Origin: Anaerobacillus alkalilacustris
Lineage (GTDB): Bacteria; Bacillota; Bacilli; Bacillales; Anaerobacillaceae
Length of the DNA: 64,000 nt
Reading direction: 5' to 3'
Assembly: GCF_001866005.1 (NCBI RefSeq)
Contig: NZ_MLQR01000001.1
Location: 701,106-765,105 of the forward strand
Part shown: positions 1 to 64,000 of the stretch, piece after piece
How positions within the stretch are numbered: the first letter of the stretch is position 1
Layout: each line of letters opens with the position of its first letter
The notes under the pieces: generated by a model
What the model was told of the DNA's origin: nothing
Seen by the model: only the letters and a program-made list of their open reading frames with translations
Databases searched by the model: none
Made by a program: the position numbers and the translations under genes

Positions 1-2537
1 ATATCTTCTACTCTATTATATAGGAAGTATACTTGCCCACCTCTACTTAACTCTCTTTCAATTGCTTCGCGTACTAGACCTTCGTTATATTCAACAACAT
101 AGGTTTGAACCGGAAAACGGTTTTCTGGTGGAGTTTCAATAACCGATAAGTCACGAACCCCTAACATCGACATATGCAATGTTCTTGGAATCGGTGTGGC
201 TGTCAATGTTAATACATCTACATTCGCTTTTAGTTGCTTAATTTTCTCTTTATGTGTAACACCAAAACGCTGTTCTTCATCAATAATTAGCAACCCTAAA
301 TCCTTATAAATAACATCTTTAGATAAGAGGCGGTGTGTTCCAACCACAATATCTACGGCTCCTGACTTCAACCCTTTAAGTGTCTCATTTTGCTCTTTTC
401 TTGTTCTAAAACGGCTCAACAGGCCAATATTAATTGGATGGTCACTAAAACGCTCACGGATCGTCTCATAATGCTGTTGAGCTAAAATAGTTGTTGGAAC
501 TAAGAATGCAACCTGCTTTCCATCCATTATTGCCTTAAACGCAGCACGAATTGCTACTTCTGTTTTCCCATACCCAACATCACCACAAAGTAGGCGATCC
601 ATTGGCCGTTGTTTTTCCATATCTTCTTTTATTTCCTGAATACAACGAAGCTGATCTTCGGTTTCTTCATACGGGAAAGATCCTTCAAATTCTCTTTGTT
701 CGAGACTATCTTTTGAGAACGCATAGCCTACACTAGCCTCTCTTTCTGCATAAAGCTTAATTAAGTCATCAGCAATATCCTCAACTGAAGATTGAACTTT
801 TTTCTTAACTTTTTTCCAATCAGTGCCACCTAAAGCATAAATCTTAGGATCTTTATCCTCTTGACCAACATATTTTTGAACTTGATCAATTTGTTCAACT
901 GGAACATATAACTTGTCATTCCCTGCATACGTAATATGGAGGTAGTCTTTATGGATTCCATTAATCTCTAAGGTTTGAATACCTAGATACTTTCCGATCC
1001 CATGATTAATATGAACAACCAAGTCTCCAACTTTTAACTCAGAATAATTTTTAATTCTTTCGGCATTTGAAAGCTTTTGTTTTCTTTTTGGTCGTTTTGT
1101 TTTTTTCGTAAATATCTCTTCTTCTGTTATCACAATTAGCTTTTGTAGAGGCAACTCAAAGCCACCTGTTAATTGGCCCACAGTAATTTGACATGAACCA
1201 CCAACAAGTTCAGAAGAACTTTCTAATAAGTTTGCACCAATCTTATAATCTTCCAAAATATCTTCCATTCGCTTAGCCCGCTCTAGATCAGCTGAAGAAA
1301 TCACAATTTTATACTCTGCTTTTAACCATCGATCTACTTCGCTTTTTAAAAGGTTTAATTGACCATGGAAGTTTTGCATTGTTTTACAGTTGAAATTAAC
1401 TATATTTTTTGGACTCGTATGAGGAACGTGCCGTAAGAAAAGTGAAAAATAAACAAATGGGACGTTTGTCTGTTGAATCATTTCATCCAAATTTTTTGAC
1501 ATCGTAAGTTCAGAAATAATAGCACCTTGACTTAATAATGTTGTTTGCCATTCGGCTTCTTCTTTTTCAAGATTGACACCCATTTCTTGCACACGACTAA
1601 TTTCATCTATGAAAACGACACCATTTTCTGGCAAATAATCAATGAGGGTCGTTACTTTGTCATAGTACAAAGACATGTATTTGTACATACCTTCAAATGA
1701 ACTTTTTCTATTTAATAGCTCGACTTCGTAATTTATTTGATCTACTAATGCTTCTTTAACTTTTGCATTTTTTACTTTTGTTAAAGTAGTAGATAAACCT
1801 TCCTTTAACCTTTTCGCTCCTAACTCATAGTTTTTTTCTTCCAAAATAACTTCTTGAGCTGGTCCTATATTTATATGTTTTAACTGTTTTTGAGATCTTT
1901 GAGAATCGACGTCAAAAAATCGAATTGAATCTACTTCTGTATCAAATAATTCAATTCTTAAAGGCATTTCTTCTGTTAAAGGGTAAATATCAATAATCCC
2001 GCCGCGTAAACTAAACTGCCCCGGACTAGAAACCATATCAGACCTTTGGAAACCAGCCTGCACTAATCTTTTTAGTGTTTGCTCAACATTAATCTCATCG
2101 CCCACTTTAAATACTATTTGAGACTGTTTCCAAATATCTTTAGGTGGTAACAACCGTCTTAAGCCTGAAATTGGCGCAATTACGATTCCTGTTGATTGTT
2201 GTTTACTTAAAAAATTTAAAACTTCTATTCGTTGCCCTCGCATTTCTGGACTAGCAACAGCAATTTCAGACGAGATTAACTCGTTTACAGGATATAGATA
2301 AACTAGCTCCTCTCCCACAAGACTAACTAAATCATCATATAATTTTTGTGCTTGAAATAGATTATTGGTAACTATTAATTGTGGTCGCTTCGATTGTTCA
2401 AATATGGAAGCTAGCAATAAAGTTCTTGCCGAGCCTGTTAGCCCTGATATCATCTGTTCAGTCAACTGAGCTTCAATACCATCCAAAACGGCTCTTACAT
2501 CATCATCTTGTAAAAAAAACTTTTTCAAACCGAACAA
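1..2537 (-). CDS. mfd: Transcription-repair coupling factor Mfd (partial, C-terminus outside window)
   Basis: This is an SF2 DNA translocase that removes stalled RNA polymerase from lesions and recruits UvrA. About 845 residues are present of the roughly 1,180 usual in the family; the rest lies beyond the window edge. Visible parts, in order, are the UvrB-like N-terminal module, the RNA-polymerase interaction domain (HINHGIGKYLGIQ), a Walker A motif (CGDVGYGKTEVA) and the Walker B box (LLIIDEEQRFGV). The likely start is TTG at 2537, behind a GGGGGAGG ribosome-binding site; no suitable ATG lies upstream. It sits downstream of fin, as in B. subtilis. Confidence 0.95.
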   Translation of the reverse strand, partial: MFGLKKFFLQDDDVRAVLDGIEAQLTEQMISGLTGSARTLLLASIFEQSKRPQLIVTNNLFQAQKLYDDLVSLVGEELVYLYPVNELISSEIAVASPEMRGQRIEVLNFLSKQQSTGIVIAPISGLRRLLPPKDIWKQSQIVFKVGDEINVEQTLKRLVQAGFQRSDMVSSPGQFSLRGGIIDIYPLTEEMPLRIELFDTEVDSIRFFDVDSQRSQKQLKHINIGPAQEVILEEKNYELGAKRLKEGLSTTLTKVKNAKVKEALVDQINYEVELLNRKSSFEGMYKYMSLYYDKVTTLIDYLPENGVVFIDEISRVQEMGVNLEKEEAEWQTTLLSQGAIISELTMSKNLDEMIQQTNVPFVYFSLFLRHVPHTSPKNIVNFNCKTMQNFHGQLNLLKSEVDRWLKAEYKIVISSADLERAKRMEDILEDYKIGANLLESSSELVGGSCQITVGQLTGGFELPLQKLIVITEEEIFTKKTKRPKRKQKLSNAERIKNYSELKVGDLVVHINHGIGKYLGIQTLEINGIHKDYLHITYAGNDKLYVPVEQIDQVQKYVGQEDKDPKIYALGGTDWKKVKKKVQSSVEDIADDLIKLYAEREASVGYAFSKDSLEQREFEGSFPYEETEDQLRCIQEIKEDMEKQRPMDRLLCGDVGYGKTEVAIRAAFKAIMDGKQVAFLVPTTILAQQHYETIRERFSDHPINIGLLSRFRTRKEQNETLKGLKSGAVDIVVGTHRLLSKDVIYKDLGLLIIDEEQRFGVTHKEKIKQLKANVDVLTLTATPIPRTLHMSMLGVRDLSVIETPPENRFPVQTYVVEYNEGLVREAIERELSRGGQVYFLYNRVED

Positions 2538-2694
2538 AGCTTTTGCCTCCCCCTTTATATACATTGTACCTCTTTATCTCGAAAAATGTTTTTTCAACTT
2601 CCGCTCATATTCAATTACTTGTTTTAACCAAAGCGAAAATGCTTTGGTAGGCACCAAAGCTAAGCGTCTCGTACAAAATATTAACTTCCCTGAA

Positions 2695-2925
2695 TTATTG
2701 AATAAACGTTTGATTTTCGTGAAAATGCGGATTTCGCTCTAATGCTTCCTGGCAGTCTTCACAAATCGTATCAACGTGAATATCTCCTGTTTCATCATAT
2801 CTGATCATTTCAGTTCTCTCAGATTGATCTAACTGATGAAATCCTAATTTTTGAGCTTCTATTTGATTTTGTTCTATTTTTCCTACAGAAATCCCACAAT
2901 GGCGACACTGATAATGGATAGTCAT
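2695..2925 (-). CDS. fin: Anti-sigma-F factor Fin (YabK family)
   Basis: This 76-residue protein has two CXXC pairs (CRHC near residue 7 and CEDC near residue 55), expected to bind zinc. In B. subtilis Fin binds RNA polymerase and helps the forespore switch from sigma F to sigma G. The C-terminal segment CQEALERNPHFHE is strongly like B. subtilis YabK. The gene lies between pth and mfd as in other bacilli, with a clear AGGGAGG ribosome-binding site. No sigma-F promoter could be assigned with confidence. The assignment rests on motif and synteny. Confidence 0.93.
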   Translation of the reverse strand: MTIHYQCRHCGISVGKIEQNQIEAQKLGFHQLDQSERTEMIRYDETGDIHVDTICEDCQEALERNPHFHENQTFIQ

Positions 2926-3097
2926 AAATATTCCTCCCTAATCATAACATTTTTCTCTCGCCTTTAGTATGTAAAAGTCTCTTTTCACTCTTCTTAGTAA
3001 GATGAGAAGAACCACTTTAACTAAAAAACACACAAAGTAAAAGACATGAAAAATTCTTATTATAGTATGAACGATAGGGAGGTATTCTATGCAGTTA

Positions 3098-3655
3098 TTA
3101 ATTAAAACTATTCATCACATTCAGGAAGTCTTTACTTAACCAACTTTCACAAGCATTCGCTGCATGTTGAACAGAATCATGAACATCTTGCTTTTCGGTT
3201 GGGGGGAAAGTACTAAGAACATAATTAGCTACCGCAATTCCAGATTCAGGCCTTCCAATACCAACTCTAATCCTTTTAAAATTTTCGGTACCTAAATGGG
3301 CTAGCAATGATTTTATACCATTATGCCCACCATGACCACCTTTTTGCCGTAGGCGTATTTTTCCTGGTGGTAGATCTAAATCATCATAAACAACCAGTAC
3401 ATTATCGATATCGATTTTATAAAAATCGATTAAAGGTCGAACTGCTTCACCTGATAAATTCATATAGGTAAGCGGTTTTAATAAAAATACCTTTTCACCA
3501 CCAATGGTCTCATAGCCAAATAAACCTTTCCACTTTTCTTGATTTAAGGTAATGTTTAAGTTTTTGGCACACTGGTCTATTACATGGAACCCAACATTAT
3601 GTCTAGTATCCTCATACTTTTTTCCTGGGTTACCAAGTCCAACAATTAACTTCAC
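3098..3655 (-). CDS. pth: Peptidyl-tRNA hydrolase
   Basis: This cytosolic enzyme hydrolyses peptidyl-tRNA released from stalled ribosomes and recycles the tRNA. Its 185 residues match the usual size. The N-terminus carries [18 protein letters not shown] with the catalytic His at about residue 19; MNLSGEAV and the tRNA-binding GGHNGIKS follow. It lies between ctc and fin, the standard bacillar order, and is probably co-transcribed with ctc, since the upstream gap is about 130 bp. Nothing unusual is seen in the reading frame. Confidence 0.97.
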
Positions 3656-3754
3656 CTATATTTCCTCGCTTTCCTTCACTAACACATAAATATCTATCTT
3701 CCCTACATTCGCTAAAACTTTATGAATTCCTTTAATAAATCCTTAATTACATAA

Positions 3755-3782
3755 AAAGGCATAACCTAACGGCTATACCTTA
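3755..3782 (-). terminator. Hairpin after ctc
   Basis: In minus-strand sense an imperfect stem, AAGGTAT paired with ATGCCTT, is followed by TTTTTAT. It lies directly behind the ctc stop codon and could partly terminate ctc transcription or stabilise its 3' end. Confidence 0.55.
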
Positions 3783-3788
3783 CAAATT

Positions 3789-4421
3789 TTATTCTTCTTG
3801 CGCTGAATTTTCAGCTTCAGCTTGGACTTCTTCTTTATCAGCTTTTTCTTGCTGTTCGTCTGGCTCATTTGCTAATGTTGGTGCTAAAATTGACATGATC
3901 CCTTCTTCTGGCTCATTGTTGATTTCATATTTATTACTAACTGGTAAATCCCTAACTTGTAAGGAGTCACCTATCATCATATGTGTAATATCAACTTCGA
4001 TTGCTTCAGGTATATCAGCTGGTAATGATCGAACAGAAACTTCATAAAGAGTTTGCTGAATGATACCACCATCTGCAATTCCTGCTGCTTCACCAACTAA
4101 ATGAACCGGTACATTAGCATCCATCTTTTCCTTCATGTTAACTTTGTAAAAATCAACATGGATAAGATCACCTTTCAAGTCATCAACTTGAATATCATTA
4201 GCGATTACTTCATGAGTCCCACTATCCGTTGCCAAAAAGATAATCCCATTTTTACCAGTAACCTTTATTGTCTTTAAAAAGTCTATTCCATTCACAAAAA
4301 TCACTTCACTAGGGAGGCCTTTCCCATAAACAACTGCAGGGACATTGCCTTCTTTTCGAAGTGCCCTTAACTCAGATCCTTTTAGTTCATCTCGATTACT
4401 TGCTTTCAACATAGTTCCCAT
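3789..4421 (-). CDS. rplY: 50S ribosomal protein L25 / general stress protein Ctc
   Basis: This 210-residue protein is of the two-domain Ctc type. The N-terminal L25 domain (residues about 5-95) binds 5S rRNA, a C-terminal beta domain follows, and the tail from about residue 185 is rich in Glu and Gln. In B. subtilis ctc is induced by sigma B; no sigma-B promoter is evident here. The ATG at 4421 has a GAGGTG site 7 nt upstream. Its place between prs and pth is conserved. Identification is by family resemblance and synteny. Confidence 0.94.
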   Translation of the reverse strand: MGTMLKASNRDELKGSELRALRKEGNVPAVVYGKGLPSEVIFVNGIDFLKTIKVTGKNGIIFLATDSGTHEVIANDIQVDDLKGDLIHVDFYKVNMKEKMDANVPVHLVGEAAGIADGGIIQQTLYEVSVRSLPADIPEAIEVDITHMMIGDSLQVRDLPVSNKYEINNEPEEGIMSILAPTLANEPDEQQEKADKEEVQAEAENSAQEE

Positions 4422-4663
4422 TGTTTTTTCACCTCATAATTTTTCATTACTTTATATGGTGTACCCATTACCGAGGCTTTTTAACCAATAATTACTATGA
4501 AAAAATTTCATAATCAAAATTATTGTAAATTTGAATTCCCCTAAAAAGTGAACTTTAAGCTACATCTAGTCAAGAACCATGTCGCCCAACTAAACGTAGC
4601 TTCTTAAAGCAATAACTATATTAAATCCTATTTAGTAAACTATTTATTCATTAAATAAAGAAC
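4422..4663. other. Spacer between prs and ctc
   Basis: No gene is seen. A long-range inverted repeat (AAGCTAC near 4558 and GTAGCTT near 4596, with partly complementary flanks) could form a hairpin between the two genes. It lacks a convincing T-tract, so a terminator call is weak. Confidence 0.4.
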
Positions 4664-5614
4664 TTAATCAAAAAGTACACTTACAGATCTTTCTTCATGA
4701 ACATGAATAATAGCTTTTGCTAATAACGGAGCAACAGACAACGGCTTAACCTTATCAATTAATTTATCTTCACTTAATGGAATTGAGTTTGTAACAACTA
4801 ATTCTTTAATTTTTGAATTTGCAATTCTTTCAATCGCCGGACCAGAAAGAACTGGGTGTGTACAACATGCATAAACTTCTTTCGCTCCGCTCTCTACTAA
4901 TGCATTTGCTGCTAGAGTAATTGTTCCAGCAGTATCAATGATGTCATCAATAATAATAGCTGTTTTACCTTCAATATTGCCGACAATGTTCATAACTTCT
5001 GATACGTTTGGCTTAGGACGGCGCTTATCGATGATTGCAATTGGAGCCTTTAGTCGATCTGCCATTTTTCTTGCTCGAACTACACCTCCATGGTCTGGTG
5101 ATACGATTACGATGTCATCAAGTTGCTTTTCTTTAAAGTAATCCGAAAGAAGAGGCACAGCTTGAAGTTGATCAACTGGAATATCGAAAAAGCCTTGAAT
5201 TTGCGTAGCATGTAGATCTAATGTAATAACACGAGTTGCACCTGCTGTTTCCAGTAAGTTTGCAACTAGTTTAGCTGTGATCGGCTCACGAGCTCTTGCT
5301 TTACGGTCTTGACGTGCATAACCATAATAAGGTAATACAACATTTATCGTTTTTGCCGATGCACGCTTTAATGCATCGATCATGATTAATAATTCCATAA
5401 TATGTTCATTAGCAGGTGCTGAAGTCGATTGAATAACGAATGTATCACAACCTCGAATACTTTCTTCAATGTTAATTTGAACTTCACCGTCACTAAATCT
5501 CGCTACTGAGCTTTTTGATAGTGGAACACCAATCTTTTCTGCAATTTGTTCTGCTAGCATTGGATTTGAATTTAACGTTAATACTTTTAAACTTGGATCA
5601 TCATATTTGACCAT
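4664..5614 (-). CDS. prs: Ribose-phosphate pyrophosphokinase (PRPP synthetase)
   Basis: The enzyme makes PRPP from ribose-5-phosphate and ATP, feeding purine, pyrimidine, histidine and tryptophan synthesis. The 316-residue product contains the flexible-loop segment [13 protein letters not shown] and the PRPP-binding loop [11 protein letters not shown]. The start is set at the ATG beginning [10 protein letters not shown], which aligns with the B. subtilis N-terminus and lies about 11 nt after GGGGG; an in-frame start 18 nt further up is possible. It follows glmU by about 28 bp, so the two are likely one transcript. Confidence 0.96.
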
Positions 5615-5642
5615 TATCGGACTTACCCCCATGAATAAATAC

Positions 5643-7016
5643 TTATTTTTTTCCTTTTAACTTCTTGGCATAATCAGGTTTGTTTGTTTGTCTTTCTCGC
5701 GCAACAGCTAATGCATCTCCTGGCACATCATGAGTAATTGTAGAACCTGCTGCCACATATGCGTTAACACCGATTGTCACCGGTGCTATTAAATTTGAAT
5801 TACAACCAATGAATGCTCCATCTTCAACTTTTGTTAAATGTTTATTTGTTCCATCATAATTAACAGTAATAGATCCGCACCCTAAATTAACATCATTGCC
5901 TATGTGGGCATCACCAATGTAACTCAAGTGAGACGCTTTACTCCCTTTACCAAATGTAGATTTCTTAACCTCTACAAAATTACCTATCTTCGCTTCATCA
6001 CCAATTTGTGATTCTGGTCTAATATGTGCGAAAGGACCGATAGTAACATGATTTCCAATTTCACTATTAGATACAACCGATTGTTTAATAAAAGTTTCGT
6101 TTCCTATCGAACTATTAATTAGTTCTGTATTAGGTCCGATTTGACAATCTTCACCTACAATTGTTTTTCCTTTTAACATTGTCCCAGGAAGAATAATAGT
6201 GTCCCTCCCTATAGTAACATCAGCCTCGATATACGTATTTTGAGGGTCAATGAGTGTAACACCATTTCTCATATGCATTTCATTAATGCGCTTTTTCATA
6301 ATTTCTTCTGCATTTGATAAGGCAACACGATCATTAACTCCTAATGTTTCATCAAAGCTGCTCGTTTGGTATGCCGCAATTAATTGGTTCTCTTTTTGTA
6401 AAATTTCAATAACATCTGGTAAATAATACTCACCTTGCGCGTTATTGTTTCCTACTAATTTTAACACCTCAAAAAGTGCTTTATTATCAAAACAGTAAGT
6501 TCCTGTATTAATTTCAGTTATCGAAAGCTCTTCTTCTGACGCATCTTTTTGTTCGACAATTTTCTTAACTACCCCACTCTGATCTCGTACTATTCTCCCG
6601 TAACCAGTAGGGTTACTAGCTTCTGCTGTAAGGATAGTAGCTTTTGCTCCAAGTTCTTCATGGTAATTTAGTAACTCTTCCATCGTTTCTTTCGTAATGA
6701 GAGGTGTATCACCGCAGAGTACAATAGTAACTCCATCTTTATCCTTTAACAAAGACTCCGATTGCATAACTGCATGACCCGTTCCTAACTGTTCTTCTTG
6801 TAATACGTACGTTACTCCGTTACCTAATTGTTCTTTTACTTTTTCGGCACCATGTCCAACAATAACAACAGTTTCTTCAACCCCAATTTGGGAGACTTGA
6901 TCCACTACATGTTGTACCATAGGTTTACCGCAAACAGAATGAAGAACTTTATAAAGTCGGGATTTCATTCTAGTCCCTTGACCAGCGGCTAAGATTACCG
7001 CAAAACGATTGTTCAT
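5643..7016 (-). CDS. glmU: Bifunctional GlcNAc-1-phosphate uridyltransferase / glucosamine-1-phosphate acetyltransferase
   Basis: GlmU carries out the last two steps to UDP-GlcNAc, the peptidoglycan and teichoic acid precursor. The N-terminal pyrophosphorylase domain starts with [11 protein letters not shown], and GTGHAV is seen near residue 80. From about residue 250 the hexapeptide repeats of a left-handed beta helix ([29 protein letters not shown]) form the acetyltransferase. The product is 457 residues. The ATG at 7016 follows TTGGAGGATAGCT, a far better site than the upstream in-frame ATG. It is followed by prs. Confidence 0.96.
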
Positions 7017-7253
7017 AGCTATCCTCCAACGGTTCTTTTTTTCCATTACGAATATATCTTAAAACGGTTGTCTTTTCAAGCTAACATTAACATTTCGTTA
7101 AAAACGTTTTTAGAATATGTGTACATTTACTTATAAGATTTTGATTTATTACTAAAAATATACATTTTATATAGAATAAGGACAAACGTTTTTACAGGAA
7201 TTTACAAACTCTATTCGCGTGTCTTAGATTTAAATACCACCGAAAAATTTTCG

Positions 7254-7293
7254 CAAAAAAAATGACTAAGGATTTTATAAACCCTTAGTCATT
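7254..7293 (-). terminator. Intrinsic terminator of spoVG
   Basis: In minus-strand sense the stem AATGACTAAGG / CCTTAGTCATT is followed by a run of seven T. It lies just past the spoVG stop and separates spoVG from glmU. Confidence 0.85.
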
Positions 7294-7306
7294 TCGGTAT
7301 TTGTTG

Positions 7307-7600
7307 TTATGAAGCACCTGCTTCTTCATATTCAACTTGTTCAATATCTCCAGCTTTTTCATATTCAGCTAATACTGCTGATTGAATTTTTTCTCTCGTT
7401 TGAGAGGAAATTGGATGTGCGATGTCTCTAAATTCGCCATCTGGAGTTCTTTTACTTGGCATTGCTACAAACATACCATTATTTCCGTCAATCACTCGGA
7501 TGTCATGGACAACAAATTCATGATCGATCGTAATGGATGCTATTGCACGCATGCGCCCTTCCGTATTAACACGGCGTAGTCTCACGTCTGTTACTTCCAC
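7307..7600 (-). CDS. spoVG: Septation / RNA-binding regulator SpoVG
   Basis: SpoVG is a small nucleic-acid-binding regulator that affects asymmetric septation, virulence and cell-wall genes in Bacillota. The start is the GTG at 7600 behind AAGGTGG, which gives 97 residues beginning (M)EVTDVRLRR, the exact length and N-terminus of the B. subtilis protein. The in-frame extension upstream has no homology. The core [17 protein letters not shown] and [17 protein letters not shown] are hallmarks of the family. A terminator follows. No sigma-H promoter was convincingly found upstream. Confidence 0.96.
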
Positions 7601-7772
7601 TTCTGCCACCACCTTTTTCCAGTTAAATAAGTCTTTTAATAAATTCAACACTAAATCTTCATTTCCTTCTTAAAAAAACGAAAAATTATAAAAATAAACT
7701 TAGTTTTCTTCATTTTTAAACAACGTTCACAAAATTTCCAAATCTAATAAACATATGCGCCTATTTATTAAC

Positions 7773-7989
7773 AAGAAAAGCGCAAGCGCCTTGGTCACGA
7801 GCAGCTGCTCCTGTGCCACTCCGTTTGCTCGTCGCAAAGCAGCTTCGAAGTAATCCAAGTAGTAGCTTCACTGGGGCGGCCTTTGACAGAAGCCGCTCTT
7901 TGGCTTCCGAAAAGGACTGAAGTGACCGAGCTCGTAGGCGCTGAAGCTAGACAGTTTCCAAGTTAGAAACTTATAAATTCTGATACTGT
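7773..7989 (-). repeat. Dispersed repeat, copy R1
   Basis: The copy is about 215 bp. Read in the sense of the upstream gene ridA it starts at the T-tract of the ridA terminator with ACAGTATCAGAATTTATAAG, passes GTCTAGCTTCAGCGCC, and ends GGCGCTTGCGCTTTTCTTGT. The interior carries AGCTGCTC-type palindromes. The outer ends match copies near 10.4, 12.7, 34.4, 45.3 and 54.0 kb. Confidence 0.85.
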
Positions 7990-8048
7990 AAAAAAAGCTA
8001 ATATTTGGGTATTGGTTTTTTATCAAATATACCATCCCAAATATTAGC
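7990..8048 (-). terminator. Long-stem terminator of purR-ridA
   Basis: A perfect 13-bp inverted repeat (GCTAATATTTGGG / CCCAAATATTAGC) with a partly self-complementary 26-nt loop is followed in minus sense by TTTTTT. Repeat R1 begins directly at this T-tract. Confidence 0.85.
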
Positions 8049-8101
8049 CACTTCGTTTTTATCATTCTCTTAACCAACACTAGACATTGCTAAAAGCAAG
8101 C

Positions 8102-8476
8102 TTACTTAACTAAAGCAATTACCTCTATTTCAATCAATACATCTTTCGGTAATCTAGCTACCTCAACACAAGATCTAGCTGGTTTATGGTTTGAAAAGTA
8201 TTTTTCGTACACTTCATTAATTAAAGGAAAATCGTTCATATCTTTAATAAAAACTGTAGTTTTTACTACTGTTTCAGCTGATGCACCAGCTTCCTTTAAC
8301 ACAGCATCGATATTTTTTAGCACTTGCTCCGTTTGCTCTTGAACATTTCCCTCAACCAGTTCCCCATTAGGCTTTAACGGTATTTGACCCGAACTATAAA
8401 ACAAATTATTTACAACTACTCCTTGTGAATAAGGACCAATAGCAGCTGGAGCTGCAGATGTTTGTACAATCTTCAT
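8102..8476 (-). CDS. ridA: RidA family reactive intermediate/imine deaminase (YabJ)
   Basis: RidA proteins hydrolyse 2-aminoacrylate and related enamines made by PLP enzymes. The 124-residue protein shows IGPYSQGV near the N-terminus and the signature [19 protein letters not shown], with Arg at about residue 102 that binds the carboxylate. The gene overlaps the last base of purR and is certainly co-transcribed with it, as in B. subtilis, where yabJ is needed for normal purR function. A long-stem terminator follows. Confidence 0.95.
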
Positions 8477-9321
8477 TACTCATTCTCCTTCATTTGTTTT
8501 AGTTTTTCAAAGAAGTTTCCAAATTCTACTTTCACTAATTTATCTTTAGTATTAACCTCTGACAATTTAGTCATTGAAATATATTGGTCAACAAGCCTTT
8601 CCTCTTGATGATTAGCCTCAACTAATACACCAGTACCAACAACATTTGACTGGAATTCATCTACAAGATTTATCATCCCTCGTACCGTTCCACCGGCTTT
8701 CATAAAGTCATCGATTATTAAAACATTTGAGCCTTCTTTAAGGCTTCGTTTAGCTAAAGACATTGTCTGTATTCTCTTCGACGATCCAGATACGTAATTA
8801 ATACTAACGAGAGAGCCTTCTGTAATACGATGTTCATGTCTAACAATACAAACAGGAACGTTTAAATAAGTAGCTACTGCATACGCTAAAGGTATTCCCT
8901 TAGTGGCCATAGTCATAATTACATCGACTTTCTTATTTGCAAACATAGTGGCAAAATAACGACCAATTTCATTCATAAGCTTTGGATTACCTATGATGTC
9001 CATCATGTATAAATAACCACCTGGCAATACGCGATTAGGGTCCTCTAACTTTTGACACAAATCTTCGAGAAATACCACTATTTCATCATTACTAGCTGTA
9101 GGGATATACTTTACTCCTCCACTAGCACCTGCTACTGTTAATAACAAACCAATCTCTTGATCTTCAAACATTTCTTTAATGATTGTTAAATCTTCACTTA
9201 TAGACGATTTTGCCGACTCGTATCGATCTGCAAAATAAGTTAACGGTATTAACTGATGTGGATTATGTATTAAGTAATTGGTCATGTCTACTAAACGGCC
9301 ACTTCGACGAAACTTCTTCAT
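8476..9321 (-). CDS. purR: Purine operon repressor PurR
   Basis: PurR represses purine synthesis genes by binding PurBox DNA, and PRPP relieves repression. The 281-residue protein has an N-terminal winged helix ([17 protein letters not shown] onward, residues about 1-75) and a C-terminal phosphoribosyltransferase-like domain with the PRPP loop [17 protein letters not shown] near residues 197-213. The start is the ATG at 9321 behind TTGGAGGTAGTT. It lies between ispE and ridA, the standard arrangement. Confidence 0.96.
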
Positions 9322-9378
9322 AACTACCTCCAAAACCCGAATATTTAACAGTAATACTACACTTTTGTACGGATTTTA

Positions 9379-10242
9379 TCAATAGTAACGTTCTCCCAGT
9401 AATCGTACAGCGTATACTTCATTACAAAAACCCCTTAAACCATTATAAATGCGCGCGGCTCTCGATTCGTGCTTGACGAGGGCAAAAACAGTTGGACCAC
9501 TCCCACTCATTAATACACCATCAGCGCCAAAGCGGATCATCTGCTCTTTAATTCGTTGCACCTCTGGATAGAGCTTAAACGTTACTGACTCTAGTACGTT
9601 CCCTAGTTGTTTACAAATATTTTCATAATCACTGCTGTTAATTGCTGATATCATCTCATTTATATCAGGGTGGTCAATCTGATCTACCTTTAAGTTCCGA
9701 TATATTTCTGCAGTAGATACACCGATAGGAGGTTTCACTAATATTATCCAACAAGGAGGTGGGGCGGTAATATGTTCAATCCTTTCACCTCTACCTGTTG
9801 CTAATGCCGTGCCACCATAAACGCAGAAAGAAACATCTGAACCGATGTATGCCCCTAGAGTCGCTAATTCATCTATACTCAAATGTAAACTCCAAAGTTT
9901 GTTTAAACCTCGCAGAGTAGCAGCTGCGTCACTACTACCACCTGCAAGTCCAGCTGAAACCGGAATATTTTTCTTAATTGAAATATGTACGCCTTTATTA
10001 ATTTGATAGCGGTCCTTTAATAACTGAGCTGCTTGATAAGCTAAGTTTCTACTGTCATTTGGGACAAAACCCTCAGAAACATCAACGATAATACGATTTT
10101 CTTTTAATAAAGTTAATTCAATACGATCTGCTAAGTCAACTGTCGTCATGATCATCTCAACTTCATGGAAACCGTCTTCCCTTTTATGAAGAACATCAAG
10201 AGATAAGTTAATTTTCGCAGGAGCTTTTATAGATATCTTCAT
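9379..10242 (-). CDS. ispE: 4-diphosphocytidyl-2-C-methyl-D-erythritol kinase
   Basis: IspE phosphorylates CDP-methylerythritol in the MEP isoprenoid pathway. The 287 residues show the GHMP-kinase pattern: N-terminal [10 protein letters not shown], the ATP-binding [16 protein letters not shown] near residues 90-105, and [10 protein letters not shown] near 245. The catalytic Asp and Lys surroundings look normal. It precedes purR by about 57 bp and follows sspF after a long repeat-filled gap, so its promoter probably lies in the 10243-10430 region. Confidence 0.96.
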
Positions 10243-10435
10243 CTTAAATCACCTTCTACTGTTCCATATGCTTAGGCTATTTTATCATTTGTTGCCTCTA
10301 CAAACCACAAATTTCATGTAAATCATGACAAAATTTTCTAGCGCTTACTCCTATTAGATTTTATCAGCATTACCTAGTAGAAAGAAGTATATAACCTTTG
10401 AATTAAGATTAAATGTATATTTTTCTTAAGCCTAT
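10243..10435. other. Spacer upstream of ispE
   Basis: No gene, RNA or convincing promoter box is seen. The stretch is AT-rich and carries whatever promoter drives ispE; the rest of the gap up to sspF is repeat R2 and a terminator. Confidence 0.4.
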
Positions 10436-10632
10436 TAGAAAAGCACAAGCGTCACAGCTCTAGGTGTAAAAAGAAATTATGCTTCTGCGCTTTCTAGTAA
10501 TGCTCTGAAGCAGGCTTCCTTTCATGTAGTAATTTAGGTCAGTAGCTTGACTGGGGCGAGCAAGCTTTCTAGTCGTTACGACGTTGGAGCTAGACAGTTT
10601 TCAAGTTAGAAATTTATAAATTCTGATACAGT
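10436..10632 (-). repeat. Dispersed repeat, copy R2
   Basis: This copy of about 195 bp lies downstream of sspF. In gene sense it starts ACTGTATCAGAATTTATAAA at the T-tract of the sspF terminator, contains TCTAGCTCCAACGTC, and ends GTGACGCTTGTGCTTTTCTA. The inner module GCTTCTGCGCTTTC...GAAGCAGGCTTCC is shared with copies near 30.8 and 34.5 kb and with the rRNA flanks. Confidence 0.8.
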
Positions 10633-10677
10633 AAAAAAACTGACTCATTTAAGGATCATCCCCTAACGAGCCAGTTA
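10633..10677 (-). terminator. Intrinsic terminator of sspF
   Basis: In minus sense the stem AACTGGCTCGTT / AAATGAGTCAGTT is followed by TTTTTTT. Repeat R2 abuts this T-run. Confidence 0.75.
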
Positions 10678-10704
10678 TCGTAACAAAACTAGTTATTGTT
10701 ATTG

Positions 10705-10884
10705 CTATTGCCTTTTATTAGCAAGCTTTTGTTCAGCAATCTCTACGGCGCGCTTGACCATATTTCCAGCATCACGCGAACGTATTCCACCCCAGCCTTC
10801 TTTTTGGACAACATCGTAAAAGCCAAGCTCTTTAGCTAGCTCTTCTTTAAATTGCTGAGACATAACTCCTCGCCTTCTGGCCAC
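10705..10884 (-). CDS. sspF: Alpha/beta-type small acid-soluble spore protein SspF
   Basis: The 59-residue product begins (M)[20 protein letters not shown] and contains [19 protein letters not shown], closely like B. subtilis SspF, a minor DNA-binding SASP made in the forespore. The start is the GTG at 10884 with AAAGGAG about 8 nt upstream. Its position between veg and ispE is the conserved one. Expression should depend on sigma G, but no box could be assigned with confidence. Confidence 0.95.
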
Positions 10885-10956
10885 ACAAACAACTCCTTTG
10901 TTGTAGAAATGTTACGACATTAATAGTATAACCTGCTGAGAACTAATTTTATCAAA

Positions 10957-11062
10957 ACAAAAAGAGGTATACTCACATGTCTAAATTTGGCACCTCCATT
11001 AAAAAGTATTTAATAAATACTTTTCTAGGGAGAAGTCAAACCTCATATGAGCATACCTCTTT
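10957..11062. repeat. Large inverted repeat between veg and sspF
   Basis: Arms of about 20 bp (AAAAGAGGTATACTCACATG and CATATGAGCATACCTCTTTT, 18 of 20 pairing) flank a 60-nt loop that itself contains AAAAGTATTTAATAAATACTTTT. Both outer ends carry A/T runs, so it could act as a bidirectional terminator for veg. Alternatively it is a small MITE-like insertion. Function is inference. Confidence 0.7.
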
Positions 11063-11074
11063 TCCAACTAGTAA

Positions 11075-11341
11075 CTATTCAACCTCTACAGCTGTAGGGC
11101 TTTCATCCTCACACACAGTTAATTGTACGGTCTCTGTTAAAACGTCTGTATAACTGTAAGACACTCTTTCGAAGGCGTTTTGCTCTTCATCTAGCTTAAT
11201 AATAAATACAGACGGGTATGTTTCTTCAAGTAAACCAGAACGTTCAACAGTCTTTCTGCGGCCACCATTCGCTTTTATTGTAATCCTCTTTCCAATATTA
11301 GCGTCTAACGTTCGCTTAATATCAACTAACGTTTTTCCCAT
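11075..11341 (-). CDS. veg: Veg protein (biofilm/spore outgrowth regulator)
   Basis: The 88-residue protein starts [20 protein letters not shown] and contains [21 protein letters not shown], the conserved Veg core with an SH3-like fold. In B. subtilis Veg stimulates biofilm genes and is very highly transcribed. The ATG at 11341 was chosen over an upstream in-frame GTG because it matches family N-termini and keeps GAGGTG 9 nt away. Tandem consensus promoters lie just upstream. Confidence 0.95.
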
Positions 11342-11366
11342 TATTGAAACCACCTCACTTAGTTAA

Positions 11367-11395
11367 AGTGTAACATAATCGAGCAATAATGTCAA
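11367..11395 (-). promoter_or_regulatory. veg sigma-A promoter P1
   Basis: On the minus strand TTGACA (11395-11390), a 17-bp spacer and TACACT (11372-11367) form a near-consensus promoter with an AT-rich upstream region. It matches the known strong veg promoter of B. subtilis in position and quality. Confidence 0.9.
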
Positions 11396-11406
11396 ACAAA
11401 ATTAAA

Positions 11407-11436
11407 ATTATAGCAAGGAAATGAATCGATTGTCAA
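11407..11436 (-). promoter_or_regulatory. veg upstream promoter P2
   Basis: A second minus-strand promoter, TTGACA (11436-11431), 18 bp, TATAAT (11412-11407), lies about 40 bp upstream of P1. An A-tract further upstream could serve as an UP element. Confidence 0.75.
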
Positions 11437-11570
11437 TACTATTTTTTCAACTTTTTTTGACTAAATATCACAAATTTTAGTATGGCTTATATTTTAGATA
11501 TTATGTAAATTAATTTTTATGCACTATGAATTCCTATAACTCAGTCTTTTTTTACTACTACAGAAATTAA

Positions 11571-11600
11571 ACAGGAGCAATGCCGCTCCTGCTTTTTGTC
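11571..11600. terminator. Hairpin after yabG
   Basis: CAGGAGCAATGCCGCTCCTG forms a compact stem-loop. A T-run follows on the plus strand and TTTAATTT on the minus strand, so it may be the yabG terminator. Confidence 0.6.
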
Positions 11601-11625
11601 AATAAACGTAGAAAAAGAAAAGATT

Positions 11626-12522
11626 TTATTTCTTATCATTCTTTCTATCGTAATAAATTTCATCATCATTCTTGGTTGGCATTCCCCTTCTTAATAGCCC
11701 TCTTGTTTCAATACCACCTAAACCTTTTTCTCCGGTTAGTGTATTTCTTAACAATTCCCAGACACTTACACTATCCATAAACGACGTTAAACTAACTTTC
11801 GCTGCAATGTATACTGGATCTAAGGCATGAATGTTTATTCGGTCAGGAGAGCTTGCAAAATTAGCCCCAGCTCTTATTAAAGTTTCAAAGTAAGATTGAC
11901 AAGCGCCTGCAAAAATAACCAAATGATCAATATGCGGTTCAAATTTCCTAGCTTCCCTTACAGCTTCTGCGAAATATTTTGTATTTCTATAAGCTTTCAT
12001 CTCATTTTGATCACCTTTACTGCTCATGTATGCGTCATGACCAGTAACAACAAGGATATCCGGTCGGACCATTTCTAATAAAGAGGTAATTTGTAAAGGA
12101 ATCTCTCTTTCTTCCATATGGACACCATAAATAGGGACACCTAGTTTCTCATACAAATCTGTACACCTCTTCAAATATACAGGATCTCCATCAATGTGCA
12201 AAATCCTTCCAGGAAGTTCAAAATAGGAACTATTTGATCGGTATCCAGCCGTCATCACATATTCACTCTTTTGCCTTAACATACGACTATCTTGTCTAAA
12301 TAACCGATAGCAATTTTCTTGTTTCTTCTTTTCTTCTTCATGTCTCAATTTTCTATCTTGTTCATTGACTAAAACTAGGTCATTTATTGGAGCGTCTGCA
12401 ATGAGTCTCATCTCTTCCCCTACAATTGTGACAGTTTTGTCATTATCTATTTGATAAATTCGGAATAATATATCATAATCATATGATTTTCTCAAAACAA
12501 AATCGCCGACTTTGAATTTCAT
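11626..12522 (-). CDS. yabG: Sporulation-specific protease YabG
   Basis: YabG is a cysteine protease (peptidase family U57) that processes spore coat proteins in the mother cell and assists coat cross-linking. The 298-residue product carries VVTGHDAYM (the conserved His, near residue 172) and FAGACQSYFE (the conserved Cys, near 218). The N-terminal MKFKVGDFVLRKSYDYDILFRI is an SH3-like segment typical of the family. The ATG at 12522 has GGAGGTG 5-6 nt upstream. It sits between rsmA and veg as in B. subtilis. Confidence 0.95.
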   Translation of the reverse strand: MKFKVGDFVLRKSYDYDILFRIYQIDNDKTVTIVGEEMRLIADAPINDLVLVNEQDRKLRHEEEKKKQENCYRLFRQDSRMLRQKSEYVMTAGYRSNSSYFELPGRILHIDGDPVYLKRCTDLYEKLGVPIYGVHMEEREIPLQITSLLEMVRPDILVVTGHDAYMSSKGDQNEMKAYRNTKYFAEAVREARKFEPHIDHLVIFAGACQSYFETLIRAGANFASSPDRINIHALDPVYIAAKVSLTSFMDSVSVWELLRNTLTGEKGLGGIETRGLLRRGMPTKNDDEIYYDRKNDKK

Positions 12523-12740
12523 AGCACACCTCCTCATCTACAGCCTATGAGAGAAGGTGTAAAACAGTGCGGACACTTAATGAATTTCATAATCCATCAT
12601 TATCGCCACTAAGATACTATATCTAGTTTGCGGTTAGTAGTTTTTACGACTTTAATCATAAGAACTTCTCTCCACCAAAATATTAAAGTACTTTTTTAAA
12701 CCAAAGAGATTTGTCCTAAATTCACAACAGTTAAAAAAGC

Positions 12741-13005
12741 ACAAGAAAAGCGCAAGCGCCTTGGTGGCGAGCAGCTGCTACTTTGCCACTCCATTTGCTC
12801 AGGAGCAATTGTTTTCCGTGCGACGAGTAATCGCAGGAGCAATTGTTTTCCGTGCGACGAGTAATCGCAGGAGCAAAGTAGCATGAAGCATCATCAAAGA
12901 AGCAATCCAGGAAGTCAGTGAAGTCAGAAACTTGACTAAAGTGACCGAGTTCGTAGGCTGCTTGCGTTAGACAGTTTCCAAGTTAGAAATTTATAAATTC
13001 TGATA
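12741..13005 (-). repeat. Dispersed repeat, copy R3
   Basis: At about 265 bp this is one of the longest copies. In gene sense it starts TTATCAGAATTTATAAATTT right after the rsmA terminator and ends GGCGCTTGCGCTTTTCTTGT. It shares a nearly identical stretch (12869-12945) with R6, and it contains a 34-bp tandem duplication. Confidence 0.85.
12801..12868. repeat. 34-bp direct tandem duplication inside R3
   Basis: A 34-bp unit starting AGGAGCAATTGTTTTCCGTG occurs twice without gap (12801-12834 and 12835-12868). A third partial copy, AGGAGCAA, follows. Each unit contains the palindrome CAATTG. Confidence 0.9.
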
Positions 13006-13008
13006 AGC

Positions 13009-13040
13009 AAAAAAACGTACAGACTCTGTACGTTTTTTGC
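13009..13040 (-). terminator. Intrinsic terminator of rnmV-rsmA
   Basis: AAAAACGTACAGACTCTGTACGTTTTTTGC forms a strong symmetric stem-loop with T-runs in both directions. It lies 60 bp past the rsmA stop and directly before repeat R3. Confidence 0.85.
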
Positions 13041-13097
13041 TTATCATTTAAAAATTCTTGTTTATTAATACTGAAACTTTATCCAATATTTACAACT

Positions 13098-14526
<1,429 letters not shown>

Positions 14527-14770
14527 ATAGCCTCCATTTTCCATTTTCTTAATAAGTGAATTTCATAACGCAATAATCGAGTCACATAAAGCTATATCTA
14601 GTTAAGAACACACTAACTTAAATGAATACTATCTTACAGACATAAACCTCCATTACGAAATCATTAATGCATCACTTTAAAACACTTCAAAAAAATTTCG
14701 CGTTTCTCTCTTATTAGTGAAACTAATTCATAGTATATAGCGTCTATATATACGATACAAGAAAGGTCAT

Positions 14771-14802
14771 AAAGAAAGAGGATGACTTATAGTCACCCCC
14801 CC
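14771..14802 (-). terminator. Probable terminator of yabE
   Basis: In minus sense GGTGACT ATA AGTCATCC is followed by TCTTTCTTT. It is a short stem but well placed just after the yabE stop. Confidence 0.6.
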
Positions 14803-14813
14803 TAATGCGAAAT

Positions 14814-16043
14814 CTAATTATTTACTACTCTTACTTGTACGTTTCGACGACCCCAATTTATGGCAGAGTTTTTGCTAGACATAAAAATATCAATTTTCCG
14901 TCCAACTATAGCACCACCTGTGTCAGCCGCTTTATATCGACCTAATAACCTTCCGTTATGTTTTATTTCAACAACTGACCCTAACGGAATTACACTCGGA
15001 TCAACAGCAACTACGTTACTATTAGGATTGGCTTTTAAGTTTACCCCTGTACTAGTAATTCCTGAACAACCCGCACAATTGGCAGTATACGCTGTCGACT
15101 GAAATGTAACCCAGTCTCCTTGTGACCCACTACTCGTACTAGTAGGACTGCTACTACGAGAAACAGATTGTGTCACTTGTTTTGTTCCGACTGCTACTAT
15201 TCGATCACGACTATCTTGAATTGTTTCAGTTTTTATCAATTCTCGTGAAACTTCTTTTCCATTTTCGATAATAACTTCATAATGTTTTGCAACTTTTCCT
15301 TTTTGACCACTTTGAACTTCACGCTCAGATCCTCTTGTAATCGAGTTGTCATTTCTCGTTACAGTGGCAAAGTTTATTGCTTCTTCCACAACATCGGTGA
15401 CCTTTTCTACTCTGATGACATTGATTTCGGTATTAGCTTTTACAATTTCTTCTTGCTCTGGCTCTACTCTATCAAGCTCTCCTAGAATGACCTGTTCTGC
15501 TTTTAAAAAATCAGCGACAGTTGTCGAAGTCGTCCATACTTCTGTTTCCTCACCGTCACTATTTAGCGTGACAGTAAAAGCGGACTCATAATTGATTTGC
15601 ATATCTTCAACAAGAGCTTTTTCTAGACTTGGCTCTACCCTATCATAACTGCCAATGTCTATATTTAATTCGTTAAACAAATCTTGTACCGTACTCGATG
15701 TGGTCCATATTGGTGTTTTTTCACCATTGTTTGTAAAATGGACTAGCACTGCGGGAATCCAAACAACATTGGCATCGTTTGTTAACTCAGTATCTAACGA
15801 CGGTTCAATGTAATCATGTTCCCCTACTAAAATTTCATTTTCCAACATTAGTTCATCTACAGTTTTGGCATGAGTTTTCAGAGATCTTTCTTCTCCGTCT
15901 ATTACTAGAGTAACAGTGCTTTTCGTAAACTCGTGTACCGAGAAACTGATAACACCAACCAGTAATATCATACTAACGATGGACATGATTAACCCTTTTC
16001 CAGATGTAGCAACGGAAAAAAGTTTTTTCATGTTTGCTGTCAT
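14814..16043 (-). CDS. yabE: Resuscitation-promoting-factor-like cell wall protein YabE (DUF348 x3, G5, 3D)
   Basis: This 409-residue secreted or membrane-anchored protein has an N-terminal transmembrane helix (residues about 18-38), three DUF348 repeats (about 43-85, 100-145 and 155-200), a G5 domain (about 213-290) and a C-terminal 3D domain (about 315-409). The 3D domain contains the Asp residues AADTGG and KIDIFM. Such proteins resemble actinobacterial Rpf and the lytic transglycosylase YocH, so a role in peptidoglycan remodelling at outgrowth is inferred. It lies between rnmV and tatD as in B. subtilis. Confidence 0.93.
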   Translation of the reverse strand: MTANMKKLFSVATSGKGLIMSIVSMILLVGVISFSVHEFTKSTVTLVIDGEERSLKTHAKTVDELMLENEILVGEHDYIEPSLDTELTNDANVVWIPAVLVHFTNNGEKTPIWTTSSTVQDLFNELNIDIGSYDRVEPSLEKALVEDMQINYESAFTVTLNSDGEETEVWTTSTTVADFLKAEQVILGELDRVEPEQEEIVKANTEINVIRVEKVTDVVEEAINFATVTRNDNSITRGSEREVQSGQKGKVAKHYEVIIENGKEVSRELIKTETIQDSRDRIVAVGTKQVTQSVSRSSSPTSTSSGSQGDWVTFQSTAYTANCAGCSGITSTGVNLKANPNSNVVAVDPSVIPLGSVVEIKHNGRLLGRYKAADTGGAIVGRKIDIFMSSKNSAINWGRRNVQVRVVNN

Positions 16044-16273
16044 GTTAAAAACTCCCCTCTCTACGGACCGAATTATATAGAGTTACAATATTATTGTCAA
16101 TGGCAATAAATCCCTCCCTTGATTGTCTTATGTTGAATTATCCATAAAAAAAGAAAAAAAAGGAACAAAAACCTTTCGACAAGACTAGCATATGTGCGGT
16201 CCCCTTCATGTAGAACAAAATAGAAGCTAGGTTTTGATAGACATAATTACGCATAAATTGATTAAATTCGATA

Positions 16274-17041
16274 TCACTTTATGGAAAAAACTCTCTTTGC
16301 ATTTTCAGTTGTCTTTTCGATAACTTCTTCATAAGTTATTTCTTTTAGTTCAGCAATTGCCTCTGCTACTAACGTAACATAACTTGGTTCATTTCTTTTT
16401 CCTCTAAAAGGGTGTGGAGCTAAATAAGGACAATCTGTTTCAATTAATAAACGTTCTAGGGGAATTTCCTTGGCTACTTCTTTCGGTCGTTTAGCATTCT
16501 TAAACGTAACAGGACCACCAAAGGAAATATAAAAATTCATATCAAGACACTGTTTGGCAATTTCTAAACTACTACCAAAGCAATGCATAATACCTCCAAC
16601 TTCATTAGCATTTTCTTCTTTTAAAATTTTTACAACGTCTTCGTGCGCATCCCTATTATGAATGATGATAGGAAGCCTCACTTTTTTTGCCAGATGAATT
16701 TGCTTACGAAATACTTCCTTTTGTACTTCTTTAGGAGATTTATCCCAATAATAATCGAGGCCCATTTCCCCTAATGCAACAACTTTCGGATGACTTGCTA
16801 ATTCTTCAAGCCAAATTAAATGATCATCTGTCATATCAATAGCATCGACTGGATGCCAACCAACTGCGGCGTAAATAAATTCATACTTTTCAGCAATTTC
16901 AAGCGCTCCCTTGATTGTCCTTTCATCAAAACCGACGACAACAATGTTCGATACACCTTGTTTTTGCGCCCTCTTAATTACTTCTTCAACATCTTCCTCA
17001 AACTGATCCGCATTTAAATGAGCATGCGTGTCGAATAACAT
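16274..17041 (-). CDS. tatD: TatD family metal-dependent hydrolase/DNase (YabD)
   Basis: The 255-residue TIM-barrel protein carries the metal-binding motifs DTHAHLN at the N-terminus, GEMGLDYY near residue 93, HNRDAH near 128, HCFG near 153 and ETDCPYLAP near 203. TatD enzymes are 3'-5' nucleases or phosphohydrolases. The ATG at 17041 has GTGGAGG upstream and matches family starts; the 31-codon in-frame extension upstream is spacer sequence. It is downstream of metG. Confidence 0.95.
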   Translation of the reverse strand: MLFDTHAHLNADQFEEDVEEVIKRAQKQGVSNIVVVGFDERTIKGALEIAEKYEFIYAAVGWHPVDAIDMTDDHLIWLEELASHPKVVALGEMGLDYYWDKSPKEVQKEVFRKQIHLAKKVRLPIIIHNRDAHEDVVKILKEENANEVGGIMHCFGSSLEIAKQCLDMNFYISFGGPVTFKNAKRPKEVAKEIPLERLLIETDCPYLAPHPFRGKRNEPSYVTLVAEAIAELKEITYEEVIEKTTENAKRVFSIK

Positions 17042-17069
17042 CGATAAATACCTCCACTTAATTAATAAA

Positions 17070-17150
17070 AATTGAAAATGTAGAATGCCGAATATTTCAG
17101 TTATACATAAAGTATCAGACCGGCAATTCAACATTCTACATTCTAAAAAT
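17070..17150. repeat. Inverted repeat between metG and tatD
   Basis: AATGTAGAATGCCGAA and the arm TTCAACATTCTACATT pair imperfectly around a 40-nt loop. The element could be a weak terminator or attenuator between metG and tatD. No T-tract makes it a clear intrinsic terminator. Confidence 0.55.
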
Positions 17151-17155
17151 TATAT

Positions 17156-19120
<1,965 letters not shown>

Positions 19121-19136
19121 CTAAAAAAATATAAAA

Positions 19137-19485
19137 AACCCCCGCCCTTATAAAGGGACGAGAGTTAGTTTTCTCACGTGTTACCACCCAATTTCCCTTG
19201 CTTCTTACGAAAACAAGGCTCAAAAAGTTACTACTTACTTAAGAAAAGTCCTGAATCGTTATTCTCACCATAAAAAGTTCTTTAACGACGACTAGCCACA
19301 ATAGTAACTATACTTTAATAACGCCAAGTATGCGTTGTCCCCTTATTGATTAACAACTCGAAGACAAATCCTCCAAGACCATTTTCAAAAGTTCACCCTA
19401 TACCAGTTTTCAGCTCCCCTGGCTCTCTGCATCGACTAAGAACTCAGTGTTCGCATGGATATGTTAGCGAAAGCATAGGTTCTTT
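19137..19485 (-). promoter_or_regulatory. T-box riboswitch leader of metG
   Basis: In minus sense the T-box sequence TGGGTGGTAACACG is followed by a terminator (CTCTCGTCCC TTTATA AGGGCGGG and T6) whose 5' arm overlaps the antiterminator. Further upstream a Stem I with GCAGAGAGCC and an AG-rich loop is visible, and GAAAATGG is a possible specifier (ATG, Met). The leader fits tRNA-Met-dependent antitermination of metG. The 5' boundary is approximate. Confidence 0.88.
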
Positions 19486-19890
19486 AAGTTTCCAAATAGG
19501 TCTTCCTTTTTACTTATCTTTTCAATGGAAGCGTATGAATTTTTTTGATTTTCTTTATGGTTCAAAAATACTACAGTTCCCCTGGCAAAAATATACCTAA
19601 ACAACTGTACCATTGTCAAGTTTACCCAAAAAAATAATAAAAAAACCCGCCTGCACAAAACAAAGTTTGTTGAATATGTCGAACTCATATCAGTCTTAGT
19701 AGTATTTTGTCGAAACAACAATAGATTATTGCTTAAAACCAATCAAAAAAATGTAAAAAATATATTTTTAATTTCTTTCAAAATTTTACTTTTAAACCAA
19801 AAGCATTTTGGGTAGAATATTGTTAAATCAATATTTTACCATGAGTCGAGATTAAAAAAATCTAGAAAACTTGTAAAAATTTGAATAAAT
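19486..19890. other. AT-rich spacer between the metG leader and the abrB promoter
   Basis: No gene is seen in this divergent spacer. It must carry the metG promoter on the minus strand. Short open frames on both strands have no ribosome-binding site or recognisable product. Confidence 0.5.
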
Positions 19891-19893
19891 TAA

Positions 19894-19922
19894 TTGACTT
19901 CTTTTGGAAACACTGGTATTCT
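19894..19922 (+). promoter_or_regulatory. abrB sigma-A promoter
   Basis: TTGACT, a 17-bp spacer and TATTCT lie 76 bp upstream of the abrB start on the plus strand. Confidence 0.75.
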
Positions 19923-19939
19923 TAGTTTGCAGAGAAAAA

Positions 19940-19956
19940 TGTCGAATTTTGAAGAA
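19940..19956 (+). promoter_or_regulatory. Spo0A box(es) in the abrB leader
   Basis: TGTCGAA at 19940-19946 is an exact 0A box just downstream of the promoter, followed by the near-match TGAAGAA at 19950-19956. In B. subtilis Spo0A-P represses abrB from tandem boxes at the same place. Confidence 0.75.
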
Positions 19957-19997
19957 TCAGTCGATAAATAAAAGAAAATTTTTTAGGAGGTAAATTT

Positions 19998-20285
19998 ATG
20001 AAATCTACAGGAATTGTTCGTAAAGTTGATGAGTTAGGTCGTGTGGTTATTCCAATCGAACTTCGCCGTACACTTGATATTGCAGAAAAGGATGCTTTAG
20101 AAATCTATGTTGACAGTGATAAAATCATTTTAAAGAAATATAAACCAAATATGACTTGCCAAGTAACTGGTGAAGTTAATGACGAGAATCTATCACTTGC
20201 TGGTGGAAAAATTATCTTAAGTCCAAATGGTGCAAAGGAAATTATTGCAGAGCTTCAGAACTACGTTGCTAATACAAATAAATAA
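19998..20285 (+). CDS. abrB: Transition-state regulator AbrB
   Basis: The 95-residue protein has an N-terminal swapped-hairpin DNA-binding domain (MKSTGIVRKVDELGRVVIPIE) with the conserved Arg residues, and a C-terminal multimerisation segment. AbrB represses many post-exponential genes and is itself shut off by Spo0A-P. It has a TTTAGGAGG site. It is one of the few plus-strand genes in this half of the window, divergent from metG, exactly as in B. subtilis. Promoter and Spo0A box are visible upstream. Confidence 0.96.
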   Translation: MKSTGIVRKVDELGRVVIPIELRRTLDIAEKDALEIYVDSDKIILKKYKPNMTCQVTGEVNDENLSLAGGKIILSPNGAKEIIAELQNYVANTNK

Positions 20286-20436
20286 CCTTTGAAGAAAGCG
20301 CTTTATATTTCATTATATCATAATATTTTCGGATAGTAAGTGATTGTACTAGCCAGATCGAAGAAATTGAACTCATATCAGAAAAAAATATAGAGCGTTT
20401 ATTCATCACCACGTCAGTGGATCAAACGACATATAC

Positions 20437-20469
20437 CAAAAAGGCTAACGATTGTCAGCCTTTTTTTCT
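20437..20469. terminator. Bidirectional terminator between abrB and rsmI
   Basis: AAAAAGGCT and AGCCTTTTTTT form a stem with A/T runs on both sides, which can end both convergent genes. Confidence 0.85.
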
Positions 20470-20486
20470 TTGAAAAATCATCTATC

Positions 20487-21353
20487 TTATTTATGATATA
20501 ATTGATAAACTTCTCTTTTTTGTAATCCACGATCTTTTGCAACTTGCTTTATTGCTTCTTTAGAAGAAAGCTTTAATGCAATATAATGATCAATATGTTG
20601 AATAATAGTAAGCTCCGACCACCACTCAATTTCATTTTCTTTAAATTCTTCAACAGAACCTTCTACAACTAAACAGTATTCTCCTCTTGGATCTTCCTGT
20701 TCATAATATTCAATGACTTCACTTATTTGTCCTCGAAGAAATTCCTCGAATTTTTTTGTAAGCTCACGACACACTGATATCTTCCTATCACCAAATTGGT
20801 CCAATAGTATTTGTAACGTTTCTTTCAAACGGTGAGGAGATTCATAAAAGATAATCGGACTTTTTACCATTGCAATTGCCTCAAGCTGTTTCTTTTTCTC
20901 TTTTTTTTGTCTATGTAAAAAACCATAAAAGAAAAAACATTCTGTTGGTAATCCTGAGGCTACTAGTGCTGGCAATGCCGCATTTGCACCTGGTAATGGT
21001 ATAACTGCTATTTCTTCTTCTATACAACTGGCAACTAGCTCATAACCAGGGTCAGAAATTGCCGGCATCCCTGCATCACTAACTAACGCCACTTTTTTTC
21101 CTGTTCTTATTTCTTCTAATAATTTATTCCCACTCGATTCCTTATTGTGCTCATGGTAACTAACTAATTTTGTTGAAATTTCAAAGTGGTTACATAACTT
21201 TTTGGTTTGTCTTGTATCCTCAGCGGCTATTACATCGACTTCCTTTAAAATAGTCAATGCCCGGTACGTTATATCTTCTAAATTTCCAATAGGCGTAGGA
21301 ACTAAGTATAGTGCACCTTCTTCAATATTACGGAAACTCTGTTGAATCCACAT
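20487..21353 (-). CDS. rsmI: 16S rRNA (cytidine1402-2'-O)-methyltransferase
   Basis: RsmI methylates the 2'-O of C1402 in the 30S decoding centre. The 288-residue protein shows YLVPTPIGNLEDITYRA near the N-terminus, AEDTRQTKKL near residue 48, and the SAM-binding ALVSDAGMPAISDPG near 88. The ATG at 21353 lies about 11 nt after AAGGAGGG. It is convergent with abrB. The GIY-YIG gene yazA that lies next to it in B. subtilis is missing here. Confidence 0.95.
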   Translation of the reverse strand: MWIQQSFRNIEEGALYLVPTPIGNLEDITYRALTILKEVDVIAAEDTRQTKKLCNHFEISTKLVSYHEHNKESSGNKLLEEIRTGKKVALVSDAGMPAISDPGYELVASCIEEEIAVIPLPGANAALPALVASGLPTECFFFYGFLHRQKKEKKKQLEAIAMVKSPIIFYESPHRLKETLQILLDQFGDRKISVCRELTKKFEEFLRGQISEVIEYYEQEDPRGEYCLVVEGSVEEFKENEIEWWSELTIIQHIDHYIALKLSSKEAIKQVAKDRGLQKREVYQLYHK

Positions 21354-21519
21354 TATTCATGCAGCCCTCCTTTTTAATTAACCGTTCCTTCTTTTTGCCT
21401 CGTTAAATTCTTTATCGAATATTCAACTTGTTACGCTTCTTCTTTCGATTCTAACCCTTTTTTTATAAACAAGGCTTAAAAAAATTCGGAAATTATGTGT
21501 AGCAACTTATTTACTTATA

Positions 21520-22257
21520 TTAACCGAAGTAAATCTCCTTAAAATGTTCTGTATATGTACCGTCATTATTATAAACAATGATGGGCTCTAATATCTTTAC
21601 TCCTGAATTACCATTCTTTATCCCTTCAATAAGTAGAATATTTGCTTCTTTTCCTTTTTTGGGATGAATAAACTGAATACGTTTTGGTTCGATTTGATAT
21701 TTTTGCATCAAAGAAATGATATCTATTAAACGTTCGGGCCGATGAACGAGTGCCACTTTTCCTTTTTGTTTTACAAGATCACTACTTATCCGAATAACAT
21801 CTTCTAGGCTACAATATATTTCGTGTCTGGCAATAGCAAAGTGTTTATTTTCATTCCACTCTTTTTCAGTCACTGTTTTAAAATATGGTGGATTACAAGT
21901 TACTACATCGAATTGGCCTTTTTCAAGTTTAGGTACCACATTTTTAATATCGTCATGAAAAAAATGTACTTGATCTTCTAAGTTATTTAGCTTAACATTT
22001 CGCAAAGCCATATCGTATAGGCGATCTTGAATTTCAATTCCTACAATTATTGCTTTAGATCTTTCGCTTAATAGTAATGGAATAACTCCATTCCCACTAC
22101 ACAAATCAACAACTTTTCCTTTTTGAATTGGTAAATAGCAGAATTTTGATAGTAGGACTGCATCCATAGAAAAGGAAAATACAGTGGGACTTTGAATAAT
22201 TTTTAATTTTTGGTTTGGTAAGTAATCGATACGTTCATCATGCTCTATTTTAACCAT
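21520..22257 (-). CDS. trmN6: tRNA1(Val) (adenine37-N6)-methyltransferase-like protein (YabB)
   Basis: This 245-residue SAM-dependent methyltransferase has motif [16 protein letters not shown] near residues 49-63 and the N6-adenine catalytic motif CNPPYFK near 122-128. The E. coli homologue YfiC methylates A37 of tRNA-Val; the precise substrate in bacilli is less certain. It follows yabA with a spacer of about 185 bp that contains the yabA terminator. Confidence 0.9.
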
Positions 22258-22403
22258 AATAGGATCCTCTCATTTATAACTTCCTTTAGTTTGTAGATGG
22301 TAAAAAATCTAATTTTCTAACATCTACAAGTTTCTTACGTCTAGATTATACTTTATTTTTCATATGAGAAAAAGCTAGTGATTTTGAAAGGAGTTTCTAC
22401 TCA

Positions 22404-22437
22404 TAAAAAAAGAGACAGACTTTAAAGTCCATCTCTA
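22404..22437 (-). terminator. Terminator of yabA
   Basis: In minus sense AGAGATGGACT TTAA AGTCTGTCTCT is followed by TTTTTTT. It separates the tmk-yabA block from trmN6. Confidence 0.85.
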
Positions 22438-22443
22438 TGCACA

Positions 22444-22797
22444 TTACTTTTTATTTAAGAACGACAAACAGAAGAGACAGTCTCCTTCTTTACGAATACT
22501 TCCGTAATGAAGATTACAAATGTGAAATCCTTCTTGATAAAGTCGAGCTAGATTATCATATCCTTCACCTATATCGACCTTTTCATTTTTTTCTTTTACT
22601 TCTTTTAGTTGCTTTTTTGGTTTCTGTTCCGTTTTTACTTCAATCCGAGAACGTAGATGGTCGTTTTCAATCTTAAGATGCTGATTTTCTTCTAAAAGGA
22701 GTGCTAAATGTTCTTTCAACTCTCCTAGTTCACGGTAAAGGCCACCTATCTTTTCTTCCATAAGACTTACTCGCGAAAAGACCTCTTTTTTATCCAC
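22444..22797 (-). CDS. yabA: Replication initiation control protein YabA
   Basis: YabA binds DnaA and DnaN and limits re-initiation. The GTG at 22797 gives 117 residues beginning (M)[17 protein letters not shown], as in B. subtilis. An N-terminal coiled coil (residues about 5-55) is followed by a basic/acidic linker and a C-terminal zinc-binding region with C and H ligands in [19 protein letters not shown]. It starts 7 bp after ricT ends, in the holB-ricT-yabA operon. Confidence 0.95.
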
Positions 22798-22804
22798 GTT
22801 AGCT

Positions 22805-23638
22805 TTACACCTCAATATTTGTGGTATGAGTAGTTATTGCTCCATTATTTATCAGCTCGTCGATTGTATATTCCATAATTCGCTCATCAACCAGCTCAAC
22901 TTGCACCAATTTTTCCAAAATATTTAGACCAATGACCCGACCTTTTCCATGGACAGTTTGGATTGTTTTACCGATATCCGGAAGTTCTTGCTTAGCATTT
23001 TCATAGTTGTCATTTTCATACTTTAAACAACACATTAATCTGCCACAAAGACCTGATATTTTTGTTGGATTTAAAGACAAGCTTTGATCTTTAGCCATTT
23101 TAATTGACACCGGTTCAAAGTCGCCTAAAAACGATGAACAACATAAAATCCTTCCACAAGGACCAATTCCACCTAGCATCTTTGCTTCGTCACGTACACC
23201 AATTTGTCTAAGTTCAATTCTTGTCCTAAATATTGCTGCTAAGTCTTTAACAAGCTCTCTAAAGTCTATACGACCGTCTGCTGTGAAATAGAATAATACC
23301 TTATTGCGATCAAATGTATATTCAACATCGACTAACTTCATATCTAAATTATGCTCTTGGATTTTCTCTAGGCATACTTCAAAAGCTTCTTTAGCCGCTA
23401 CTTTATTTTCTTCTACTGTAGTTTTATCATTTTCATTTGCGATACGAACTACTTTTTTGAGAGGGAAAACTACATCTTGATCGTCAACAATTTTCTTACC
23501 AATGACGACTTTTCCGTACTCAATGCCTCTAGCAGTTTCAACGATTACTAGCTCACCTTTTTGTACGTCTATATCTTCAGGGGAGAAATAATATATTTTT
23601 CCCGCTTTTTTAAATCTGACACCTACTACTTGATGCAC
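22805..23638 (-). CDS. ricT: PSP1 domain protein RicT (YaaT)
   Basis: RicT is part of the RicA-RicF-RicT complex, which carries Fe-S clusters, stimulates the Spo0A phosphorelay and helps RNase Y maturation. The 277-residue protein contains the PSP1 core with Cys clusters [10 protein letters not shown] (near residues 167-176) and [11 protein letters not shown] (near 197-207), which could be cluster ligands. It lies 6 bp from holB and 7 bp from yabA. Confidence 0.94.
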
Positions 23639-23644
23639 TATACA

Positions 23645-24631
23645 CTATCCCTCCTGTAACCTCATCATTAATTGTTCCATCAGTAGTTGAGGATTTACAT
23701 TTGCACTTAGACGTCTCTTTGCTTCTAAAATAGCAGCCATTTGCTGGCCAACTTTTCTCTGGGAGCTATTTAAAGCTTGTCGTTCTAATTTATCGGTATG
23801 ATCAACAAATATGAGTTGATCTTCAGTTGCTATTAAGGTACGTAATACATCCCGATACCAAAGTAATAGTAGATCTAACCCTAAATTTAATTGGTTTTTC
23901 TCCTTAAAGTGAGGAAACCAATTTTCTTGTAAAGTGAGGAAAACCTGATGCGGTCTTGTAGACACTTCTTCTACTAATTGTATCATTATGGCTCGAGCTT
24001 GTACAATCCAATCATCATGGTAAAGCTGGTAAGCTTCTTCAATATCATTTGTTAGCTGACCTAAAAGCCTTGTAATCGGCTTTATAACACCATTTTTTTC
24101 AAGGGTTTCCATTAATTTTAATGGTGTTAGTGGTACAAAGGAGAGAATTTGTGTTCTCGATAAAATTGTGCTTAAGATTCGATGTACTTCTGTTGTTGTT
24201 AATACAGCAATTGATTGTCCATCAGGTTCTTCAAGAAACTTCAATAAACCATTAGCCGCACTTATCGTCATTTTTTCGGCATCTTCAATAATATAAAACT
24301 TACGAATAGATTCCATCCCACGATAAGAAAATTCTTTTTTCAAGTTACGTATTTGGTCAATTTTTATTGTTTGTCCATCTGGTTGTATGATATGAACATC
24401 TGGGTGATTTCCCGATTCGATTCGTTTACAATCAGAACATGTCCCACAAGCTTCTACGCCTTCTTTTTCATCACAAAAAAATGTTTTTGCTAATTGAAGA
24501 GCTACCTTTCTTTTACCAGTCCCTTTTGCTCCTTCAAATAAATAGGCGTGAGCAAGGCGTTGTTTTCGAATACTATTTGTAATAATTTTCACAACTTTTT
24601 CTTGTGTTTCTTTTATTTCATTCCAAGTCAT
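23645..24631 (-). CDS. holB: DNA polymerase III subunit delta'
   Basis: This clamp-loader subunit works with DnaX and delta. The 328-residue AAA+ protein has a P-loop EGAKGTGKRKVA near residues 34-45, a four-Cys zinc module (CGTCSDC region, about 53-69) and a sensor region near LKFLEEPDGQ. It is followed by ricT and preceded by darA with a 12-bp gap. B. subtilis yaaR, which lies between darA and holB, is absent. Confidence 0.95.
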   Translation of the reverse strand: MTWNEIKETQEKVVKIITNSIRKQRLAHAYLFEGAKGTGKRKVALQLAKTFFCDEKEGVEACGTCSDCKRIESGNHPDVHIIQPDGQTIKIDQIRNLKKEFSYRGMESIRKFYIIEDAEKMTISAANGLLKFLEEPDGQSIAVLTTTEVHRILSTILSRTQILSFVPLTPLKLMETLEKNGVIKPITRLLGQLTNDIEEAYQLYHDDWIVQARAIMIQLVEEVSTRPHQVFLTLQENWFPHFKEKNQLNLGLDLLLLWYRDVLRTLIATEDQLIFVDHTDKLERQALNSSQRKVGQQMAAILEAKRRLSANVNPQLLMEQLMMRLQEG

Positions 24632-24643
24632 TGTTTACCACAC

Positions 24644-25378
<735 letters not shown>

Positions 25379-26011
25379 TTAATTCATTTCCAAAAAATCT
25401 TCTACTATCCTTTTTGTTTCAGCTACGACTTCTTCTAAAGTCCTGTCCGCATTAACCAAGACTATTCTTTCGGGATACATTCTCAATAATTTTAAGTAAC
25501 CTTCACGAACTTCATAATGAAACTGTATATTCTCTTGATCCAAACGGTTAATTTCTCGACCTGTATTATTGGCTATCCTTGCTAACCCCTTTTCTGGTTC
25601 AATATCAAAATAAATGGTTAGTTTTGGCATGCAATTTTCAATGGCAAAAGAGTTTATCGCATAAACTTCTTCCAAACCAATACCTCTAGCCATTCCTTGA
25701 TAAACTAAGCTACTATCTAAGAACCGGTCACACAGAACAATTTTACCTGCCCTCAACTCAGGTACTACCCTTTCTACGAGATGCTGCCTTCTAGCAGCAG
25801 CATACAATAATGCTTCAGTTCGGCCATCCATTGCAGTATTCTTTGTATCTAGTATAATTTCACGAATATTTTCAGCTATATCTATTCCACCTGGTTCTCT
25901 AGTAGTAATAAATTGGTAACCTTTTTGATCAAAGGAGGCAGATAGTTCTTGAATTACAGAAGTCTTCCCAGCCCCTTCGCCACCTTCAAAAGTAATAAAT
26001 TTTTCATTCAT
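25379..26011 (-). CDS. tmk: Thymidylate kinase
   Basis: Tmk phosphorylates dTMP to dTDP. The 210-residue protein shows the P-loop [12 protein letters not shown] near residues 6-17, the DR motif [13 protein letters not shown] near 92-104, and a lid region with EINRLDQE. The start at 26011 ([11 protein letters not shown]) matches family N-termini. It begins 16 bp after the yaaO stop and is probably co-transcribed with it, as in B. subtilis. Confidence 0.97.
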
Positions 26012-26027
26012 CCTATGTGTCCTCACT

Positions 26028-27458
26028 TTATCTTTTTTTAAAAACTTTAACTCCTACTTTATGTATGTCTTCTCCTTGAAGATAAGCTCCTACTTCTTTT
26101 AGTTCATACAGGTACTTAACATGCTCCATTTCAATTTGTTCTCCAGTTACTAACAAAGGTACACCTGGAGGATATGGCGTAATTTCTTCAGAAATAATTC
26201 GCCCTACTGACTTTGTTAACGGTACAAGTTCTTCCTCTTCATCTTCCATATCTTCATACGAAAGGGCTAAACTTGTACACTTTTTTTCAAATAAGCGGTG
26301 AGTTACTGTTGAACGCTCGATAACACTATAATCTTTTATTTTACATTTTATTATTTCTCCTATTCTGCGAAGGTTTATTGTATTTAGTAAAGGCATGACC
26401 ATTAATATATTATTTGGATCTGCTAATTCAGTATAGATTCCTTCTTCTTCTAGAAGTTGTTGCAATTCATACCCACTAAGTTCACAGCATGATTGTATCG
26501 TCACCTTTAAAGGATCAGTCTTATATAGCTTATTTTCAACAATTTTTAACTGCGGAATTTTATTAATATCATCTTTAAAAGTTTTTATATCAAAGATTGT
26601 CTTTTCTATATCTTTTTCTGATATAGATGCTAGGAAATGTCTAGCTAAGTCAAGAGAGGCCATCAAGGGGTAAGATGGACTACTCGATTGTAACAATTGT
26701 AAATAATAAGTAAGTTTCTTTAAACTTATGAGCGAGCTATTATAATGTAAATACGAACACATTGTCATTGCTGGTAATGTTTTATGAGCTGATTGAACAA
26801 CAATGTCTGCTCCATATTCAAGAGCTGACTTCGGAAAGAAATTAGAAGGATGACTGAAATGAGCTCCATGTGCCTCATCAACTAATACCACCATCTTATG
26901 TTTATGTGCTTCTTTAATAATACTTTCTAATGACATTGAATATCCATAGTAGTTTGGATTAGTAATGATCAATGCTTTTGCATATGGATATTTATTAATT
27001 GTATCTAAGACAAAAGCCTCTTTTAAATTTGTAGGTATTTGAGCAATTTCGTCAAATTCAGGCTGCAAAAAAATAGGGTGAACTTTTGCTAATCTTAGCC
27101 CATTTAAAATTGACTTATGACTGTTTCTTTGAACAAGAACTGTCTCACCTGCTTTACAGGTTGCCATAATCATTGCTAAATTTCCTACAGTTGAACCACC
27201 TACAAGAAAAAAACATTGTTTTGACCGATACCAATCTGCAGCTAAATTCTCAGCTTGTTTGATTACTCCTGTAGGATTGTGTAAGTCATCTAAGCCAGTT
27301 AGTTCTGTTACATCCATTGATAATAAAGGACGGTATAATTCTGCGCCGTATTCTGAAAATACTGCACCATTTTTATGTCCAGGAACGTGAAAAGAAAGTG
27401 GTTCACGTTTTCTATGTGCTAATAGAGCTTCGAAAAGAGGTATCCTTTTTTGATCCAT
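26028..27458 (-). CDS. yaaO: Orn/Lys/Arg decarboxylase-fold PLP enzyme (YaaO)
   Basis: The 476-residue protein has the fold-type I core of basic amino acid decarboxylases: HVPGHKNG near residue 24, [11 protein letters not shown] near 88, VDEAHGAHF near 192, and the PLP lysine in SAHKTLPAM near 225. A C-terminal domain follows from about residue 390 ([13 protein letters not shown]). The substrate cannot be read from the sequence; lysine, arginine and ornithine are all possible. The B. subtilis neighbours xpaC and yaaN are absent. Confidence 0.9.
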
Positions 27459-27632
27459 ACGTATTCAATTCCTTTTATATAGTAATGTTTAATTATCACT
27501 TCACCTATTATAACGAATTTCTGACTATAATGATAAAAATCATTGTTACATTAATGAAGACATACACAATATGGTGATTTCATGCATATAATTAAAAGAG
27601 TTACTATTTTAATAAAAATCAGAATTTTTTAT

Positions 27633-27661
27633 GTATAGTTTACCTTTCATTGGAAATGATT
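27633..27661 (+). promoter_or_regulatory. Candidate sigma-F promoter of gin
   Basis: GTATA (27633-27637), a 14-bp gap and GGAAATGATT (27652-27661) resemble sigma-F/G elements. gin (csfB) is sigma-F dependent in B. subtilis. The match is imperfect. Confidence 0.45.
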
Positions 27662-27684
27662 GGACTATGGAGGTGAACACAATA

Positions 27685-27879
27685 ATGAAAGAAAAACAAT
27701 GCGTAGAAAAGTGTTCGGTTTGTGAACAAAATAATGAGAATGGAATTCATATTTGCGATATTTATATTTGTGAAAACTGTGAACGAGAAATTGTAAATTC
27801 TGATGTAAGTGACGAATTTTACAGGTACTACTTACAAAAATTAAGAAAATTAAAGCACTCATTGTTAAATATCTCTTAG
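27685..27879 (+). CDS. gin: Anti-sigma-G/E factor Gin (CsfB)
   Basis: This 64-residue zinc protein has two CXXC pairs, CSVC and CENC, in the Gin pattern. Gin holds sigma G (and sigma E) inactive until the proper stage of forespore or mother-cell development. The ATG at 27685 follows ATGGAGGTGAACACAATA; an in-frame start 54 nt upstream has no site. It lies beside the rRNA locus and yaaO as in B. subtilis, and is transcribed opposite to its neighbours. Confidence 0.92.
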   Translation: MKEKQCVEKCSVCEQNNENGIHICDIYICENCEREIVNSDVSDEFYRYYLQKLRKLKHSLLNIS

Positions 27880-28180
27880 AAGGCTCTTACTTAAAGGGTC
27901 TATTTTTTTTTTTGATATTTTTCCAGGATGACACTAACAGCAATTACTAGTTGATAATTAAACAAAAGCATGGGCCCGTTTAGCTGTTATTAAATTAGTT
28001 CAAGCACATTTCAGGGCTTACGTTACCATTTTTATCCTACTTCATTAAATTCAGTAACGTACGTACCTTTATTTATATAACATTTCCTTATTAAATATAT
28101 GTTCTACTAATGCTATTTCCCTAAGTTAAAATTAAAGCTTGTTATGCAGCAGCCTTGCATTGGCCTTCATGAGTTATTTC
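27880..28180. other. Gene-free spacer between gin and the rRNA flank
   Basis: A T11 run after a weak stem (27876-27915) may terminate gin. The rest of the stretch shows no gene; this is where xpaC and yaaN lie in B. subtilis, and no recognisable remnant was found. Confidence 0.45.
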
Positions 28181-28184
28181 TTTA

Positions 28185-28380
28185 GAATATGCATACTGCA
28201 GCATTGCATCGAGGAAACACACTGCGAAGCGACACTCTTAGACGCAGAAAAGCTACTGACTTCGTTTACCTCATGAATATACTTCTTTGAATTTACTACG
28301 TGCTGCTTTGCATCGAGGAAGCTTACTTCAAAGCGATACTAGCAGACGCAGATGCAGCACCACTTAACGCAAATACTCAA
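28185..28380. repeat. Repeat modules flanking the rRNA locus (copy A)
   Basis: Two related modules lie in tandem (near 28190-28250 and 28303-28362). Each reads TTGCATCGAGGAA...GCGA(C)ACT...GACGCAGA. The same module occurs inverted inside R2, R5 and R6. From 28201 onward the sequence is almost identical to 62114 onward, with a constant offset of 33,913 bp. Confidence 0.8.
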
Positions 28381-28391
28381 TTTCCGAAAAC

Positions 28392-28423
28392 AAAAAGAAC
28401 ACACTCCATTGGAATGTGTTCTT
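28392..28423 (-). terminator. rRNA terminator (locus A)
   Basis: In minus sense AGAACACATTCC / GGAGTGTGTTCT is followed by TTTTTG. It lies right behind the 5S gene. Confidence 0.85.
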
Positions 28424-28429
28424 TAACTT

Positions 28430-28544
28430 ACCTAGCAACGTCCTACTCTCACAAGGGGAAGCCCCTAACTACCATCGGCGCAAAAGAGCTTAACGATCGT
28501 GTTCGGCATGGGAACGAGTGTGACCTCTTCGCTATCGCCACTAG
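28430..28544 (-). rRNA. rrf: 5S ribosomal RNA (locus A)
   Basis: The reverse complement runs GTGGCGATAGCGAAGAGGTC ... GCCGATGGTAGTTAGGGGC ... GTAGGACGTTGC, a full-length bacillar 5S rRNA of about 115 nt. It is identical to the copy at 62343-62457. It is preceded by the usual 23S-5S spacer (TTATCTAGTTTTGAAAGAAT), but there is no 23S gene. Confidence 0.95.
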
Positions 28545-28591
28545 ATAATATATTTAGTTGAAAGAAATCATTCTTTCAAAACTAGATAACA

Positions 28592-28922
28592 GTCCCAGTG
28601 TGGCCGATCACCCTCTCAGGTCGGCTACGCATCGTCGCCTTGGTAAGCCGTTACCTTACCAACTAGCTAATGCGACGCGGGCCCATCCTGTAGTGTTAGG
28701 TAAACCCAACTTTCACTTTAGAACCATGAGGCTCCAAAGATTATCCGGTATTAGCTTCGGTTTCCCGAAGTTATCCCAGTCTACAGGGCAGGTTGCCCAC
28801 GTGTTACTCACCCGTCCGCCGCTAACTCTCATAAAGCAAGCTTTAATTGAGTTCGCTCGACTTGCATGTATTAGGCACGCCGCCAGCGTTCGTCCTGAGC
28901 CAGGATCAAACTCTCCATAAAA
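28592..28922 (-). rRNA. rrs: 16S rRNA 5' fragment (331 nt, locus A)
   Basis: From 28922 the minus strand reads GGAGAGTTTGATCCTGGCTC and continues through the normal 5' domain to CCACACTGGGAC, about position 320-331. There it joins the 23S-5S spacer directly. The remaining 1.2 kb of 16S, the ITS and all of 23S are missing. The locus sits where B. subtilis has rrnA. An assembly collapse is more likely than true loss, because locus B breaks at the same 16S base. Confidence 0.93.
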
Positions 28923-29045
28923 GTGTTTGATAAAGCTCAAAAATTTAAATTCATTGACGAGATATTTACTATCTCTTTAATTCGCTTGGCTGTGTGTTCA
29001 GTTTTCAAAGAACAATACTTTCGTCTTTAAATCGACAAGGATTTA

Positions 29046-29155
29046 ACTATACCAATGTAACATTCCGTTGTCAATCTTTTTTTTCGTTCGATTTTACTAA
29101 AACTCCAATCAAACACGACGTGTATTATCATACCACTCGGATAATTAGTTGTCAA
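29046..29155 (-). promoter_or_regulatory. Tandem rRNA promoters (locus A)
   Basis: On the minus strand P1 is TTGACA (29155-29150), 17 bp, TATGAT (29132-29127). P2 is TTGACA (29074-29069), 17 bp, TATAGT (29051-29046). Tandem strong sigma-A promoters are typical of bacillar rRNA operons and support this being a genuine rrn locus. Confidence 0.88.
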
Positions 29156-29294
29156 CAACTAATTTTGTCAGTCTTTGACGAAAAATGAATTCCGAATGAC
29201 GTTTTTATAATATACCATGACTCCATAAACTATGCAAGTATTTATAAATATTTTTTTATATTAAAATATAAATGTCTCAACCACAACTTTAAAT

Positions 29295-29450
29295 GCAGCT
29301 GCTCTTCTAGCAGCGGTCTAAAAAAGGCTTCGCAGAAGCAAAACTGCACGAAGCCATTTAGAGATGTGTTTCATAATTGAAAGCACTAGCTTAACTGAAG
29401 TGACCGAGCTCGTAGGCTGCTTACGCTAGACGGTTCTAAGTTAGAATTTT
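29295..29450 (-). repeat. Dispersed repeat, copy R4 (partial)
   Basis: Tail features (TTCTAACTTAGAACCGTCTAGC, GAGCTCGGTCACTTCAGTT) and an inner AGCTGCTC block are present in gene sense after the bofA terminator. The GCGCTTGCGCTTTTCT end is not found. Confidence 0.7.
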
Positions 29451-29467
29451 TTTACTTTCTTACTTTG

Positions 29468-29500
29468 TAAAAAAGACCATGAGTTCTTGACTCAGGTCTT
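29468..29500 (-). terminator. Terminator of bofA
   Basis: AGACCTGAGTC...GAACTCATGGTCT in minus sense is followed by TTTTTTAC. Repeat R4 begins behind it. Confidence 0.8.
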
Positions 29501-29764
29501 CTATAAAATTAGATGATCAATCGCGACCAAAACCACTAAACCCGGAATACCTAAAAAGCCTGACACTGATGCGGTGACTAAGTTAATTGGTATCTGATAG
29601 TCAAAAACCGAACCAAAAGCATTTAAAAAGAATAAAAACAATGCACCAATAATTACTTTAATCATTCCTTGTCCAATAAAACGTAACGGTTTAATCGGCG
29701 CCCCTAATATAAGTAATAAAAATACCATACCACTTAATAAAGCTACAATAATAATAGGATCCAC
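29501..29764 (-). CDS. bofA: Pro-sigma-K processing inhibitor BofA
   Basis: BofA is an integral membrane protein that, with SpoIVFA, holds the SpoIVFB protease inactive until the forespore signals engulfment. The 87-residue product is almost wholly hydrophobic, with two to three transmembrane segments (about 5-22, 34-52 and 60-85). Its C-terminal region SGFLGIPGLVVLVAID is conserved. The start is GTG at 29764 after AGGAGGGG. It lies between yaaL and the rRNA locus, as in B. subtilis. Confidence 0.93.
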   Translation of the reverse strand: MDPIIIVALLSGMVFLLLILGAPIKPLRFIGQGMIKVIIGALFLFFLNAFGSVFDYQIPINLVTASVSGFLGIPGLVVLVAIDHLIL

Positions 29765-29821
29765 AATCTTCCCCTCCTAAACTTTGTGACAAGCTTCTCT
29801 AATATCATCCTATTCTGAACT

Positions 29822-29873
29822 ATAAAAAAAAGAACACAGGAAATCTTTAATAAGATTTACCTATGTTCTTTTT
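29822..29873 (-). terminator. Terminator overlapping the yaaL 3' end
   Basis: AAGAACATAGGTAAATCTT and AAGATTTCCTGTGTTCTT pair into a long stem followed by T8 in minus sense. Its 5' arm overlaps the last codons of yaaL. Confidence 0.85.
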
Positions 29874-30074
29874 TCTACATCTTGCTTCTTTTAATAAAAA
29901 TAAATATTTCGCTTCAGTTAATTTAAGGTTAAATAATACTTCTCCAGATGGATCCAAACTCTTTTTCACTAATTCAGTTTGATTAACAAGATTTACTTTT
30001 AATTCTTCAATATGAGACACTAAACGTTGATCTTCAAGCTTTCTTATTTTCCCTTTCCTCTTAAAAAGCCGCAT
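29847..30074 (-). CDS. yaaL: DUF2508 family protein YaaL
   Basis: This small 75-residue cytosolic protein is rich in Lys and Glu and predicted helical (HIEELKVNLVNQTELVKKSLD). The family is found next to recR and bofA in bacilli; its function is unknown. It starts 17 bp after recR ends, with an AAGGGG site, and is likely co-transcribed with dnaX-ebfC-recR. A strong terminator overlaps its 3' end and separates it from bofA. Confidence 0.88.
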   Translation of the reverse strand: MRLFKRKGKIRKLEDQRLVSHIEELKVNLVNQTELVKKSLDPSGEVLFNLKLTEAKYLFLLKEARCRKKNIGKSY

Positions 30075-30091
30075 CTCATTACCCCTTTTTA

Positions 30092-30688
30092 TTATAGTTC
30101 TCTTCTACCCTCTATCGCTTTTGAAAGTGTAACTTCATCAGCATATTCCAAGTCACCACCAACTGGAAGACCGTGGGCAATTCTAGTCACTTTAATTCCC
30201 GTCGGTTTCACTAGACGAGATATATACATAGCAGTTGCCTCACCCTCAATATTAGGATTTGTAGCTAGGATAATTTCTTGAATGGTATCATCTTGAAGCC
30301 TCTTTAATAACTCTGGAATTTTAACATCCTCTGGACCAATTCCTTCCATTGGGGATATTGCACCTTGTAAAATATGATATAACCCTCGATATTCCTTCAT
30401 TTTTTCCATCGCAATAACATCCTTGGCATCTTGTACAACACAAATAATTGATTTATCTCTTCTTGTATCTTCACAAATATAGCAAGGATCAGTATCAGTA
30501 ATGTTATGACAAACAGAGCAATAAGTAAGATCCCTTTTAGCATTAACTAAAGCTTTTGCAAAATCTAAAACATCATCTTCTTTCATATCCAATACAAAAA
30601 AAGCCAGTCGGGTCGCCGTTTTTGGACCAATTCCTGGCAATCTCATAAATCCTTCAATTAATTTCGATATCGGTTCAGGATATTGCAC
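30092..30688 (-). CDS. recR: Recombination protein RecR
   Basis: RecR acts with RecO and RecF to load RecA at gaps. The start is GTG at 30688, giving 198 residues beginning (M)[20 protein letters not shown], the exact B. subtilis length; the AGGAGG site lies 6 nt away. A helix-hairpin-helix (LPGIGPKTA), a four-Cys zinc finger (CSVC...CYIC, about 58-74) and a Toprim domain ([14 protein letters not shown]) are seen. The upstream in-frame extension is repeat R5, which ends just before the ribosome-binding site. Confidence 0.97.
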
Positions 30689-30701
30689 GTGTTTTCCTCC
30701 T

Positions 30702-30890
30702 AATAGAAAAGCGCAAGCGCCTTGATTATGAGCAATAGGTATGAAACCCCTCTGACAGAGGTCATTTCTCGGCTCCCCAGTACTTCTGCGTCTGCAAGCA
30801 CCGCTTCGTAGTAGTTTGCCTTGAAGCAAAGTACATGCAGTTTCTCAAAGTAGTATCAGTAACTAAAAATCAGTAACTTGATTAAATAAG
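30702..30890 (-). repeat. Dispersed repeat, copy R5 (inside the ebfC-recR operon)
   Basis: The end GGCGCTTGCGCTTTTCTATT lies 2 nt upstream of the recR AGGAGG site. The inner module CTTTGCTTCAAGGCAAACTAC...GCAGACGCAGAAG matches R6. The tail is degraded. In gene sense it begins after a stretch with T7 (near 30911) and an imperfect AAGGGTGCT/AGTGCCCTT stem. Confidence 0.75.
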
Positions 30891-30949
30891 GGCACTGAAA
30901 GCTTAACAAAAAAAGCACACAGCACCCTTACTCAACTACAACCATTAGT

Positions 30950-31261
30950 TTAGAATAAACCTGGCATATTCATACCTTTTGTAAATTTACCCATGTCTTG
31001 ATTAATTAAATCATCAACTTTATTTAATGCTTCATTTGTTGCAGCTAAAATCAAATCTTGTAACATTTCAATATCATCCGGATCAACAACTTCTTCTGAA
31101 ATGATCACTTCAAGAATCTTCTTTTCCCCAGAAGCGATGACTTTTACCATTCCACCACCAGCAGTTGCTTCTACCGTTTTTTCTTTAAGTTCTTCTTGAG
31201 CCTTAGCCATTTGTTTTTGTAACTTTTGCATTTGTTTCATCATATTTCCCATGTTTTTCAT
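30950..31261 (-). CDS. ebfC: YbaB/EbfC family nucleoid-associated protein (YaaK)
   Basis: The 103-residue DNA-binding protein begins [22 protein letters not shown] and contains [18 protein letters not shown], the standard YbaB core. It forms dimers with a tweezer shape in homologues. The start at 31261 has GAGG 8 nt upstream; the 9-codon extension overlapping the dnaX stop region is less likely. It lies between dnaX and recR, the usual order. Confidence 0.95.
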
Positions 31262-31280
31262 CACTTTTTCCTCGCTTTCA

Positions 31281-32960
31281 TTAATCAATTATTTCAATTA
31301 ACTCTGAACCTACTAATTTCATAGCTTCCTCAACAATCGGATCACCATCAGAAGTCGGATCCGCATCACCACGTTGTTCTCTAACAAAATCTTCTTTTAT
31401 TCCTTCCCATTGATTTGTTAATATGGTCAAAAATTTAAGTTGATCTGAAAAAACGTTAACTAATATTTGTTCTATCATCTGACGGAATTTCGAATCAACC
31501 ATATCTCTATGCATTTCATTTTGAAAAGCAAGTAAGATCATATTTTTAGAAGCTGCAACTGGTTTACTATCAGACAACCATGCATGAGCTGGTACACTTT
31601 GCTTCTTAACTAATTCCATTATTTGTCCCCAACTACTAGTTATACGCTGCAAATCTTGTTTTGTAGCTTGTTTAAGCATTTCTTTTACTTGATTTGAACT
31701 AACACTACTCCTAGCACCGCCTCTGAATTGACCTTGATTTTTCTTTGGTTTTTCTTGCGACTGGTTGGAGTGCGTTTGAGGTAGAGTTTGAATATTCGCT
31801 AATTGTTTTTCTAAAAACTCAACTTTTTTCACTAATAGTTGGTAGTCTTCACCTTTTGCTTCATTTACCTGAATTTGAGTATTACAAATCTTCACAATCG
31901 CAACTTCAATAAAAATTTTAGGATGACTCGACCATTTCATATCTTGAAGAATTTCATTTAAAATTTGAATGGTTTGATAAATCCAACTCGTATTAGTTTT
32001 TTCACTAATGTTAATGAACTTATCATCGACCGATACTCTTTCAAGTACACCACTAAGCTGAGGTGCCGTTTTGTGCAATAACATATCTCGATAAAAGAAG
32101 ATAAAATCTTCTATAAACCGAGTTGGATCTTTTCCTGCAGATACAAGTTTATCAACAGAATTTAATGCTTTTACTACATCAGCTGTAACTAGAGCATCTG
32201 CTACTTCCATCAAAAGCCCTTGAGAAACCGCTCCCGTTATTGTAAGTATATCCTCTAATAAAACTTCTTCATCACAATAAGAGATCGCTTGGTCCAATAA
32301 ACTCAATGCATCCCTCATACCACCTTCAGATACTCTAGCGATCATCGACAAAGCATCCTGATTAACGTTAGTGTCATAATGACTTAAAATAAATTGCATT
32401 CGACTAATCATAGCTTCACTTGTAATTCTTTTAAAATCAAATCGCTGACACCTAGAAATGATTGTTAAAGGAATTTTATGTGGCTCTGTTGTAGCTAAAA
32501 TAAAAATAACGTGTTTCGGAGGTTCTTCTAACGTTTTTAACAGAGCATTAAATGCTCCGGTAGATAACATGTGGACTTCATCAATAATATATACCTTATA
32601 ACGAATACCACTACTTGGAGCAAACTTAACTTTGTCTCGAATATCTCTAATCTCGTCTACTCCATTATTTGATGCGGCATCAATTTCAATAACATCAACA
32701 ATAGAACCGTCTGAGATACCAATACAAGCTTCACATTCATTACAAGGTTCATCAACCGGTGCACATTGACAATTAACCGCTTTAGCGATAATTTTAGCAG
32801 CACTAGTTTTCCCTGTTCCCCTAGGTCCTGTAAAAAGATACGCATGGGATAATTTCTCTTGAATGAGTGCGTTTTTTATTGTTTTTGTAATATGCTCTTG
32901 GCCGACCACATCACTAAGTTGCTTCGGACGCCACACTCGATATAATGCTTGATAGCTCAT
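31281..32960 (-). CDS. dnaX: DNA polymerase III subunit gamma/tau
   Basis: DnaX is the motor of the clamp loader. The 559-residue protein has a P-loop ([13 protein letters not shown] near residues 44-56), a four-Cys zinc module (about 69-84), the DEVHML Walker B region near 127 and an SRC motif near 169. A Gln/Ser-rich linker (about 385-415) leads to the C-terminal tau domain. No slippery A-run frameshift product is needed. It follows the ffs RNA gene. Confidence 0.97.
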
Positions 32961-33159
32961 TTGTTCACCTCCCGGGGAACTTCACTAGTAAATATTATAC
33001 CTTTTCAATTGATAGATTTCAAAGTGTATATAATGTAGATTAGTACACTTTCGTGATAAGTATAATTATGTTTGATCTAAACTTCATAATAGCGGTAACT
33101 TCCTTCTTCATTTTTAAAATTCTCAAGGTTTAAGGAAGCGATATAATGATAATATACAC

Positions 33160-33190
33160 ACGATAAAATCAGTTGTGATTTTATCGTTTT
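33160..33190. repeat. Perfect 11-bp hairpin between ffs and dnaX
   Basis: CGATAAAATCA GTTG TGATTTTATCG forms a perfect stem with a 4-nt loop, followed by TTTT on the plus strand only. Its role is unclear because nothing on the plus strand ends here. Confidence 0.7.
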
Positions 33191-33242
33191 CCTATAAATA
33201 AAGTTTTGCCTTCAACAACGTACTCATTAACTTGAAGACATT

Positions 33243-33278
33243 AAAAGGAGCAACTCTCATTTGAGAATTGCTCCTTTA
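33243..33278 (-). terminator. Terminator of the SRP RNA gene
   Basis: AAAGGAGCAATTCTC AAAT GAGAGTTGCTCCTTTT forms a strong stem with trailing T residues in minus sense. Confidence 0.88.
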
Positions 33279-33287
33279 TAAATTTAC

Positions 33288-33554
33288 TGCCGTGCACCTT
33301 CCTTTGATCAAGTTACCCCAGGCGTTACCTAAGCAGTTAGCTCGATTCAGGCGACTCTACGGCACACGGAAGGGGCCACTTACTGCTGCTTCCTTCCGGA
33401 CCTGACAGGGTTCATGGGTTTCCGTTGCGTAGAACCCAAATGTCAACACCACTTACTTAGGGCAGACCCCACGATAACAAGACCTAGGGAAGGGATTCCG
33501 TCTCGCTATAGCGGATTGCGAGTACAGGGCACCGCTACCTCCCCACCTAGCACG
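33288..33554 (-). ncRNA. ffs: Signal recognition particle RNA (large, 6S-like scRNA)
   Basis: The minus strand begins GTCGTGCTAGGTGGGGAGGT and contains the SRP domain IV hairpin CAGGTCCGGAAGGAAGCAGC with the GGAA tetraloop and the asymmetric internal loop. The 5' and 3' ends pair (GTCGTGC with GCACGGC). The length of about 267 nt indicates the Bacillus-type RNA with an Alu domain. It lies between tadA and dnaX, as in B. subtilis. Ends are approximate. Confidence 0.95.
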
Positions 33555-33748
33555 ACAAATTTATAAACTTTTTTACGCGCCATTTGTGTGACGCATAATT
33601 TAGTATAGACGTTTTCATAAAAAAAAGCAAGTGGACGAGGAGACTTGTTTTAGGAAAGGTAGTTAAAGTAAGGAAAAGGCTATGTTTTAAAGCTCATACT
33701 ATAATAAACTCAATTTGACCTTTCTTCCTAAAAGTTGATGTTTTTTAA

Positions 33749-34219
33749 TTATTTTTTATTTCTTTTCCTTAACTTTCTAAAAAAGTTGGTTAGTCTTTCG
33801 CCACATTCTTGTTCTAATACACCTTTTTCAACGACACACTGATGATTAAAACGTTCCTCATTTAAAAGGTTAAAAATCGTTCCTCCACAACCACCTTTTG
33901 GGTCACTCGCACCATAAACAACTCGCTCAACTCTTGATTGAACAATAGCCCCAGCACACATTGGACAAGGCTCTAGTGTTACATATAAAGTACAGTCCGT
34001 TAAACGCCATGTACCCAACACTCGACAAGCTTCATCTATCGCTAATAACTCCGCATGAGCAATAGCTCTCTGGTCAATCTCACGTCTATTGTAACCAGTG
34101 GCAATAATCACACCATTTTTAACTACAACAGCACCAATTGGTACCTCATCTATATTTTCAGCTTGTTGAGCAACCTCAAGCGCCTTCCTCATAAATAAAA
34201 TATCTTCTTCTACAAACAC
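33749..34219 (-). CDS. tadA: tRNA-specific adenosine deaminase
   Basis: TadA converts A34 to inosine in tRNA-Arg(ACG). The 156-residue protein has the zinc site HAE (in AIAHAELLAIDEA, near residues 54-58) and PCPMCAGA (near 84-91). The GTG at 34219 follows GGAGGTTAAGA and gives a normal N-terminal helix; the ATG nine codons downstream is possible but less well spaced. It precedes ffs and dnaX, as in other bacilli. The accessory island begins just upstream of it. Confidence 0.95.
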   Translation of the reverse strand: MFVEEDILFMRKALEVAQQAENIDEVPIGAVVVKNGVIIATGYNRREIDQRAIAHAELLAIDEACRVLGTWRLTDCTLYVTLEPCPMCAGAIVQSRVERVVYGASDPKGGCGGTIFNLLNEERFNHQCVVEKGVLEQECGERLTNFFRKLRKRNKK

Positions 34220-34385
34220 TTCTTAACCTCCACTTCATGATCATACTTCCAATGCTATACCTTCATACCATAATGAAAATCCATAATGTTAATTTCATTA
34301 AACAACTATCAACCTTATTTGACAACACTCGTGTATAAATGCTGAGTATGACTTATTTAGAAAAAACTCTTTTAGTAGTATAAAT
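34220..34385. other. Spacer at the left edge of the accessory block
   Basis: No gene is seen between the tadA start and repeat R6. It must contain the tadA promoter. Confidence 0.45.
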
Positions 34386-34649
34386 AAGAAAAGCAAAAGG
34401 CGCCTGCCTAACGGAGACAAACACTGGAAGGTCGGCAAGTAGCGGTCTGCTCTTTGACCGCAATCTATGTGCTTCTGCGTCTGACAGCAATGCTTCGAAG
34501 TAGGCTTCCTCGAAGCAAAGTAGCATGAAGCATCATCAAAGAAGCAAACCAGGAAGTCAGTGAAATCAGAGCCTTGACTGAAGTGATCGAGCCGATGGCG
34601 ACTGAAGCTAGACAGTTTTCAGGTTAGAAATTTATAAATTCTGATACTG
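34386..34649 (-). repeat. Dispersed repeat, copy R6
   Basis: About 260 bp lie downstream of the ccm operon. In gene sense it starts CAGTATCAGAATTTATAAAT at the T-run of the ccmG terminator and contains TCTAGCTTCAGTCGCC. Its middle is almost identical to R3 (GCATGAAGCATCATCAAAGA), and it ends CTTTTGCTTTTCTT. Confidence 0.85.
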
Positions 34650-34678
34650 AAAAAAGAGACCATACCGGTCCCTTTTTG
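34650..34678 (-). terminator. Terminator of the ccm operon
   Basis: GGGACCGGTATGGTCTC in minus sense forms a short stem followed by TTTTTTCAG. It lies 10 bp past the ccmG stop and directly before repeat R6. Confidence 0.75.
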
Positions 34679-34687
34679 AATTATTAA

Positions 34688-35206
34688 TTATCTTAAACCT
34701 TGTAATTCCTTTAGTTTAACTCCTAAAAAGTCTCGGTTTACCCCACCAATGAAATGTTCAACAATGATACCTTCTTCGTTAATCATAATCGTCTCAGGTT
34801 GTCCAAGTGCACCAAAACGTCTCGATACATGATTGTTAAAGTCAAGAATGTACGTTTTGTTTGAATTTTTTTCTTCAACATACCTTTTTACAGTGTTTAA
34901 AGGCTCTCCTTTAACAACGATAAATAAATTCATCTCATCCTTAAATTCTTCGTTAAACTTTTCAAGTTCAGGTGCTTCAGCAACACAGGAAACACACCAT
35001 GTAGCGAAAAAGTTTAAAATAACAATTTCACCACGGTAATCAGAAAGTCGATGGGTATTACCGTCTAAATCTTGTAATTCGAAATCGTATGCCTCTTCAC
35101 CAATACCTACAGTATTACCAACTGATCGTAAACCTAAGACCATGGTGGCTAACATCGCAATAACAAAAACTAAAACGATCATCTGTACTACTTTTGTTTT
35201 TTTCAT
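34688..35206 (-). CDS. ccmG: Membrane-anchored thiol-disulfide oxidoreductase CcmG/ResA-like
   Basis: The 172-residue protein has an N-terminal signal anchor (residues about 7-27) and an extracellular thioredoxin fold with the active site ATWCVSC (Cys71, Cys74) and the cis-Pro motif GQPET (135-139). Such proteins reduce the Cys pairs of apocytochrome c before heme attachment. It is the last gene of the ccm operon, 40 bp after ccmD. ResA (System II) and CcmG share this fold; the context argues for CcmG. Confidence 0.9.
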   Translation of the reverse strand: MKKTKVVQMIVLVFVIAMLATMVLGLRSVGNTVGIGEEAYDFELQDLDGNTHRLSDYRGEIVILNFFATWCVSCVAEAPELEKFNEEFKDEMNLFIVVKGEPLNTVKRYVEEKNSNKTYILDFNNHVSRRFGALGQPETIMINEEGIIVEHFIGGVNRDFLGVKLKELQGLR

Positions 35207-35246
35207 TAACAAACCACCGCCTTGTTCACTTGAGGTTGTAAAACAA

Positions 35247-35375
35247 TCACTTTTTTTCTAACTCTTGTAGAAATTTCAGTTGCTTTGCAATATCACTCTG
35301 ACGTTTACCAAGAGTAAAAATATATCCTGCTAACAATAACCAAATAACTGAATAAGCCGCAAATAAGTATGCCAT
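35247..35375 (-). CDS. ccmD: Heme exporter small subunit CcmD
   Basis: This 42-residue protein starts MAYLFAAYSVIWLLLAGYIF and ends with a basic, helical cytosolic tail (KRQSDIAKQLKFLQELEKK). One transmembrane helix, small size and its place directly after ccmC match CcmD, which helps release holo-CcmE from the CcmABC complex. The ATG has GGGGGAT 7 nt upstream. It lies 15 bp after the ccmC stop. Sequence conservation in CcmD is low, so context carries the call. Confidence 0.85.
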   Translation of the reverse strand: MAYLFAAYSVIWLLLAGYIFTLGKRQSDIAKQLKFLQELEKK

Positions 35376-35390
35376 ATCAAATATCCCCCT

Positions 35391-36128
35391 TTAACCAAGC
35401 ATCTTTTCTTGCATACGTTCTTTTATACGATCTGCATGAATTTTAAGTTTTTCAATATAGACTCCTTTTTGTAAGAGCACAAAATATACCACTGTCATTG
35501 TGAAGACTGAGAAAATAAGAGCAAATAGCATTGATGGTTCAATTCCGCCACCGACCTCATTCGCTCCTTCACCAAAAACTACAGGATGAAGTCTCGAATT
35601 CCACCACCGAATTGACATAAATACAATTGGTACATTAATAACGCTTATGATACCAAACACGGAAGCAAGACGGGCTTTCTTTTCCCAAGGACCTTCCATT
35701 TTTCTAATCATAATGTAAGCAATATACATAAAAAACATGATTAAAGTAGTCGTCAGTCTTGGCTCCCAACTCCACCAAGCGTTCCAAGAAGACCGTCCCC
35801 ATATTGGACCAGTTGTTAAGACAATAGCTGTATAGACAACCCCAATTTCTGCAGAGAAACCTGCGTATAAATCAAATATTCTGTTTCGTTTAATTAGATA
35901 CAGAATACTAAACAAAGCTACAACGAAAAAGGCGAAGAAAGCAACCCAAGCAGAAGCTACATGGAAATAAAATATTTTCTGTACGACACCCATCACAGCT
36001 TCAACAGGAGTCCAAACAAATGCTAAATATAAGGCCACAACCATCATCGGAATAGAAATATAAAACAAAATTTTATACGAAAGGGTTTCTTTTGGGATAT
36101 CAGTTAAGTCCCCACTTTTACTATTCAT
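35391..36128 (-). CDS. ccmC: Heme exporter/handling protein CcmC
   Basis: CcmC presents heme to CcmE. The 245-residue protein has about six transmembrane segments, an external tryptophan-rich motif (WNAWWSWEPRLTT, residues 115-127) and flanking His residues (His56 in FYFHVASAW and His181 in RLHPVVF), the proposed heme ligands. The usual WWxWDPR is WWSWEPR here, so Glu replaces Asp. It lies 6 bp after ccmB. Confidence 0.93.
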   Translation of the reverse strand: MNSKSGDLTDIPKETLSYKILFYISIPMMVVALYLAFVWTPVEAVMGVVQKIFYFHVASAWVAFFAFFVVALFSILYLIKRNRIFDLYAGFSAEIGVVYTAIVLTTGPIWGRSSWNAWWSWEPRLTTTLIMFFMYIAYIMIRKMEGPWEKKARLASVFGIISVINVPIVFMSIRWWNSRLHPVVFGEGANEVGGGIEPSMLFALIFSVFTMTVVYFVLLQKGVYIEKLKIHADRIKERMQEKMLG

Positions 36129-36134
36129 ACCCTT

Positions 36135-36818
36135 TTACACCTCCAACACATATTCAAAAAGAATTAAACATAATACAAAAAAGAGTAAATTATAAACTCC
36201 CATTAACTGCATCCAAGAAATTGCACTTGATAGTTGCTCTATATCTATTAATAGAATTCTTGTTGCTTGAACAGCAGCAATAAGAAGCGGACTTACAATA
36301 GGAAACAGTAAAATCGGTAAAAGCATTTCACTGCTTCTAGAATTAGCTGCTAACCCTGCTAAAAATGTGCCTACACTAATAAACCCAAATGTACCTAAAA
36401 AAACTACTCCTACAAACAAAGCTAAGTTCCCAACAAAGCGGAAATCAAATAATAGAAATAATACCGGAATGGAAATAAGTTGAACTAACAATACGAAAAC
36501 AAAATTAGCTAAAACTTTTCCTAAGTAAATACTAGAAGGATCAGTAGGTGAAACAATCATTCCGTAAAGATTGTCGTTTTTTGTTTCAGACAAAAAGGAA
36601 CGATTTAAACCTAGAATAGCTGCAAAAATAGTAATAACCCAAATCAGTCCAGGAATGATGGCACGAACAGTATTATTAGATGGGTCAAAAGCAAAACTAA
36701 AGGTTACGATAACAAGCCCAGAAAATATGAGCATCGTTGAAACGATTTGCTTTGTTTTCCATTCGGAATAAAGATCTTTACCAGCTATAATAAAGGCTGA
36801 TCTGAATAAGTTGTTCAT
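36135..36818 (-). CDS. ccmB: Heme exporter permease CcmB
   Basis: CcmB is the second membrane subunit of the CcmABCD ABC complex. The 227-residue protein has six predicted transmembrane segments and the conserved segment TKNDNLYGMIVSPTDPSSIYLGK near residues 78-100. Its start overlaps the last 4 bp of ccmA, indicating coupled translation. The family role is to release holo-CcmE by ATP-driven conformational change; the transport substrate is uncertain in all systems. Confidence 0.92.
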   Translation of the reverse strand: MNNLFRSAFIIAGKDLYSEWKTKQIVSTMLIFSGLVIVTFSFAFDPSNNTVRAIIPGLIWVITIFAAILGLNRSFLSETKNDNLYGMIVSPTDPSSIYLGKVLANFVFVLLVQLISIPVLFLLFDFRFVGNLALFVGVVFLGTFGFISVGTFLAGLAANSRSSEMLLPILLFPIVSPLLIAAVQATRILLIDIEQLSSAISWMQLMGVYNLLFFVLCLILFEYVLEV

Positions 36819-37516
36819 AGACTTGCCACCTGTTCCATGTATTTTTCAGTTATGGCTTCAAGATTTTTTTCGATATTTTGTAAATCATCAACTACTTTAC
36901 CATTCTTTATAATGACGAATCGATCACAAGTTTCTAAGGCTTGCCCAAAATCATGTGTGACCATTATAATCGTCGCACCTTCCTGTTTCATACGCAAAAT
37001 AACTTTATTTAATAGCTGAATAGCTTGTTGATCTAAGCCTGTGTGTGGTTCATCAAACAATAAAATCTCAGGATCGTGAATGATCGCTCGGGCGATAGCA
37101 ATTCTTTGAATCATCCCACGTGAAAACGATCTAACTGGATCATGCATAAAAAAACTAAGCCCTACTTCATCAATTAATTTTTTCGCTCGTTCTTCAACAT
37201 CTTGAACACCGTAAAGCTTTCCAAAAAACTTCAAATTTTCTAATGGCGTTAAATGATCATATAAAAAACTATTATGCGCTAAAAATCCTATTTTTCTTTT
37301 GCTATCATAAGAATCTTTTTTCATATCCAGTCCAGCAATTTTCACTTCGCCAGAACTAGCTTTAACTAAACCACCCAAAATTTTCAGCACTGTACTTTTG
37401 CCAGCTCCATTCGGCCCTAGTATTGCAACAGTTTCTCCTTTTTCAATTGAAAGGTTAATACCACGAAGAATCATTTTGTCTCCGATTGTTTTAATGAGTC
37501 CTTTTGTTTCAATCAT
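36815..37516 (-). CDS. ccmA: ABC transporter ATP-binding protein CcmA
   Basis: The 233-residue ATPase has Walker A GPNGAGKST (near residues 34-42), the Q-loop region LAHNSFLYDHLTP, a signature FSRGMIQRIAIARA and Walker B EILLFDEP. The signature is SRGMIQR rather than the textbook LSGGQ, which is common for CcmA. It overlaps ccmB by 4 bp and is the cytosolic motor of the CcmABCD complex. The B-C-D genes that follow distinguish it from generic exporters. Confidence 0.92.
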   Translation of the reverse strand: MIETKGLIKTIGDKMILRGINLSIEKGETVAILGPNGAGKSTVLKILGGLVKASSGEVKIAGLDMKKDSYDSKRKIGFLAHNSFLYDHLTPLENLKFFGKLYGVQDVEERAKKLIDEVGLSFFMHDPVRSFSRGMIQRIAIARAIIHDPEILLFDEPHTGLDQQAIQLLNKVILRMKQEGATIIMVTHDFGQALETCDRFVIIKNGKVVDDLQNIEKNLEAITEKYMEQVASL

Positions 37517-37531
37517 GGTCTTATCTCCTTT

Positions 37532-37927
37532 TTAGTCCATAAACTGTTGCAATTGCACTTTCACTTTTACAAGGTGCTCACGGTATGCTTTAGCTTTGGT
37601 TTCGTATTCTTGATCTGAAAGGTTACCTGTTTTTTTCATTTCTTCTAACTCTAACAACTTATTCATAATGACTTTTTGTTTTACAACTAAATCATGGAAC
37701 TTCTTTTCATCTGTGTTCGCTTCCAATTTCTCTTCTGATGCTCTATTTTTCATTTGAAAGTATACAAACCAACCTACGCCTGCAAAAATAATCATCACGA
37801 TAATCGCAGTAAAAAGATGGGCGTCAAAGTTTCTAAGTGGCGAATCGTACCACATTCGCAAATGGCCTGGGTTATGAAATGCAGGAGAAGAACGTGTGAT
37901 TGCTGAAGCCAAAATCAGGTCGATCAT
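37532..37927 (-). CDS. Uncharacterised membrane protein in the ccm operon (CcmI-like helical tail)
   Basis: The 131-residue protein is not recognised as a named family. It has a short N-terminal region, one transmembrane helix (about residues 39-58) and a cytosolic helical domain. That domain ends in a helical hairpin (LEEMKKTGNLSDQEYETKAK), like the Gly-Leu-Ser-x-x-x-Tyr pattern of CcmI and SHOCT segments. It overlaps the stop of the 119-residue gene upstream and lies 15 bp from ccmA, so it is part of the operon. A CcmI-like role in apocytochrome handling is inference. Confidence 0.7.
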   Translation of the reverse strand: MIDLILASAITRSSPAFHNPGHLRMWYDSPLRNFDAHLFTAIIVMIIFAGVGWFVYFQMKNRASEEKLEANTDEKKFHDLVVKQKVIMNKLLELEEMKKTGNLSDQEYETKAKAYREHLVKVKVQLQQFMD

Positions 37928-38286
37928 TAATCTCCCCTTCTTTCTTTTCGGAGTTTCGCCAACTCCTCTTCTATTTCAGCTTCAATATCTTTCACTACAC
38001 TTTCATTTGTGTTTGTCGTTGTTTTATCACGATTTTCTTTTGCAATAAATTCTGCGGCTAGTTTCTCATATTCAACTTTTAACCTACTATAATCTTCTTC
38101 AGACAACTTTTGCATATGATAATCCATTTCTAATTCATTTAGTGTTGCATAGATATTTTTTAGCGAAATATCATCCATATCATCTACTATTTTTACTGCC
38201 TCTAACTCCACTTTCGGTCTTAATAAAGGAGTAATTACAATATACAAGCAAAATGCCGTTATTAATAAAGCAACTATATAAGCCAT
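37927..38286 (-). CDS. CcmI N-terminal-domain-like membrane protein
   Basis: This 119-residue protein has one N-terminal transmembrane helix (about residues 3-21) followed by a helical cytosolic part with LNELEMDYHMQKLSEEDYSRLK. That is close to the ELE-D-x(4)-KLSEEDY pattern of the CcmI N-terminal domain. The large TPR domain of proteobacterial CcmI is absent. It lies between ccmH' and the 131-residue gene with 13-bp and 1-bp junctions. A truncated CcmI is the best reading. Confidence 0.7.
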   Translation of the reverse strand: MAYIVALLITAFCLYIVITPLLRPKVELEAVKIVDDMDDISLKNIYATLNELEMDYHMQKLSEEDYSRLKVEYEKLAAEFIAKENRDKTTTNTNESVVKDIEAEIEEELAKLRKERRGD

Positions 38287-38299
38287 GAGCTCTCACATC

Positions 38300-38776
38300 C
38301 TAGTAGTACTTTTTACGTTCTTCGTCAATGATCGATTGCATAATTTCATCTTCTACATTCTCTACTTTAGTTTTCTCAAAAAGTTTTCCTTTTTTATTTA
38401 TAATAATATTTTTTAACCCTATAAATAGGATAAAGCTAGCCACACCCAATACAAAGAAAGGCGTAATCCATGCAGCTAAACTAAAACCACGTTTTTCAGG
38501 TACTATTAACCCTTCTTCGCCATACATACTGTAATAGTAATCAAGGATCTCTTGCTCACTCTTACCCTCATTTAATAGACTTGCGATATCTTCATAATAT
38601 CGTTGTTTTGTTGCACAGGTTGCCAAATCATGATTTTCATGACCTTGCATTGAAAACTTACTAGCAACCTCTTTTACTTCAGGAGAGTTTATATCATAAA
38701 ACTCTCCATTAACTAAACCTACATTTGAGCTAAGAAAAACTATGAAAAATAATATTGTTGTTATAATTGTTTTCAC
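38300..38776 (-). CDS. CcmH-like paralogue lacking the CXXC motif
   Basis: The 158-residue protein has a signal peptide, a CcmH-type helical domain (residues about 28-90), the shared segment EKRGFSLAAWITPFFVLG and a transmembrane helix near 103-120. It ends IIDEERKKYY, identical to its neighbour. Where CcmH has its redox Cys pair, this protein reads KFSMQGHENHDLATCATK, with a single Cys at 54. It therefore cannot perform dithiol exchange by itself. It probably arose by tandem duplication and may be a structural or specificity subunit; this is inference. Confidence 0.82.
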   Translation of the reverse strand: MKTIITTILFFIVFLSSNVGLVNGEFYDINSPEVKEVASKFSMQGHENHDLATCATKQRYYEDIASLLNEGKSEQEILDYYYSMYGEEGLIVPEKRGFSLAAWITPFFVLGVASFILFIGLKNIIINKKGKLFEKTKVENVEDEIMQSIIDEERKKYY

Positions 38777-38787
38777 TATTCAACATC

Positions 38788-39282
38788 CTAATAATATTTT
38801 TTACGTTCTTCGTCAATGATTGATTTCAGAATTTCATCTTCTGTCTCATCAAGGTCCGTAGTATCAGAACTTACATTCTCAGAACTACGGTTTACTTTGA
38901 TCCATTTTCGAATAACATAGAAAAGGCCAGTTCCAGCAGTACCTAGTACAAAAAATGGCAATATCCATGCAGCAAGACTGAACCCACGTTTTTCTGGTGC
39001 TGTTAAGATTTCCTCACCATACATACTCACGTAGTAATCTTTTATTTCATCTTTATTTAGCCCATCATCCATCATTTCTTTCATTTCTTGTTTAAAGGCA
39101 TCATTTAAACCACAACCTTGCATATTACATTCGAAATGATCTTGACCACAGCCACACATACACATAAATTGACTAGCCACTTCTTTAAACTCTTGTGATT
39201 TAAAGTCGTATTGATCAACGGCAGAAACAGGCAATGCAACCATTGACAACAGGAGCACCAAAACAAAAAAGACTTTTTTCAT
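38788..39282 (-). CDS. ccmH: Cytochrome c-type biogenesis protein CcmH
   Basis: CcmH reduces or binds the apocytochrome CXXCH thiols for the CcmF lyase. The 164-residue protein has a signal peptide, a Cys-rich segment (FMCMCGCGQDHFECNMQGCG, Cys at 41, 43, 45, 52 and 57), the YGEEILTAPEKRGFSLAAW segment and a transmembrane helix. The Cys pattern is richer than the LRCxxC of proteobacteria. It overlaps the ccmF stop by one base. Its C-terminal ten residues equal those of the next gene. Confidence 0.9.
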   Translation of the reverse strand: MKKVFFVLVLLLSMVALPVSAVDQYDFKSQEFKEVASQFMCMCGCGQDHFECNMQGCGLNDAFKQEMKEMMDDGLNKDEIKDYYVSMYGEEILTAPEKRGFSLAAWILPFFVLGTAGTGLFYVIRKWIKVNRSSENVSSDTTDLDETEDEILKSIIDEERKKYY

Positions 39283-41261
39283 TACGACACCTTCCTATTT
39301 GGACCTTTATACCTTGGTGTAATGTTTCCATATTTCCCACCCCAGATTGCAAAGATTGATCCTAGAACTAATACATAACTACCGATCCAAACCCAACGAA
39401 CTAACGGATTTACCTTAACAACAAAAGTTGCTCTTTCATCACTTTCCCAAGCACTTAAAACGACATATAAATCTTCACGAAGGTTTCCTAATACCGCCAC
39501 ATTTGTTGAAGGTTCTTCCCAATTCCCGTAAAAAATTCGTTCAGGTTGGACATAACCAATTTCTTTACCATCTCTTTGTACACGAATATTAGCAAATACT
39601 ACATCGTTTAAGCCTTCCGAACGTTGTGCAATATATTCATACGTTAAAACATAGTCTTCAATTTCAATCGTTCCGCCTTTTGGAATAGTTTTCATCGTTT
39701 CACTATCAAAGTTTGAACCAACAATTCCGATTGCCATAAGAGCAATACCAAAGTGTACGATATACCCACCGTAACGTCGGCGATTTTTAACCATTAACCA
39801 ATATAAAGCTACTGGAACCGATTCTTTTGTTACTTTTCTTCTCGCCTTCACTCCACGGTAAAATTCTAAAATATGTGTTAGTATCATAAACGAAATAATA
39901 CCATAGGAGATGATCGGATAAGCGGCTCTCATTCCTAAGCCTGCTAACAAACCAACAATAACTAAGCTAATAATCGCCGGAATTAAGAAGTTATCTCGTA
40001 AATTCTTAGTCGTTGAGCGTTGCCAAGCAATTAAAGGACAAACAGCCATAACAAAAATTAACGCTAGTAAAATTGGTGACATAACTGTGTTAAAAAACGG
40101 AATCCCTACTGTTACCTTGTAGCCCCTTACTGCCTCAGATACTAACGGGAAAATCGTTCCCCAAAACACCGCAAACGTACCACCAACTAAAATTAAATTA
40201 TTAACTAGGAAACTACTTTCTTTTGATAAAAACGATTCAAACTGACCACTATCTTGTTTCAATAAATGATATCTACTCATTAAAATATATAAAGAGAATA
40301 TAACTGCTAACGCCATGAAGATTAAGAAATACGCACCTAGATTTGAATCACCAAAGGCATGTACTGAAGTTAGCACTCCACTCCTTACTAAAAACGTTCC
40401 AAAGAGTGTTAACGCATAAGAAAGAATAATTAAACTAATGTTCCAGATTTTCAACATACCTTTTCGTTCTTGGATCATGACAGAGTGTAAGTATGCAGTT
40501 ACCGTTAACCACGGCATAAATGAGGCATTTTCTACTGGGTCCCAAGCCCAATAACCGCCCCAACCTAATTCCATGTATGCCCAATAACCACCAATTACGT
40601 TTCCTAAAGTTAAGAACACCCAAGCAACGATCGTCCAACGTCTAGTCATGCGAAGCCAAAAAGCATCGATATTTTTAATAATTAGTGCAGCAATTGCAAA
40701 AGCAAACGGTACTGCTAATCCAACATAACCTAGATATAAGGTCACCGGGTGAAGAAGCATTCCAGGGTCTTGTAGCATCGGATTTAATCCACGACCTTCA
40801 GCTGGAACATAATCTAGCAATATAAATGGTTTCGTTACAAAACTTAATATAAGGTAGAAGAAAATTGTATTAGCTAGCATAATCGAACAAACATAAGGGG
40901 TTAATGGATTGTTTTTCATTTTCTTTGAATATGCAACCATAAAGGTATACATCGTTAAGAAAAATGTCCAAAGTAGTAAAGAGCCTGCATTCCCTGCCCA
41001 TAAAGCTGCTAACTTATAAACTAAAGGTAGATCCGTACTCGTGTATGATGCAACATACTCAAACTGCAATTGACTAGTACCTAAGGCAATAAATAATATT
41101 GCCATGGAAATAGTCGCTAAAATAAAGACAGCTAAAGTAGCCGCTTTCCCACTATCTACTAACCTTTGATCTTGTTTATATATCCCTAAAATAAATATAA
41201 TAAATGCATAAATTGATAAAGCTAACGCCAAATAAATTGATAAATTTCCGATAATATGCAC
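39282..41261 (-). CDS. ccmF: Cytochrome c heme lyase subunit CcmF
   Basis: CcmF joins heme from CcmE to apocytochromes. The likely GTG start at 41261 (AAGGTG 6 nt upstream) gives 659 residues with about 14-15 transmembrane segments. The WWD domain WGGYWAWDPVENASFMPW lies at about 234-251, and conserved His residues sit in DPGMLLHPVTLYLG (about 171) and SVHAFG. The longer in-frame start at 41312 lacks a ribosome-binding site. In the operon it follows ccmE and precedes ccmH. Confidence 0.95.
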   Translation of the reverse strand: MHIIGNLSIYLALALSIYAFIIFILGIYKQDQRLVDSGKAATLAVFILATISMAILFIALGTSQLQFEYVASYTSTDLPLVYKLAALWAGNAGSLLLWTFFLTMYTFMVAYSKKMKNNPLTPYVCSIMLANTIFFYLILSFVTKPFILLDYVPAEGRGLNPMLQDPGMLLHPVTLYLGYVGLAVPFAFAIAALIIKNIDAFWLRMTRRWTIVAWVFLTLGNVIGGYWAYMELGWGGYWAWDPVENASFMPWLTVTAYLHSVMIQERKGMLKIWNISLIILSYALTLFGTFLVRSGVLTSVHAFGDSNLGAYFLIFMALAVIFSLYILMSRYHLLKQDSGQFESFLSKESSFLVNNLILVGGTFAVFWGTIFPLVSEAVRGYKVTVGIPFFNTVMSPILLALIFVMAVCPLIAWQRSTTKNLRDNFLIPAIISLVIVGLLAGLGMRAAYPIISYGIISFMILTHILEFYRGVKARRKVTKESVPVALYWLMVKNRRRYGGYIVHFGIALMAIGIVGSNFDSETMKTIPKGGTIEIEDYVLTYEYIAQRSEGLNDVVFANIRVQRDGKEIGYVQPERIFYGNWEEPSTNVAVLGNLREDLYVVLSAWESDERATFVVKVNPLVRWVWIGSYVLVLGSIFAIWGGKYGNITPRYKGPNRKVS

Positions 41262-41357
41262 GATGTTCACCTTCTTTGTTTTTAGATCACTAAGATAAAA
41301 GAGGCCTTTCACAAGGAGTAACCCTGCAAGGCCTAAATACCCTTAGTGTATTGTTTC

Positions 41358-41798
41358 TTAATCGTTCTCTAGAAGCTCTTTATGGAACTCAGCATCATAG
41401 TTAGAAGGATCCTCTCCTTCATATTTTGACGGACATTTCGTTTGGACACGTTCTGCTCGGAACGGTTCCCCTGGTTCAATATACCCCCCTAGGATAACAA
41501 TAACTCCTTCTGAAAAGTTATCTGGCCTCGGACGATCGTGGAAAACAGATAGCACATTCCCATCTTCATCAACAATATCAAAGCGTAGCTCTATTTCATC
41601 TGCTCTCCAATCAATAGAATCTTCAATTAGGAATCCTTCTGTCGTAATGTAACGATCCTTGTATTTCTCTGGGTTTGTGATTGCTTCGTGAAGAGGGATC
41701 TCCGTACCACTAGCTCCTGGTGTTGCAGCAATTAATAATATTAAGATAGCTATAATAATTGTACTTCCACCCAGTAAAACTTTAGTATTTTTCTTCAT
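41358..41798 (-). CDS. ccmE: Heme chaperone CcmE, CXXXY type
   Basis: CcmE carries heme covalently from CcmABCD to CcmF. The 146-residue protein has an N-terminal transmembrane anchor (about residues 7-25) and an OB-fold domain (TEGFLIEDSIDWRADEIELRF...VILGGYIEPG). The usual heme-binding His of HxxxY is replaced by Cys122 in KCPSKYEG (CXXXY). This variant is known from archaeal and Desulfovibrio-type Ccm systems. It lies 15 bp after the 333-residue gene and 96 bp before ccmF. Confidence 0.92.
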   Translation of the reverse strand: MKKNTKVLLGGSTIIIAILILLIAATPGASGTEIPLHEAITNPEKYKDRYITTEGFLIEDSIDWRADEIELRFDIVDEDGNVLSVFHDRPRPDNFSEGVIVILGGYIEPGEPFRAERVQTKCPSKYEGEDPSNYDAEFHKELLEND

Positions 41799-41813
41799 CT
41801 TAACGCCTCCCCT

Positions 41814-42815
41814 TTAATCTAACTTTGATCTTTTTTCTTTATATGTTCTTTCATCAATTTGCCCATCGGCTAATAATTTTCTAAGCTTTTTTATTTCTTC
41901 ATCTTTATTAACAATCTTTTTCGGCGTGTCTTTATTCTCTTTAGTTTGAGTTTGTGGCATATTCTTTTTGCGAATAATAATAAAGATAAAAGCTCCTATC
42001 ATTAGGAACATTAATATTACCATGACAATATTTTCAGCATTCATAAAAGATTCATTACCTTGATTTTGTATAGGTGCTTGTTGGTTAAGACCTGCGTGTG
42101 TTTCATCATTAGGCATCGTGAAGTCGTTAAATGCTTCAACTGTAGTTACGATACTATCCTTCTTATAAGAAACGTTAAAATCAAGAATCTCACCTTGTTT
42201 TATATCGTTATACTCAAAAACTTGTATTTCTACTCCAAATGATTGTGTTATTAAATCTGCTTCTTTATTAATTTGAAAATTTTCTGCTTGAAAAGGGGCG
42301 TAAAATGTTAAACTCAAATATTGAATATCAGAGTCTGGAATATATTCATATTGGAAATTTCGTTCAACCTCTCCTTCGATAGGAGCACTGAAATATTCCA
42401 AAACGAAATAGTACTCATCATTAGGTTGGATAGGGTTCGATGGAGACCAAGAAAAGTATTGCTCCTCAAAATTAACTGTATAGGCCTCTTCTGTTGGTTG
42501 AGTATCAGTTGGATCTTTAAATTGAGCCACAAAACCTTCTTTAAAAAGTGGCAAATGAGTAGGAACACTTATTGTAATTTCACCATTAAAAACGCTATCA
42601 GAATGGTTAGTAAATGTTCCATGATAACCAACTAGCAAAGAAGGAATAGTATCATCCCAATCTTCAGGATTTATAAACTCTGGCATTACTTTTATATCTA
42701 ATTCTGTTAAAGAAATTTCAGCCTCACTACTATATACCTCGTTTACTGGTAAGATGGTTATTTGTATTAAGAGGATCAGTGCAAATAGGACAAAGCCTCT
42801 AAATTTCCTTTTCAT
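41814..42815 (-). CDS. Secreted/membrane-anchored protein of unknown function heading the ccm operon
   Basis: I do not recognise this 333-residue protein. It has a signal peptide (residues about 8-30), a large extracellular beta-rich domain (about 35-215) and a transmembrane helix (about 260-280). The short cytosolic tail ends in a SHOCT-like hairpin (EEIKKLRKLLADGQIDERTY). The Tyr/Phe-rich core suggests an immunoglobulin-like fold. It is the first gene after an FNR-type box and lies 15 bp from ccmE. A role in presenting apocytochromes or in heme transfer is possible but unproven. Confidence 0.75.
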   Translation of the reverse strand: MKRKFRGFVLFALILLIQITILPVNEVYSSEAEISLTELDIKVMPEFINPEDWDDTIPSLLVGYHGTFTNHSDSVFNGEITISVPTHLPLFKEGFVAQFKDPTDTQPTEEAYTVNFEEQYFSWSPSNPIQPNDEYYFVLEYFSAPIEGEVERNFQYEYIPDSDIQYLSLTFYAPFQAENFQINKEADLITQSFGVEIQVFEYNDIKQGEILDFNVSYKKDSIVTTVEAFNDFTMPNDETHAGLNQQAPIQNQGNESFMNAENIVMVILMFLMIGAFIFIIIRKKNMPQTQTKENKDTPKKIVNKDEEIKKLRKLLADGQIDERTYKEKRSKLD

Positions 42816-42897
42816 ATATATTTCTCCCCTTCTATTCATCTATGTCTCTATATAAATACTCCCTAGTTTGACTTTATAATGTAATCGATTTAATAAC

Positions 42898-42913
42898 TGT
42901 GAAAAATGTCACA
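42898..42913 (-). promoter_or_regulatory. FNR/CRP-type box of the ccm operon
   Basis: TGTGAAAAATGTCACA is a perfect TGTGA-N6-TCACA palindrome 83 bp upstream of the first ccm-operon gene. A -10-like CATTAT at 42881-42876 puts its centre about 38-41 bp from the expected start site, as for class II activation by Fnr. Confidence 0.75.
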
Positions 42914-43041
42914 GGAGAGAGTGAAATAACTGTGACTGATTTATGTGATAATGTGGGATTTTCCAATATTAAACAACAATTACAAAAAACCATTAAAAAC
43001 GATGTTAAAACTAACAAAATCCATTATTGCCAAAACTAAAG

Positions 43042-43075
43042 AAAAAAACACCACAAAATATTTGCGGTGTTTTTA
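43042..43075 (-). terminator. Terminator of nrfHA-1
   Basis: AACACCGC AAATATTTT GTGGTGTT is followed by TTTTTC in minus sense, just behind the nrfA-1 stop. Confidence 0.85.
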
Positions 43076-43084
43076 CATATTTTT

Positions 43085-44530
43085 TTAATATTGTGCTGGG
43101 AACCATTCATTTATTGCATGTTTGTGTTTTTCAAAATGATCTTCTTCATCATAAATAGTTTGCATCGTTACTTCAATTTGGCGTTTCAACTCTTCAATAT
43201 CTTCACCTAATTTTGCTAATTCTTCAGTAGCCTTAACAATTGCTGCTTGAGATTCAATTGAAGAAATTCTAAACGCATCTATTGATCCATCAGGGTTATG
43301 AAAACCATAAGAATTCTCAGCAGCTATAAAATCCCAATACCATTGAGCTTTTCTAACATGTTGCTGTGCTTCTCCAATTTTTTCTTCTGATACTCCTGCA
43401 GTGATCATGCGGTTCACATAGTAATGGGAAATTGTGTTTAACTCCTGAGCCTCTAGTAATGCAACTTTATGACGTTCTTGAATGTCTTTAACACGATCCT
43501 CTAACTGTGTTGGTGTTTTATCACCGTGACATGTGCGACAAGATTCTTCTATAGTTTCTAAAGGAGATCCCCACCGGTGAGAAGAGATTTTCTTTTTACC
43601 ATCGACACGTTGGTAAGGCATATGACAGTCTGAACAAGAAACACCTGCTGTTCCGTGCGGCCCATAGCTAGATAACTCAAATTCAGGGTGCTGAGCTTTT
43701 AGTGAAGGAGTTCCAGAAATTTGGTGTATCCAATCGTAATCAAAACCTTGCTCTTTAGCAATTGTTTCTTTATATTCATATATATTTTCAACTCGTAAAC
43801 CTAAGTCCCAAGGGAATGTTACTTTATTCTTTTCTGGTTCAAAATAATATTCTACGTGACATTGTGCACATACATAAGTACGCATATCATTTTGAGTTGC
43901 TCGTGATAAATCTACTCCCATTCTTTCCATTGCATTTGTGAAAGATGGTCGAGTCACTCTCAATTCCATTGTAACCGGGTCATGACAATCTGAGCAACCA
44001 ATTGAAATATGCCCCCATTCTCCTAATTCTTCACTAACTCCAGGAGCCCCAAGTTCAGTAATACGTGGAAGAATTTCATTATTGAAATTAGCTGCCCAAT
44101 ATTCATCTCCAAATTCTTCATCACTAAGTAGATGAGGTACTACAGATGATTTACATGTTAAGCATGAACCACCTGTCTTATCTGTAACTCGTCTAATATT
44201 AATTTGATCTTCTAAGGCATATGTGTGACCTCGTGTTGTATTATACTCAACTGCAAATCCATACCCACTCCATAAAGCCGGAAGATACGGTTCGATTGAA
44301 GGATCACTTTTAGGAATAACGTCCTTTTCATTGACCATATTTTTCATGTAACTTTCCCATTGTAGAGGAAATTGATCTTTAAATGCTATATTCAAAAATT
44401 CATTTTTGTCTAAACCTGTGTCCATAGGTTCATTTTCTTTTGCTTCAGAACTACTACACGCCACTAAGGCTGTGAGCAACAAGAAATACAACGCTATTAA
44501 CAAAAGTGACTTTTTCTTGAAGTTCCCCAT
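43085..44530 (-). CDS. nrfA: Ammonia-forming cytochrome c nitrite reductase NrfA (copy 1), lipoprotein
   Basis: NrfA reduces nitrite to ammonium with six electrons. The 481-residue protein has a lipoprotein signal (LTALVAC, Cys25), the active-site heme motif CLTCK (123-127) and four CXXCH motifs (179, 221, 299 and 331). Catalytic residues Arg100, Tyr228 and His292 are present, as are calcium ligands Glu227, Lys278 and Gln280. It follows nrfH-1 by 25 bp. It would work outside the membrane, fed by NrfH from menaquinol. Confidence 0.96.
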   Translation of the reverse strand: MGNFKKKSLLLIALYFLLLTALVACSSSEAKENEPMDTGLDKNEFLNIAFKDQFPLQWESYMKNMVNEKDVIPKSDPSIEPYLPALWSGYGFAVEYNTTRGHTYALEDQINIRRVTDKTGGSCLTCKSSVVPHLLSDEEFGDEYWAANFNNEILPRITELGAPGVSEELGEWGHISIGCSDCHDPVTMELRVTRPSFTNAMERMGVDLSRATQNDMRTYVCAQCHVEYYFEPEKNKVTFPWDLGLRVENIYEYKETIAKEQGFDYDWIHQISGTPSLKAQHPEFELSSYGPHGTAGVSCSDCHMPYQRVDGKKKISSHRWGSPLETIEESCRTCHGDKTPTQLEDRVKDIQERHKVALLEAQELNTISHYYVNRMITAGVSEEKIGEAQQHVRKAQWYWDFIAAENSYGFHNPDGSIDAFRISSIESQAAIVKATEELAKLGEDIEELKRQIEVTMQTIYDEEDHFEKHKHAINEWFPAQY

Positions 44531-44555
44531 TTATTTCATCCCTTTCAACTATTAA

Positions 44556-45059
44556 TTACCTATTAAACTCAAAATTACCTGGTTCAAACCACTCATCAGG
44601 TCGGAAATCACCACTCATATGTGGTACTTGACGATGGCAATCAATACATGAGCCTTTAGCGTCATGTGAAATATTTTGTAACCCTGGTTCATGACAACTA
44701 ATACAGTTTTTCTCAATAATTTCTCTAGATTTTGCAGTGGCATGAATGACATCTGGTATTTTACTAGCACCAATTGTTGTCATATAACCATGACTTACTG
44801 CACTAATTCCTTTGAACGTATATTTTGCGATTTTACTATCTGTAGGTGCGTGACAATCGTTACAGTTAAGAGCAGCATGATTAGAGTTATTAAATGTTGT
44901 TATTGTTCTTTCATAGACGTGACAACTAGCACAAAACTCTGGAGTATCAGTAGCGTTGATCGCCCCCTCTGTTACAGCAAGCCCTACTATACCAATAAAG
45001 ACACCGACTAATGTAAACAGTAGAAGTTTTTTGTTCAGTTTCTCTAGTAGTTTTTTCAC
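44556..45059 (-). CDS. nrfH: Membrane tetraheme cytochrome NrfH (copy 1)
   Basis: NrfH is the NapC/NirT-family quinol dehydrogenase that passes electrons to NrfA. The 167-residue protein has one N-terminal transmembrane helix (about 12-32) and four CXXCH motifs (43, 66, 119 and 138). The conserved GASKIPDVIHATAKS segment follows the second heme. It ends 25 bp before nrfA-1. An FNR-type box lies about 190 bp upstream, beyond a long leader. Confidence 0.95.
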   Translation of the reverse strand: MKKLLEKLNKKLLLFTLVGVFIGIVGLAVTEGAINATDTPEFCASCHVYERTITTFNNSNHAALNCNDCHAPTDSKIAKYTFKGISAVSHGYMTTIGASKIPDVIHATAKSREIIEKNCISCHEPGLQNISHDAKGSCIDCHRQVPHMSGDFRPDEWFEPGNFEFNR

Positions 45060-45246
45060 GTTCTCCCCCCTCCCAAAAGTATCTTTAGTAATTTTATAGG
45101 TTAACTAGGTAATAGTTAAATGGAATATTACCTAAAATTAGTACCTAACAAGTCCTTGGTATGTAAAACCATTCAACATTAAAATCATAATTTCACACAA
45201 AATTATATAATCTACTATAAGATTACGTTCAAACCTTTGACACCAC

Positions 45247-45262
45247 TGTGAGAAATATCACT
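45247..45262 (-). promoter_or_regulatory. FNR/CRP-type box of nrfHA-1
   Basis: TGTGAGAAATATCACT (TGTGA-N6-TCACT) lies upstream of nrfH-1. In minus sense a TATAGT -10-like sequence at 45219-45214 places its centre roughly 41-47 bp from the expected start. Confidence 0.7.
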
Positions 45263-45297
45263 CATCTTTGTGAACATTTTTTGAACAAACTTAAAAA

Positions 45298-45363
45298 GAA
45301 AAGCGCAAGGCGCGCGCCTGGAGCTAGACAGTTTTCAAGTTAGAAATTTATAAATTGTGATTA
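45298..45363 (-). repeat. Dispersed repeat, minimal copy R7
   Basis: Only about 66 bp remain: both ends of the family (tail ATTTATAAATTTCTAACTTG...TCTAGC and head GCGCTTTTCT) joined by CTCCAGGCGCGCGCCTTGC. It therefore defines the smallest unit of the family. It lies just upstream of the nrfHA-1 FNR box. Confidence 0.85.
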
Positions 45364-45597
45364 TGCAAAAAAACTCTTAACCTTTATATATAGAATATTC
45401 TCACCTCCTAGTCATGTCGCTTTGAAGCTTATTATCAAAGGATATAGAGATTTTGTTAAAAAAAATCATTTTTTCACTATTGATATGTTTAGAAATGACT
45501 GGCACACAAAACAACTTTTAACATGAGCAAAAATGCCACAACTGTGATCATCATCACATTTCATTGTGACAAATTCATGAACAAAAAGTTGAAAAAT
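45364..45597. other. Spacer between nrfA-2 and nrfH-1
   Basis: There is no gene. On the minus strand AGGAGGTGAG near 45404-45413 looks like a ribosome-binding site, but no start codon or frame follows. The stretch holds an orphan FNR-type box (45543-45558) and could be a decayed gene or an older promoter cut off by repeat R7. Confidence 0.5.
45543..45558. promoter_or_regulatory. Orphan FNR/CRP-type box
   Basis: TGTGATCATCATCACA is a perfect TGTGA-N6-TCACA palindrome about 485 bp upstream of nrfH-1 and 95 bp past the nrfA-2 stop. No gene starts directly behind it on either strand. It may be a second distal nrfHA-1 promoter. Confidence 0.6.
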
Positions 45598-45599
45598 AT

Positions 45600-45640
45600 A
45601 AAAAAACTCCTTTCAAAGTGATGATCTTTGAAAGGAGTTG
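45600..45640 (-). terminator. Terminator of nrfHA-2
   Basis: A perfect 14-bp inverted repeat (AACTCCTTTCAAAG / CTTTGAAAGGAGTT) is followed by TTTT in minus sense. Confidence 0.9.
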
Positions 45641-45653
45641 CTAAAATTATAAA

Positions 45654-47126
45654 CTAGTTATCACGAACATTCGGGAACCATTCGTTAATTGCCTGCTTAT
45701 GTTTTTCATGAGAAACTGTTTCATTGATAACATTTTGTTTTGTTACTTCAATTTGACGCTCTAACTCATCAATATCTTCCCCGATAGCCATTAATGCTCT
45801 TGTAGCAACAAGAATAGCTTCTTGAGATCGATCAATTGATCTTGCAAATGACGCCATCGCACCGTCTGGATTATGGAACCCATACGAATTTTCAGCAGCA
45901 GGCATATCCCAGAACCATTGTCCTTCACGCACTAGCGCTTGAACTTCTTTAATCTTTTCTTCATCAACACCACGAGTAATCATACGGTTTACATAGTAGT
46001 GAGCAGTTGCACCAATATCTTGTGCTCTTAATAATTGTTCTTTATGACGTTTTTGAATATCTCCCACACGGGTTTCTAAATAGTCTTGTGACTTATCACC
46101 ATGACAAGTGCGACAAGATTCTTCAATTGTTAATAGTGGTGAGCCCCAACGGTGGGATGAAATCTTTTTCTTACCGTCTACTCTTTGATATGGCATATGA
46201 CAATCCGCACACGATACTGTTTGGTGAGGACCATAGCTCCATAATTCATATTCAGGATGTTGAGCTTTTAAGATTGGTGTATTAGAAATAGTAGAAACAT
46301 ACTCACCTTTAAAACCACCTTCTCTTGAAGCTTGGTACTCAGAGTATTCCCACTGATCTTCAAATGTTAATCCATACCCCCAAGGGAATGTTGTTTGTAA
46401 ATCATTTAATGGATCGAAATAGTATTCAACATGACATTGGGCACAAACTAGAGAACGCATATCATGTTGGGTTGCATTTTCATAATCAAACCCTAATCTA
46501 TCTAATGCGTCAGTTAATTGCGGAAGAGAAATACGTAATTCCATAGTTACAGGATCATGGCATGTAGCACATCCAACAGATGCATGGCCCCACTCAGCAA
46601 CATTTCCTTTACCATCAGTCATCATACCTTTATCATCGCCTGCGAATTCTTCTAACCATGGTAGTGCTTCTTCATGATAGTTAAGTTTATATGCACGTTC
46701 AGGACCAAACTCCTCAATCATTGCAGGGAAGACAGTTGTCTTACATGACATACAAGCAGAAACTGCATTTGGGTTTCCAGTAATTCGTCTAACATTCATT
46801 TGATCTTCAAACGCATATGTGTGACCGCGTGTTAAGTTATATTCAACCGCAAAACCAAATCCGTTCCAAACAATCGGTAAAAGTGGCTCAATTGAAGGAT
46901 CATTTTTGGGTACTACTTCTTTTTCATTCTCCATGTTTTTCATATAACTTTCCCAATGTAGAGGAAACTTATCTTTAAATGCTAAGTTATTCCATTCGTT
47001 TGGATCTAGTCCAGTGTTCATTGGCTCTTTCTCTTGCGCTTGAGATCCTGAACACCCTACTAATACAAGCATTAAGATGGCAGATATTATTAGTAACAAA
47101 AGCGATTTTTTGTTAGTGCTACGCAT
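45654..47126 (-). CDS. nrfA: Ammonia-forming cytochrome c nitrite reductase NrfA (copy 2), lipoprotein
   Basis: This paralogue of 490 residues has lipoprotein Cys25 (VLVGCS), the CMSCK catalytic heme motif (125-129) and CXXCH motifs at 186, 228, 306 and 338. Arg100, Tyr235, His301 and calcium ligands Glu234, Lys287 and Gln289 are present. It has an extra loop around residues 163-176 (GDDKGMMTDGKGN) that copy 1 lacks. The ATG at 47126 was chosen because the one 9 nt upstream sits on the ribosome-binding site. It starts 5 bp after nrfH-2. Confidence 0.96.
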   Translation of the reverse strand: MRSTNKKSLLLLIISAILMLVLVGCSGSQAQEKEPMNTGLDPNEWNNLAFKDKFPLHWESYMKNMENEKEVVPKNDPSIEPLLPIVWNGFGFAVEYNLTRGHTYAFEDQMNVRRITGNPNAVSACMSCKTTVFPAMIEEFGPERAYKLNYHEEALPWLEEFAGDDKGMMTDGKGNVAEWGHASVGCATCHDPVTMELRISLPQLTDALDRLGFDYENATQHDMRSLVCAQCHVEYYFDPLNDLQTTFPWGYGLTFEDQWEYSEYQASREGGFKGEYVSTISNTPILKAQHPEYELWSYGPHQTVSCADCHMPYQRVDGKKKISSHRWGSPLLTIEESCRTCHGDKSQDYLETRVGDIQKRHKEQLLRAQDIGATAHYYVNRMITRGVDEEKIKEVQALVREGQWFWDMPAAENSYGFHNPDGAMASFARSIDRSQEAILVATRALMAIGEDIDELERQIEVTKQNVINETVSHEKHKQAINEWFPNVRDN

Positions 47127-47131
47127 TATAT

Positions 47132-47659
47132 TCATTCCTTTCTATTATTAGTTGGTTCTGCAAATTTAAATTGTCCAGGCTCAAACCATTCAGCCGGTCT
47201 AAAGTCACCTTTATTATGCGGTACTTGACGGTGACAATCGATACAGCTATCATATGCACCACTGTGATCTACGTTTTGTAACCCTGGTTCATGACAACTA
47301 ATACAATTGTTATTAATAACTTCTTGCGAATCGGCTGTGGCATGTAATACATCAGGAATTTTACTAGCTCCAAGAGTATTCATGTACATATGACCTACCC
47401 CTGCTTTTGCTTTAAAGGCCATTTTAGCTGTAAAACTATCACGTGGTGCATGACAATCATTACAAGTTAATGCAGCATGATTAGAATTTGCGAAAGTTTC
47501 AAATGCCGTCCCCATGATGTGACAGCTAGAACAGAACTCACCCGTATCCGTCGCTTTCATCGTTCCAGCAGTCCCTGCAAAAAGAACGATACCTGCAAAA
47601 ATACCAATCAAAGTAAATAATAAAACTTTCTTGTCTAGTTTTCTCAGCAAATCTCTCAC
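47132..47659 (-). CDS. nrfH: Membrane tetraheme cytochrome NrfH (copy 2)
   Basis: The 175-residue quinol dehydrogenase has one transmembrane helix (about 12-32) and four CXXCH motifs (43, 66, 119 and 139). It is clearly homologous to copy 1 along its length, and the tails (SCIDCHRQVPH, GDFRP-EWFEPG) are conserved. The start is GTG at 47659 with a weak GGGAGAGAG site. It is translated together with nrfA-2. A well-placed FNR-type box and -10 lie upstream. Confidence 0.95.
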   Translation of the reverse strand: MRDLLRKLDKKVLLFTLIGIFAGIVLFAGTAGTMKATDTGEFCSSCHIMGTAFETFANSNHAALTCNDCHAPRDSFTAKMAFKAKAGVGHMYMNTLGASKIPDVLHATADSQEVINNNCISCHEPGLQNVDHSGAYDSCIDCHRQVPHNKGDFRPAEWFEPGQFKFAEPTNNRKE

Positions 47660-47777
47660 CGGTCTCTCTCCCCTTTCTTAAGTAAGTACACTATTGATTA
47701 AACACCTAATAACGGAGCTTAATACCGAAACTAAGAACATGTATAAAAGTAAAAATGATTTTTTTCTCTATGCTTTT

Positions 47778-47820
47778 ATCATACTTTCATACATTTTCCC
47801 ACAATGTGATAAAAATCACT
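47778..47820 (-). promoter_or_regulatory. FNR-type promoter of nrfHA-2
   Basis: TGTGATAAAAATCACT (47805-47820) is followed in minus sense by TATGAT (47783-47778). With transcription starting about 7 bp past the -10, the box centre is near -41.5, the textbook class II position. Confidence 0.78.
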
Positions 47821-48062
47821 TTTTTTGTGACGTAGTTGTGAACGATGATTTATCCAAAAAGAAAAAAGCAAAAATTTATTCTCGCGGGCTAAAAAAGCAC
47901 TATTTAGTGTATTTAGTAGCTACTATTTAATATTTGAACCAACCTTTTTATATTTTCTTTCAAAAAAATGTTTAATTTTATGAAAACAAACAACAAAAAG
48001 AGACTAACTCTGTAGAAACGCATAATGCGATCTAAGAGTCAGCCCCTTTTACGTTATCATCC
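47821..48062. other. Spacer between nrfH-2 and the peptide-binding protein gene
   Basis: No gene is seen. An imperfect hairpin (GACTCTTAGATCGCATTATG with CGTTTCTACAGAGTTAGTC) at about 47996-48053, flanked by A and T runs, is the likely terminator of the binding-protein gene, and possibly bidirectional. Confidence 0.55.
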
Positions 48063-49655
48063 TTATTTTATTGTTACATTCCCTAATTGGAACATTCCAT
48101 TTGGATGTTGCCAGAAACCTTGAACATTCTCACTAACACCTACAAGATATTGTTGGTGGTGTGTGTAAAGCATTGGAGCTTCTTCTACAAGAATTTCTTG
48201 TGCTTGTGTGTAAAGTTCATGGCGTACTTCTGGATTAGATTCTTGACGCGCCGCATCTAAAATCTCATCTAGTTCGTCATTTGCAATAAATGAACGGTTA
48301 CCAGCCTCACCATGATTATTAGAATGGAATAATGCATACATACCATAGTCAGCGTCAGCTGTAACAGTTACCCAACCAAGGATAAACATATCATGTTCAC
48401 CACTAGCTGTACCCGCTAAATATGCACCCCACTCCATAACTTCAATTTCTACGTCAACACCAATCTCTTTTAATTGAGACTGTACAAATTCTGCAGTATC
48501 CATACGAGCAGGGTTGTCATTAGTCCAAATCGTTGTTTTGAAACCATCTTCATAACCAGCTTCTGCTAAAAGTTCTTTAGCTTTTTCAACATCGTAGCTA
48601 ATTGGAGAAACAGTTTCATTAAAACCAAATACATTTGGAGCTAATGGCCCAACAGCAGGTGTACCAAATCCATCTAAAAGACCATCAATAATAATATCTT
48701 TATTAACTGCCATTGAAATAGCTTGACGAACTCTTACATCATCAAATGGAGCTTTTTGTAAGTTAAAACCGATATAAGCTAAACTTAAGCTATCTGTTTT
48801 TTCTACGAATGAATCCGGGTTAGCATCAATACGACTTACGTCAGTTGAACGAACTTGCTCAATAATATGTGAATTACCAGTTTCTAATTCAGCAATACGA
48901 GTTTGATCTTCTGGAACTACTTTAAATGTTACAGTATCAATTTTCGCTTGCTCTCCCCAGTAGTTTTCGTTTTTAGCTAACTTAACATATTGACCAGGTA
49001 CCCATTCTTCATAAACAAATTGACCAGTACCAACTGGATTCTCATTAACTACACTTCCTGGATCTTTCCCTTCAGCCATAGCCGCATAATCAGCTTCAAT
49101 TGACTCAAGGCTAATGATCCCACCACCAGTATGCGCTAAGTGAGATGGTAGTGGAGCAAACGGAAACTCAGTAGTAAATTGTACTGTAAACTCATCTACA
49201 ACTGTTACATCAGTAATCATATCAAATAGGAAAGAACGCGGTGAAGCAACCTCAGGATCAAGAACACGATCAAAATTTGCTTTTACAACTTCAGCGTTAA
49301 AATCTGAGTCATCATGGAACTTAACTCCTTCACGAAGCTTAAACTCCCAAACAGTATCTTCAACTAAATCCCACTCCGTAGCAAGTGCAGGATGAAGTTC
49401 ACCATTTGCATCTTGAAATAATAGTGAATCGTAAATATTTGTTGCTACATTACTTGAAGGTGAATCATTTGACCCATGCGGATCTAATGAAACAGCATCA
49501 GATGGAAGAGCAATAACTAAATCGCCACCTTCAACAACCTCAACTTCTCCTTCTTCACCAGCTGGTGTAGTGTCGTCTTGTGCACCACAGGCAGCGATTA
49601 CAAAAGATAACAACAAAGCAATTGTAATCATAAAAAGTTTGTTCTTTGAAAACAT
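48063..49655 (-). CDS. Peptide/nickel-type ABC transporter substrate-binding lipoprotein (family 5)
   Basis: The 530-residue protein has a lipoprotein signal (SFVIAACGA, Cys23), an acidic linker rich in Glu and Val, and the SBP family 5 core. That core begins GGDLVIALPSDAVSLDPHG and includes LREGVKFHDDSDFNAEVVKANFDR. It resembles DppA, OppA and GsiB; the substrate (di- or oligopeptide, glutathione) cannot be told from sequence. It is divergent from its permease and ATPase genes, across a 362-bp spacer. Confidence 0.9.
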   Translation of the reverse strand: MFSKNKLFMITIALLLSFVIAACGAQDDTTPAGEEGEVEVVEGGDLVIALPSDAVSLDPHGSNDSPSSNVATNIYDSLLFQDANGELHPALATEWDLVEDTVWEFKLREGVKFHDDSDFNAEVVKANFDRVLDPEVASPRSFLFDMITDVTVVDEFTVQFTTEFPFAPLPSHLAHTGGGIISLESIEADYAAMAEGKDPGSVVNENPVGTGQFVYEEWVPGQYVKLAKNENYWGEQAKIDTVTFKVVPEDQTRIAELETGNSHIIEQVRSTDVSRIDANPDSFVEKTDSLSLAYIGFNLQKAPFDDVRVRQAISMAVNKDIIIDGLLDGFGTPAVGPLAPNVFGFNETVSPISYDVEKAKELLAEAGYEDGFKTTIWTNDNPARMDTAEFVQSQLKEIGVDVEIEVMEWGAYLAGTASGEHDMFILGWVTVTADADYGMYALFHSNNHGEAGNRSFIANDELDEILDAARQESNPEVRHELYTQAQEILVEEAPMLYTHHQQYLVGVSENVQGFWQHPNGMFQLGNVTIK

Positions 49656-50017
49656 TTTGAAACCCCCTATTTTTATTTGTTTGTATATTCAAAAAACTAT
49701 TTTTAAAAACTAAAATGAATATAACTTAATTTTCTCAAAAAAGCAAATATAATATTAATAACAGTTAAAATAATTATTTTCTTCCTATTTTAATATCGAC
49801 AAATTCCCATGGTATAACTAGAGTTTTTAGAAATTTCAGCAAGTGCTGAATAATTATAAAAATCAGTAAACTTAGTTATCCCTCTAACTAAAAAAGCAAT
49901 TTTAGTATAGTATTTTTTAACATTGTAATATAACAAATAAGTGATATAATTATTTCTTGTGTAGCTATGATGCAAATTATGTCGAATATTTAAAATTTAG
50001 AGAGGGTGAAGTATTCT
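49656..50017. other. Divergent promoter region of the peptide transporter
   Basis: It holds a plus-strand promoter candidate TTGTAA (49923-49928), 16 bp, TATAAT (49945-49950), for the permease operon. No gene is seen. The AT content is very high, and short open frames lack ribosome-binding sites. Confidence 0.55.
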
Positions 50018-50914
50018 ATGATTGAACAAACAGACAAGAATTCATTTATGCAGAACTCTCCATCTAATCCTAGGTTGGAAAGCTGGAAAACTTTTTTTAA
50101 GAAATTAAGAAAAAACAGGGCTGCTACGGTTGGTGGAATTCTAATATTACTTTTTATAATAATAGCTCTTATTGGTCCATTCTTTGTTCCTTATGACGGA
50201 ACCGAACAAAATCATATGAACAAATTATCAGCTCCTTCAGCCGAGCATTGGTTTGGTACAGATCACCATGGTAGAGATATCTTTAGTCGAATTATCCATG
50301 GAATGTCGATTACGTTATTTATTGGTTTCTCTTCAGTAGCAATTGGAACCGTTGTCGGAGTGTTTCTTGGTTTAATTTCCGGTTACTACGGTAAAAGAAT
50401 TGACGCTGTTATTATGAGGACAATGGACGTATTGCTTGCTTTCCCAGGAATACTTTTAGCATTAGCTATAGTAAGTGTACTTGGTGGAAGTTTAACTAAT
50501 GTTATTATTGCCGTTGGTATATTTGCTATACCATCTTTTGCGAGGATTGTACGTGGTTCAACATTAGCAGTGAAAAAACTAGAGTATATCGATGCAGTAA
50601 AAGCACTTGGTGCAAGTGATGGAAGGATTATTTTCAAGCATATCCTCCCAAATGTTTTATCCCCTATAATAGTACAATCTAGTCTTTATATGGCTTCAGC
50701 GATTTTAACTGCAAGTGGTTTATCATTTTTAGGAATGGGTGCTCAACCACCAACACCTGAATGGGGAGCAATGTTAAGTGCTGGACGTAGTTATATGTTT
50801 GACGCTCCACATGTTGCTTTATTCCCAGGTCTGGCTATTGTTATCGTTGTATTAGCATTTAATATCTTTGGCGATGGCTTAAGAGACGCACTAGATCCGA
50901 AAATGAAAAACTAG
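50018..50914 (+). CDS. dppC: Peptide ABC transporter permease, DppC type
   Basis: The 298-residue membrane protein has a cytosolic N-terminus with LRKNRAATVGGILILL (the OppC-N segment), about six transmembrane helices, and the EAA motif region VKALGASDGRIIFKHILPNV near residue 205. The ATG at 50018 has GAGGGTG 9 nt upstream; a start 12 nt earlier is less well supported. It is first in the plus-strand operon, ahead of dppB, which reverses the usual B-C order. Confidence 0.92.
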   Translation: MIEQTDKNSFMQNSPSNPRLESWKTFFKKLRKNRAATVGGILILLFIIIALIGPFFVPYDGTEQNHMNKLSAPSAEHWFGTDHHGRDIFSRIIHGMSITLFIGFSSVAIGTVVGVFLGLISGYYGKRIDAVIMRTMDVLLAFPGILLALAIVSVLGGSLTNVIIAVGIFAIPSFARIVRGSTLAVKKLEYIDAVKALGASDGRIIFKHILPNVLSPIIVQSSLYMASAILTASGLSFLGMGAQPPTPEWGAMLSAGRSYMFDAPHVALFPGLAIVIVVLAFNIFGDGLRDALDPKMKN

Positions 50915-50932
50915 AAGAGAGGTGCACTAAAA

Positions 50933-51877
50933 TTGTTTACATTTATAATTAGACGGATTATTCAAACGATTCCTGTACTCATTGGTGTTACTGTTCTTGT
51001 ATTTATGCTTATGCACCTCATTCCTGGTGACCCTGCACAAATTATCGCCGGTGAGAGTGCTTCAGAACAACAAGTTGAACAAATGAGAGAGAGATTAGGA
51101 TTAAATGATCCATTACCAGTTCAATATTTTAAATATATAGGAAATGCAGTACAAGGTGACTTAGGGAGCTCTGTAAGAAACGGTCGTCCTGTAATGGATG
51201 AAATTAAAGGACGCTTTTGGATCACTGTAGAGCTTGCCGTATATAGTACGATTTTAAGTATTTTTATTGGTTTATTCGCTGGAATTATCTCAGCAACAAG
51301 ACATTATACTTTCACAGATGTCTCCATTATGATTGTAGCTTTATTCGGTCTATCAATGCCAAACTTCTGGCTTGGGCTTATGTTAATACAATGGTTTTCT
51401 ATCGGTAATATCAGTTGGATACCATTTGATACAAGTTGGTTTTCTCCATCTGGTTGGGGTTCATGGCAACAAAACGTTCTCCCAGTCATTACTTTAGGTA
51501 CTGGTGGTGCAGCAATCATTGCTCGTATGACCCGTTCAAGCATGCTTGAAGTTATTGGACAAGACTATATTCGAACAGCTAGAGCAAAAGGTGTGAAAGA
51601 ACGTGTAATTATTTACCGTCACGCCCTAAAAAATGCTTTAATTCCTGTTGTTACTATCGTTGGTTTACAATTTGGTTCTTTACTTGGTGGAACAGTATTA
51701 ACAGAAACAGTATTTTCTATTAATGGTATGGGACGACTTATTATCGATGCAATTCGTGCACGTGACTTCCCAGTTGTACAGGGTGCTGTTTTAATAATTT
51801 CTTTACTTTTCGTACTAGTTAACTTAATTGTCGATATTTCATATCGTTACTTGAATAAACGTGTTGATTTAGATTAA
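50933..51877 (+). CDS. dppB: Peptide ABC transporter permease, DppB type
   Basis: The 314-residue permease begins (M)FTFIIRRIIQTIPVLIGVTVLVF, the normal DppB N-terminus, from a TTG start with GAGAGGTG about 8 nt upstream. Six transmembrane segments and the EAA loop TARAKGVKERVIIYRHALKN near residue 220 are present. It lies 18 bp after dppC and 30 bp before dppD. It forms the membrane channel with DppC. Confidence 0.92.
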   Translation: MFTFIIRRIIQTIPVLIGVTVLVFMLMHLIPGDPAQIIAGESASEQQVEQMRERLGLNDPLPVQYFKYIGNAVQGDLGSSVRNGRPVMDEIKGRFWITVELAVYSTILSIFIGLFAGIISATRHYTFTDVSIMIVALFGLSMPNFWLGLMLIQWFSIGNISWIPFDTSWFSPSGWGSWQQNVLPVITLGTGGAAIIARMTRSSMLEVIGQDYIRTARAKGVKERVIIYRHALKNALIPVVTIVGLQFGSLLGGTVLTETVFSINGMGRLIIDAIRARDFPVVQGAVLIISLLFVLVNLIVDISYRYLNKRVDLD

Positions 51878-51907
51878 AAACAACCTAAACAAAGGGTGTG
51901 AGTTACT

Positions 51908-52945
51908 ATGAGTAATAATGAAACAATTATTGAAGTTCGTGATTTACGAACTTCGTTTTATACAGATGCTGGAGAAGTTAAGGCTGTAAACGGTGTAAAC
52001 TTCACTGTTCCAAAAGGAAAAACTTTAGGTATCGTAGGTGAATCTGGTTCAGGAAAAAGTATTACATCACTTTCGATTCTTCGTCTTATTCAAAACCCTG
52101 GTAAAATTGTAGGTGGGGAAATCCTTTTTAAAGGAGAGGACCTATTAAATTTGACTGAAGCCCAAATGCGTAAAATACGTGGCAATAAAATCTCAATGAT
52201 TTTCCAAGAACCAATGACTTCTTTAAATCCTGTATATACTGTTGGTGATCAAATTGCAGAATCTTTTCGAATTCACCAAGGTCTTGGTAAGAAAGAAGCA
52301 TTAAAAAAAGCAGTTGAAATGTTGAAATTTGTTGGTATACCTTCACCGGAACAACGAGTCAAGCAATATCCTTATGAATTATCTGGTGGTATGAGACAGC
52401 GGGTTATGATAGCTATTGCCCTAGCTTGTAATCCAGAACTATTAATTGCTGACGAGCCTACTACGGCATTAGATGTAACAATTCAAGCTCAAATCTTAGA
52501 ACTAATGAAGAAACTTCAAAATGAATTAGGTATGTCTATCATAATGATTACACATGATTTAGGTGTTGTTGCTGAAACTTGTGACTATGTTGCGGTTATG
52601 TATGCTGGTAAAGTAGTCGAATACGCAGATGTGAAGTCCCTTTTCCATTCACCTACTCATCCTTATACAATTGGTTTATTAAATTCACTACCACGTCACG
52701 ATGTAGATGTTGAAGGTGAATTAGAAGTTATTAAAGGATCAGTACCAAGTCCTACAAATATGCCTGAAGGGTGCCGATTTGCCCCACGTTGTCCACATGC
52801 GAGTGCTATTTGTGAAGCAAAATTACCTGAACTTAAAAAACTAGATTCAGAAAACGAAGTTCGTTGTTGGATCTATTCAAATGAATGGGATGGTAATCAG
52901 GAGGTGAAAAAAGAGTATGAAAAAAGAGCTCTTAAAAGTAACTGA
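51908..52945 (+). CDS. dppD: Peptide ABC transporter ATP-binding protein, DppD type
   Basis: The 345-residue ATPase has Walker A GESGSGKS near residues 38-45, the signature [14 protein letters not shown] near 156, Walker [14 protein letters not shown] near 178, and the C-terminal oligopeptide/dipeptide transporter extension with Cys residues ([16 protein letters not shown], about 285-300). That extension can hold an Fe-S cluster in some relatives. Its last 29 bp overlap dppF, so the two are translationally coupled. Confidence 0.94.
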
Positions 52946-53906
52946 CTTAAAACAGCATTTTCCGATTAAAGGTGGTTTATTAGGTCGTACAGTAAATCAT
53001 GTTAAAGCTGTAGATGGAGTCAATTTTACAGTATATGAAGGTGAAACAGTAAGTATCGTTGGTGAATCTGGCTGTGGTAAATCAACAACTGGCCGTGCAA
53101 TTTTAAGACTTGAAGAACCTACATCTGGACAAGTTGAGTTTGATGGTATAAATCTATTAACATTAAGTAAAAATGAAATGCGCAAAAAGCGTAAAGATTT
53201 ACAAATTATTTTCCAGGATCCTTATGCTTCTATTAACCCACGCCAAACGGTTAGACAAGTACTAGAGGAAGCTATGGAGATTCAAAATGTAGTTCCAAAA
53301 AGTGAACGGACTGAAAAAATTTTAGAGTTAATGGAAACTGTAGGCCTTGGTCCACACCAAATTGATCGTTTCCCTCACGAGTTTAGTGGTGGACAAAGAC
53401 AACGTATTGGTATTGCTCGAGCTTTATCAGTAGACCCGAAGTTAATTATTTGTGATGAGGCTGTATCTGCTCTTGATGTATCCATTCAGGCTCAAGTAAT
53501 AAACTTATTAAAAAGACTTCAAAAAGAATTTAAATTAACTTATTTATTTATTTCACATGATCTTGGGGTTGTTCGTCACATTTCTGATCGTATTATTGTT
53601 ATGTATCTTGGTAAAATTGTTGAAATCGCCGATAAGAAATCACTTTTTACTAACCCAAAGCACCCTTACACTAGAGCTTTATTATCAGCAATTCCAGTTC
53701 CAGACCCTGATAATAAAAGTGAACGAATTATATTAGAAGGTGACGTACCATCTCCAATTAACCCACCAACTGGCTGTCGTTTCCACACTCGTTGTCCTTT
53801 TGCAACGGATAAGTGTAAAGAAGAAGATCCAGTATTGAGAACGACTGATGAAATGTCAGATGAGCACCAAGCTGCTTGTCATTACATCGAAGAATTTACA
53901 TCATAA
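52917..53906 (+). CDS. dppF: Peptide ABC transporter ATP-binding protein, DppF type
   Basis: The 329-residue second ATPase shows [13 protein letters not shown] near residues 48-60, [15 protein letters not shown] near 156, Walker [14 protein letters not shown] near 176 and the C-terminal Cys module [15 protein letters not shown] near 285. The AGGAGGTG site for its ATG lies inside dppD. It pairs with DppD to power uptake. A strong terminator follows, then repeat R8. Confidence 0.94.
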
Positions 53907-53919
53907 TATGAAACATTCA

Positions 53920-53955
53920 AACCTTGAGATATTTCAGTGTCTCAAGGTTTTATTT
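53920..53955 (+). terminator. Terminator of the dpp operon
   Basis: AAACCTTGAGA TATTTCAGTG TCTCAAGGTTT is followed by TATTT on the plus strand. Repeat R8 begins immediately behind. Confidence 0.88.
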
Positions 53956-54045
53956 ACAGTATCAGAATTTATGAATTTCTAACTTGGAAACTGTCTAGCG
54001 CAAGCAGCCTTTCGCTCGTGACCAAGGCGCTTGCGCTTTTCTTGT
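53956..54045 (+). repeat. Dispersed repeat, copy R8 (plus-strand orientation)
   Basis: About 90 bp: ACAGTATCAGAATTTATGAA, then GGAAACTGTCTAGCGCAAGC, ending GGCGCTTGCGCTTTTCTTGT. Its orientation is inverted relative to all other copies in the window, matching the plus-strand direction of the dpp operon that ends here. Confidence 0.88.
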
Positions 54046-54285
54046 CTAAATTATATTAATGTCAATCGGATGGTGCTAGTATTGCTCGCTCATTTTGCTA
54101 AAACGTGCAGAAACGTGTCATATTTCGCACAAAAGATGCGGGGTAGGTATATTATATCGTAACGATCAGAAGCTCATATCAGGCGCATACAATGTCTTTC
54201 GGGCGAAAAAATAACTTACATTCATGCAGAAGGCAAGTTTGTATATCTTGTTCCTATTTCACAATACATGTACATAAGCTAACTA
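54046..54285. other. Spacer between repeat R8 and the serS terminator
   Basis: No gene, tRNA or repeat was recognised. B. subtilis has a tRNA-Ser gene downstream of serS; no cloverleaf was found here. Confidence 0.5.
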
Positions 54286-54323
54286 ATAAAGGCATAGGGA
54301 GTTAAGATTCCCTACGCCTTTAT
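54286..54323 (-). terminator. Terminator of serS
   Basis: AAAGGCGTAGGGA and TCCCTATGCCTTT form a strong stem in minus sense, followed by ATTAG. The T-tract is short. Confidence 0.7.
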
Positions 54324-54398
54324 CGTAATTTTTATTACTTCTTAGTGTTAAACTTGTTATAAAAACAAGTTTCTAGCGATGTATGTCAAACAACATCA

Positions 54399-55673
54399 TT
54401 ATTTTAGTACTGTTGCTCCACCCATATAAGGAACTAGTACTTCTGGAATAACTACTGTTCCATCTTCTTGCTGGTAATTCTCTAAAATTGCTGCAACGGT
54501 ACGTCCTACAGCTAACCCAGATCCGTTTAATGTGTGTACAAATTCCGTCTTTCCTTTTGCTTCTCTACGGAAACGGATATTTGCTCGTCTTGCTTGGAAG
54601 TCCTCAAAATTACTACAAGAAGAGATTTCACGATAAGTTTCTTGGCTTGGAATCCAAACTTCAATATCATACTTCTTAGCAGCCGTAAATCCTAAATCTC
54701 CTGTACACATACTCATTACACGGTATGGAAGTTTTAAAAGCTGAAGTACTTTCTCAGCATGACTTGTTAGTATTTCTAACTGTTCATATGACTCTTCTGG
54801 CTTTACAAACCTAACTAGCTCTACTTTATTAAATTGGTGCTGACGTATTAAACCTCTAGTATCTCTACCGGCTGAACCTGCCTCTGAACGAAAACAAGCA
54901 CTAAAAGCAGTGTATGAAATAGGAAGTGTATCTCCATCAATAATTTCATCACGGTGCATATTTGTTACTGGTACTTCAGCAGTAGGAACTAAAAAATAAT
55001 CTTCTTCACGAATTTTAAAAGCATCCTCTTCAAATTTAGGAAGTTGACCAGTACCTGTCATACTTGTACGATTAACTAAGTACGGTGGAAGAACTTCTTC
55101 ATATCCATGCTCGTCTTGGTGTAAATCCATCATAAAATTGATAAGAGCCCTTTCTAACCTAGCACCTTTACCTTTATAAAATACAAAACGGCTTCCTGTT
55201 ACTTTTGATGCTCTTTCAAAGTCTAAAATATTTAAATTTGTTGCAAGGTCCCAGTGAGCTTTTACCTCATGAGTAAAGCTTGGTACTCCCCCCCAACTTC
55301 TAACTTCAACATTATCATCCTCAGTTAAGCCCACAGGAACACTTTCATGGGGAATATTAGGTATTGTAAGCAAAATAGCTTCTAACTCTTCTTCTACCTT
55401 TCGAAGATCCTCATCTAGCTCTTTCACTTTATCTGATACTTCCTTCATTTCTTTAATTAGATGGTCAGCATCTTGTTTTTCTCTCTTTAGTTTTGCTACT
55501 TCTTGAGAAACAGAGTTTCTTCTACTTTTTAACTGTTCTCCTTCCCCAATAATTTCTCTCCTTTTAACATCTAACTCTCCAAAACGATCTAAATCAGCAA
55601 TTTTCTCGCCACGATTTTCCAATTTCTTTTTTACTTCGTCAAAGTTTGCTCTTAATAATTTTACATCCAACAT
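54399..55673 (-). CDS. serS: Seryl-tRNA synthetase
   Basis: This class II enzyme charges tRNA-Ser. The 424-residue protein begins [22 protein letters not shown], with the long N-terminal antiparallel coiled coil (about 30-105). Motif 2 lies in [21 protein letters not shown] (about 264-284), and motif 3 in [18 protein letters not shown] near residue 385. It has a T-box leader with a Ser specifier. It is followed by the accessory block instead of tRNA-Ser and dck-dgk. Confidence 0.97.
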
Positions 55674-55737
55674 GTATATCCCTCCTAAATATTAAAAAAG
55701 TTTATGTACATCGATTATGAAATTCATAAGCATATAA

Positions 55738-55990
55738 AAAACTCCCATCCCTTAAAAAAGGGACGAGAGTTAACCCGCGTTGCCACCCTAGTTGTTAAGG
55801 ACATTATCCTTAACCTCTTAGCATCTTATTAACGGAAGATGAACCGGAACTTATCTAATAGAAGAAAAATCTTCGTTCAATAATCTACTCTGGGATGGAT
55901 TCACAAAAGTACTACATCGATTCTCACCAACCATCGACTCTCTGATCGTAGCTACAAATGTTACTATTTCCCTTCTCAGCATTTAATATA
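55738..55990 (-). promoter_or_regulatory. T-box riboswitch leader of serS
   Basis: The T-box AGGGTGGCAACGCGGG (55789-55774) overlaps the antiterminator. The terminator CTCTCGTCCC TTTTTTA AGGGATGGGAG with T6 follows. In Stem I, CAGAGAGTCGATGG and the specifier context GTGAATCCATCC (codon TCC, Ser) are visible. Expression of serS should rise when tRNA-Ser is uncharged. Confidence 0.92.
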
Positions 55991-56011
55991 TAGATCTATT
56001 TTTACCAAAGC

Positions 56012-56605
56012 TTAAACGTTTAAACATTTATTCTTTGTCTCTTTAACAATCTCTACAAAATATTGATGGAAACGAGCGTCTTCAGTTAGTTCTGGATGGA
56101 ATGAACAAGCTAAAAACTGATCTTGTCTTACAGCGACAATTTCACCATTGTATTTAGAAAGTATTTCAACATCTTCTCCAACTGACTTAATAAGAGGCGC
56201 ACGAATAAAAACGGCCATAATATCATCAGCAATACCTTTGACCATTAATTCAGCTTCAAAACTTTCCCTTTGTCTCCCGAAAGCATTTCGTTCAACTTCC
56301 ATATCAATAATTTCTAAATGCCCTTCACTTTGTCCAATTAATTGCTTAGCCATTAATATTAAGCCGGCACAAGTTCCAAATACCGGTTTTTCGGATTTAG
56401 CAAATTGTTTTAACGGCTCAAAAAAGTCATATTTATCAATAAGACGTCGCATCGTCGTACTTTCTCCACCAGGTAAAACTAACCCATCTAATTCTTCAAG
56501 TTGTTCTACCTTTTTGACAACTACAACTTCCACACCAGGGGCTTGCAGTAACTTTACGTGTTCACGAACGGCGCCTTGTAGAGCTAGTACTCCTATTTTA
56601 ACCAT
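56012..56605 (-). CDS. pdxT: PLP synthase glutaminase subunit PdxT
   Basis: PdxT releases ammonia from glutamine and channels it to PdxS. The 197-residue class I glutaminase shows [14 protein letters not shown] near residues 45-58, the nucleophile in [12 protein letters not shown] (Cys79) and the His-Glu pair in [10 protein letters not shown] near 170. It is separated from pdxS by a degraded repeat (R9), about 155 bp, but is expected to share its transcript. Confidence 0.96.
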
Positions 56606-56617
56606 TGTTAATGCTCC

Positions 56618-56740
56618 CTTTCTTGAAAAGCGTAAGTACCTTGTTGAAACACAATAGACATTTATTCTGAAGCCAAAAGCTTTAGATTATGACTATTGTG
56701 TTTCAAGCTTAGGCACTAAAGCTAGACACCTTTCCGAATT
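56618..56740 (-). repeat. Dispersed repeat, degraded copy R9 (between pdxS and pdxT)
   Basis: Weak family ends are seen (GTCTAGCTTTAGTGCC and TACTTACGCTTTTCA in gene sense). The centre is a perfect 14-bp inverted repeat, TTGAAACACAATAG (56644-56657) and CTATTGTGTTTCAA (56693-56706). No terminator precedes it. Confidence 0.65.
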
Positions 56741-56759
56741 CTATGTTTGACGGTAAAAA

Positions 56760-57644
56760 TTACCAACCTCGTTCTTGCATACGCTCAGAAGGGTGTAAAC
56801 TTGAAATTTCAATTCCCTTCATCGCTGTACCAAGACCTTTTGATAACTTAGCAATCAATTCATAATCTTCATAATGTGTTGTTGCTTCTACGATAGCACG
56901 TGCAAACTTCTCAGGGTTGTCCGATTTAAAGATACCTGAACCAACAAATACCCCGTCTGCACCTAACTGCATCATTAATGCAGCGTCTGCTGGAGTTGCT
57001 ACTCCACCAGCTGCAAAGTTAACTACCGGCAACTTACCATTTTCTTTGATTTGAAGTAAGATTTCAAATGGAGCACCAGTATTTTTAGCTTCTGTCATTA
57101 GCTCATCCGTAGACATAGTTAAAATTTTACGAATTTGAGACTGCATCATACGCATATGTCTTACAGCTTCAACAATATTACCTGTACCAGGCTCACCTTT
57201 TGTACGGATCATAGAAGCTCCTTCACCAATACGTCTAGCAGCTTCCCCAATATCACGAGCACCACAAACAAATGGCACTGTAAAATCACGCTTATAAAGA
57301 TGATATACTTCATCTGCAGGAGTTAAAACTTCACTTTCGTCAATGTAGTCTACTCCCATAGATTCTAATATTTTTGCTTCTACAATGTGACCAATACGGC
57401 ATTTAGCCATTACTGGAATTGAGACAGCATTCATAACTTCTTCAACAATTGTTGGATCTGCCATACGAGCGACGCCGCCCGCTGCACGAATATCTGAAGG
57501 CACTCTTTCAAGAGCCATTACCGCTACTGCACCAGCTTCTTGAGCGATTTTTGCTTGTTCAGCGTTAACAACATCCATGATAACGCCACCTTTTTGCATT
57601 TCAGCCATACCACGCTTTACGCGATCTGTACCTGTTTGAACCAT
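56760..57644 (-). CDS. pdxS: Pyridoxal 5'-phosphate synthase subunit PdxS
   Basis: PdxS makes PLP from ribose-5-phosphate, glyceraldehyde-3-phosphate and ammonia. The 294-residue TIM barrel has [21 protein letters not shown] near the N-terminus, the catalytic Lys in VMAKCRIGH (about residue 81) and [16 protein letters not shown] near 153. It is one of the most conserved proteins in the window. The start has TAGGAGG upstream. It precedes pdxT in the usual order. Confidence 0.97.
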
Positions 57645-57832
57645 ATGTAATTCCTCCTAACAAAATATACAATCTTGATAATCTCTATTGCTTTACTATA
57701 CATATTGTACTTTATTTTACCAAAGTATGAAAGAAATACAACACTGTAGTCTATGCAATTTAAATTATTTTAACACTAATCCAACTTTTTTAAAATTAAT
57801 AATTGTGAATATTAAGTTTATACTTGGTTTAT

Positions 57833-57872
57833 GATAACGCTTTGTAGTAAAAAAGTTGCTACAAAGCGTTAT
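57833..57872 (-). terminator. Terminator of dacA
   Basis: A perfect 14-bp inverted repeat (ATAACGCTTTGTAG / CTACAAAGCGTTAT) lies 10 bp past the dacA stop. Confidence 0.8.
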
Positions 57873-57881
57873 ATTTTAATA

Positions 57882-59234
57882 TTAAGAAAAGATCCCTTTT
57901 ACTCCATCTGCTACACTAGTCCAAATACCTGAAAAGAAGCCACCAATTGATCTCATAGTTAAAGAAAACCAACCTGCCTTTTCAACTGTATGATTAGCAA
58001 GTAAAGGAACTCTTTCTTTAGTATATCCATCTTCAGTCAAATATGAAAAGGTATTTTCACCTTTATATTCATATGATAACCAACCAATTACTTGATCTTT
58101 TTCAATCGGAGCAATGACATTGCCATCTTCATCAAGTAAGTTACTATCTAACTCAAAATAAGGAGTATAAAGTTCCTCTTCTCCACGTCTAATTAAAAAG
58201 CTTAAAGGTTCGACTGATGAAACCATTAACTCTTTTTCTTTACCTTTTACAACCGAAACCTCTAATGACTCTTGCATATTTAATTTATCAAAGTTATTAA
58301 AACCATAATCCATTAGTTTTGCTGTTTCAATAAACCTCATTTCGATACTTTCTGCACCCATAACGACAGAAATAAATCGGGTTCCACTTCTTTCGGCAGT
58401 ACCTGTAAATGTATATTTAGCTAAAACAGTGTATCCAGTTTTTAATCCATCTAATCCTTCATAAAAGTTTGGCAAACCAGGAAGCATGTCATTCCAGTTT
58501 TTCATACAAGTCCAATCTTCTTTACACTGCATCCATGTTTTGTCGGTTACGATATTACCTTGGAAATTTTTCATTGGTATTTTCGACGTTTCTAATAGTT
58601 CAGGAAAATCGTTAACTAAATGATACGCTAATCTTGCAGTGTCTCTTGCAGACATTCTATTTTCATCTTCTGAAGTTGTACCTTCTGCACGATTTTCTGC
58701 ATTATACATTCGGTTTGGTAACCCAGTTGAATTTACAAATTTAAATTTTTCTAAATTAAGCTCTTCAGCTTTATCATTCATTAACCGAACAAAACTTGTA
58801 TAACTACCACCTAATAACTCTGCAAGTGCTATTGTAGCAGCATTAGCAGATTCAATAGCTACAGCTTCGTACAAGTCTTTAACAGTATAAGAACTATCAA
58901 CTTCTAAAAACACGTTCGAACCAGCCTCATCATGAGAGAGCCTTGCAACCCATGGACTGATCGGTACATTTTGATCCCATCTAAGTCTTTGTTCACTAAT
59001 TGCTTCTAAAATTAAGTACTCAGTCATCATCTTACTCATACTTGCAATACCTAATTCAATATCTGCATTTTTTTCATACAAAACCTTACCAGTTTTACCC
59101 TCTACTAAAATTGCTGAGTTTACACCTACATCAAAGTTAGCTAGTATTGTTTTCGGTGAAAAAGATAAACTTGTTATAAAAAATAGAATAACAAAAGATA
59201 ATGCTATAATCTTTTTATAATATTTCTCCATCAT
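57882..59234 (-). CDS. dacA: D-alanyl-D-alanine carboxypeptidase (PBP5)
   Basis: DacA trims the terminal D-Ala from peptidoglycan stem peptides. The 450-residue protein has a signal peptide (about residues 7-32) and the penicillin-binding motifs SMSK (SxxK, about 64-67), SAN (about 122-124) and KTG (in GLKTGYT, about 254-256). A C-terminal beta domain and an amphipathic membrane anchor (SIGGFFSGIWTSVADGVKGIF) follow. The ATG at 59234 has GAGGAG 6 nt upstream; longer frames run into the guaB terminator. Confidence 0.95.
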   Translation of the reverse strand: MMEKYYKKIIALSFVILFFITSLSFSPKTILANFDVGVNSAILVEGKTGKVLYEKNADIELGIASMSKMMTEYLILEAISEQRLRWDQNVPISPWVARLSHDEAGSNVFLEVDSSYTVKDLYEAVAIESANAATIALAELLGGSYTSFVRLMNDKAEELNLEKFKFVNSTGLPNRMYNAENRAEGTTSEDENRMSARDTARLAYHLVNDFPELLETSKIPMKNFQGNIVTDKTWMQCKEDWTCMKNWNDMLPGLPNFYEGLDGLKTGYTVLAKYTFTGTAERSGTRFISVVMGAESIEMRFIETAKLMDYGFNNFDKLNMQESLEVSVVKGKEKELMVSSVEPLSFLIRRGEEELYTPYFELDSNLLDEDGNVIAPIEKDQVIGWLSYEYKGENTFSYLTEDGYTKERVPLLANHTVEKAGWFSLTMRSIGGFFSGIWTSVADGVKGIFS

Positions 59235-59285
59235 AAATGACTCCTCTCCAACTTCACATAAACGTAATTTTAACATATCTAGCAT

Positions 59286-59319
59286 AAAAAAAATAGACAG
59301 GTGGTGTACCTGTCTATTG
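59286..59319 (-). terminator. Terminator of guaB
   Basis: AATAGACAGGT / ACCTGTCTATT with a short loop is followed by T7 in minus sense, between guaB and dacA. Confidence 0.88.
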
Positions 59320-59334
59320 GAATTTTTTTTAATT

Positions 59335-60810
<1,476 letters not shown>

Positions 60811-60914
60811 CTAATTTCACTAAAATATTATTAGTAGCTTATCAATTGGATAAACTACTGTCAAGAACAGATTATAGATCTCACTACTCTAACATTTCAA
60901 AAGAGGTTTTTTAT

Positions 60915-61874
60915 ATGAATATTTCTAGCCCTTGGAGTTACTTTCGTTCTTTTTATTCAGCTAATCATACGCAACAATACTTAAAAAATAGATACCAAAA
61001 TTTCCCTGATTCGGATAAGCTAGCTTTTCAAAATTGTTACACCCTTATTTACTACATACAGCACGGGAAAAAATATTATGACCAATCCATTACTGCACCG
61101 TATGAATTACAACCGGTGTTACTGTTTTATGGCATGATTCAATTAATGAAAGCTTTAATTTTAACGGTTGACCCAAACTACCCAGAAACGACACAAGTTC
61201 TTGCACATGGTGTGACAACTAGAAAAAGAAAAAAAAGCCAATATGAGTTTTTAATGGATGAGGTAAAGATCCAAAAAAACGGACTAATTTCTCATTTTTC
61301 TGACAAATTGTTTCATATGAAACAATTAGAAAGTGAAAAATTTAATATGGATGATCTCATGAAGCAAATATCAGAACTTCACCCGATTTTTAAAAATATA
61401 ACAAAAGAAAAAATATCTATACCATTAACTAATGTTAAAGATAACGACAATACTGTTTCTATAAGCAGCGAAGTACTTGATATTCTTCATTTAACTGCAA
61501 ATGGATTTAACCATTATTTAAACGAACATACTCCATTAAAGGTAGTCAATTTACATGAAGAAAAAGACAAAATATATATAAAAACCAAAAACAAACTAAA
61601 CGCAATTACCTGTTCACCTATTCAATTTAATTATTATAATCAAAAATATTACCTACCTATAAAACGAAAACTAAATTGTAATATTCCAGAAGTTCTAGTT
61701 CATTATTTAATTTTATACAACTTAAGCATGATTTGCAGGTATGAAACCGAATGGTGGGGCGAGTTATTCCATACATACTCTTCTAATGACTTACCTTTTA
61801 TCACTGAATTTTTAGATGTAACAAAAAATAAGGTTCCCTATTATCTCTCTTTAATGTTTCAAAGGCATAACTAA
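60915..61874 (+). CDS. yaaC: YaaC family protein of unknown function
   Basis: The 319-residue protein starts MNISSPWSYFRSFYSANHTQQYLKNRY, typical of the YaaC family found only in bacilli beside guaB. It has no catalytic motif, signal peptide or transmembrane segment that I can see, and it is rich in Lys, Asn and Tyr. The ATG at 60915 follows AGAGG; a 23-codon in-frame extension overlaps the guaB promoter area and is unlikely. It is plus-strand, convergent with the rRNA locus. Confidence 0.9.
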   Translation: MNISSPWSYFRSFYSANHTQQYLKNRYQNFPDSDKLAFQNCYTLIYYIQHGKKYYDQSITAPYELQPVLLFYGMIQLMKALILTVDPNYPETTQVLAHGVTTRKRKKSQYEFLMDEVKIQKNGLISHFSDKLFHMKQLESEKFNMDDLMKQISELHPIFKNITKEKISIPLTNVKDNDNTVSISSEVLDILHLTANGFNHYLNEHTPLKVVNLHEEKDKIYIKTKNKLNAITCSPIQFNYYNQKYYLPIKRKLNCNIPEVLVHYLILYNLSMICRYETEWWGELFHTYSSNDLPFITEFLDVTKNKVPYYLSLMFQRHN

Positions 61875-62105
61875 GAGCTTTATTTGTTTTACCATGGGGT
61901 TGCATTTCTTTTGCAATAACTCGCTTTACCACCATGTTAGATAGCAGCTGAGGGATTCACTCAACTTGTTTAACCTAACGGAACAGGTTGCCCTTATTGT
62001 ATTCTTTTGAGCATCTAGCTTAGGATTTTGTTATTTTTTTATCTTTGCTCAGCAATTTTGGGCACGTATCGCTCCTTTGCGTTACCTTGTTACTCTTTGC
62101 TCAAC
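61875..62105. other. Spacer between yaaC and the rRNA flank
   Basis: No gene or clear terminator was recognised. Similarity to locus A begins only near 62114. Confidence 0.45.
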
Positions 62106-62300
62106 AGCATGCAGCTTTGCATCAAGGAAACACACTGCGAAGCGACACTCTTAGACGCAGAAAAGCTACTGACTTCGTTTACCTCATGAATATACTTCTT
62201 TGAATTTACTACGTGCTGCTTTGCATCGAGGAAGCTTACTTCAAAGCGATACTAACAGACGCAGATGCAGCACCACTTAACGCAAATACTCAATTTCCGA
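62106..62300. repeat. Repeat modules flanking the rRNA locus (copy B)
   Basis: This is the same pair of modules as at 28185-28380, differing at only a few positions (for example ACTAGC versus ACTAAC). The near identity runs without indels into the 5S gene. Confidence 0.8.
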
Positions 62301-62304
62301 AAAC

Positions 62305-62336
62305 AAAAAGAACACACTCCATTGGAATGTGTTCTT
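62305..62336 (-). terminator. rRNA terminator (locus B)
   Basis: This is the same hairpin and T-run as at locus A, directly behind the 5S gene. Confidence 0.85.
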
Positions 62337-62342
62337 TAACTT

Positions 62343-62457
62343 ACCTAGCAACGTCCTACTCTCACAAGGGGAAGCCCCTAACTACCATCGGCGCAAAAGA
62401 GCTTAACGATCGTGTTCGGCATGGGAACGAGTGTGACCTCTTCGCTATCGCCACTAG
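62343..62457 (-). rRNA. rrf: 5S ribosomal RNA (locus B)
   Basis: The sequence is identical to the locus A 5S gene, about 115 nt. The 23S-5S spacer upstream is 39 bp longer than in locus A (62505-62543 is extra). No 23S gene is present. Confidence 0.95.
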
Positions 62458-62543
62458 ATAATATATTTAGTTGAAAGAAATCATTCTTTCAAAACTAGAT
62501 AACATACATTTAAGATTCTTGAGTGTGAATTCAATTCTTATTT

Positions 62544-62874
62544 GTCCCAGTGTGGCCGATCACCCTCTCAGGTCGGCTACGCATCGTCGCCTTGGTAAGC
62601 CGTTACCTTACCAACTAGCTAATGCGACGCGGGCCCATCCTGTAGTGTTAGGTAAACCCAACTTTCACTTTAGAACCATGAGGCTCCAAAGATTATCCGG
62701 TATTAGCTTCGGTTTCCCGAAGTTATCCCAGTCTACAGGGCAGGTTGCCCACGTGTTACTCACCCGTCCGCCGCTAACTCTCATAAAGCAAGCTTTAATT
62801 GAGTTCGCTCGACTTGCATGTATTAGGCACGCCGCCAGCGTTCGTCCTGAGCCAGGATCAAACTCTCCATAAAA
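62544..62874 (-). rRNA. rrs: 16S rRNA 5' fragment (331 nt, locus B)
   Basis: The first 331 nt of 16S are present, identical in extent to locus A, and end at the same base (CCACACTGGGAC). They then join the 23S-5S spacer. The position next to yaaC-guaB corresponds to rrnO of B. subtilis, a complete operon there. The missing 4-5 kb is most simply an assembly collapse. Confidence 0.93.
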
Positions 62875-62925
62875 GTGTTTGATAAAGCTCAAAATAAAAC
62901 ATTGACGAGATAATGGTATCTCTTT

Positions 62926-63053
62926 TTTTGTCTAGCTTCAGACACCATCAACTCGAGACGCTTCAGTTCATCAAACGAAGTCAAAAAACACGACTTCTTT
63001 TTGTTGACCTTCCAGCGCTTGTCGTTGATAAGCGGGTGTCTTCCGCCTTTCAT
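62926..63053 (+). repeat. Dispersed-repeat-like insertion in the rRNA leader of locus B
   Basis: About 127 bp starting GTCTAGCTTCAGACACC lie after the hairpin GAGATAATGGTATCTC and T7, and before ATTCGCTTGGCTG. Locus A lacks the insertion (GAGATATTTACTATCTCTTT directly followed by AATTCGCTTGG near 28960-28990). It is a filled site against an empty one. Confidence 0.75.
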
Positions 63054-63133
63054 ATTCGCTTGGCTGTGTGTTCAGTTTTCAAAGAACCATCTTTTTTTAA
63101 AATTTACGTCGTTGTTTTTTAGCGACAAGAGTT

Positions 63134-63162
63134 ATTGTAACATAACATTCAATTCCGCGCAA
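63134..63162 (-). promoter_or_regulatory. rRNA promoter (locus B)
   Basis: TTGCGC (63162-63157), 17 bp and TACAAT (63139-63134) on the minus strand lie at the place of P2 in locus A. A further TATGAT at 63238-63233 may be the -10 of an upstream promoter with a weak -35. Confidence 0.65.
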
Positions 63163-63238
63163 GTTAATTTGAAAAACTTTTTTTCAAGACAACAACTTAA
63201 CTTCTTCGCTTTTTAGCGACAAGGAATAACATATCATA

Positions 63239-63437
63239 CCATCACGTTCTACACAATACTTTTTTTGAACTTATTAATAGATAATCGCATCCAAAAAAGT
63301 TCTGCGTAACAACTTCAGAAGTAACAGTCTTATTAATCTATCATAGAACTATTATAATAGCAAGTAAAATTACACATAGCATATCACTAGCATTGCATTA
63401 ATGTTATTTGAAAATTCTGTTTATTATTCAATCCTCT
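63239..63437. other. Spacer upstream of rRNA locus B
   Basis: AT-rich and without a gene. It separates the rRNA promoters from the degraded toxin-antitoxin remnant. Confidence 0.45.
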
Positions 63438-63628
63438 TTAGAGCCAAAAAAGTAAAACGTGAATAAAAGGTGGTTCTGTCCATTTGGTGATATTATACAA
63501 TAGATCTTCAGTTTCTAAAATAAACTGAGAGATAAAGTAAATGTTTCTTCAGGTGTAAATCTTTCACTCCTAAACAGAGTAAGTTTTTCCATAACAGCAG
63601 GGGACCAAATAACTTGGCGCTCATACAT
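63438..63628 (-). pseudogene. RelE/ParE-type toxin remnant (frameshifted, truncated)
   Basis: From the ATG at 63628 the frame reads MYERQVIWSPAVMEKLTLFR and on to RFTPEETFTLS, then hits a stop at 63515. The adjacent frame continues QFILETEDLLYNITKWTEPP, so one frameshift splits it. The pattern xxWSPxAxEKLxxFR...FTPEETFxxISxFI is typical of RelE/ParE ribonuclease or gyrase toxins. The C-terminal half with the catalytic residues is missing. The start overlaps the antitoxin stop (TAATG). Confidence 0.65.
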
Positions 63629-63863
63629 TACATAAAGCCCTTTTTGGAAAGTGATCTTAATAGCTTTGTGGTAGTCATGCCCCGTCCATTTTCGTACTGC
63701 TCCATGCTTTCTTTTAACATACGCTTGAGCTCAGGGGTTTTTTTCAGCTTCAATTTTTATGGATTGTTCATCATCTTTTAAAGTCACTTCGAATAAGTGG
63801 CTGCCATCCTTTTGCTCTGTTAATTCTGGTTACGATGAACTCCTCTTCCGTATCTAGCCACAT
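63628..63863 (-). pseudogene. Cognate antitoxin remnant (two frameshifts)
   Basis: The frame starts MWLDTEEEFIVT at 63863, shifts to ELTEQKDGSHLFEVTLKDDE and on to IKIEAEK, and shifts again to ELKRMLKESMEQYENGRGMT and TTKLLRSLSKKGFM before TAA at 63630-63628. Read across the shifts it would give about 75-80 residues, fitting a Phd/RelB-like antitoxin with a Met-Thr-Thr-x-x-Leu-x-x-Ser-Leu tail. Both shifts are in short homopolymer or near-repeat contexts. No intact copy is in the window. Confidence 0.6.
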
Positions 63864-64000
63864 CTTTGCGGTTAATCAATGCCCTCGTTTATTATTAAAA
63901 ACGAATTAAGGCCCTCTTTAAAGTCGACTACTATACTATTACCCACCTACTTGGTTCATTTGAAACAATTCTCAGTCAAACCTATTCCTAACATCAGAAT
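63864..64000. other. Right-edge sequence
   Basis: In minus sense a short frame, IVVDFKEGLNSFLIINEGID, ends upstream of the antitoxin remnant. It may be the tail of another decayed gene, but the window ends before it can be judged. Confidence 0.3.

Follow-up and report, generated by a model that had tools for sequence, protein, structure and literature searches.

How does a family of short repeats come to lie, copy after copy, directly behind the terminators of its host's genes and facing one way? The question is raised by a stretch of 64,000 nucleotides from Anaerobacillus alkalilacustris (the window), in which an earlier note had described six repeats that begin at or near the T-tract of a hairpin terminator and run in the direction of the upstream gene, and had offered two readings, either a non-autonomous mobile element that recognizes terminators, as group IIC introns do, or an RNA extension of the terminators themselves. 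Among the matches listed, no earlier description of such repeats was found in the open-licence literature, and no title on such repeats appeared among papers containing the letters of the motif; in the excerpt available of one of them (PMC2817692), the letters occur within a Citrobacter REP.

Repeat copies of the window and of the host genome

In the host and its relatives the repeats share one design, with a head (TAAGAAAGTATAAA), a core (GTCTAGCTCCAGCGCC), a variable middle and a tail (GGCGCTTGCGCTTTTCT). The window holds six matches to the head motif at up to 3 mismatches (0.04 expected) and six to the tail motif (0.09 expected). The copies and the terminators ahead of them are as follows.

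7774..7989, minus strand: R1, complete, with head (7985-7966), core and tail (7790-7774)
7990..8048, minus strand: terminator upstream of R1, read from the sequence, with a 13-bp stem, 26-nt loop and T7
10437..10632, minus strand: R2, complete, diverged
10633..10674, minus strand: terminator upstream of R2, score 25
12744..13008, minus strand: R3, complete, with an internally repeated module
13009..13038, minus strand: terminator upstream of R3, a palindrome, score 26
29335..29468, minus strand: R4, head type TAAGAAAG, no recognizable tail, lower end approximate
29469..29498, minus strand: terminator upstream of R4, read from the sequence
30705..30833, minus strand: R5, headless, tail and internal module only, upper end approximate
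34387..34649, minus strand: R6, complete, tail variant GGCGCCTTTTGCTTTTCT
34650..34676, minus strand: terminator upstream of R6, score 19
45297..45365, minus strand: R7, minimal copy of about 65 nt, head joined to tail, no middle
53956..54042, plus strand: R8, short copy behind the operon named dpp in the earlier note
53920..53955, plus strand: terminator upstream of R8, with a T-rich tract, score 25

R1, R2, R3, R6 and R8 carry a TATCAG-type head 3-4 nt past the T-tract of a clear hairpin, as described before; R4, which had been counted with them, has a different head and no recognizable tail. The hairpin ahead of R1, whose neighbours we take to be yabJ/ridA and spoVG from their resemblance to these genes, scores just 9 because the scorer allows loops of up to 8 nt and this loop is 26 nt long, the palindrome ahead of R3 extends into the first bases of the head, and upstream of R7 there is a T-tract with only a weak hairpin (score 6.5). 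In the window the minus strand carries five of the six head copies and the plus strand carries R8, in agreement with the earlier note.

Genome-wide, 238 head matches place the number of copies in the hundreds, and the tail motif occurs 158 times (reversed control, 0). Complete host copies (n = 55) measure 61-377 nt. A second head type, TAAGAAAG, is the family-wide or older one, and R4 carries it as AAAGTAAGAAAGTAAAAAA. Eighteen of the 55 complete copies have a partner of at least 95% identity over the full length, and no pair at least 99% identical was found among the sampled host copies, which therefore give no sign of the family moving at present. In tandem copies, the next copy begins at the TTTTCT of the preceding one; arrays with partial copies ahead of full ones were seen (untallied), and mosaic copies are also present. 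Heads lacking a tail (7/62) were considered as a possible autonomous copy and rejected, since they look like 3' truncations.

Placement and orientation

The placement had been judged too regular for chance, and the genome bears this out. A strict hairpin with T-tract stands directly ahead of 31 of 62 head-bearing host copies (in 864 kb, about a fifth of the genome), the other 31 failing the score. At random intergenic points the figure is 31 of 1,260, and 0 of 55 far ends of copies have such a hairpin. Between co-directional genes, 44 host copies lie in sense and 1 in antisense, and the p-values (Fisher, about 2e-28 for host copies versus random intergenic points; binomial, about 3e-12 for orientation) are indicative only, because gene calls and terminator score were simple and self-made and the copies are related to one another. 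Relatives gave a similar picture: 23 of 28 head-bearing copies reached a terminator score of at least 15 (18/28 at a score of 18), with a hairpin-to-head distance of 6-10 nt in 19 of those 23. When relatives' loci were picked by the core alone, 42 of 55 head-bearing copies scored at least 18, against 48 of 565 random points, and 41 of these 42 sit 5-12 nt from the hairpin. The enrichment and orientation, whose absence the earlier note had named as refuting it, hold for head-bearing copies and do not extend to headless core-picked ones (n = 50), which show little orientation (17 sense versus 13 antisense in co-directional cases) and have a terminator in 15 cases. Orientation is confounded with the direction of replication, with 56 of 62 host copies on the locally dominant gene strand; the six off-strand copies (1 between genes of its own direction, 2 convergent including R8, 2 divergent, 1 antisense) are too few to separate replication direction from gene direction as the cause.

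One further, diverged copy of the same architecture, with a DNA fold of z -3.45, lies in the leader of the second rRNA operon.

62930..63053, plus strand: R9, antisense to the operon
62907..62929, plus strand: R9 target, palindrome GAGATA..TATCTC followed by T7
28959..28980, plus strand: site in the first rRNA leader that corresponds to the R9 target, without element

As read by eye from a gapped alignment with the first rRNA leader, R9 is extra sequence, in a draft region. As it stands behind a palindrome and T7 and runs antisense to the rRNA operon, the DNA motif may guide insertion, in this one case from a draft region.

Sites without the element in related genomes

Empty sites, which the earlier note had proposed to seek in sister strains, were seen in sister species for R1, R3 and loci of one relative, G118. 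At the R1 gap, the terminator is present and the element absent in all four congeners compared; at the R3 gap, three genomes (G001, G003, G006) have no element and G005 has a tail-like remnant. The orthologous gap of R5 in G006 holds a different copy, with core and tail. Four G118 loci are empty in sister species (e.g. CCTTTTTTTGCATAATT in G194 versus CCTTTTTT, element, TGCATAATT in G118), and the copy at locus B is missing from four sister species. These comparisons place the insertion at the T-tract, with no convincing target duplication; all four G118 loci fit insertion without duplication, with some bases left uncertain by the T-rich junctions, and locus A would also allow a reading in which TTG(A)CATA is shortly repeated. 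For the middle of R1, congeners have many matching places, at up to 95% (76 nt, G006), where gene DNA matches at 69-86%.

The exact tail occurs in 80 of 299 genomes of the order (control, 0), and its number per genome ranges from 0 to 107 inside one genus. Three element queries against plasmid records and one against phage records gave no match, which counts against mobility, since a match could have been expected there if the element is mobile; two matches of the tail in viral contigs were judged to be chance.

A conserved fold with a terminator-like end

The copies have in common an irregular hairpin with covarying stems, with pairing in 85.5% of the cells of stem 2 and 83.1% of those of stem 3, more than in 500 column and 500 row shuffles. 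The loop AAARRNC, a pattern picked post hoc, occurs in 80 of 128 elements versus 0 of 128 shuffled. The predicted folds displayed close with an AGC/GCT basal stem followed by TTTTCT, i.e. the layout of an intrinsic terminator, and a terminator-like AAGGCGCTTGCGCTTT plus tail was flagged at R1 and R3; the tail alone of one relative's copy, taken as RNA, folds no better than shuffles. The TATAAA of the head was examined as a candidate sigma-70 promoter; at the heads of R1-R3 none was flagged.

Folding energy was tried as a test of strand and rejected: it favours the antisense strand in 43 of 63 elements of the host and in 54 of 66 from relatives (the sense strand in 18 and 12), which we think comes from pyrimidine mismatches that turn into G-A on the opposite strand. 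Wobble counts give no clear choice of strand either. Single mismatches are GT in 22-31 and AC in 10-13 cases, mostly in one order. In stems 2 and 3, all elements together have 21 GU and 41 AC, the latter partly due to out-of-register host copies of the GCGCAAGC type.

At the gathering score, Rfam gave no match over the window repeats; across five relatives' loci it gave three sub-threshold matches, of which one, Atu_C9, overlaps an element on the antisense strand and reaches 23.8 bits (cut-off, 40).

Discussion

The repeats are probably non-autonomous mobile hairpin elements of many Bacillaceae-type genera, with their own hairpin and T-tract recreating the target. Supported directly are the insertions at the compared loci, the mostly one-way position of head copies behind a hairpin and T-tract, and the shared head, core, tail and fold; enrichment, orientation, placement in relatives and empty sites give good support to the mobile, terminator-recognizing element proposed before. 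We envisage that the folded element would be recognized by a trans-acting enzyme, which would insert it where a T-tract adjoins a DNA hairpin. The 3' end of the element, with its hairpin and TTTTCTT, would then provide a fresh hairpin and T-tract for the next insertion, which explains the head-to-tail arrays, and insertion past a finished transcript should do little harm, explaining the high copy number.

One alternative, conceivable though doubtful, is SINE-like retroposition, with element RNA copied into terminator T-tracts by the reverse transcriptase (RT) of a group IIC-type intron acting in trans. The consulted part of a review (PMC3898094) gives a DNA hairpin such as a terminator as a recognition determinant of group IIC introns. 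The Rfam library places introns in host loci L167-L169, L171 and L173, and those of L168 and L171 (group-II-D1D4-3 type) begin with GTGCG behind a hairpin and T-tract, from which we infer class IIC; one orientation, no clear duplication and a fold with a 3' U-tract would suit such a route. The parallel drawn earlier with group IIC introns fits the site. As a mechanism it is doubtful: in one genus, 6 of 21 genomes carry exact tails (6 to 29) and yet give no RVT_1 match, among them G118, whose locus B copy four sister species lack (RTs may have been present in the past), copy number does not follow RT matches (Spearman -0.18, p 0.43), and stems 2 and 3 of the relatives have no excess of G-U over A-C (7 vs 12).

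It is unlikely, in our estimate, that the repeats are MITE- or REP-like derivatives with hairpin ends moved as single-stranded DNA by an IS200/IS605-type Y1 transposase, a reading suggested by the hairpin, the one orientation, the short T-rich target without clear duplication, stems 2 and 3 that lack a wobble bias of the RNA type, and the 17 Y1 matches of the host. IS200/IS605 elements are not known to require a hairpin at the target. Y1_Tnp is missing from 3 of the 21 genomes, including the richest (exact tails: G312 90, G089 39, G219 33), and copy number is not tied to Y1 matches (Spearman -0.32, p 0.16). In the surroundings of the 17 host matches (1.6-3.4 kb, some ending at contig ends), scanned for the head type of the host and the tail, element motifs lie near 2 and around none. 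A full-length relative carrying a transposase or RT between the same ends, which the earlier note had proposed to look for, did not emerge: around the 24 host loci with a Y1 or RT match, a scan limited to one head type showed no gene flanked by element ends.

A bolder form of the mobile-element reading, which we offer only tentatively and rate as unlikely too, is a folded, non-coding bacterial counterpart of SINEs found in much of the Bacillaceae, in which the conserved A-rich loop and the A-rich head would find hairpin and T-tract sites, perhaps pairing with the T-tract, and an enzyme other than a known Y1 transposase or a standard group II RT would insert the element one way.

Copying driven by the host, with a fork or repair stalled at a hairpin and T-tract switching template to another such site and copying the segment between two T-tracts, seems to us a rather poor prospect. 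The T-rich junctions on both sides, the arrays with partial before full copies, the mosaic copies and the finding that neither Y1 nor RT, the two families tested, is constant across copy-rich genomes of one genus would all agree with it; the head, core, loop and tail kept across genera point to recognition, something that plain template switching could do without. Finally, a functional RNA or reinforced terminator, selected in place and spread by ordinary duplication, would account for the sense orientation behind genes, the terminator-like 3' end and the conserved fold and loop, and is improbable given the orthologous genes of sister species without the element, the span from none to 107 exact tails within one genus, an R9 facing against its own operon and the lack of an Rfam match at the gathering score; an RNA extension of terminators likewise becomes less likely as the cause of placement, because orthologous terminators lack the element and the palindrome at R9 faces against the rRNA operon.

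Short dispersed repeats are common in bacteria. Placement behind terminators in one direction is a targeting rule known to us mainly from group IIC introns, and a family of mobile elements, as we read it, with this aim and a fold shared across genera raises the question of how DNA is aimed at terminators. If the mover were found, it could offer a way of putting DNA at the ends of genes while doing little harm. For annotation, surveys that drop T-tailed palindromes would tend to miss these repeats, and in these species some of the terminators predicted downstream of genes will be the repeat itself.

Comparison with known systems

Integron attC sites also combine an imperfect hairpin, conserved ends, a variable middle and arrays; the box sequences of attC sites were not seen in the repeats. 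A possible terminal inverted repeat, as in a TIR MITE, is confined to the older head type, in which TAAGAAAG complements CTTTTCTTA over about 8 nt, and target duplication is not convincing. With REP/RAYT systems the repeats share the many dispersed intergenic palindromes per genome; they differ in being longer, ending in a T-tract and lacking the tagged form, which the portion consulted of PMC3733652 gives as 20-40 bp with GTAG or CGTC at one end. In the excerpt of a recent REP survey (PMC12306157), palindromes whose tails are T-rich are taken for terminators and left out. The bcr1 and other B. cereus group repeats are, by description and not by sequence, similar intergenic, non-coding repeats of Bacillus; bcr1-bcr3 are called MITE-like in PMC3446304, the available text of which does not mention terminator placement. 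Bhal-1 of B. halodurans (74 bp, 36 copies; PMC2267715, in part) is, again compared by description, a folded intergenic repeat of a related species. Group IIC introns differ in having a ribozyme, an encoded RT and a GTGCG start, in contrast to repeats of 61-377 nt with an A-rich head, and the library that detects the host introns gave no group II ribozyme match over the repeats of the window or of five relatives' loci; what the head-bearing copies do share with these introns is one-way insertion behind intrinsic terminator hairpins.

Repeat copies and their distribution

Our reading is that the repeats are mobile but non-autonomous hairpin elements directed to sites composed of a hairpin and a T-tract, and that they may move either as RNA or as single-stranded DNA. 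For the head-bearing copies this explains where they lie and which way they face, as well as their empty sites, their arrays and the conservation of their ends. Both end motifs claimed in an earlier note were borne out in the window, where, with up to 3 mismatches allowed, the head motif had 6 matches (0.04 expected) and the tail motif 6 (0.09 expected). The single head described there holds for copies R1, R2, R3, R6 and R8, which, like R7, carry TATCAGAATTTATAAATTTC or a close variant, but not for R4, with its second head type. R5 consists of tail and module only, and a diverged copy was missing from the earlier list:

62930-63053, R9, diverged ninth copy

The same window also holds a feature of another kind:

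55756-55986, minus strand, T-box leader

Across the 50 contigs of the host genome (4.05 Mb) there are 158 tails (up to 1 mismatch) and, with as many as 3 mismatches allowed over 35 nt, 238 heads, against 0 matches to either reversed pattern, and the host-type 35-nt head, at up to 3 mismatches, was found in none of 6 congeners. Our placement sample, 800 kb of host plus the window (864 kb), held 62 head-bearing copies, 55 of them with a tail; these 55 complete copies make up 1.43% of it. Counting the host, 80 of the 299 genomes of the order have the exact tail, spread over 35 of 116 genera, with 0 for the control. The head in other species is TAAGAAAGTATAAA, attached to an element in 18/18 matches (up to 1 mismatch) within the stretches of host and congener sequence covered. 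Core searches gave at least 127 matches in named genomes, 7 being removed as too near an edge; among the matches listed, genera include Bacillus (wide sense), Mesobacillus, Neobacillus, Metabacillus, Peribacillus, Psychrobacillus, Robertmurraya, Lederbergia, Siminovitchia, Sutcliffiella, Rossellomorea and a few more, as well as Chryseobacterium and Paenibacillus, which may be mislabelled.

A third head subfamily, about TTTAGGAAATTATAAAATT, was seen at loci L241, L251, L255, L262, L275 and 10 more. Its members carry TGTGNATAA, a reversed DnaA box, which occurs in 15/120 upstream regions against 0.3 expected; because the copies are related, the 15 cases may trace to a single ancestor. On host contig C1, an inverted pair of tails flanks shared modules at ~352880-353080 (L065; composite or nested), and ~152107 and ~290086 (L055, L062) share a near-identical terminator and element start, perhaps through segmental duplication. 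Genome G118, from a genus of 21 genomes, has a second hairpin element seemingly nested in an arm of the first (L200, L205, L206, L209).

Placement and orientation

Read along the element, with simple gene calls, the genes on both sides run in its direction for 44 of the 62 host copies; for 13 (one at a contig end) the upstream gene does and the downstream gene is opposite, 4 have divergent neighbours and 1 has both opposite. A strict terminator (score >=18, loop up to 8, ending beside the head) accompanies 31/62 heads, compared with 31/1,260 random intergenic points and 0/55 far ends read antisense. The pattern noted in the window, placement at terminators in one orientation, is supported across this sample. 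Copies failing the strict score include tandems, where the TTTTCT of the previous element replaces the T-tract, and R1, whose hairpin loop is long. Replication direction may be part of the cause of orientation, since 56/62 copies are on the strand that carries most of the genes around them.

Tail searches of relatives, after removal of repeated sequences, yielded 72 copies or arrays (28 with head, 19 with core only, 25 apparently truncated). Terminators scoring >=15 precede 23 of the 28 heads (18/28 at >=18), 6-10 nt from the head in 19/23, with 2/72 at far ends; co-directional cases among the 47 copies with head or core were 18 sense and 5 antisense. Core-found loci, among the matches listed, fell into 55 that have the head (at most 3 mismatches), 15 that follow another tail and 50 lacking both. 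The 55 have 42 terminators scoring >=18 (48/565 at random points; 1/120 in the far-end control), 41 of them 5-12 nt from the head, and 26 sense against 5 antisense co-directional cases. The 50 headless copies, with 17 sense and 13 antisense co-directional cases and 15 terminators, show little orientation and speak against one simple placement rule for all copies. For head-bearing copies the earlier note's mobile element that recognises terminator hairpins is well supported by placement, orientation and empty sites.

Empty sites and insertion junctions

Element-free counterparts were found in sister species. At the R1 gap the 4 congeners compared (of six) have a terminator and no element, and the R5 gap is element-free in G003 and G005, with another copy in G006. 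Sharper junctions were sought at four G118 loci in the genus of 21. The copy is missing at locus B from G304, G089, G312 and G300 (G306 and G310 have unrelated extra sequence), at locus C from G300, G304 and G306 (copies or remnants in G312 and G308), and at locus D from G300, G312 and G309 (copies in G308 and G089). At locus A, copies or remnants occur in G145, G242 and G285, and G194 is element-free at the junction, with other extra sequence farther along, reading CCTTTTTTTGCATAATT against G118 flanks CCTTTTTT and TGCATAATT. Loci A-D are consistent with insertion inside the T-tract or at its end, with no convincing duplication, the element starting ~12 nt before GTATAAA and ending in TTTTCT.

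The two rRNA leaders in the window differ by R9, which lies directly behind a palindrome and T-tract, oriented against the rRNA operon; if this one case from an imperfect draft region is right, a DNA motif, not a gene end, would be the insertion target. Both operons look collapsed, with partial 16S matches abutting or overlapping the 5S gene, most likely an assembly artefact of the draft genome:

28430-28882, rRNA operon, apparently collapsed
62343-62819, rRNA operon, apparently collapsed

Secondary structure

The copies have a common fold between GTCTAGC and TTTTCT. It opens with a 3-bp basal stem (AGC/GCT) and a short internal loop; a 7-bp stem follows, then a 3'-side bulge of 4-5 nt (123/129), a 6-bp stem and finally a long arm. 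The basal stem is nearly invariant and uninformative on covariation. Across 61 non-redundant end sets, with bulge length fitted, paired cells reached 85.5% (7-bp stem) and 83.1% (6-bp stem), exceeding every one of 500 column and 500 row shuffles; with the bulge fixed at 5, the 6-bp stem was 59.5% paired against at most 49.7% in shuffles. The host's own 24 end sets gave 69.6% for the 7-bp stem, not above shuffles (at most 70.8%). The 7-nt loop pattern AAARRNC, fixed after the loops had been inspected, closes an arm in 80 of the 128 unique elements from relatives, where it sits on 14 different stem pairs; shuffled versions gave 0/128. R9 has the same architecture with different stem letters. Tail TTCTT is complementary to AAGAA of head and loop, a pairing potential that may matter.

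Candidate movers

The host has 17 matches to Y1_Tnp (IS200/IS605-type transposase) and 7 to RVT_1 (reverse transcriptase), none bracketed by element ends in a scan for the host head type and the tail; the full-length relative envisaged with such a gene between the same ends did not appear among them. Two RVT_1 matches, at host loci L168 and L171, sit in group II introns that stand behind terminator T-tracts and that we take for group IIC. Among the 21 genomes of the one genus, three have no Y1_Tnp match yet carry 33, 39 and 90 exact tails; six have no RVT_1 match and carry 6 to 29; and the sole RVT_1 match of G312, the genome with most copies, is damaged; copy number correlates with neither profile, and past presence of either in genomes now without it is possible. 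Plasmid and phage records gave no match to the element queries used, and the two viral-contig matches are chance ones. Arrays with a 3' fragment followed by a full copy with similar 3' end (L113, L114, L116, L118, L120) are suggestive of template jumping.

Comparison with known systems

Searches of open-licence literature gave, among the papers listed, no name or description for this repeat family; the nearest published leads, going by their descriptions, are REP, bcr and Bhal-1. Although no member of the intron family, the repeat resembles group IIC introns in its choice of insertion site.

Follow-up and report, generated by a model that had tools for sequence, protein, structure and literature searches.

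Short hairpin-forming DNA repeats of the Bacillales that probably spread behind stem-loops with T-tracts: evidence from filled and empty rRNA leaders of Anaerobacillus alkalilacustris

The BOX elements of Streptococcus pneumoniae are modular repeats with variable middle parts. Group IIC introns use the stem-loop motifs of intrinsic terminators as insertion sites (PMC4424553), REPs are 20–40 bp long and carry GTAG or CGTC tags, and RUP is counted among the MITEs (PMC3733652). Intergenic stem-loop repeats of the Bacillus group include Bhal-1, of 74 bp, and bcr1, of 147–167 bp, which has been described as peculiar to the B. cereus group (PMC2267715).

The repeat family analysed here resembles group IIC introns in having a terminator stem-loop as its target and a fixed orientation, so that its target type has a precedent, but it is far shorter, encodes no protein, gave no ribozyme match (in the window, and for the insert at a lax threshold) and is not tracked by maturase genes. 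With the RAYT-moved REP, BIME and REPIN elements it shares the form of hairpin-forming interspersed DNA repeats that occur in clusters and arrays, and RAYT-like genes do exist in the source genome. However, the repeat lacks the palindrome with tag that characterizes REPs, its core of about 120 nt begins with GTCTAGC, and no copies were found beside either of the two RAYT-like genes of that genome (L208 and L209). Unlike MITEs, including RUP and bcr1-like elements, it has no terminal inverted repeats, as GTCTAGCTTCAG at one end does not match ATGAAAGGCGGAAG, the reverse complement of the other end, CTTCCGCCTTTCAT. BOX and RUP are likewise short, interspersed, structured intergenic repeats, and BOX is modular like this family, whereas the copies here stand right behind a stem-loop and T-tract and in arrays; BOX is set apart by its description. 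The bcr1 repeats of the B. cereus group and Bhal-1 of B. halodurans fall into a similar size class and form intergenic stem-loops, but are distinguished from the repeat by descriptions rather than by sequences. A search of the open-access literature on repeats of Bacillaceae, Bacillales and Geobacillus returned no description of the family, although subscription journals may hold one.

The window, a stretch of 64,000 nucleotides from A. alkalilacustris (genus Anaerobacillus; source genome, G000), contains two rrn leaders, locus A and locus B. They were compared with the other leaders of the genome and with those of relatives, among them three genomes of the same genus (G001, G003 and G004) and one of another family (G011). 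The initial annotation had read locus B as a filled and locus A as an empty insertion site, and this is borne out by the following features.

62930–63053, plus strand: inserted repeat copy (124 bp) within the locus B rrn leader, oriented antisense to the rRNA, present at one point in 4 of 14 leaders (covariance model R1, 119.3 bits, E = 6e-29, with this insert itself in the training set).
62907–62929, plus strand: pre-existing target at locus B, stem-loop GAGATAATGGTATCTC (62907–62922) followed by T7 (62923–62929); the same hairpin with T3 and without insert occurs in G001, G003, G004 and G011.
63054–63085, plus strand: right flank of the insertion at locus B, ATTCGCTTGGCTG and conserved rrn leader sequence, from the comparison of leaders.
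28959–28992, plus strand: empty site at locus A, GAGATATTTACTATCTC (28959–28975), TTT (28976–28978) and AATTCGCTTGGCTG (from 28979), from the sequence and the leader comparison.

The insert runs from GTCTAGCTTCAG to CTTCCGCCTTTCAT, with CTTTCAT as its last letters, and comes to about 127 bp if some of the T's are counted. The 16S genes of the window (28504–28882 and 62524–62819) are cut to their first ~300–380 nt, with 5S directly after. This truncation is a draft-assembly artefact of collapsed rrn operons, and the leader itself lies close to unique upstream sequence.

We consider it probable, at roughly 0.7, that the insert represents a family of hairpin-forming DNA repeats of ~120 nt, found order-wide in the Bacillales, that spread one-way behind a stem-loop and T-tract. 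Elements of this family would insert in one orientation directly behind the stem-loop and its T-tract; the usual target would be the intrinsic terminator of a gene and, in the rrn leader, a hairpin that resembles a terminator and lies antisense to the rRNA. As the initial annotation had argued, the family appears to move, which we infer from filled versus empty sites rather than from observed transposition. If this is true, terminators serve a second kind of mobile DNA, besides group IIC introns, as landing sites, and a short non-coding element with a site preference like that of these introns is present in most sampled Bacillales families. With hundreds of copies per genome, such elements may shape 3′ ends and hamper the assembly of the genomes that carry them.

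Most copies in the source genome start behind a T-tract as RYAKWATCAGAATTTATAAATTTCTAACTTGGAAACTGTCTAGC and finish in GCGCTTTTCTT, and their length ranges from 67 to 460 bp with variable middle parts. A 5′ module of about 35 nt, RYAKWATCAGAATTTATAAATTTCTAACTTGGAAAC, is common to most of them and was counted in 62 copies in 864 kb. The leader copies are without this module; like copies from other Bacillales, they begin with GTCTAGC. The kinship between the ends of the insert and the window repeats, which had been left to be checked, thus held for the core and the 3′ end, since one covariance model built on the ~120-nt core detects both alike (with the insert in its training set), and did not hold for the 5′ end, where the module is missing. 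The copies in the window are as follows.

7772–7984, minus strand: repeat copy with the 5′ module, after T7; hairpin weak or none by the test used.
10435–10627, minus strand: repeat copy after a hairpin and T7 (copy listing and upstream-context test).
12742–13004, minus strand: repeat copy after a hairpin and T7 (copy listing and upstream-context test).
34385–34645, minus strand: long repeat copy of ~261 bp after the terminator GGGACCGGTATGGTCTCTTTTTT (upstream-context test and covariance model).
45295–45361, minus strand: minimal repeat copy of 67 bp after T7 (upstream-context test and covariance model).
53961–54044, plus strand: short repeat copy of 84 bp after a hairpin and TTTTATTT (upstream-context test and covariance model).
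56625–56727, minus strand: diverged repeat copy lacking the 5′ module of ~35 nt (covariance model).

When 51 genomes of the order were searched with the covariance model, core matches were found in 42, reaching at least 71 per genome. The complete genome G002 held 91, many of them in head-to-tail arrays with a period of ~120 nt. The 3′ end of a copy, a hairpin with TTTTCTT, often directly precedes the next copy; because each copy ends in this way it is itself a target, which would give rise to head-to-tail arrays, and ordinary slippage could also have made them grow. None of the window copies matched Rfam release 15 above the gathering score, the insert region gave only a chance miRNA match and no group II intron at a lax threshold, and a consensus copy had no match in plasmid and phage collections; the family is apparently absent from Rfam. 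Rfam matches elsewhere in the window include a T-box leader (55756–55986, minus strand) and the large SRP RNA (33290–33555, minus strand).

We then turn to the structure of the repeat, for which 25 diverse copies were aligned. In the consensus helices 94.6% of cells were paired, with 94 two-sided changes, and none of 500 shuffles was equally good. G-U pairs made up 6 of 500 helix cells (1.2%) and A-C 5 of 500, versus 136 of 1,886 G-U (7.2%) in 86 tRNAs from the same DNA, a comparison in which the tRNA structures came from ARAGORN, a program that requires pairing, and the repeat copies are related rather than independent. Since selection on an RNA should leave room for more wobble on one strand, the near absence of G-U points to helix pairing that is maintained at the DNA level; a small number of recent master copies, or repair templated by the hairpin, could also have kept G-U low.

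The lack of G-U wobble on either strand also bears on the possibility that the element spreads as RNA, retroposed by group IIC introns or in their manner. Such a route would fit the same kind of target, a terminator stem-loop with T-tract, and the fixed orientation, as these introns insert at terminators (PMC4424553), and the 3′ end of the element, a hairpin and U-tract, is a natural transcript end. However, over the copies there was no Rfam group II intron match, at thresholds that may miss degenerate introns, and the group II maturase PF08388 showed no association with the repeat (p = 0.77), being missing from 18 of 29 element-rich genomes. We therefore regard spread through RNA as unlikely.

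Spread at the DNA level would call for an enzyme acting in trans that recognizes one DNA strand in its folded, single-stranded state, such as might arise at the replication fork, and that attaches the element after the T-tract. In its fullest form, this proposal makes the repeats order-wide mobile non-coding DNA hairpins whose target is a shape, a stem-loop and T-tract on single-stranded DNA, read by a putative enzyme; as each element would supply a fresh target at its 3′ end, arrays would lengthen in a single direction. We advance this proposal tentatively, as possible rather than probable. Among the RAYT, group II maturase and Y1 candidates examined, no mobilizing enzyme or autonomous partner was found. 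RAYT genes were present in 23 of 29 element-rich and 13 of 22 element-poor genomes (51 in all, p = 0.13), a weak co-occurrence short of significance. A Y1 (IS200-type) pseudogene within a copy (L210, G000:C29 ~96.7–97.2 kb) was rejected as an autonomous partner, being an ordinary degenerate insertion into the repeat, behind which another copy follows. The RAYT-like gene L209 (G000:C8:1161–1622), with an open frame of 269 aa, lies near an rrn leader.

The target proposed from the leaders, a stem-loop with T-tract, gained support from genome-wide counts. T4 or longer was found within 9 nt upstream of 53 of 62 copies versus 210 of 2,000 random positions, and a hairpin with T-run upstream of 39 of the 62 versus 19 of the 2,000. 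Intergenic T5 runs were filled in 27 of 370 cases with a hairpin versus 7 of 1,576 without one (odds ratio 17.6, p = 2e-14). Among 52 complete copies, the hairpin and T's lay upstream on the copy's own strand in 38, and the reverse arrangement was seen in one. Because the sequences of the upstream hairpins vary among copies, these hairpins are host sequence. Two of the rrn operon terminators of the source genome are filled and at least four are empty. In orthologous regions of A. arseniciselenatis (G005) elements are missing from several intergenic stretches, and at one site (#1) the terminator is kept in both species with different repeat copies in each; outside the rrn leaders, orthologous empty sites are too diverged for exact junctions.

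These counts have to be weighed against a reading without target recognition, in which copies land anywhere but are retained only downstream of terminators, where their effects are slight. The copies are indeed intergenic, the space 3′ of genes is tolerant, and 82 of 91 copies in G002 (90%) run with the replication fork, near the 82% of ORFs that do so; because of this ORF value, and because arrays are not independent, we claim no replication effect. Persistence alone, however, would leave distances varied, whereas copies start directly at the T-tract; it would also have to accommodate the 38-to-1 orientation, the rare use of T5 runs without hairpins, and the leader copy, which stands behind a hairpin that terminates no gene. 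We find it improbable. In A. arseniciselenatis, AAGTGTCAGACACC/GGTGTCTGACACTT repeats lie inside the loops of terminator-like hairpins (G005:C1 ~420–423 kb and ~443 kb), a second type of terminator-tied repeat.

We also aligned all 14 rrn leaders of the source genome. Four (C1:764025, C9:484, C1:217552 on the minus strand, and C1:780956) were filled with an insert of 120–124 bp and ten were empty, and the junction point was identical in all. The three other filled copies were 94–99% identical to the window insert (similarity among leader copies E = 1e-59 to 1e-74, not chance), while its best non-leader relatives in the genome reached ~75%. On this identity, the four filled leaders most likely derive from one insertion that then spread among operons, presumably by gene conversion. 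Before the junction, filled leaders had T5–T7 and empty ones T3–T4, so the element may bring the additional T's with it. In one empty leader the sequence is TTTAATTAATTCGC, and one A of the empty-site AATTCGC is missing from the filled leaders. No clear target duplication was seen; since filled and empty leaders differ only by T's and this A, one inside the T-tract would be indistinguishable. That the leader hairpin is not a true gene terminator, as first annotated, is confirmed by its position antisense to the rRNA.

To survey other lineages, 348 genomes of the order were searched for repeat copies lying no more than ~100 nt from the 5′ end of 16S. By the patterns used, leader copies were found in the source genome and in one family (f13: G018, G247, G269 and G331), about 5 of the 348 genomes; a further match, in G332, was discarded because it looks like chance and is not leader-like. 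In f13 the same leader position is occupied by repeats of different sequence types, and no empty state was seen. Entry into leaders may thus have taken place in two or more lineages, antisense to the rRNA in every case, or an old insertion may have been kept in f13; with two lineages, the leader events are few. A selected role in the rRNA leader, in processing or antisense termination, in place of mobile-DNA noise, would agree with the two sequence types at one place in f13 and with G269, where all 8 leader matches contain a copy. We hold such a role to be rather unlikely, as the segment is missing from 10 of the 14 leaders of the source genome and from the leaders seen in outgroups, and so few genomes of the order have leader copies at all.

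The polarity of the leader difference was examined in relatives. The empty junction, hairpin-TTT-AATTCGC, occurs without insert in G001, G003, G004 and G011, and the leaders of G050 are also empty, with the hairpin and T5. Because outgroups, one of them from another family, keep the hairpin, T3 and AATTCGC without insert, the empty state is ancestral and the leader target is older than the insertion. At the insertion point, 7 of 8 examined leaders of A. arseniciselenatis and the leader of a related MAG (G006) contain a shortened remnant of ~44 bp; the remaining A. arseniciselenatis leader is empty. These states are consistent with a copy that an ancestor of the present Anaerobacillus lineage acquired at the pre-existing leader site and that may later have been shortened in A. 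arseniciselenatis. That the empty leaders, including locus A, arose by precise loss of the segment is very improbable: the shortened form shows that internal deletions happen, but the exact empty junction is common to four outgroup genomes (one from another family), ten source-genome leaders and one A. arseniciselenatis leader. The rrn leaders offer a clean comparison of filled and empty sites, in which the ancestral state is known and the target terminates no gene, which makes DNA-level recognition directly testable. An rrn leader of G002, a genome of the same genus, contains a further additional segment, TTCTTACATAAGATGTG...CCTATTTCTTG, which lies on the upstream side of the hairpin at a different insertion point (L043, C1:~4373580).
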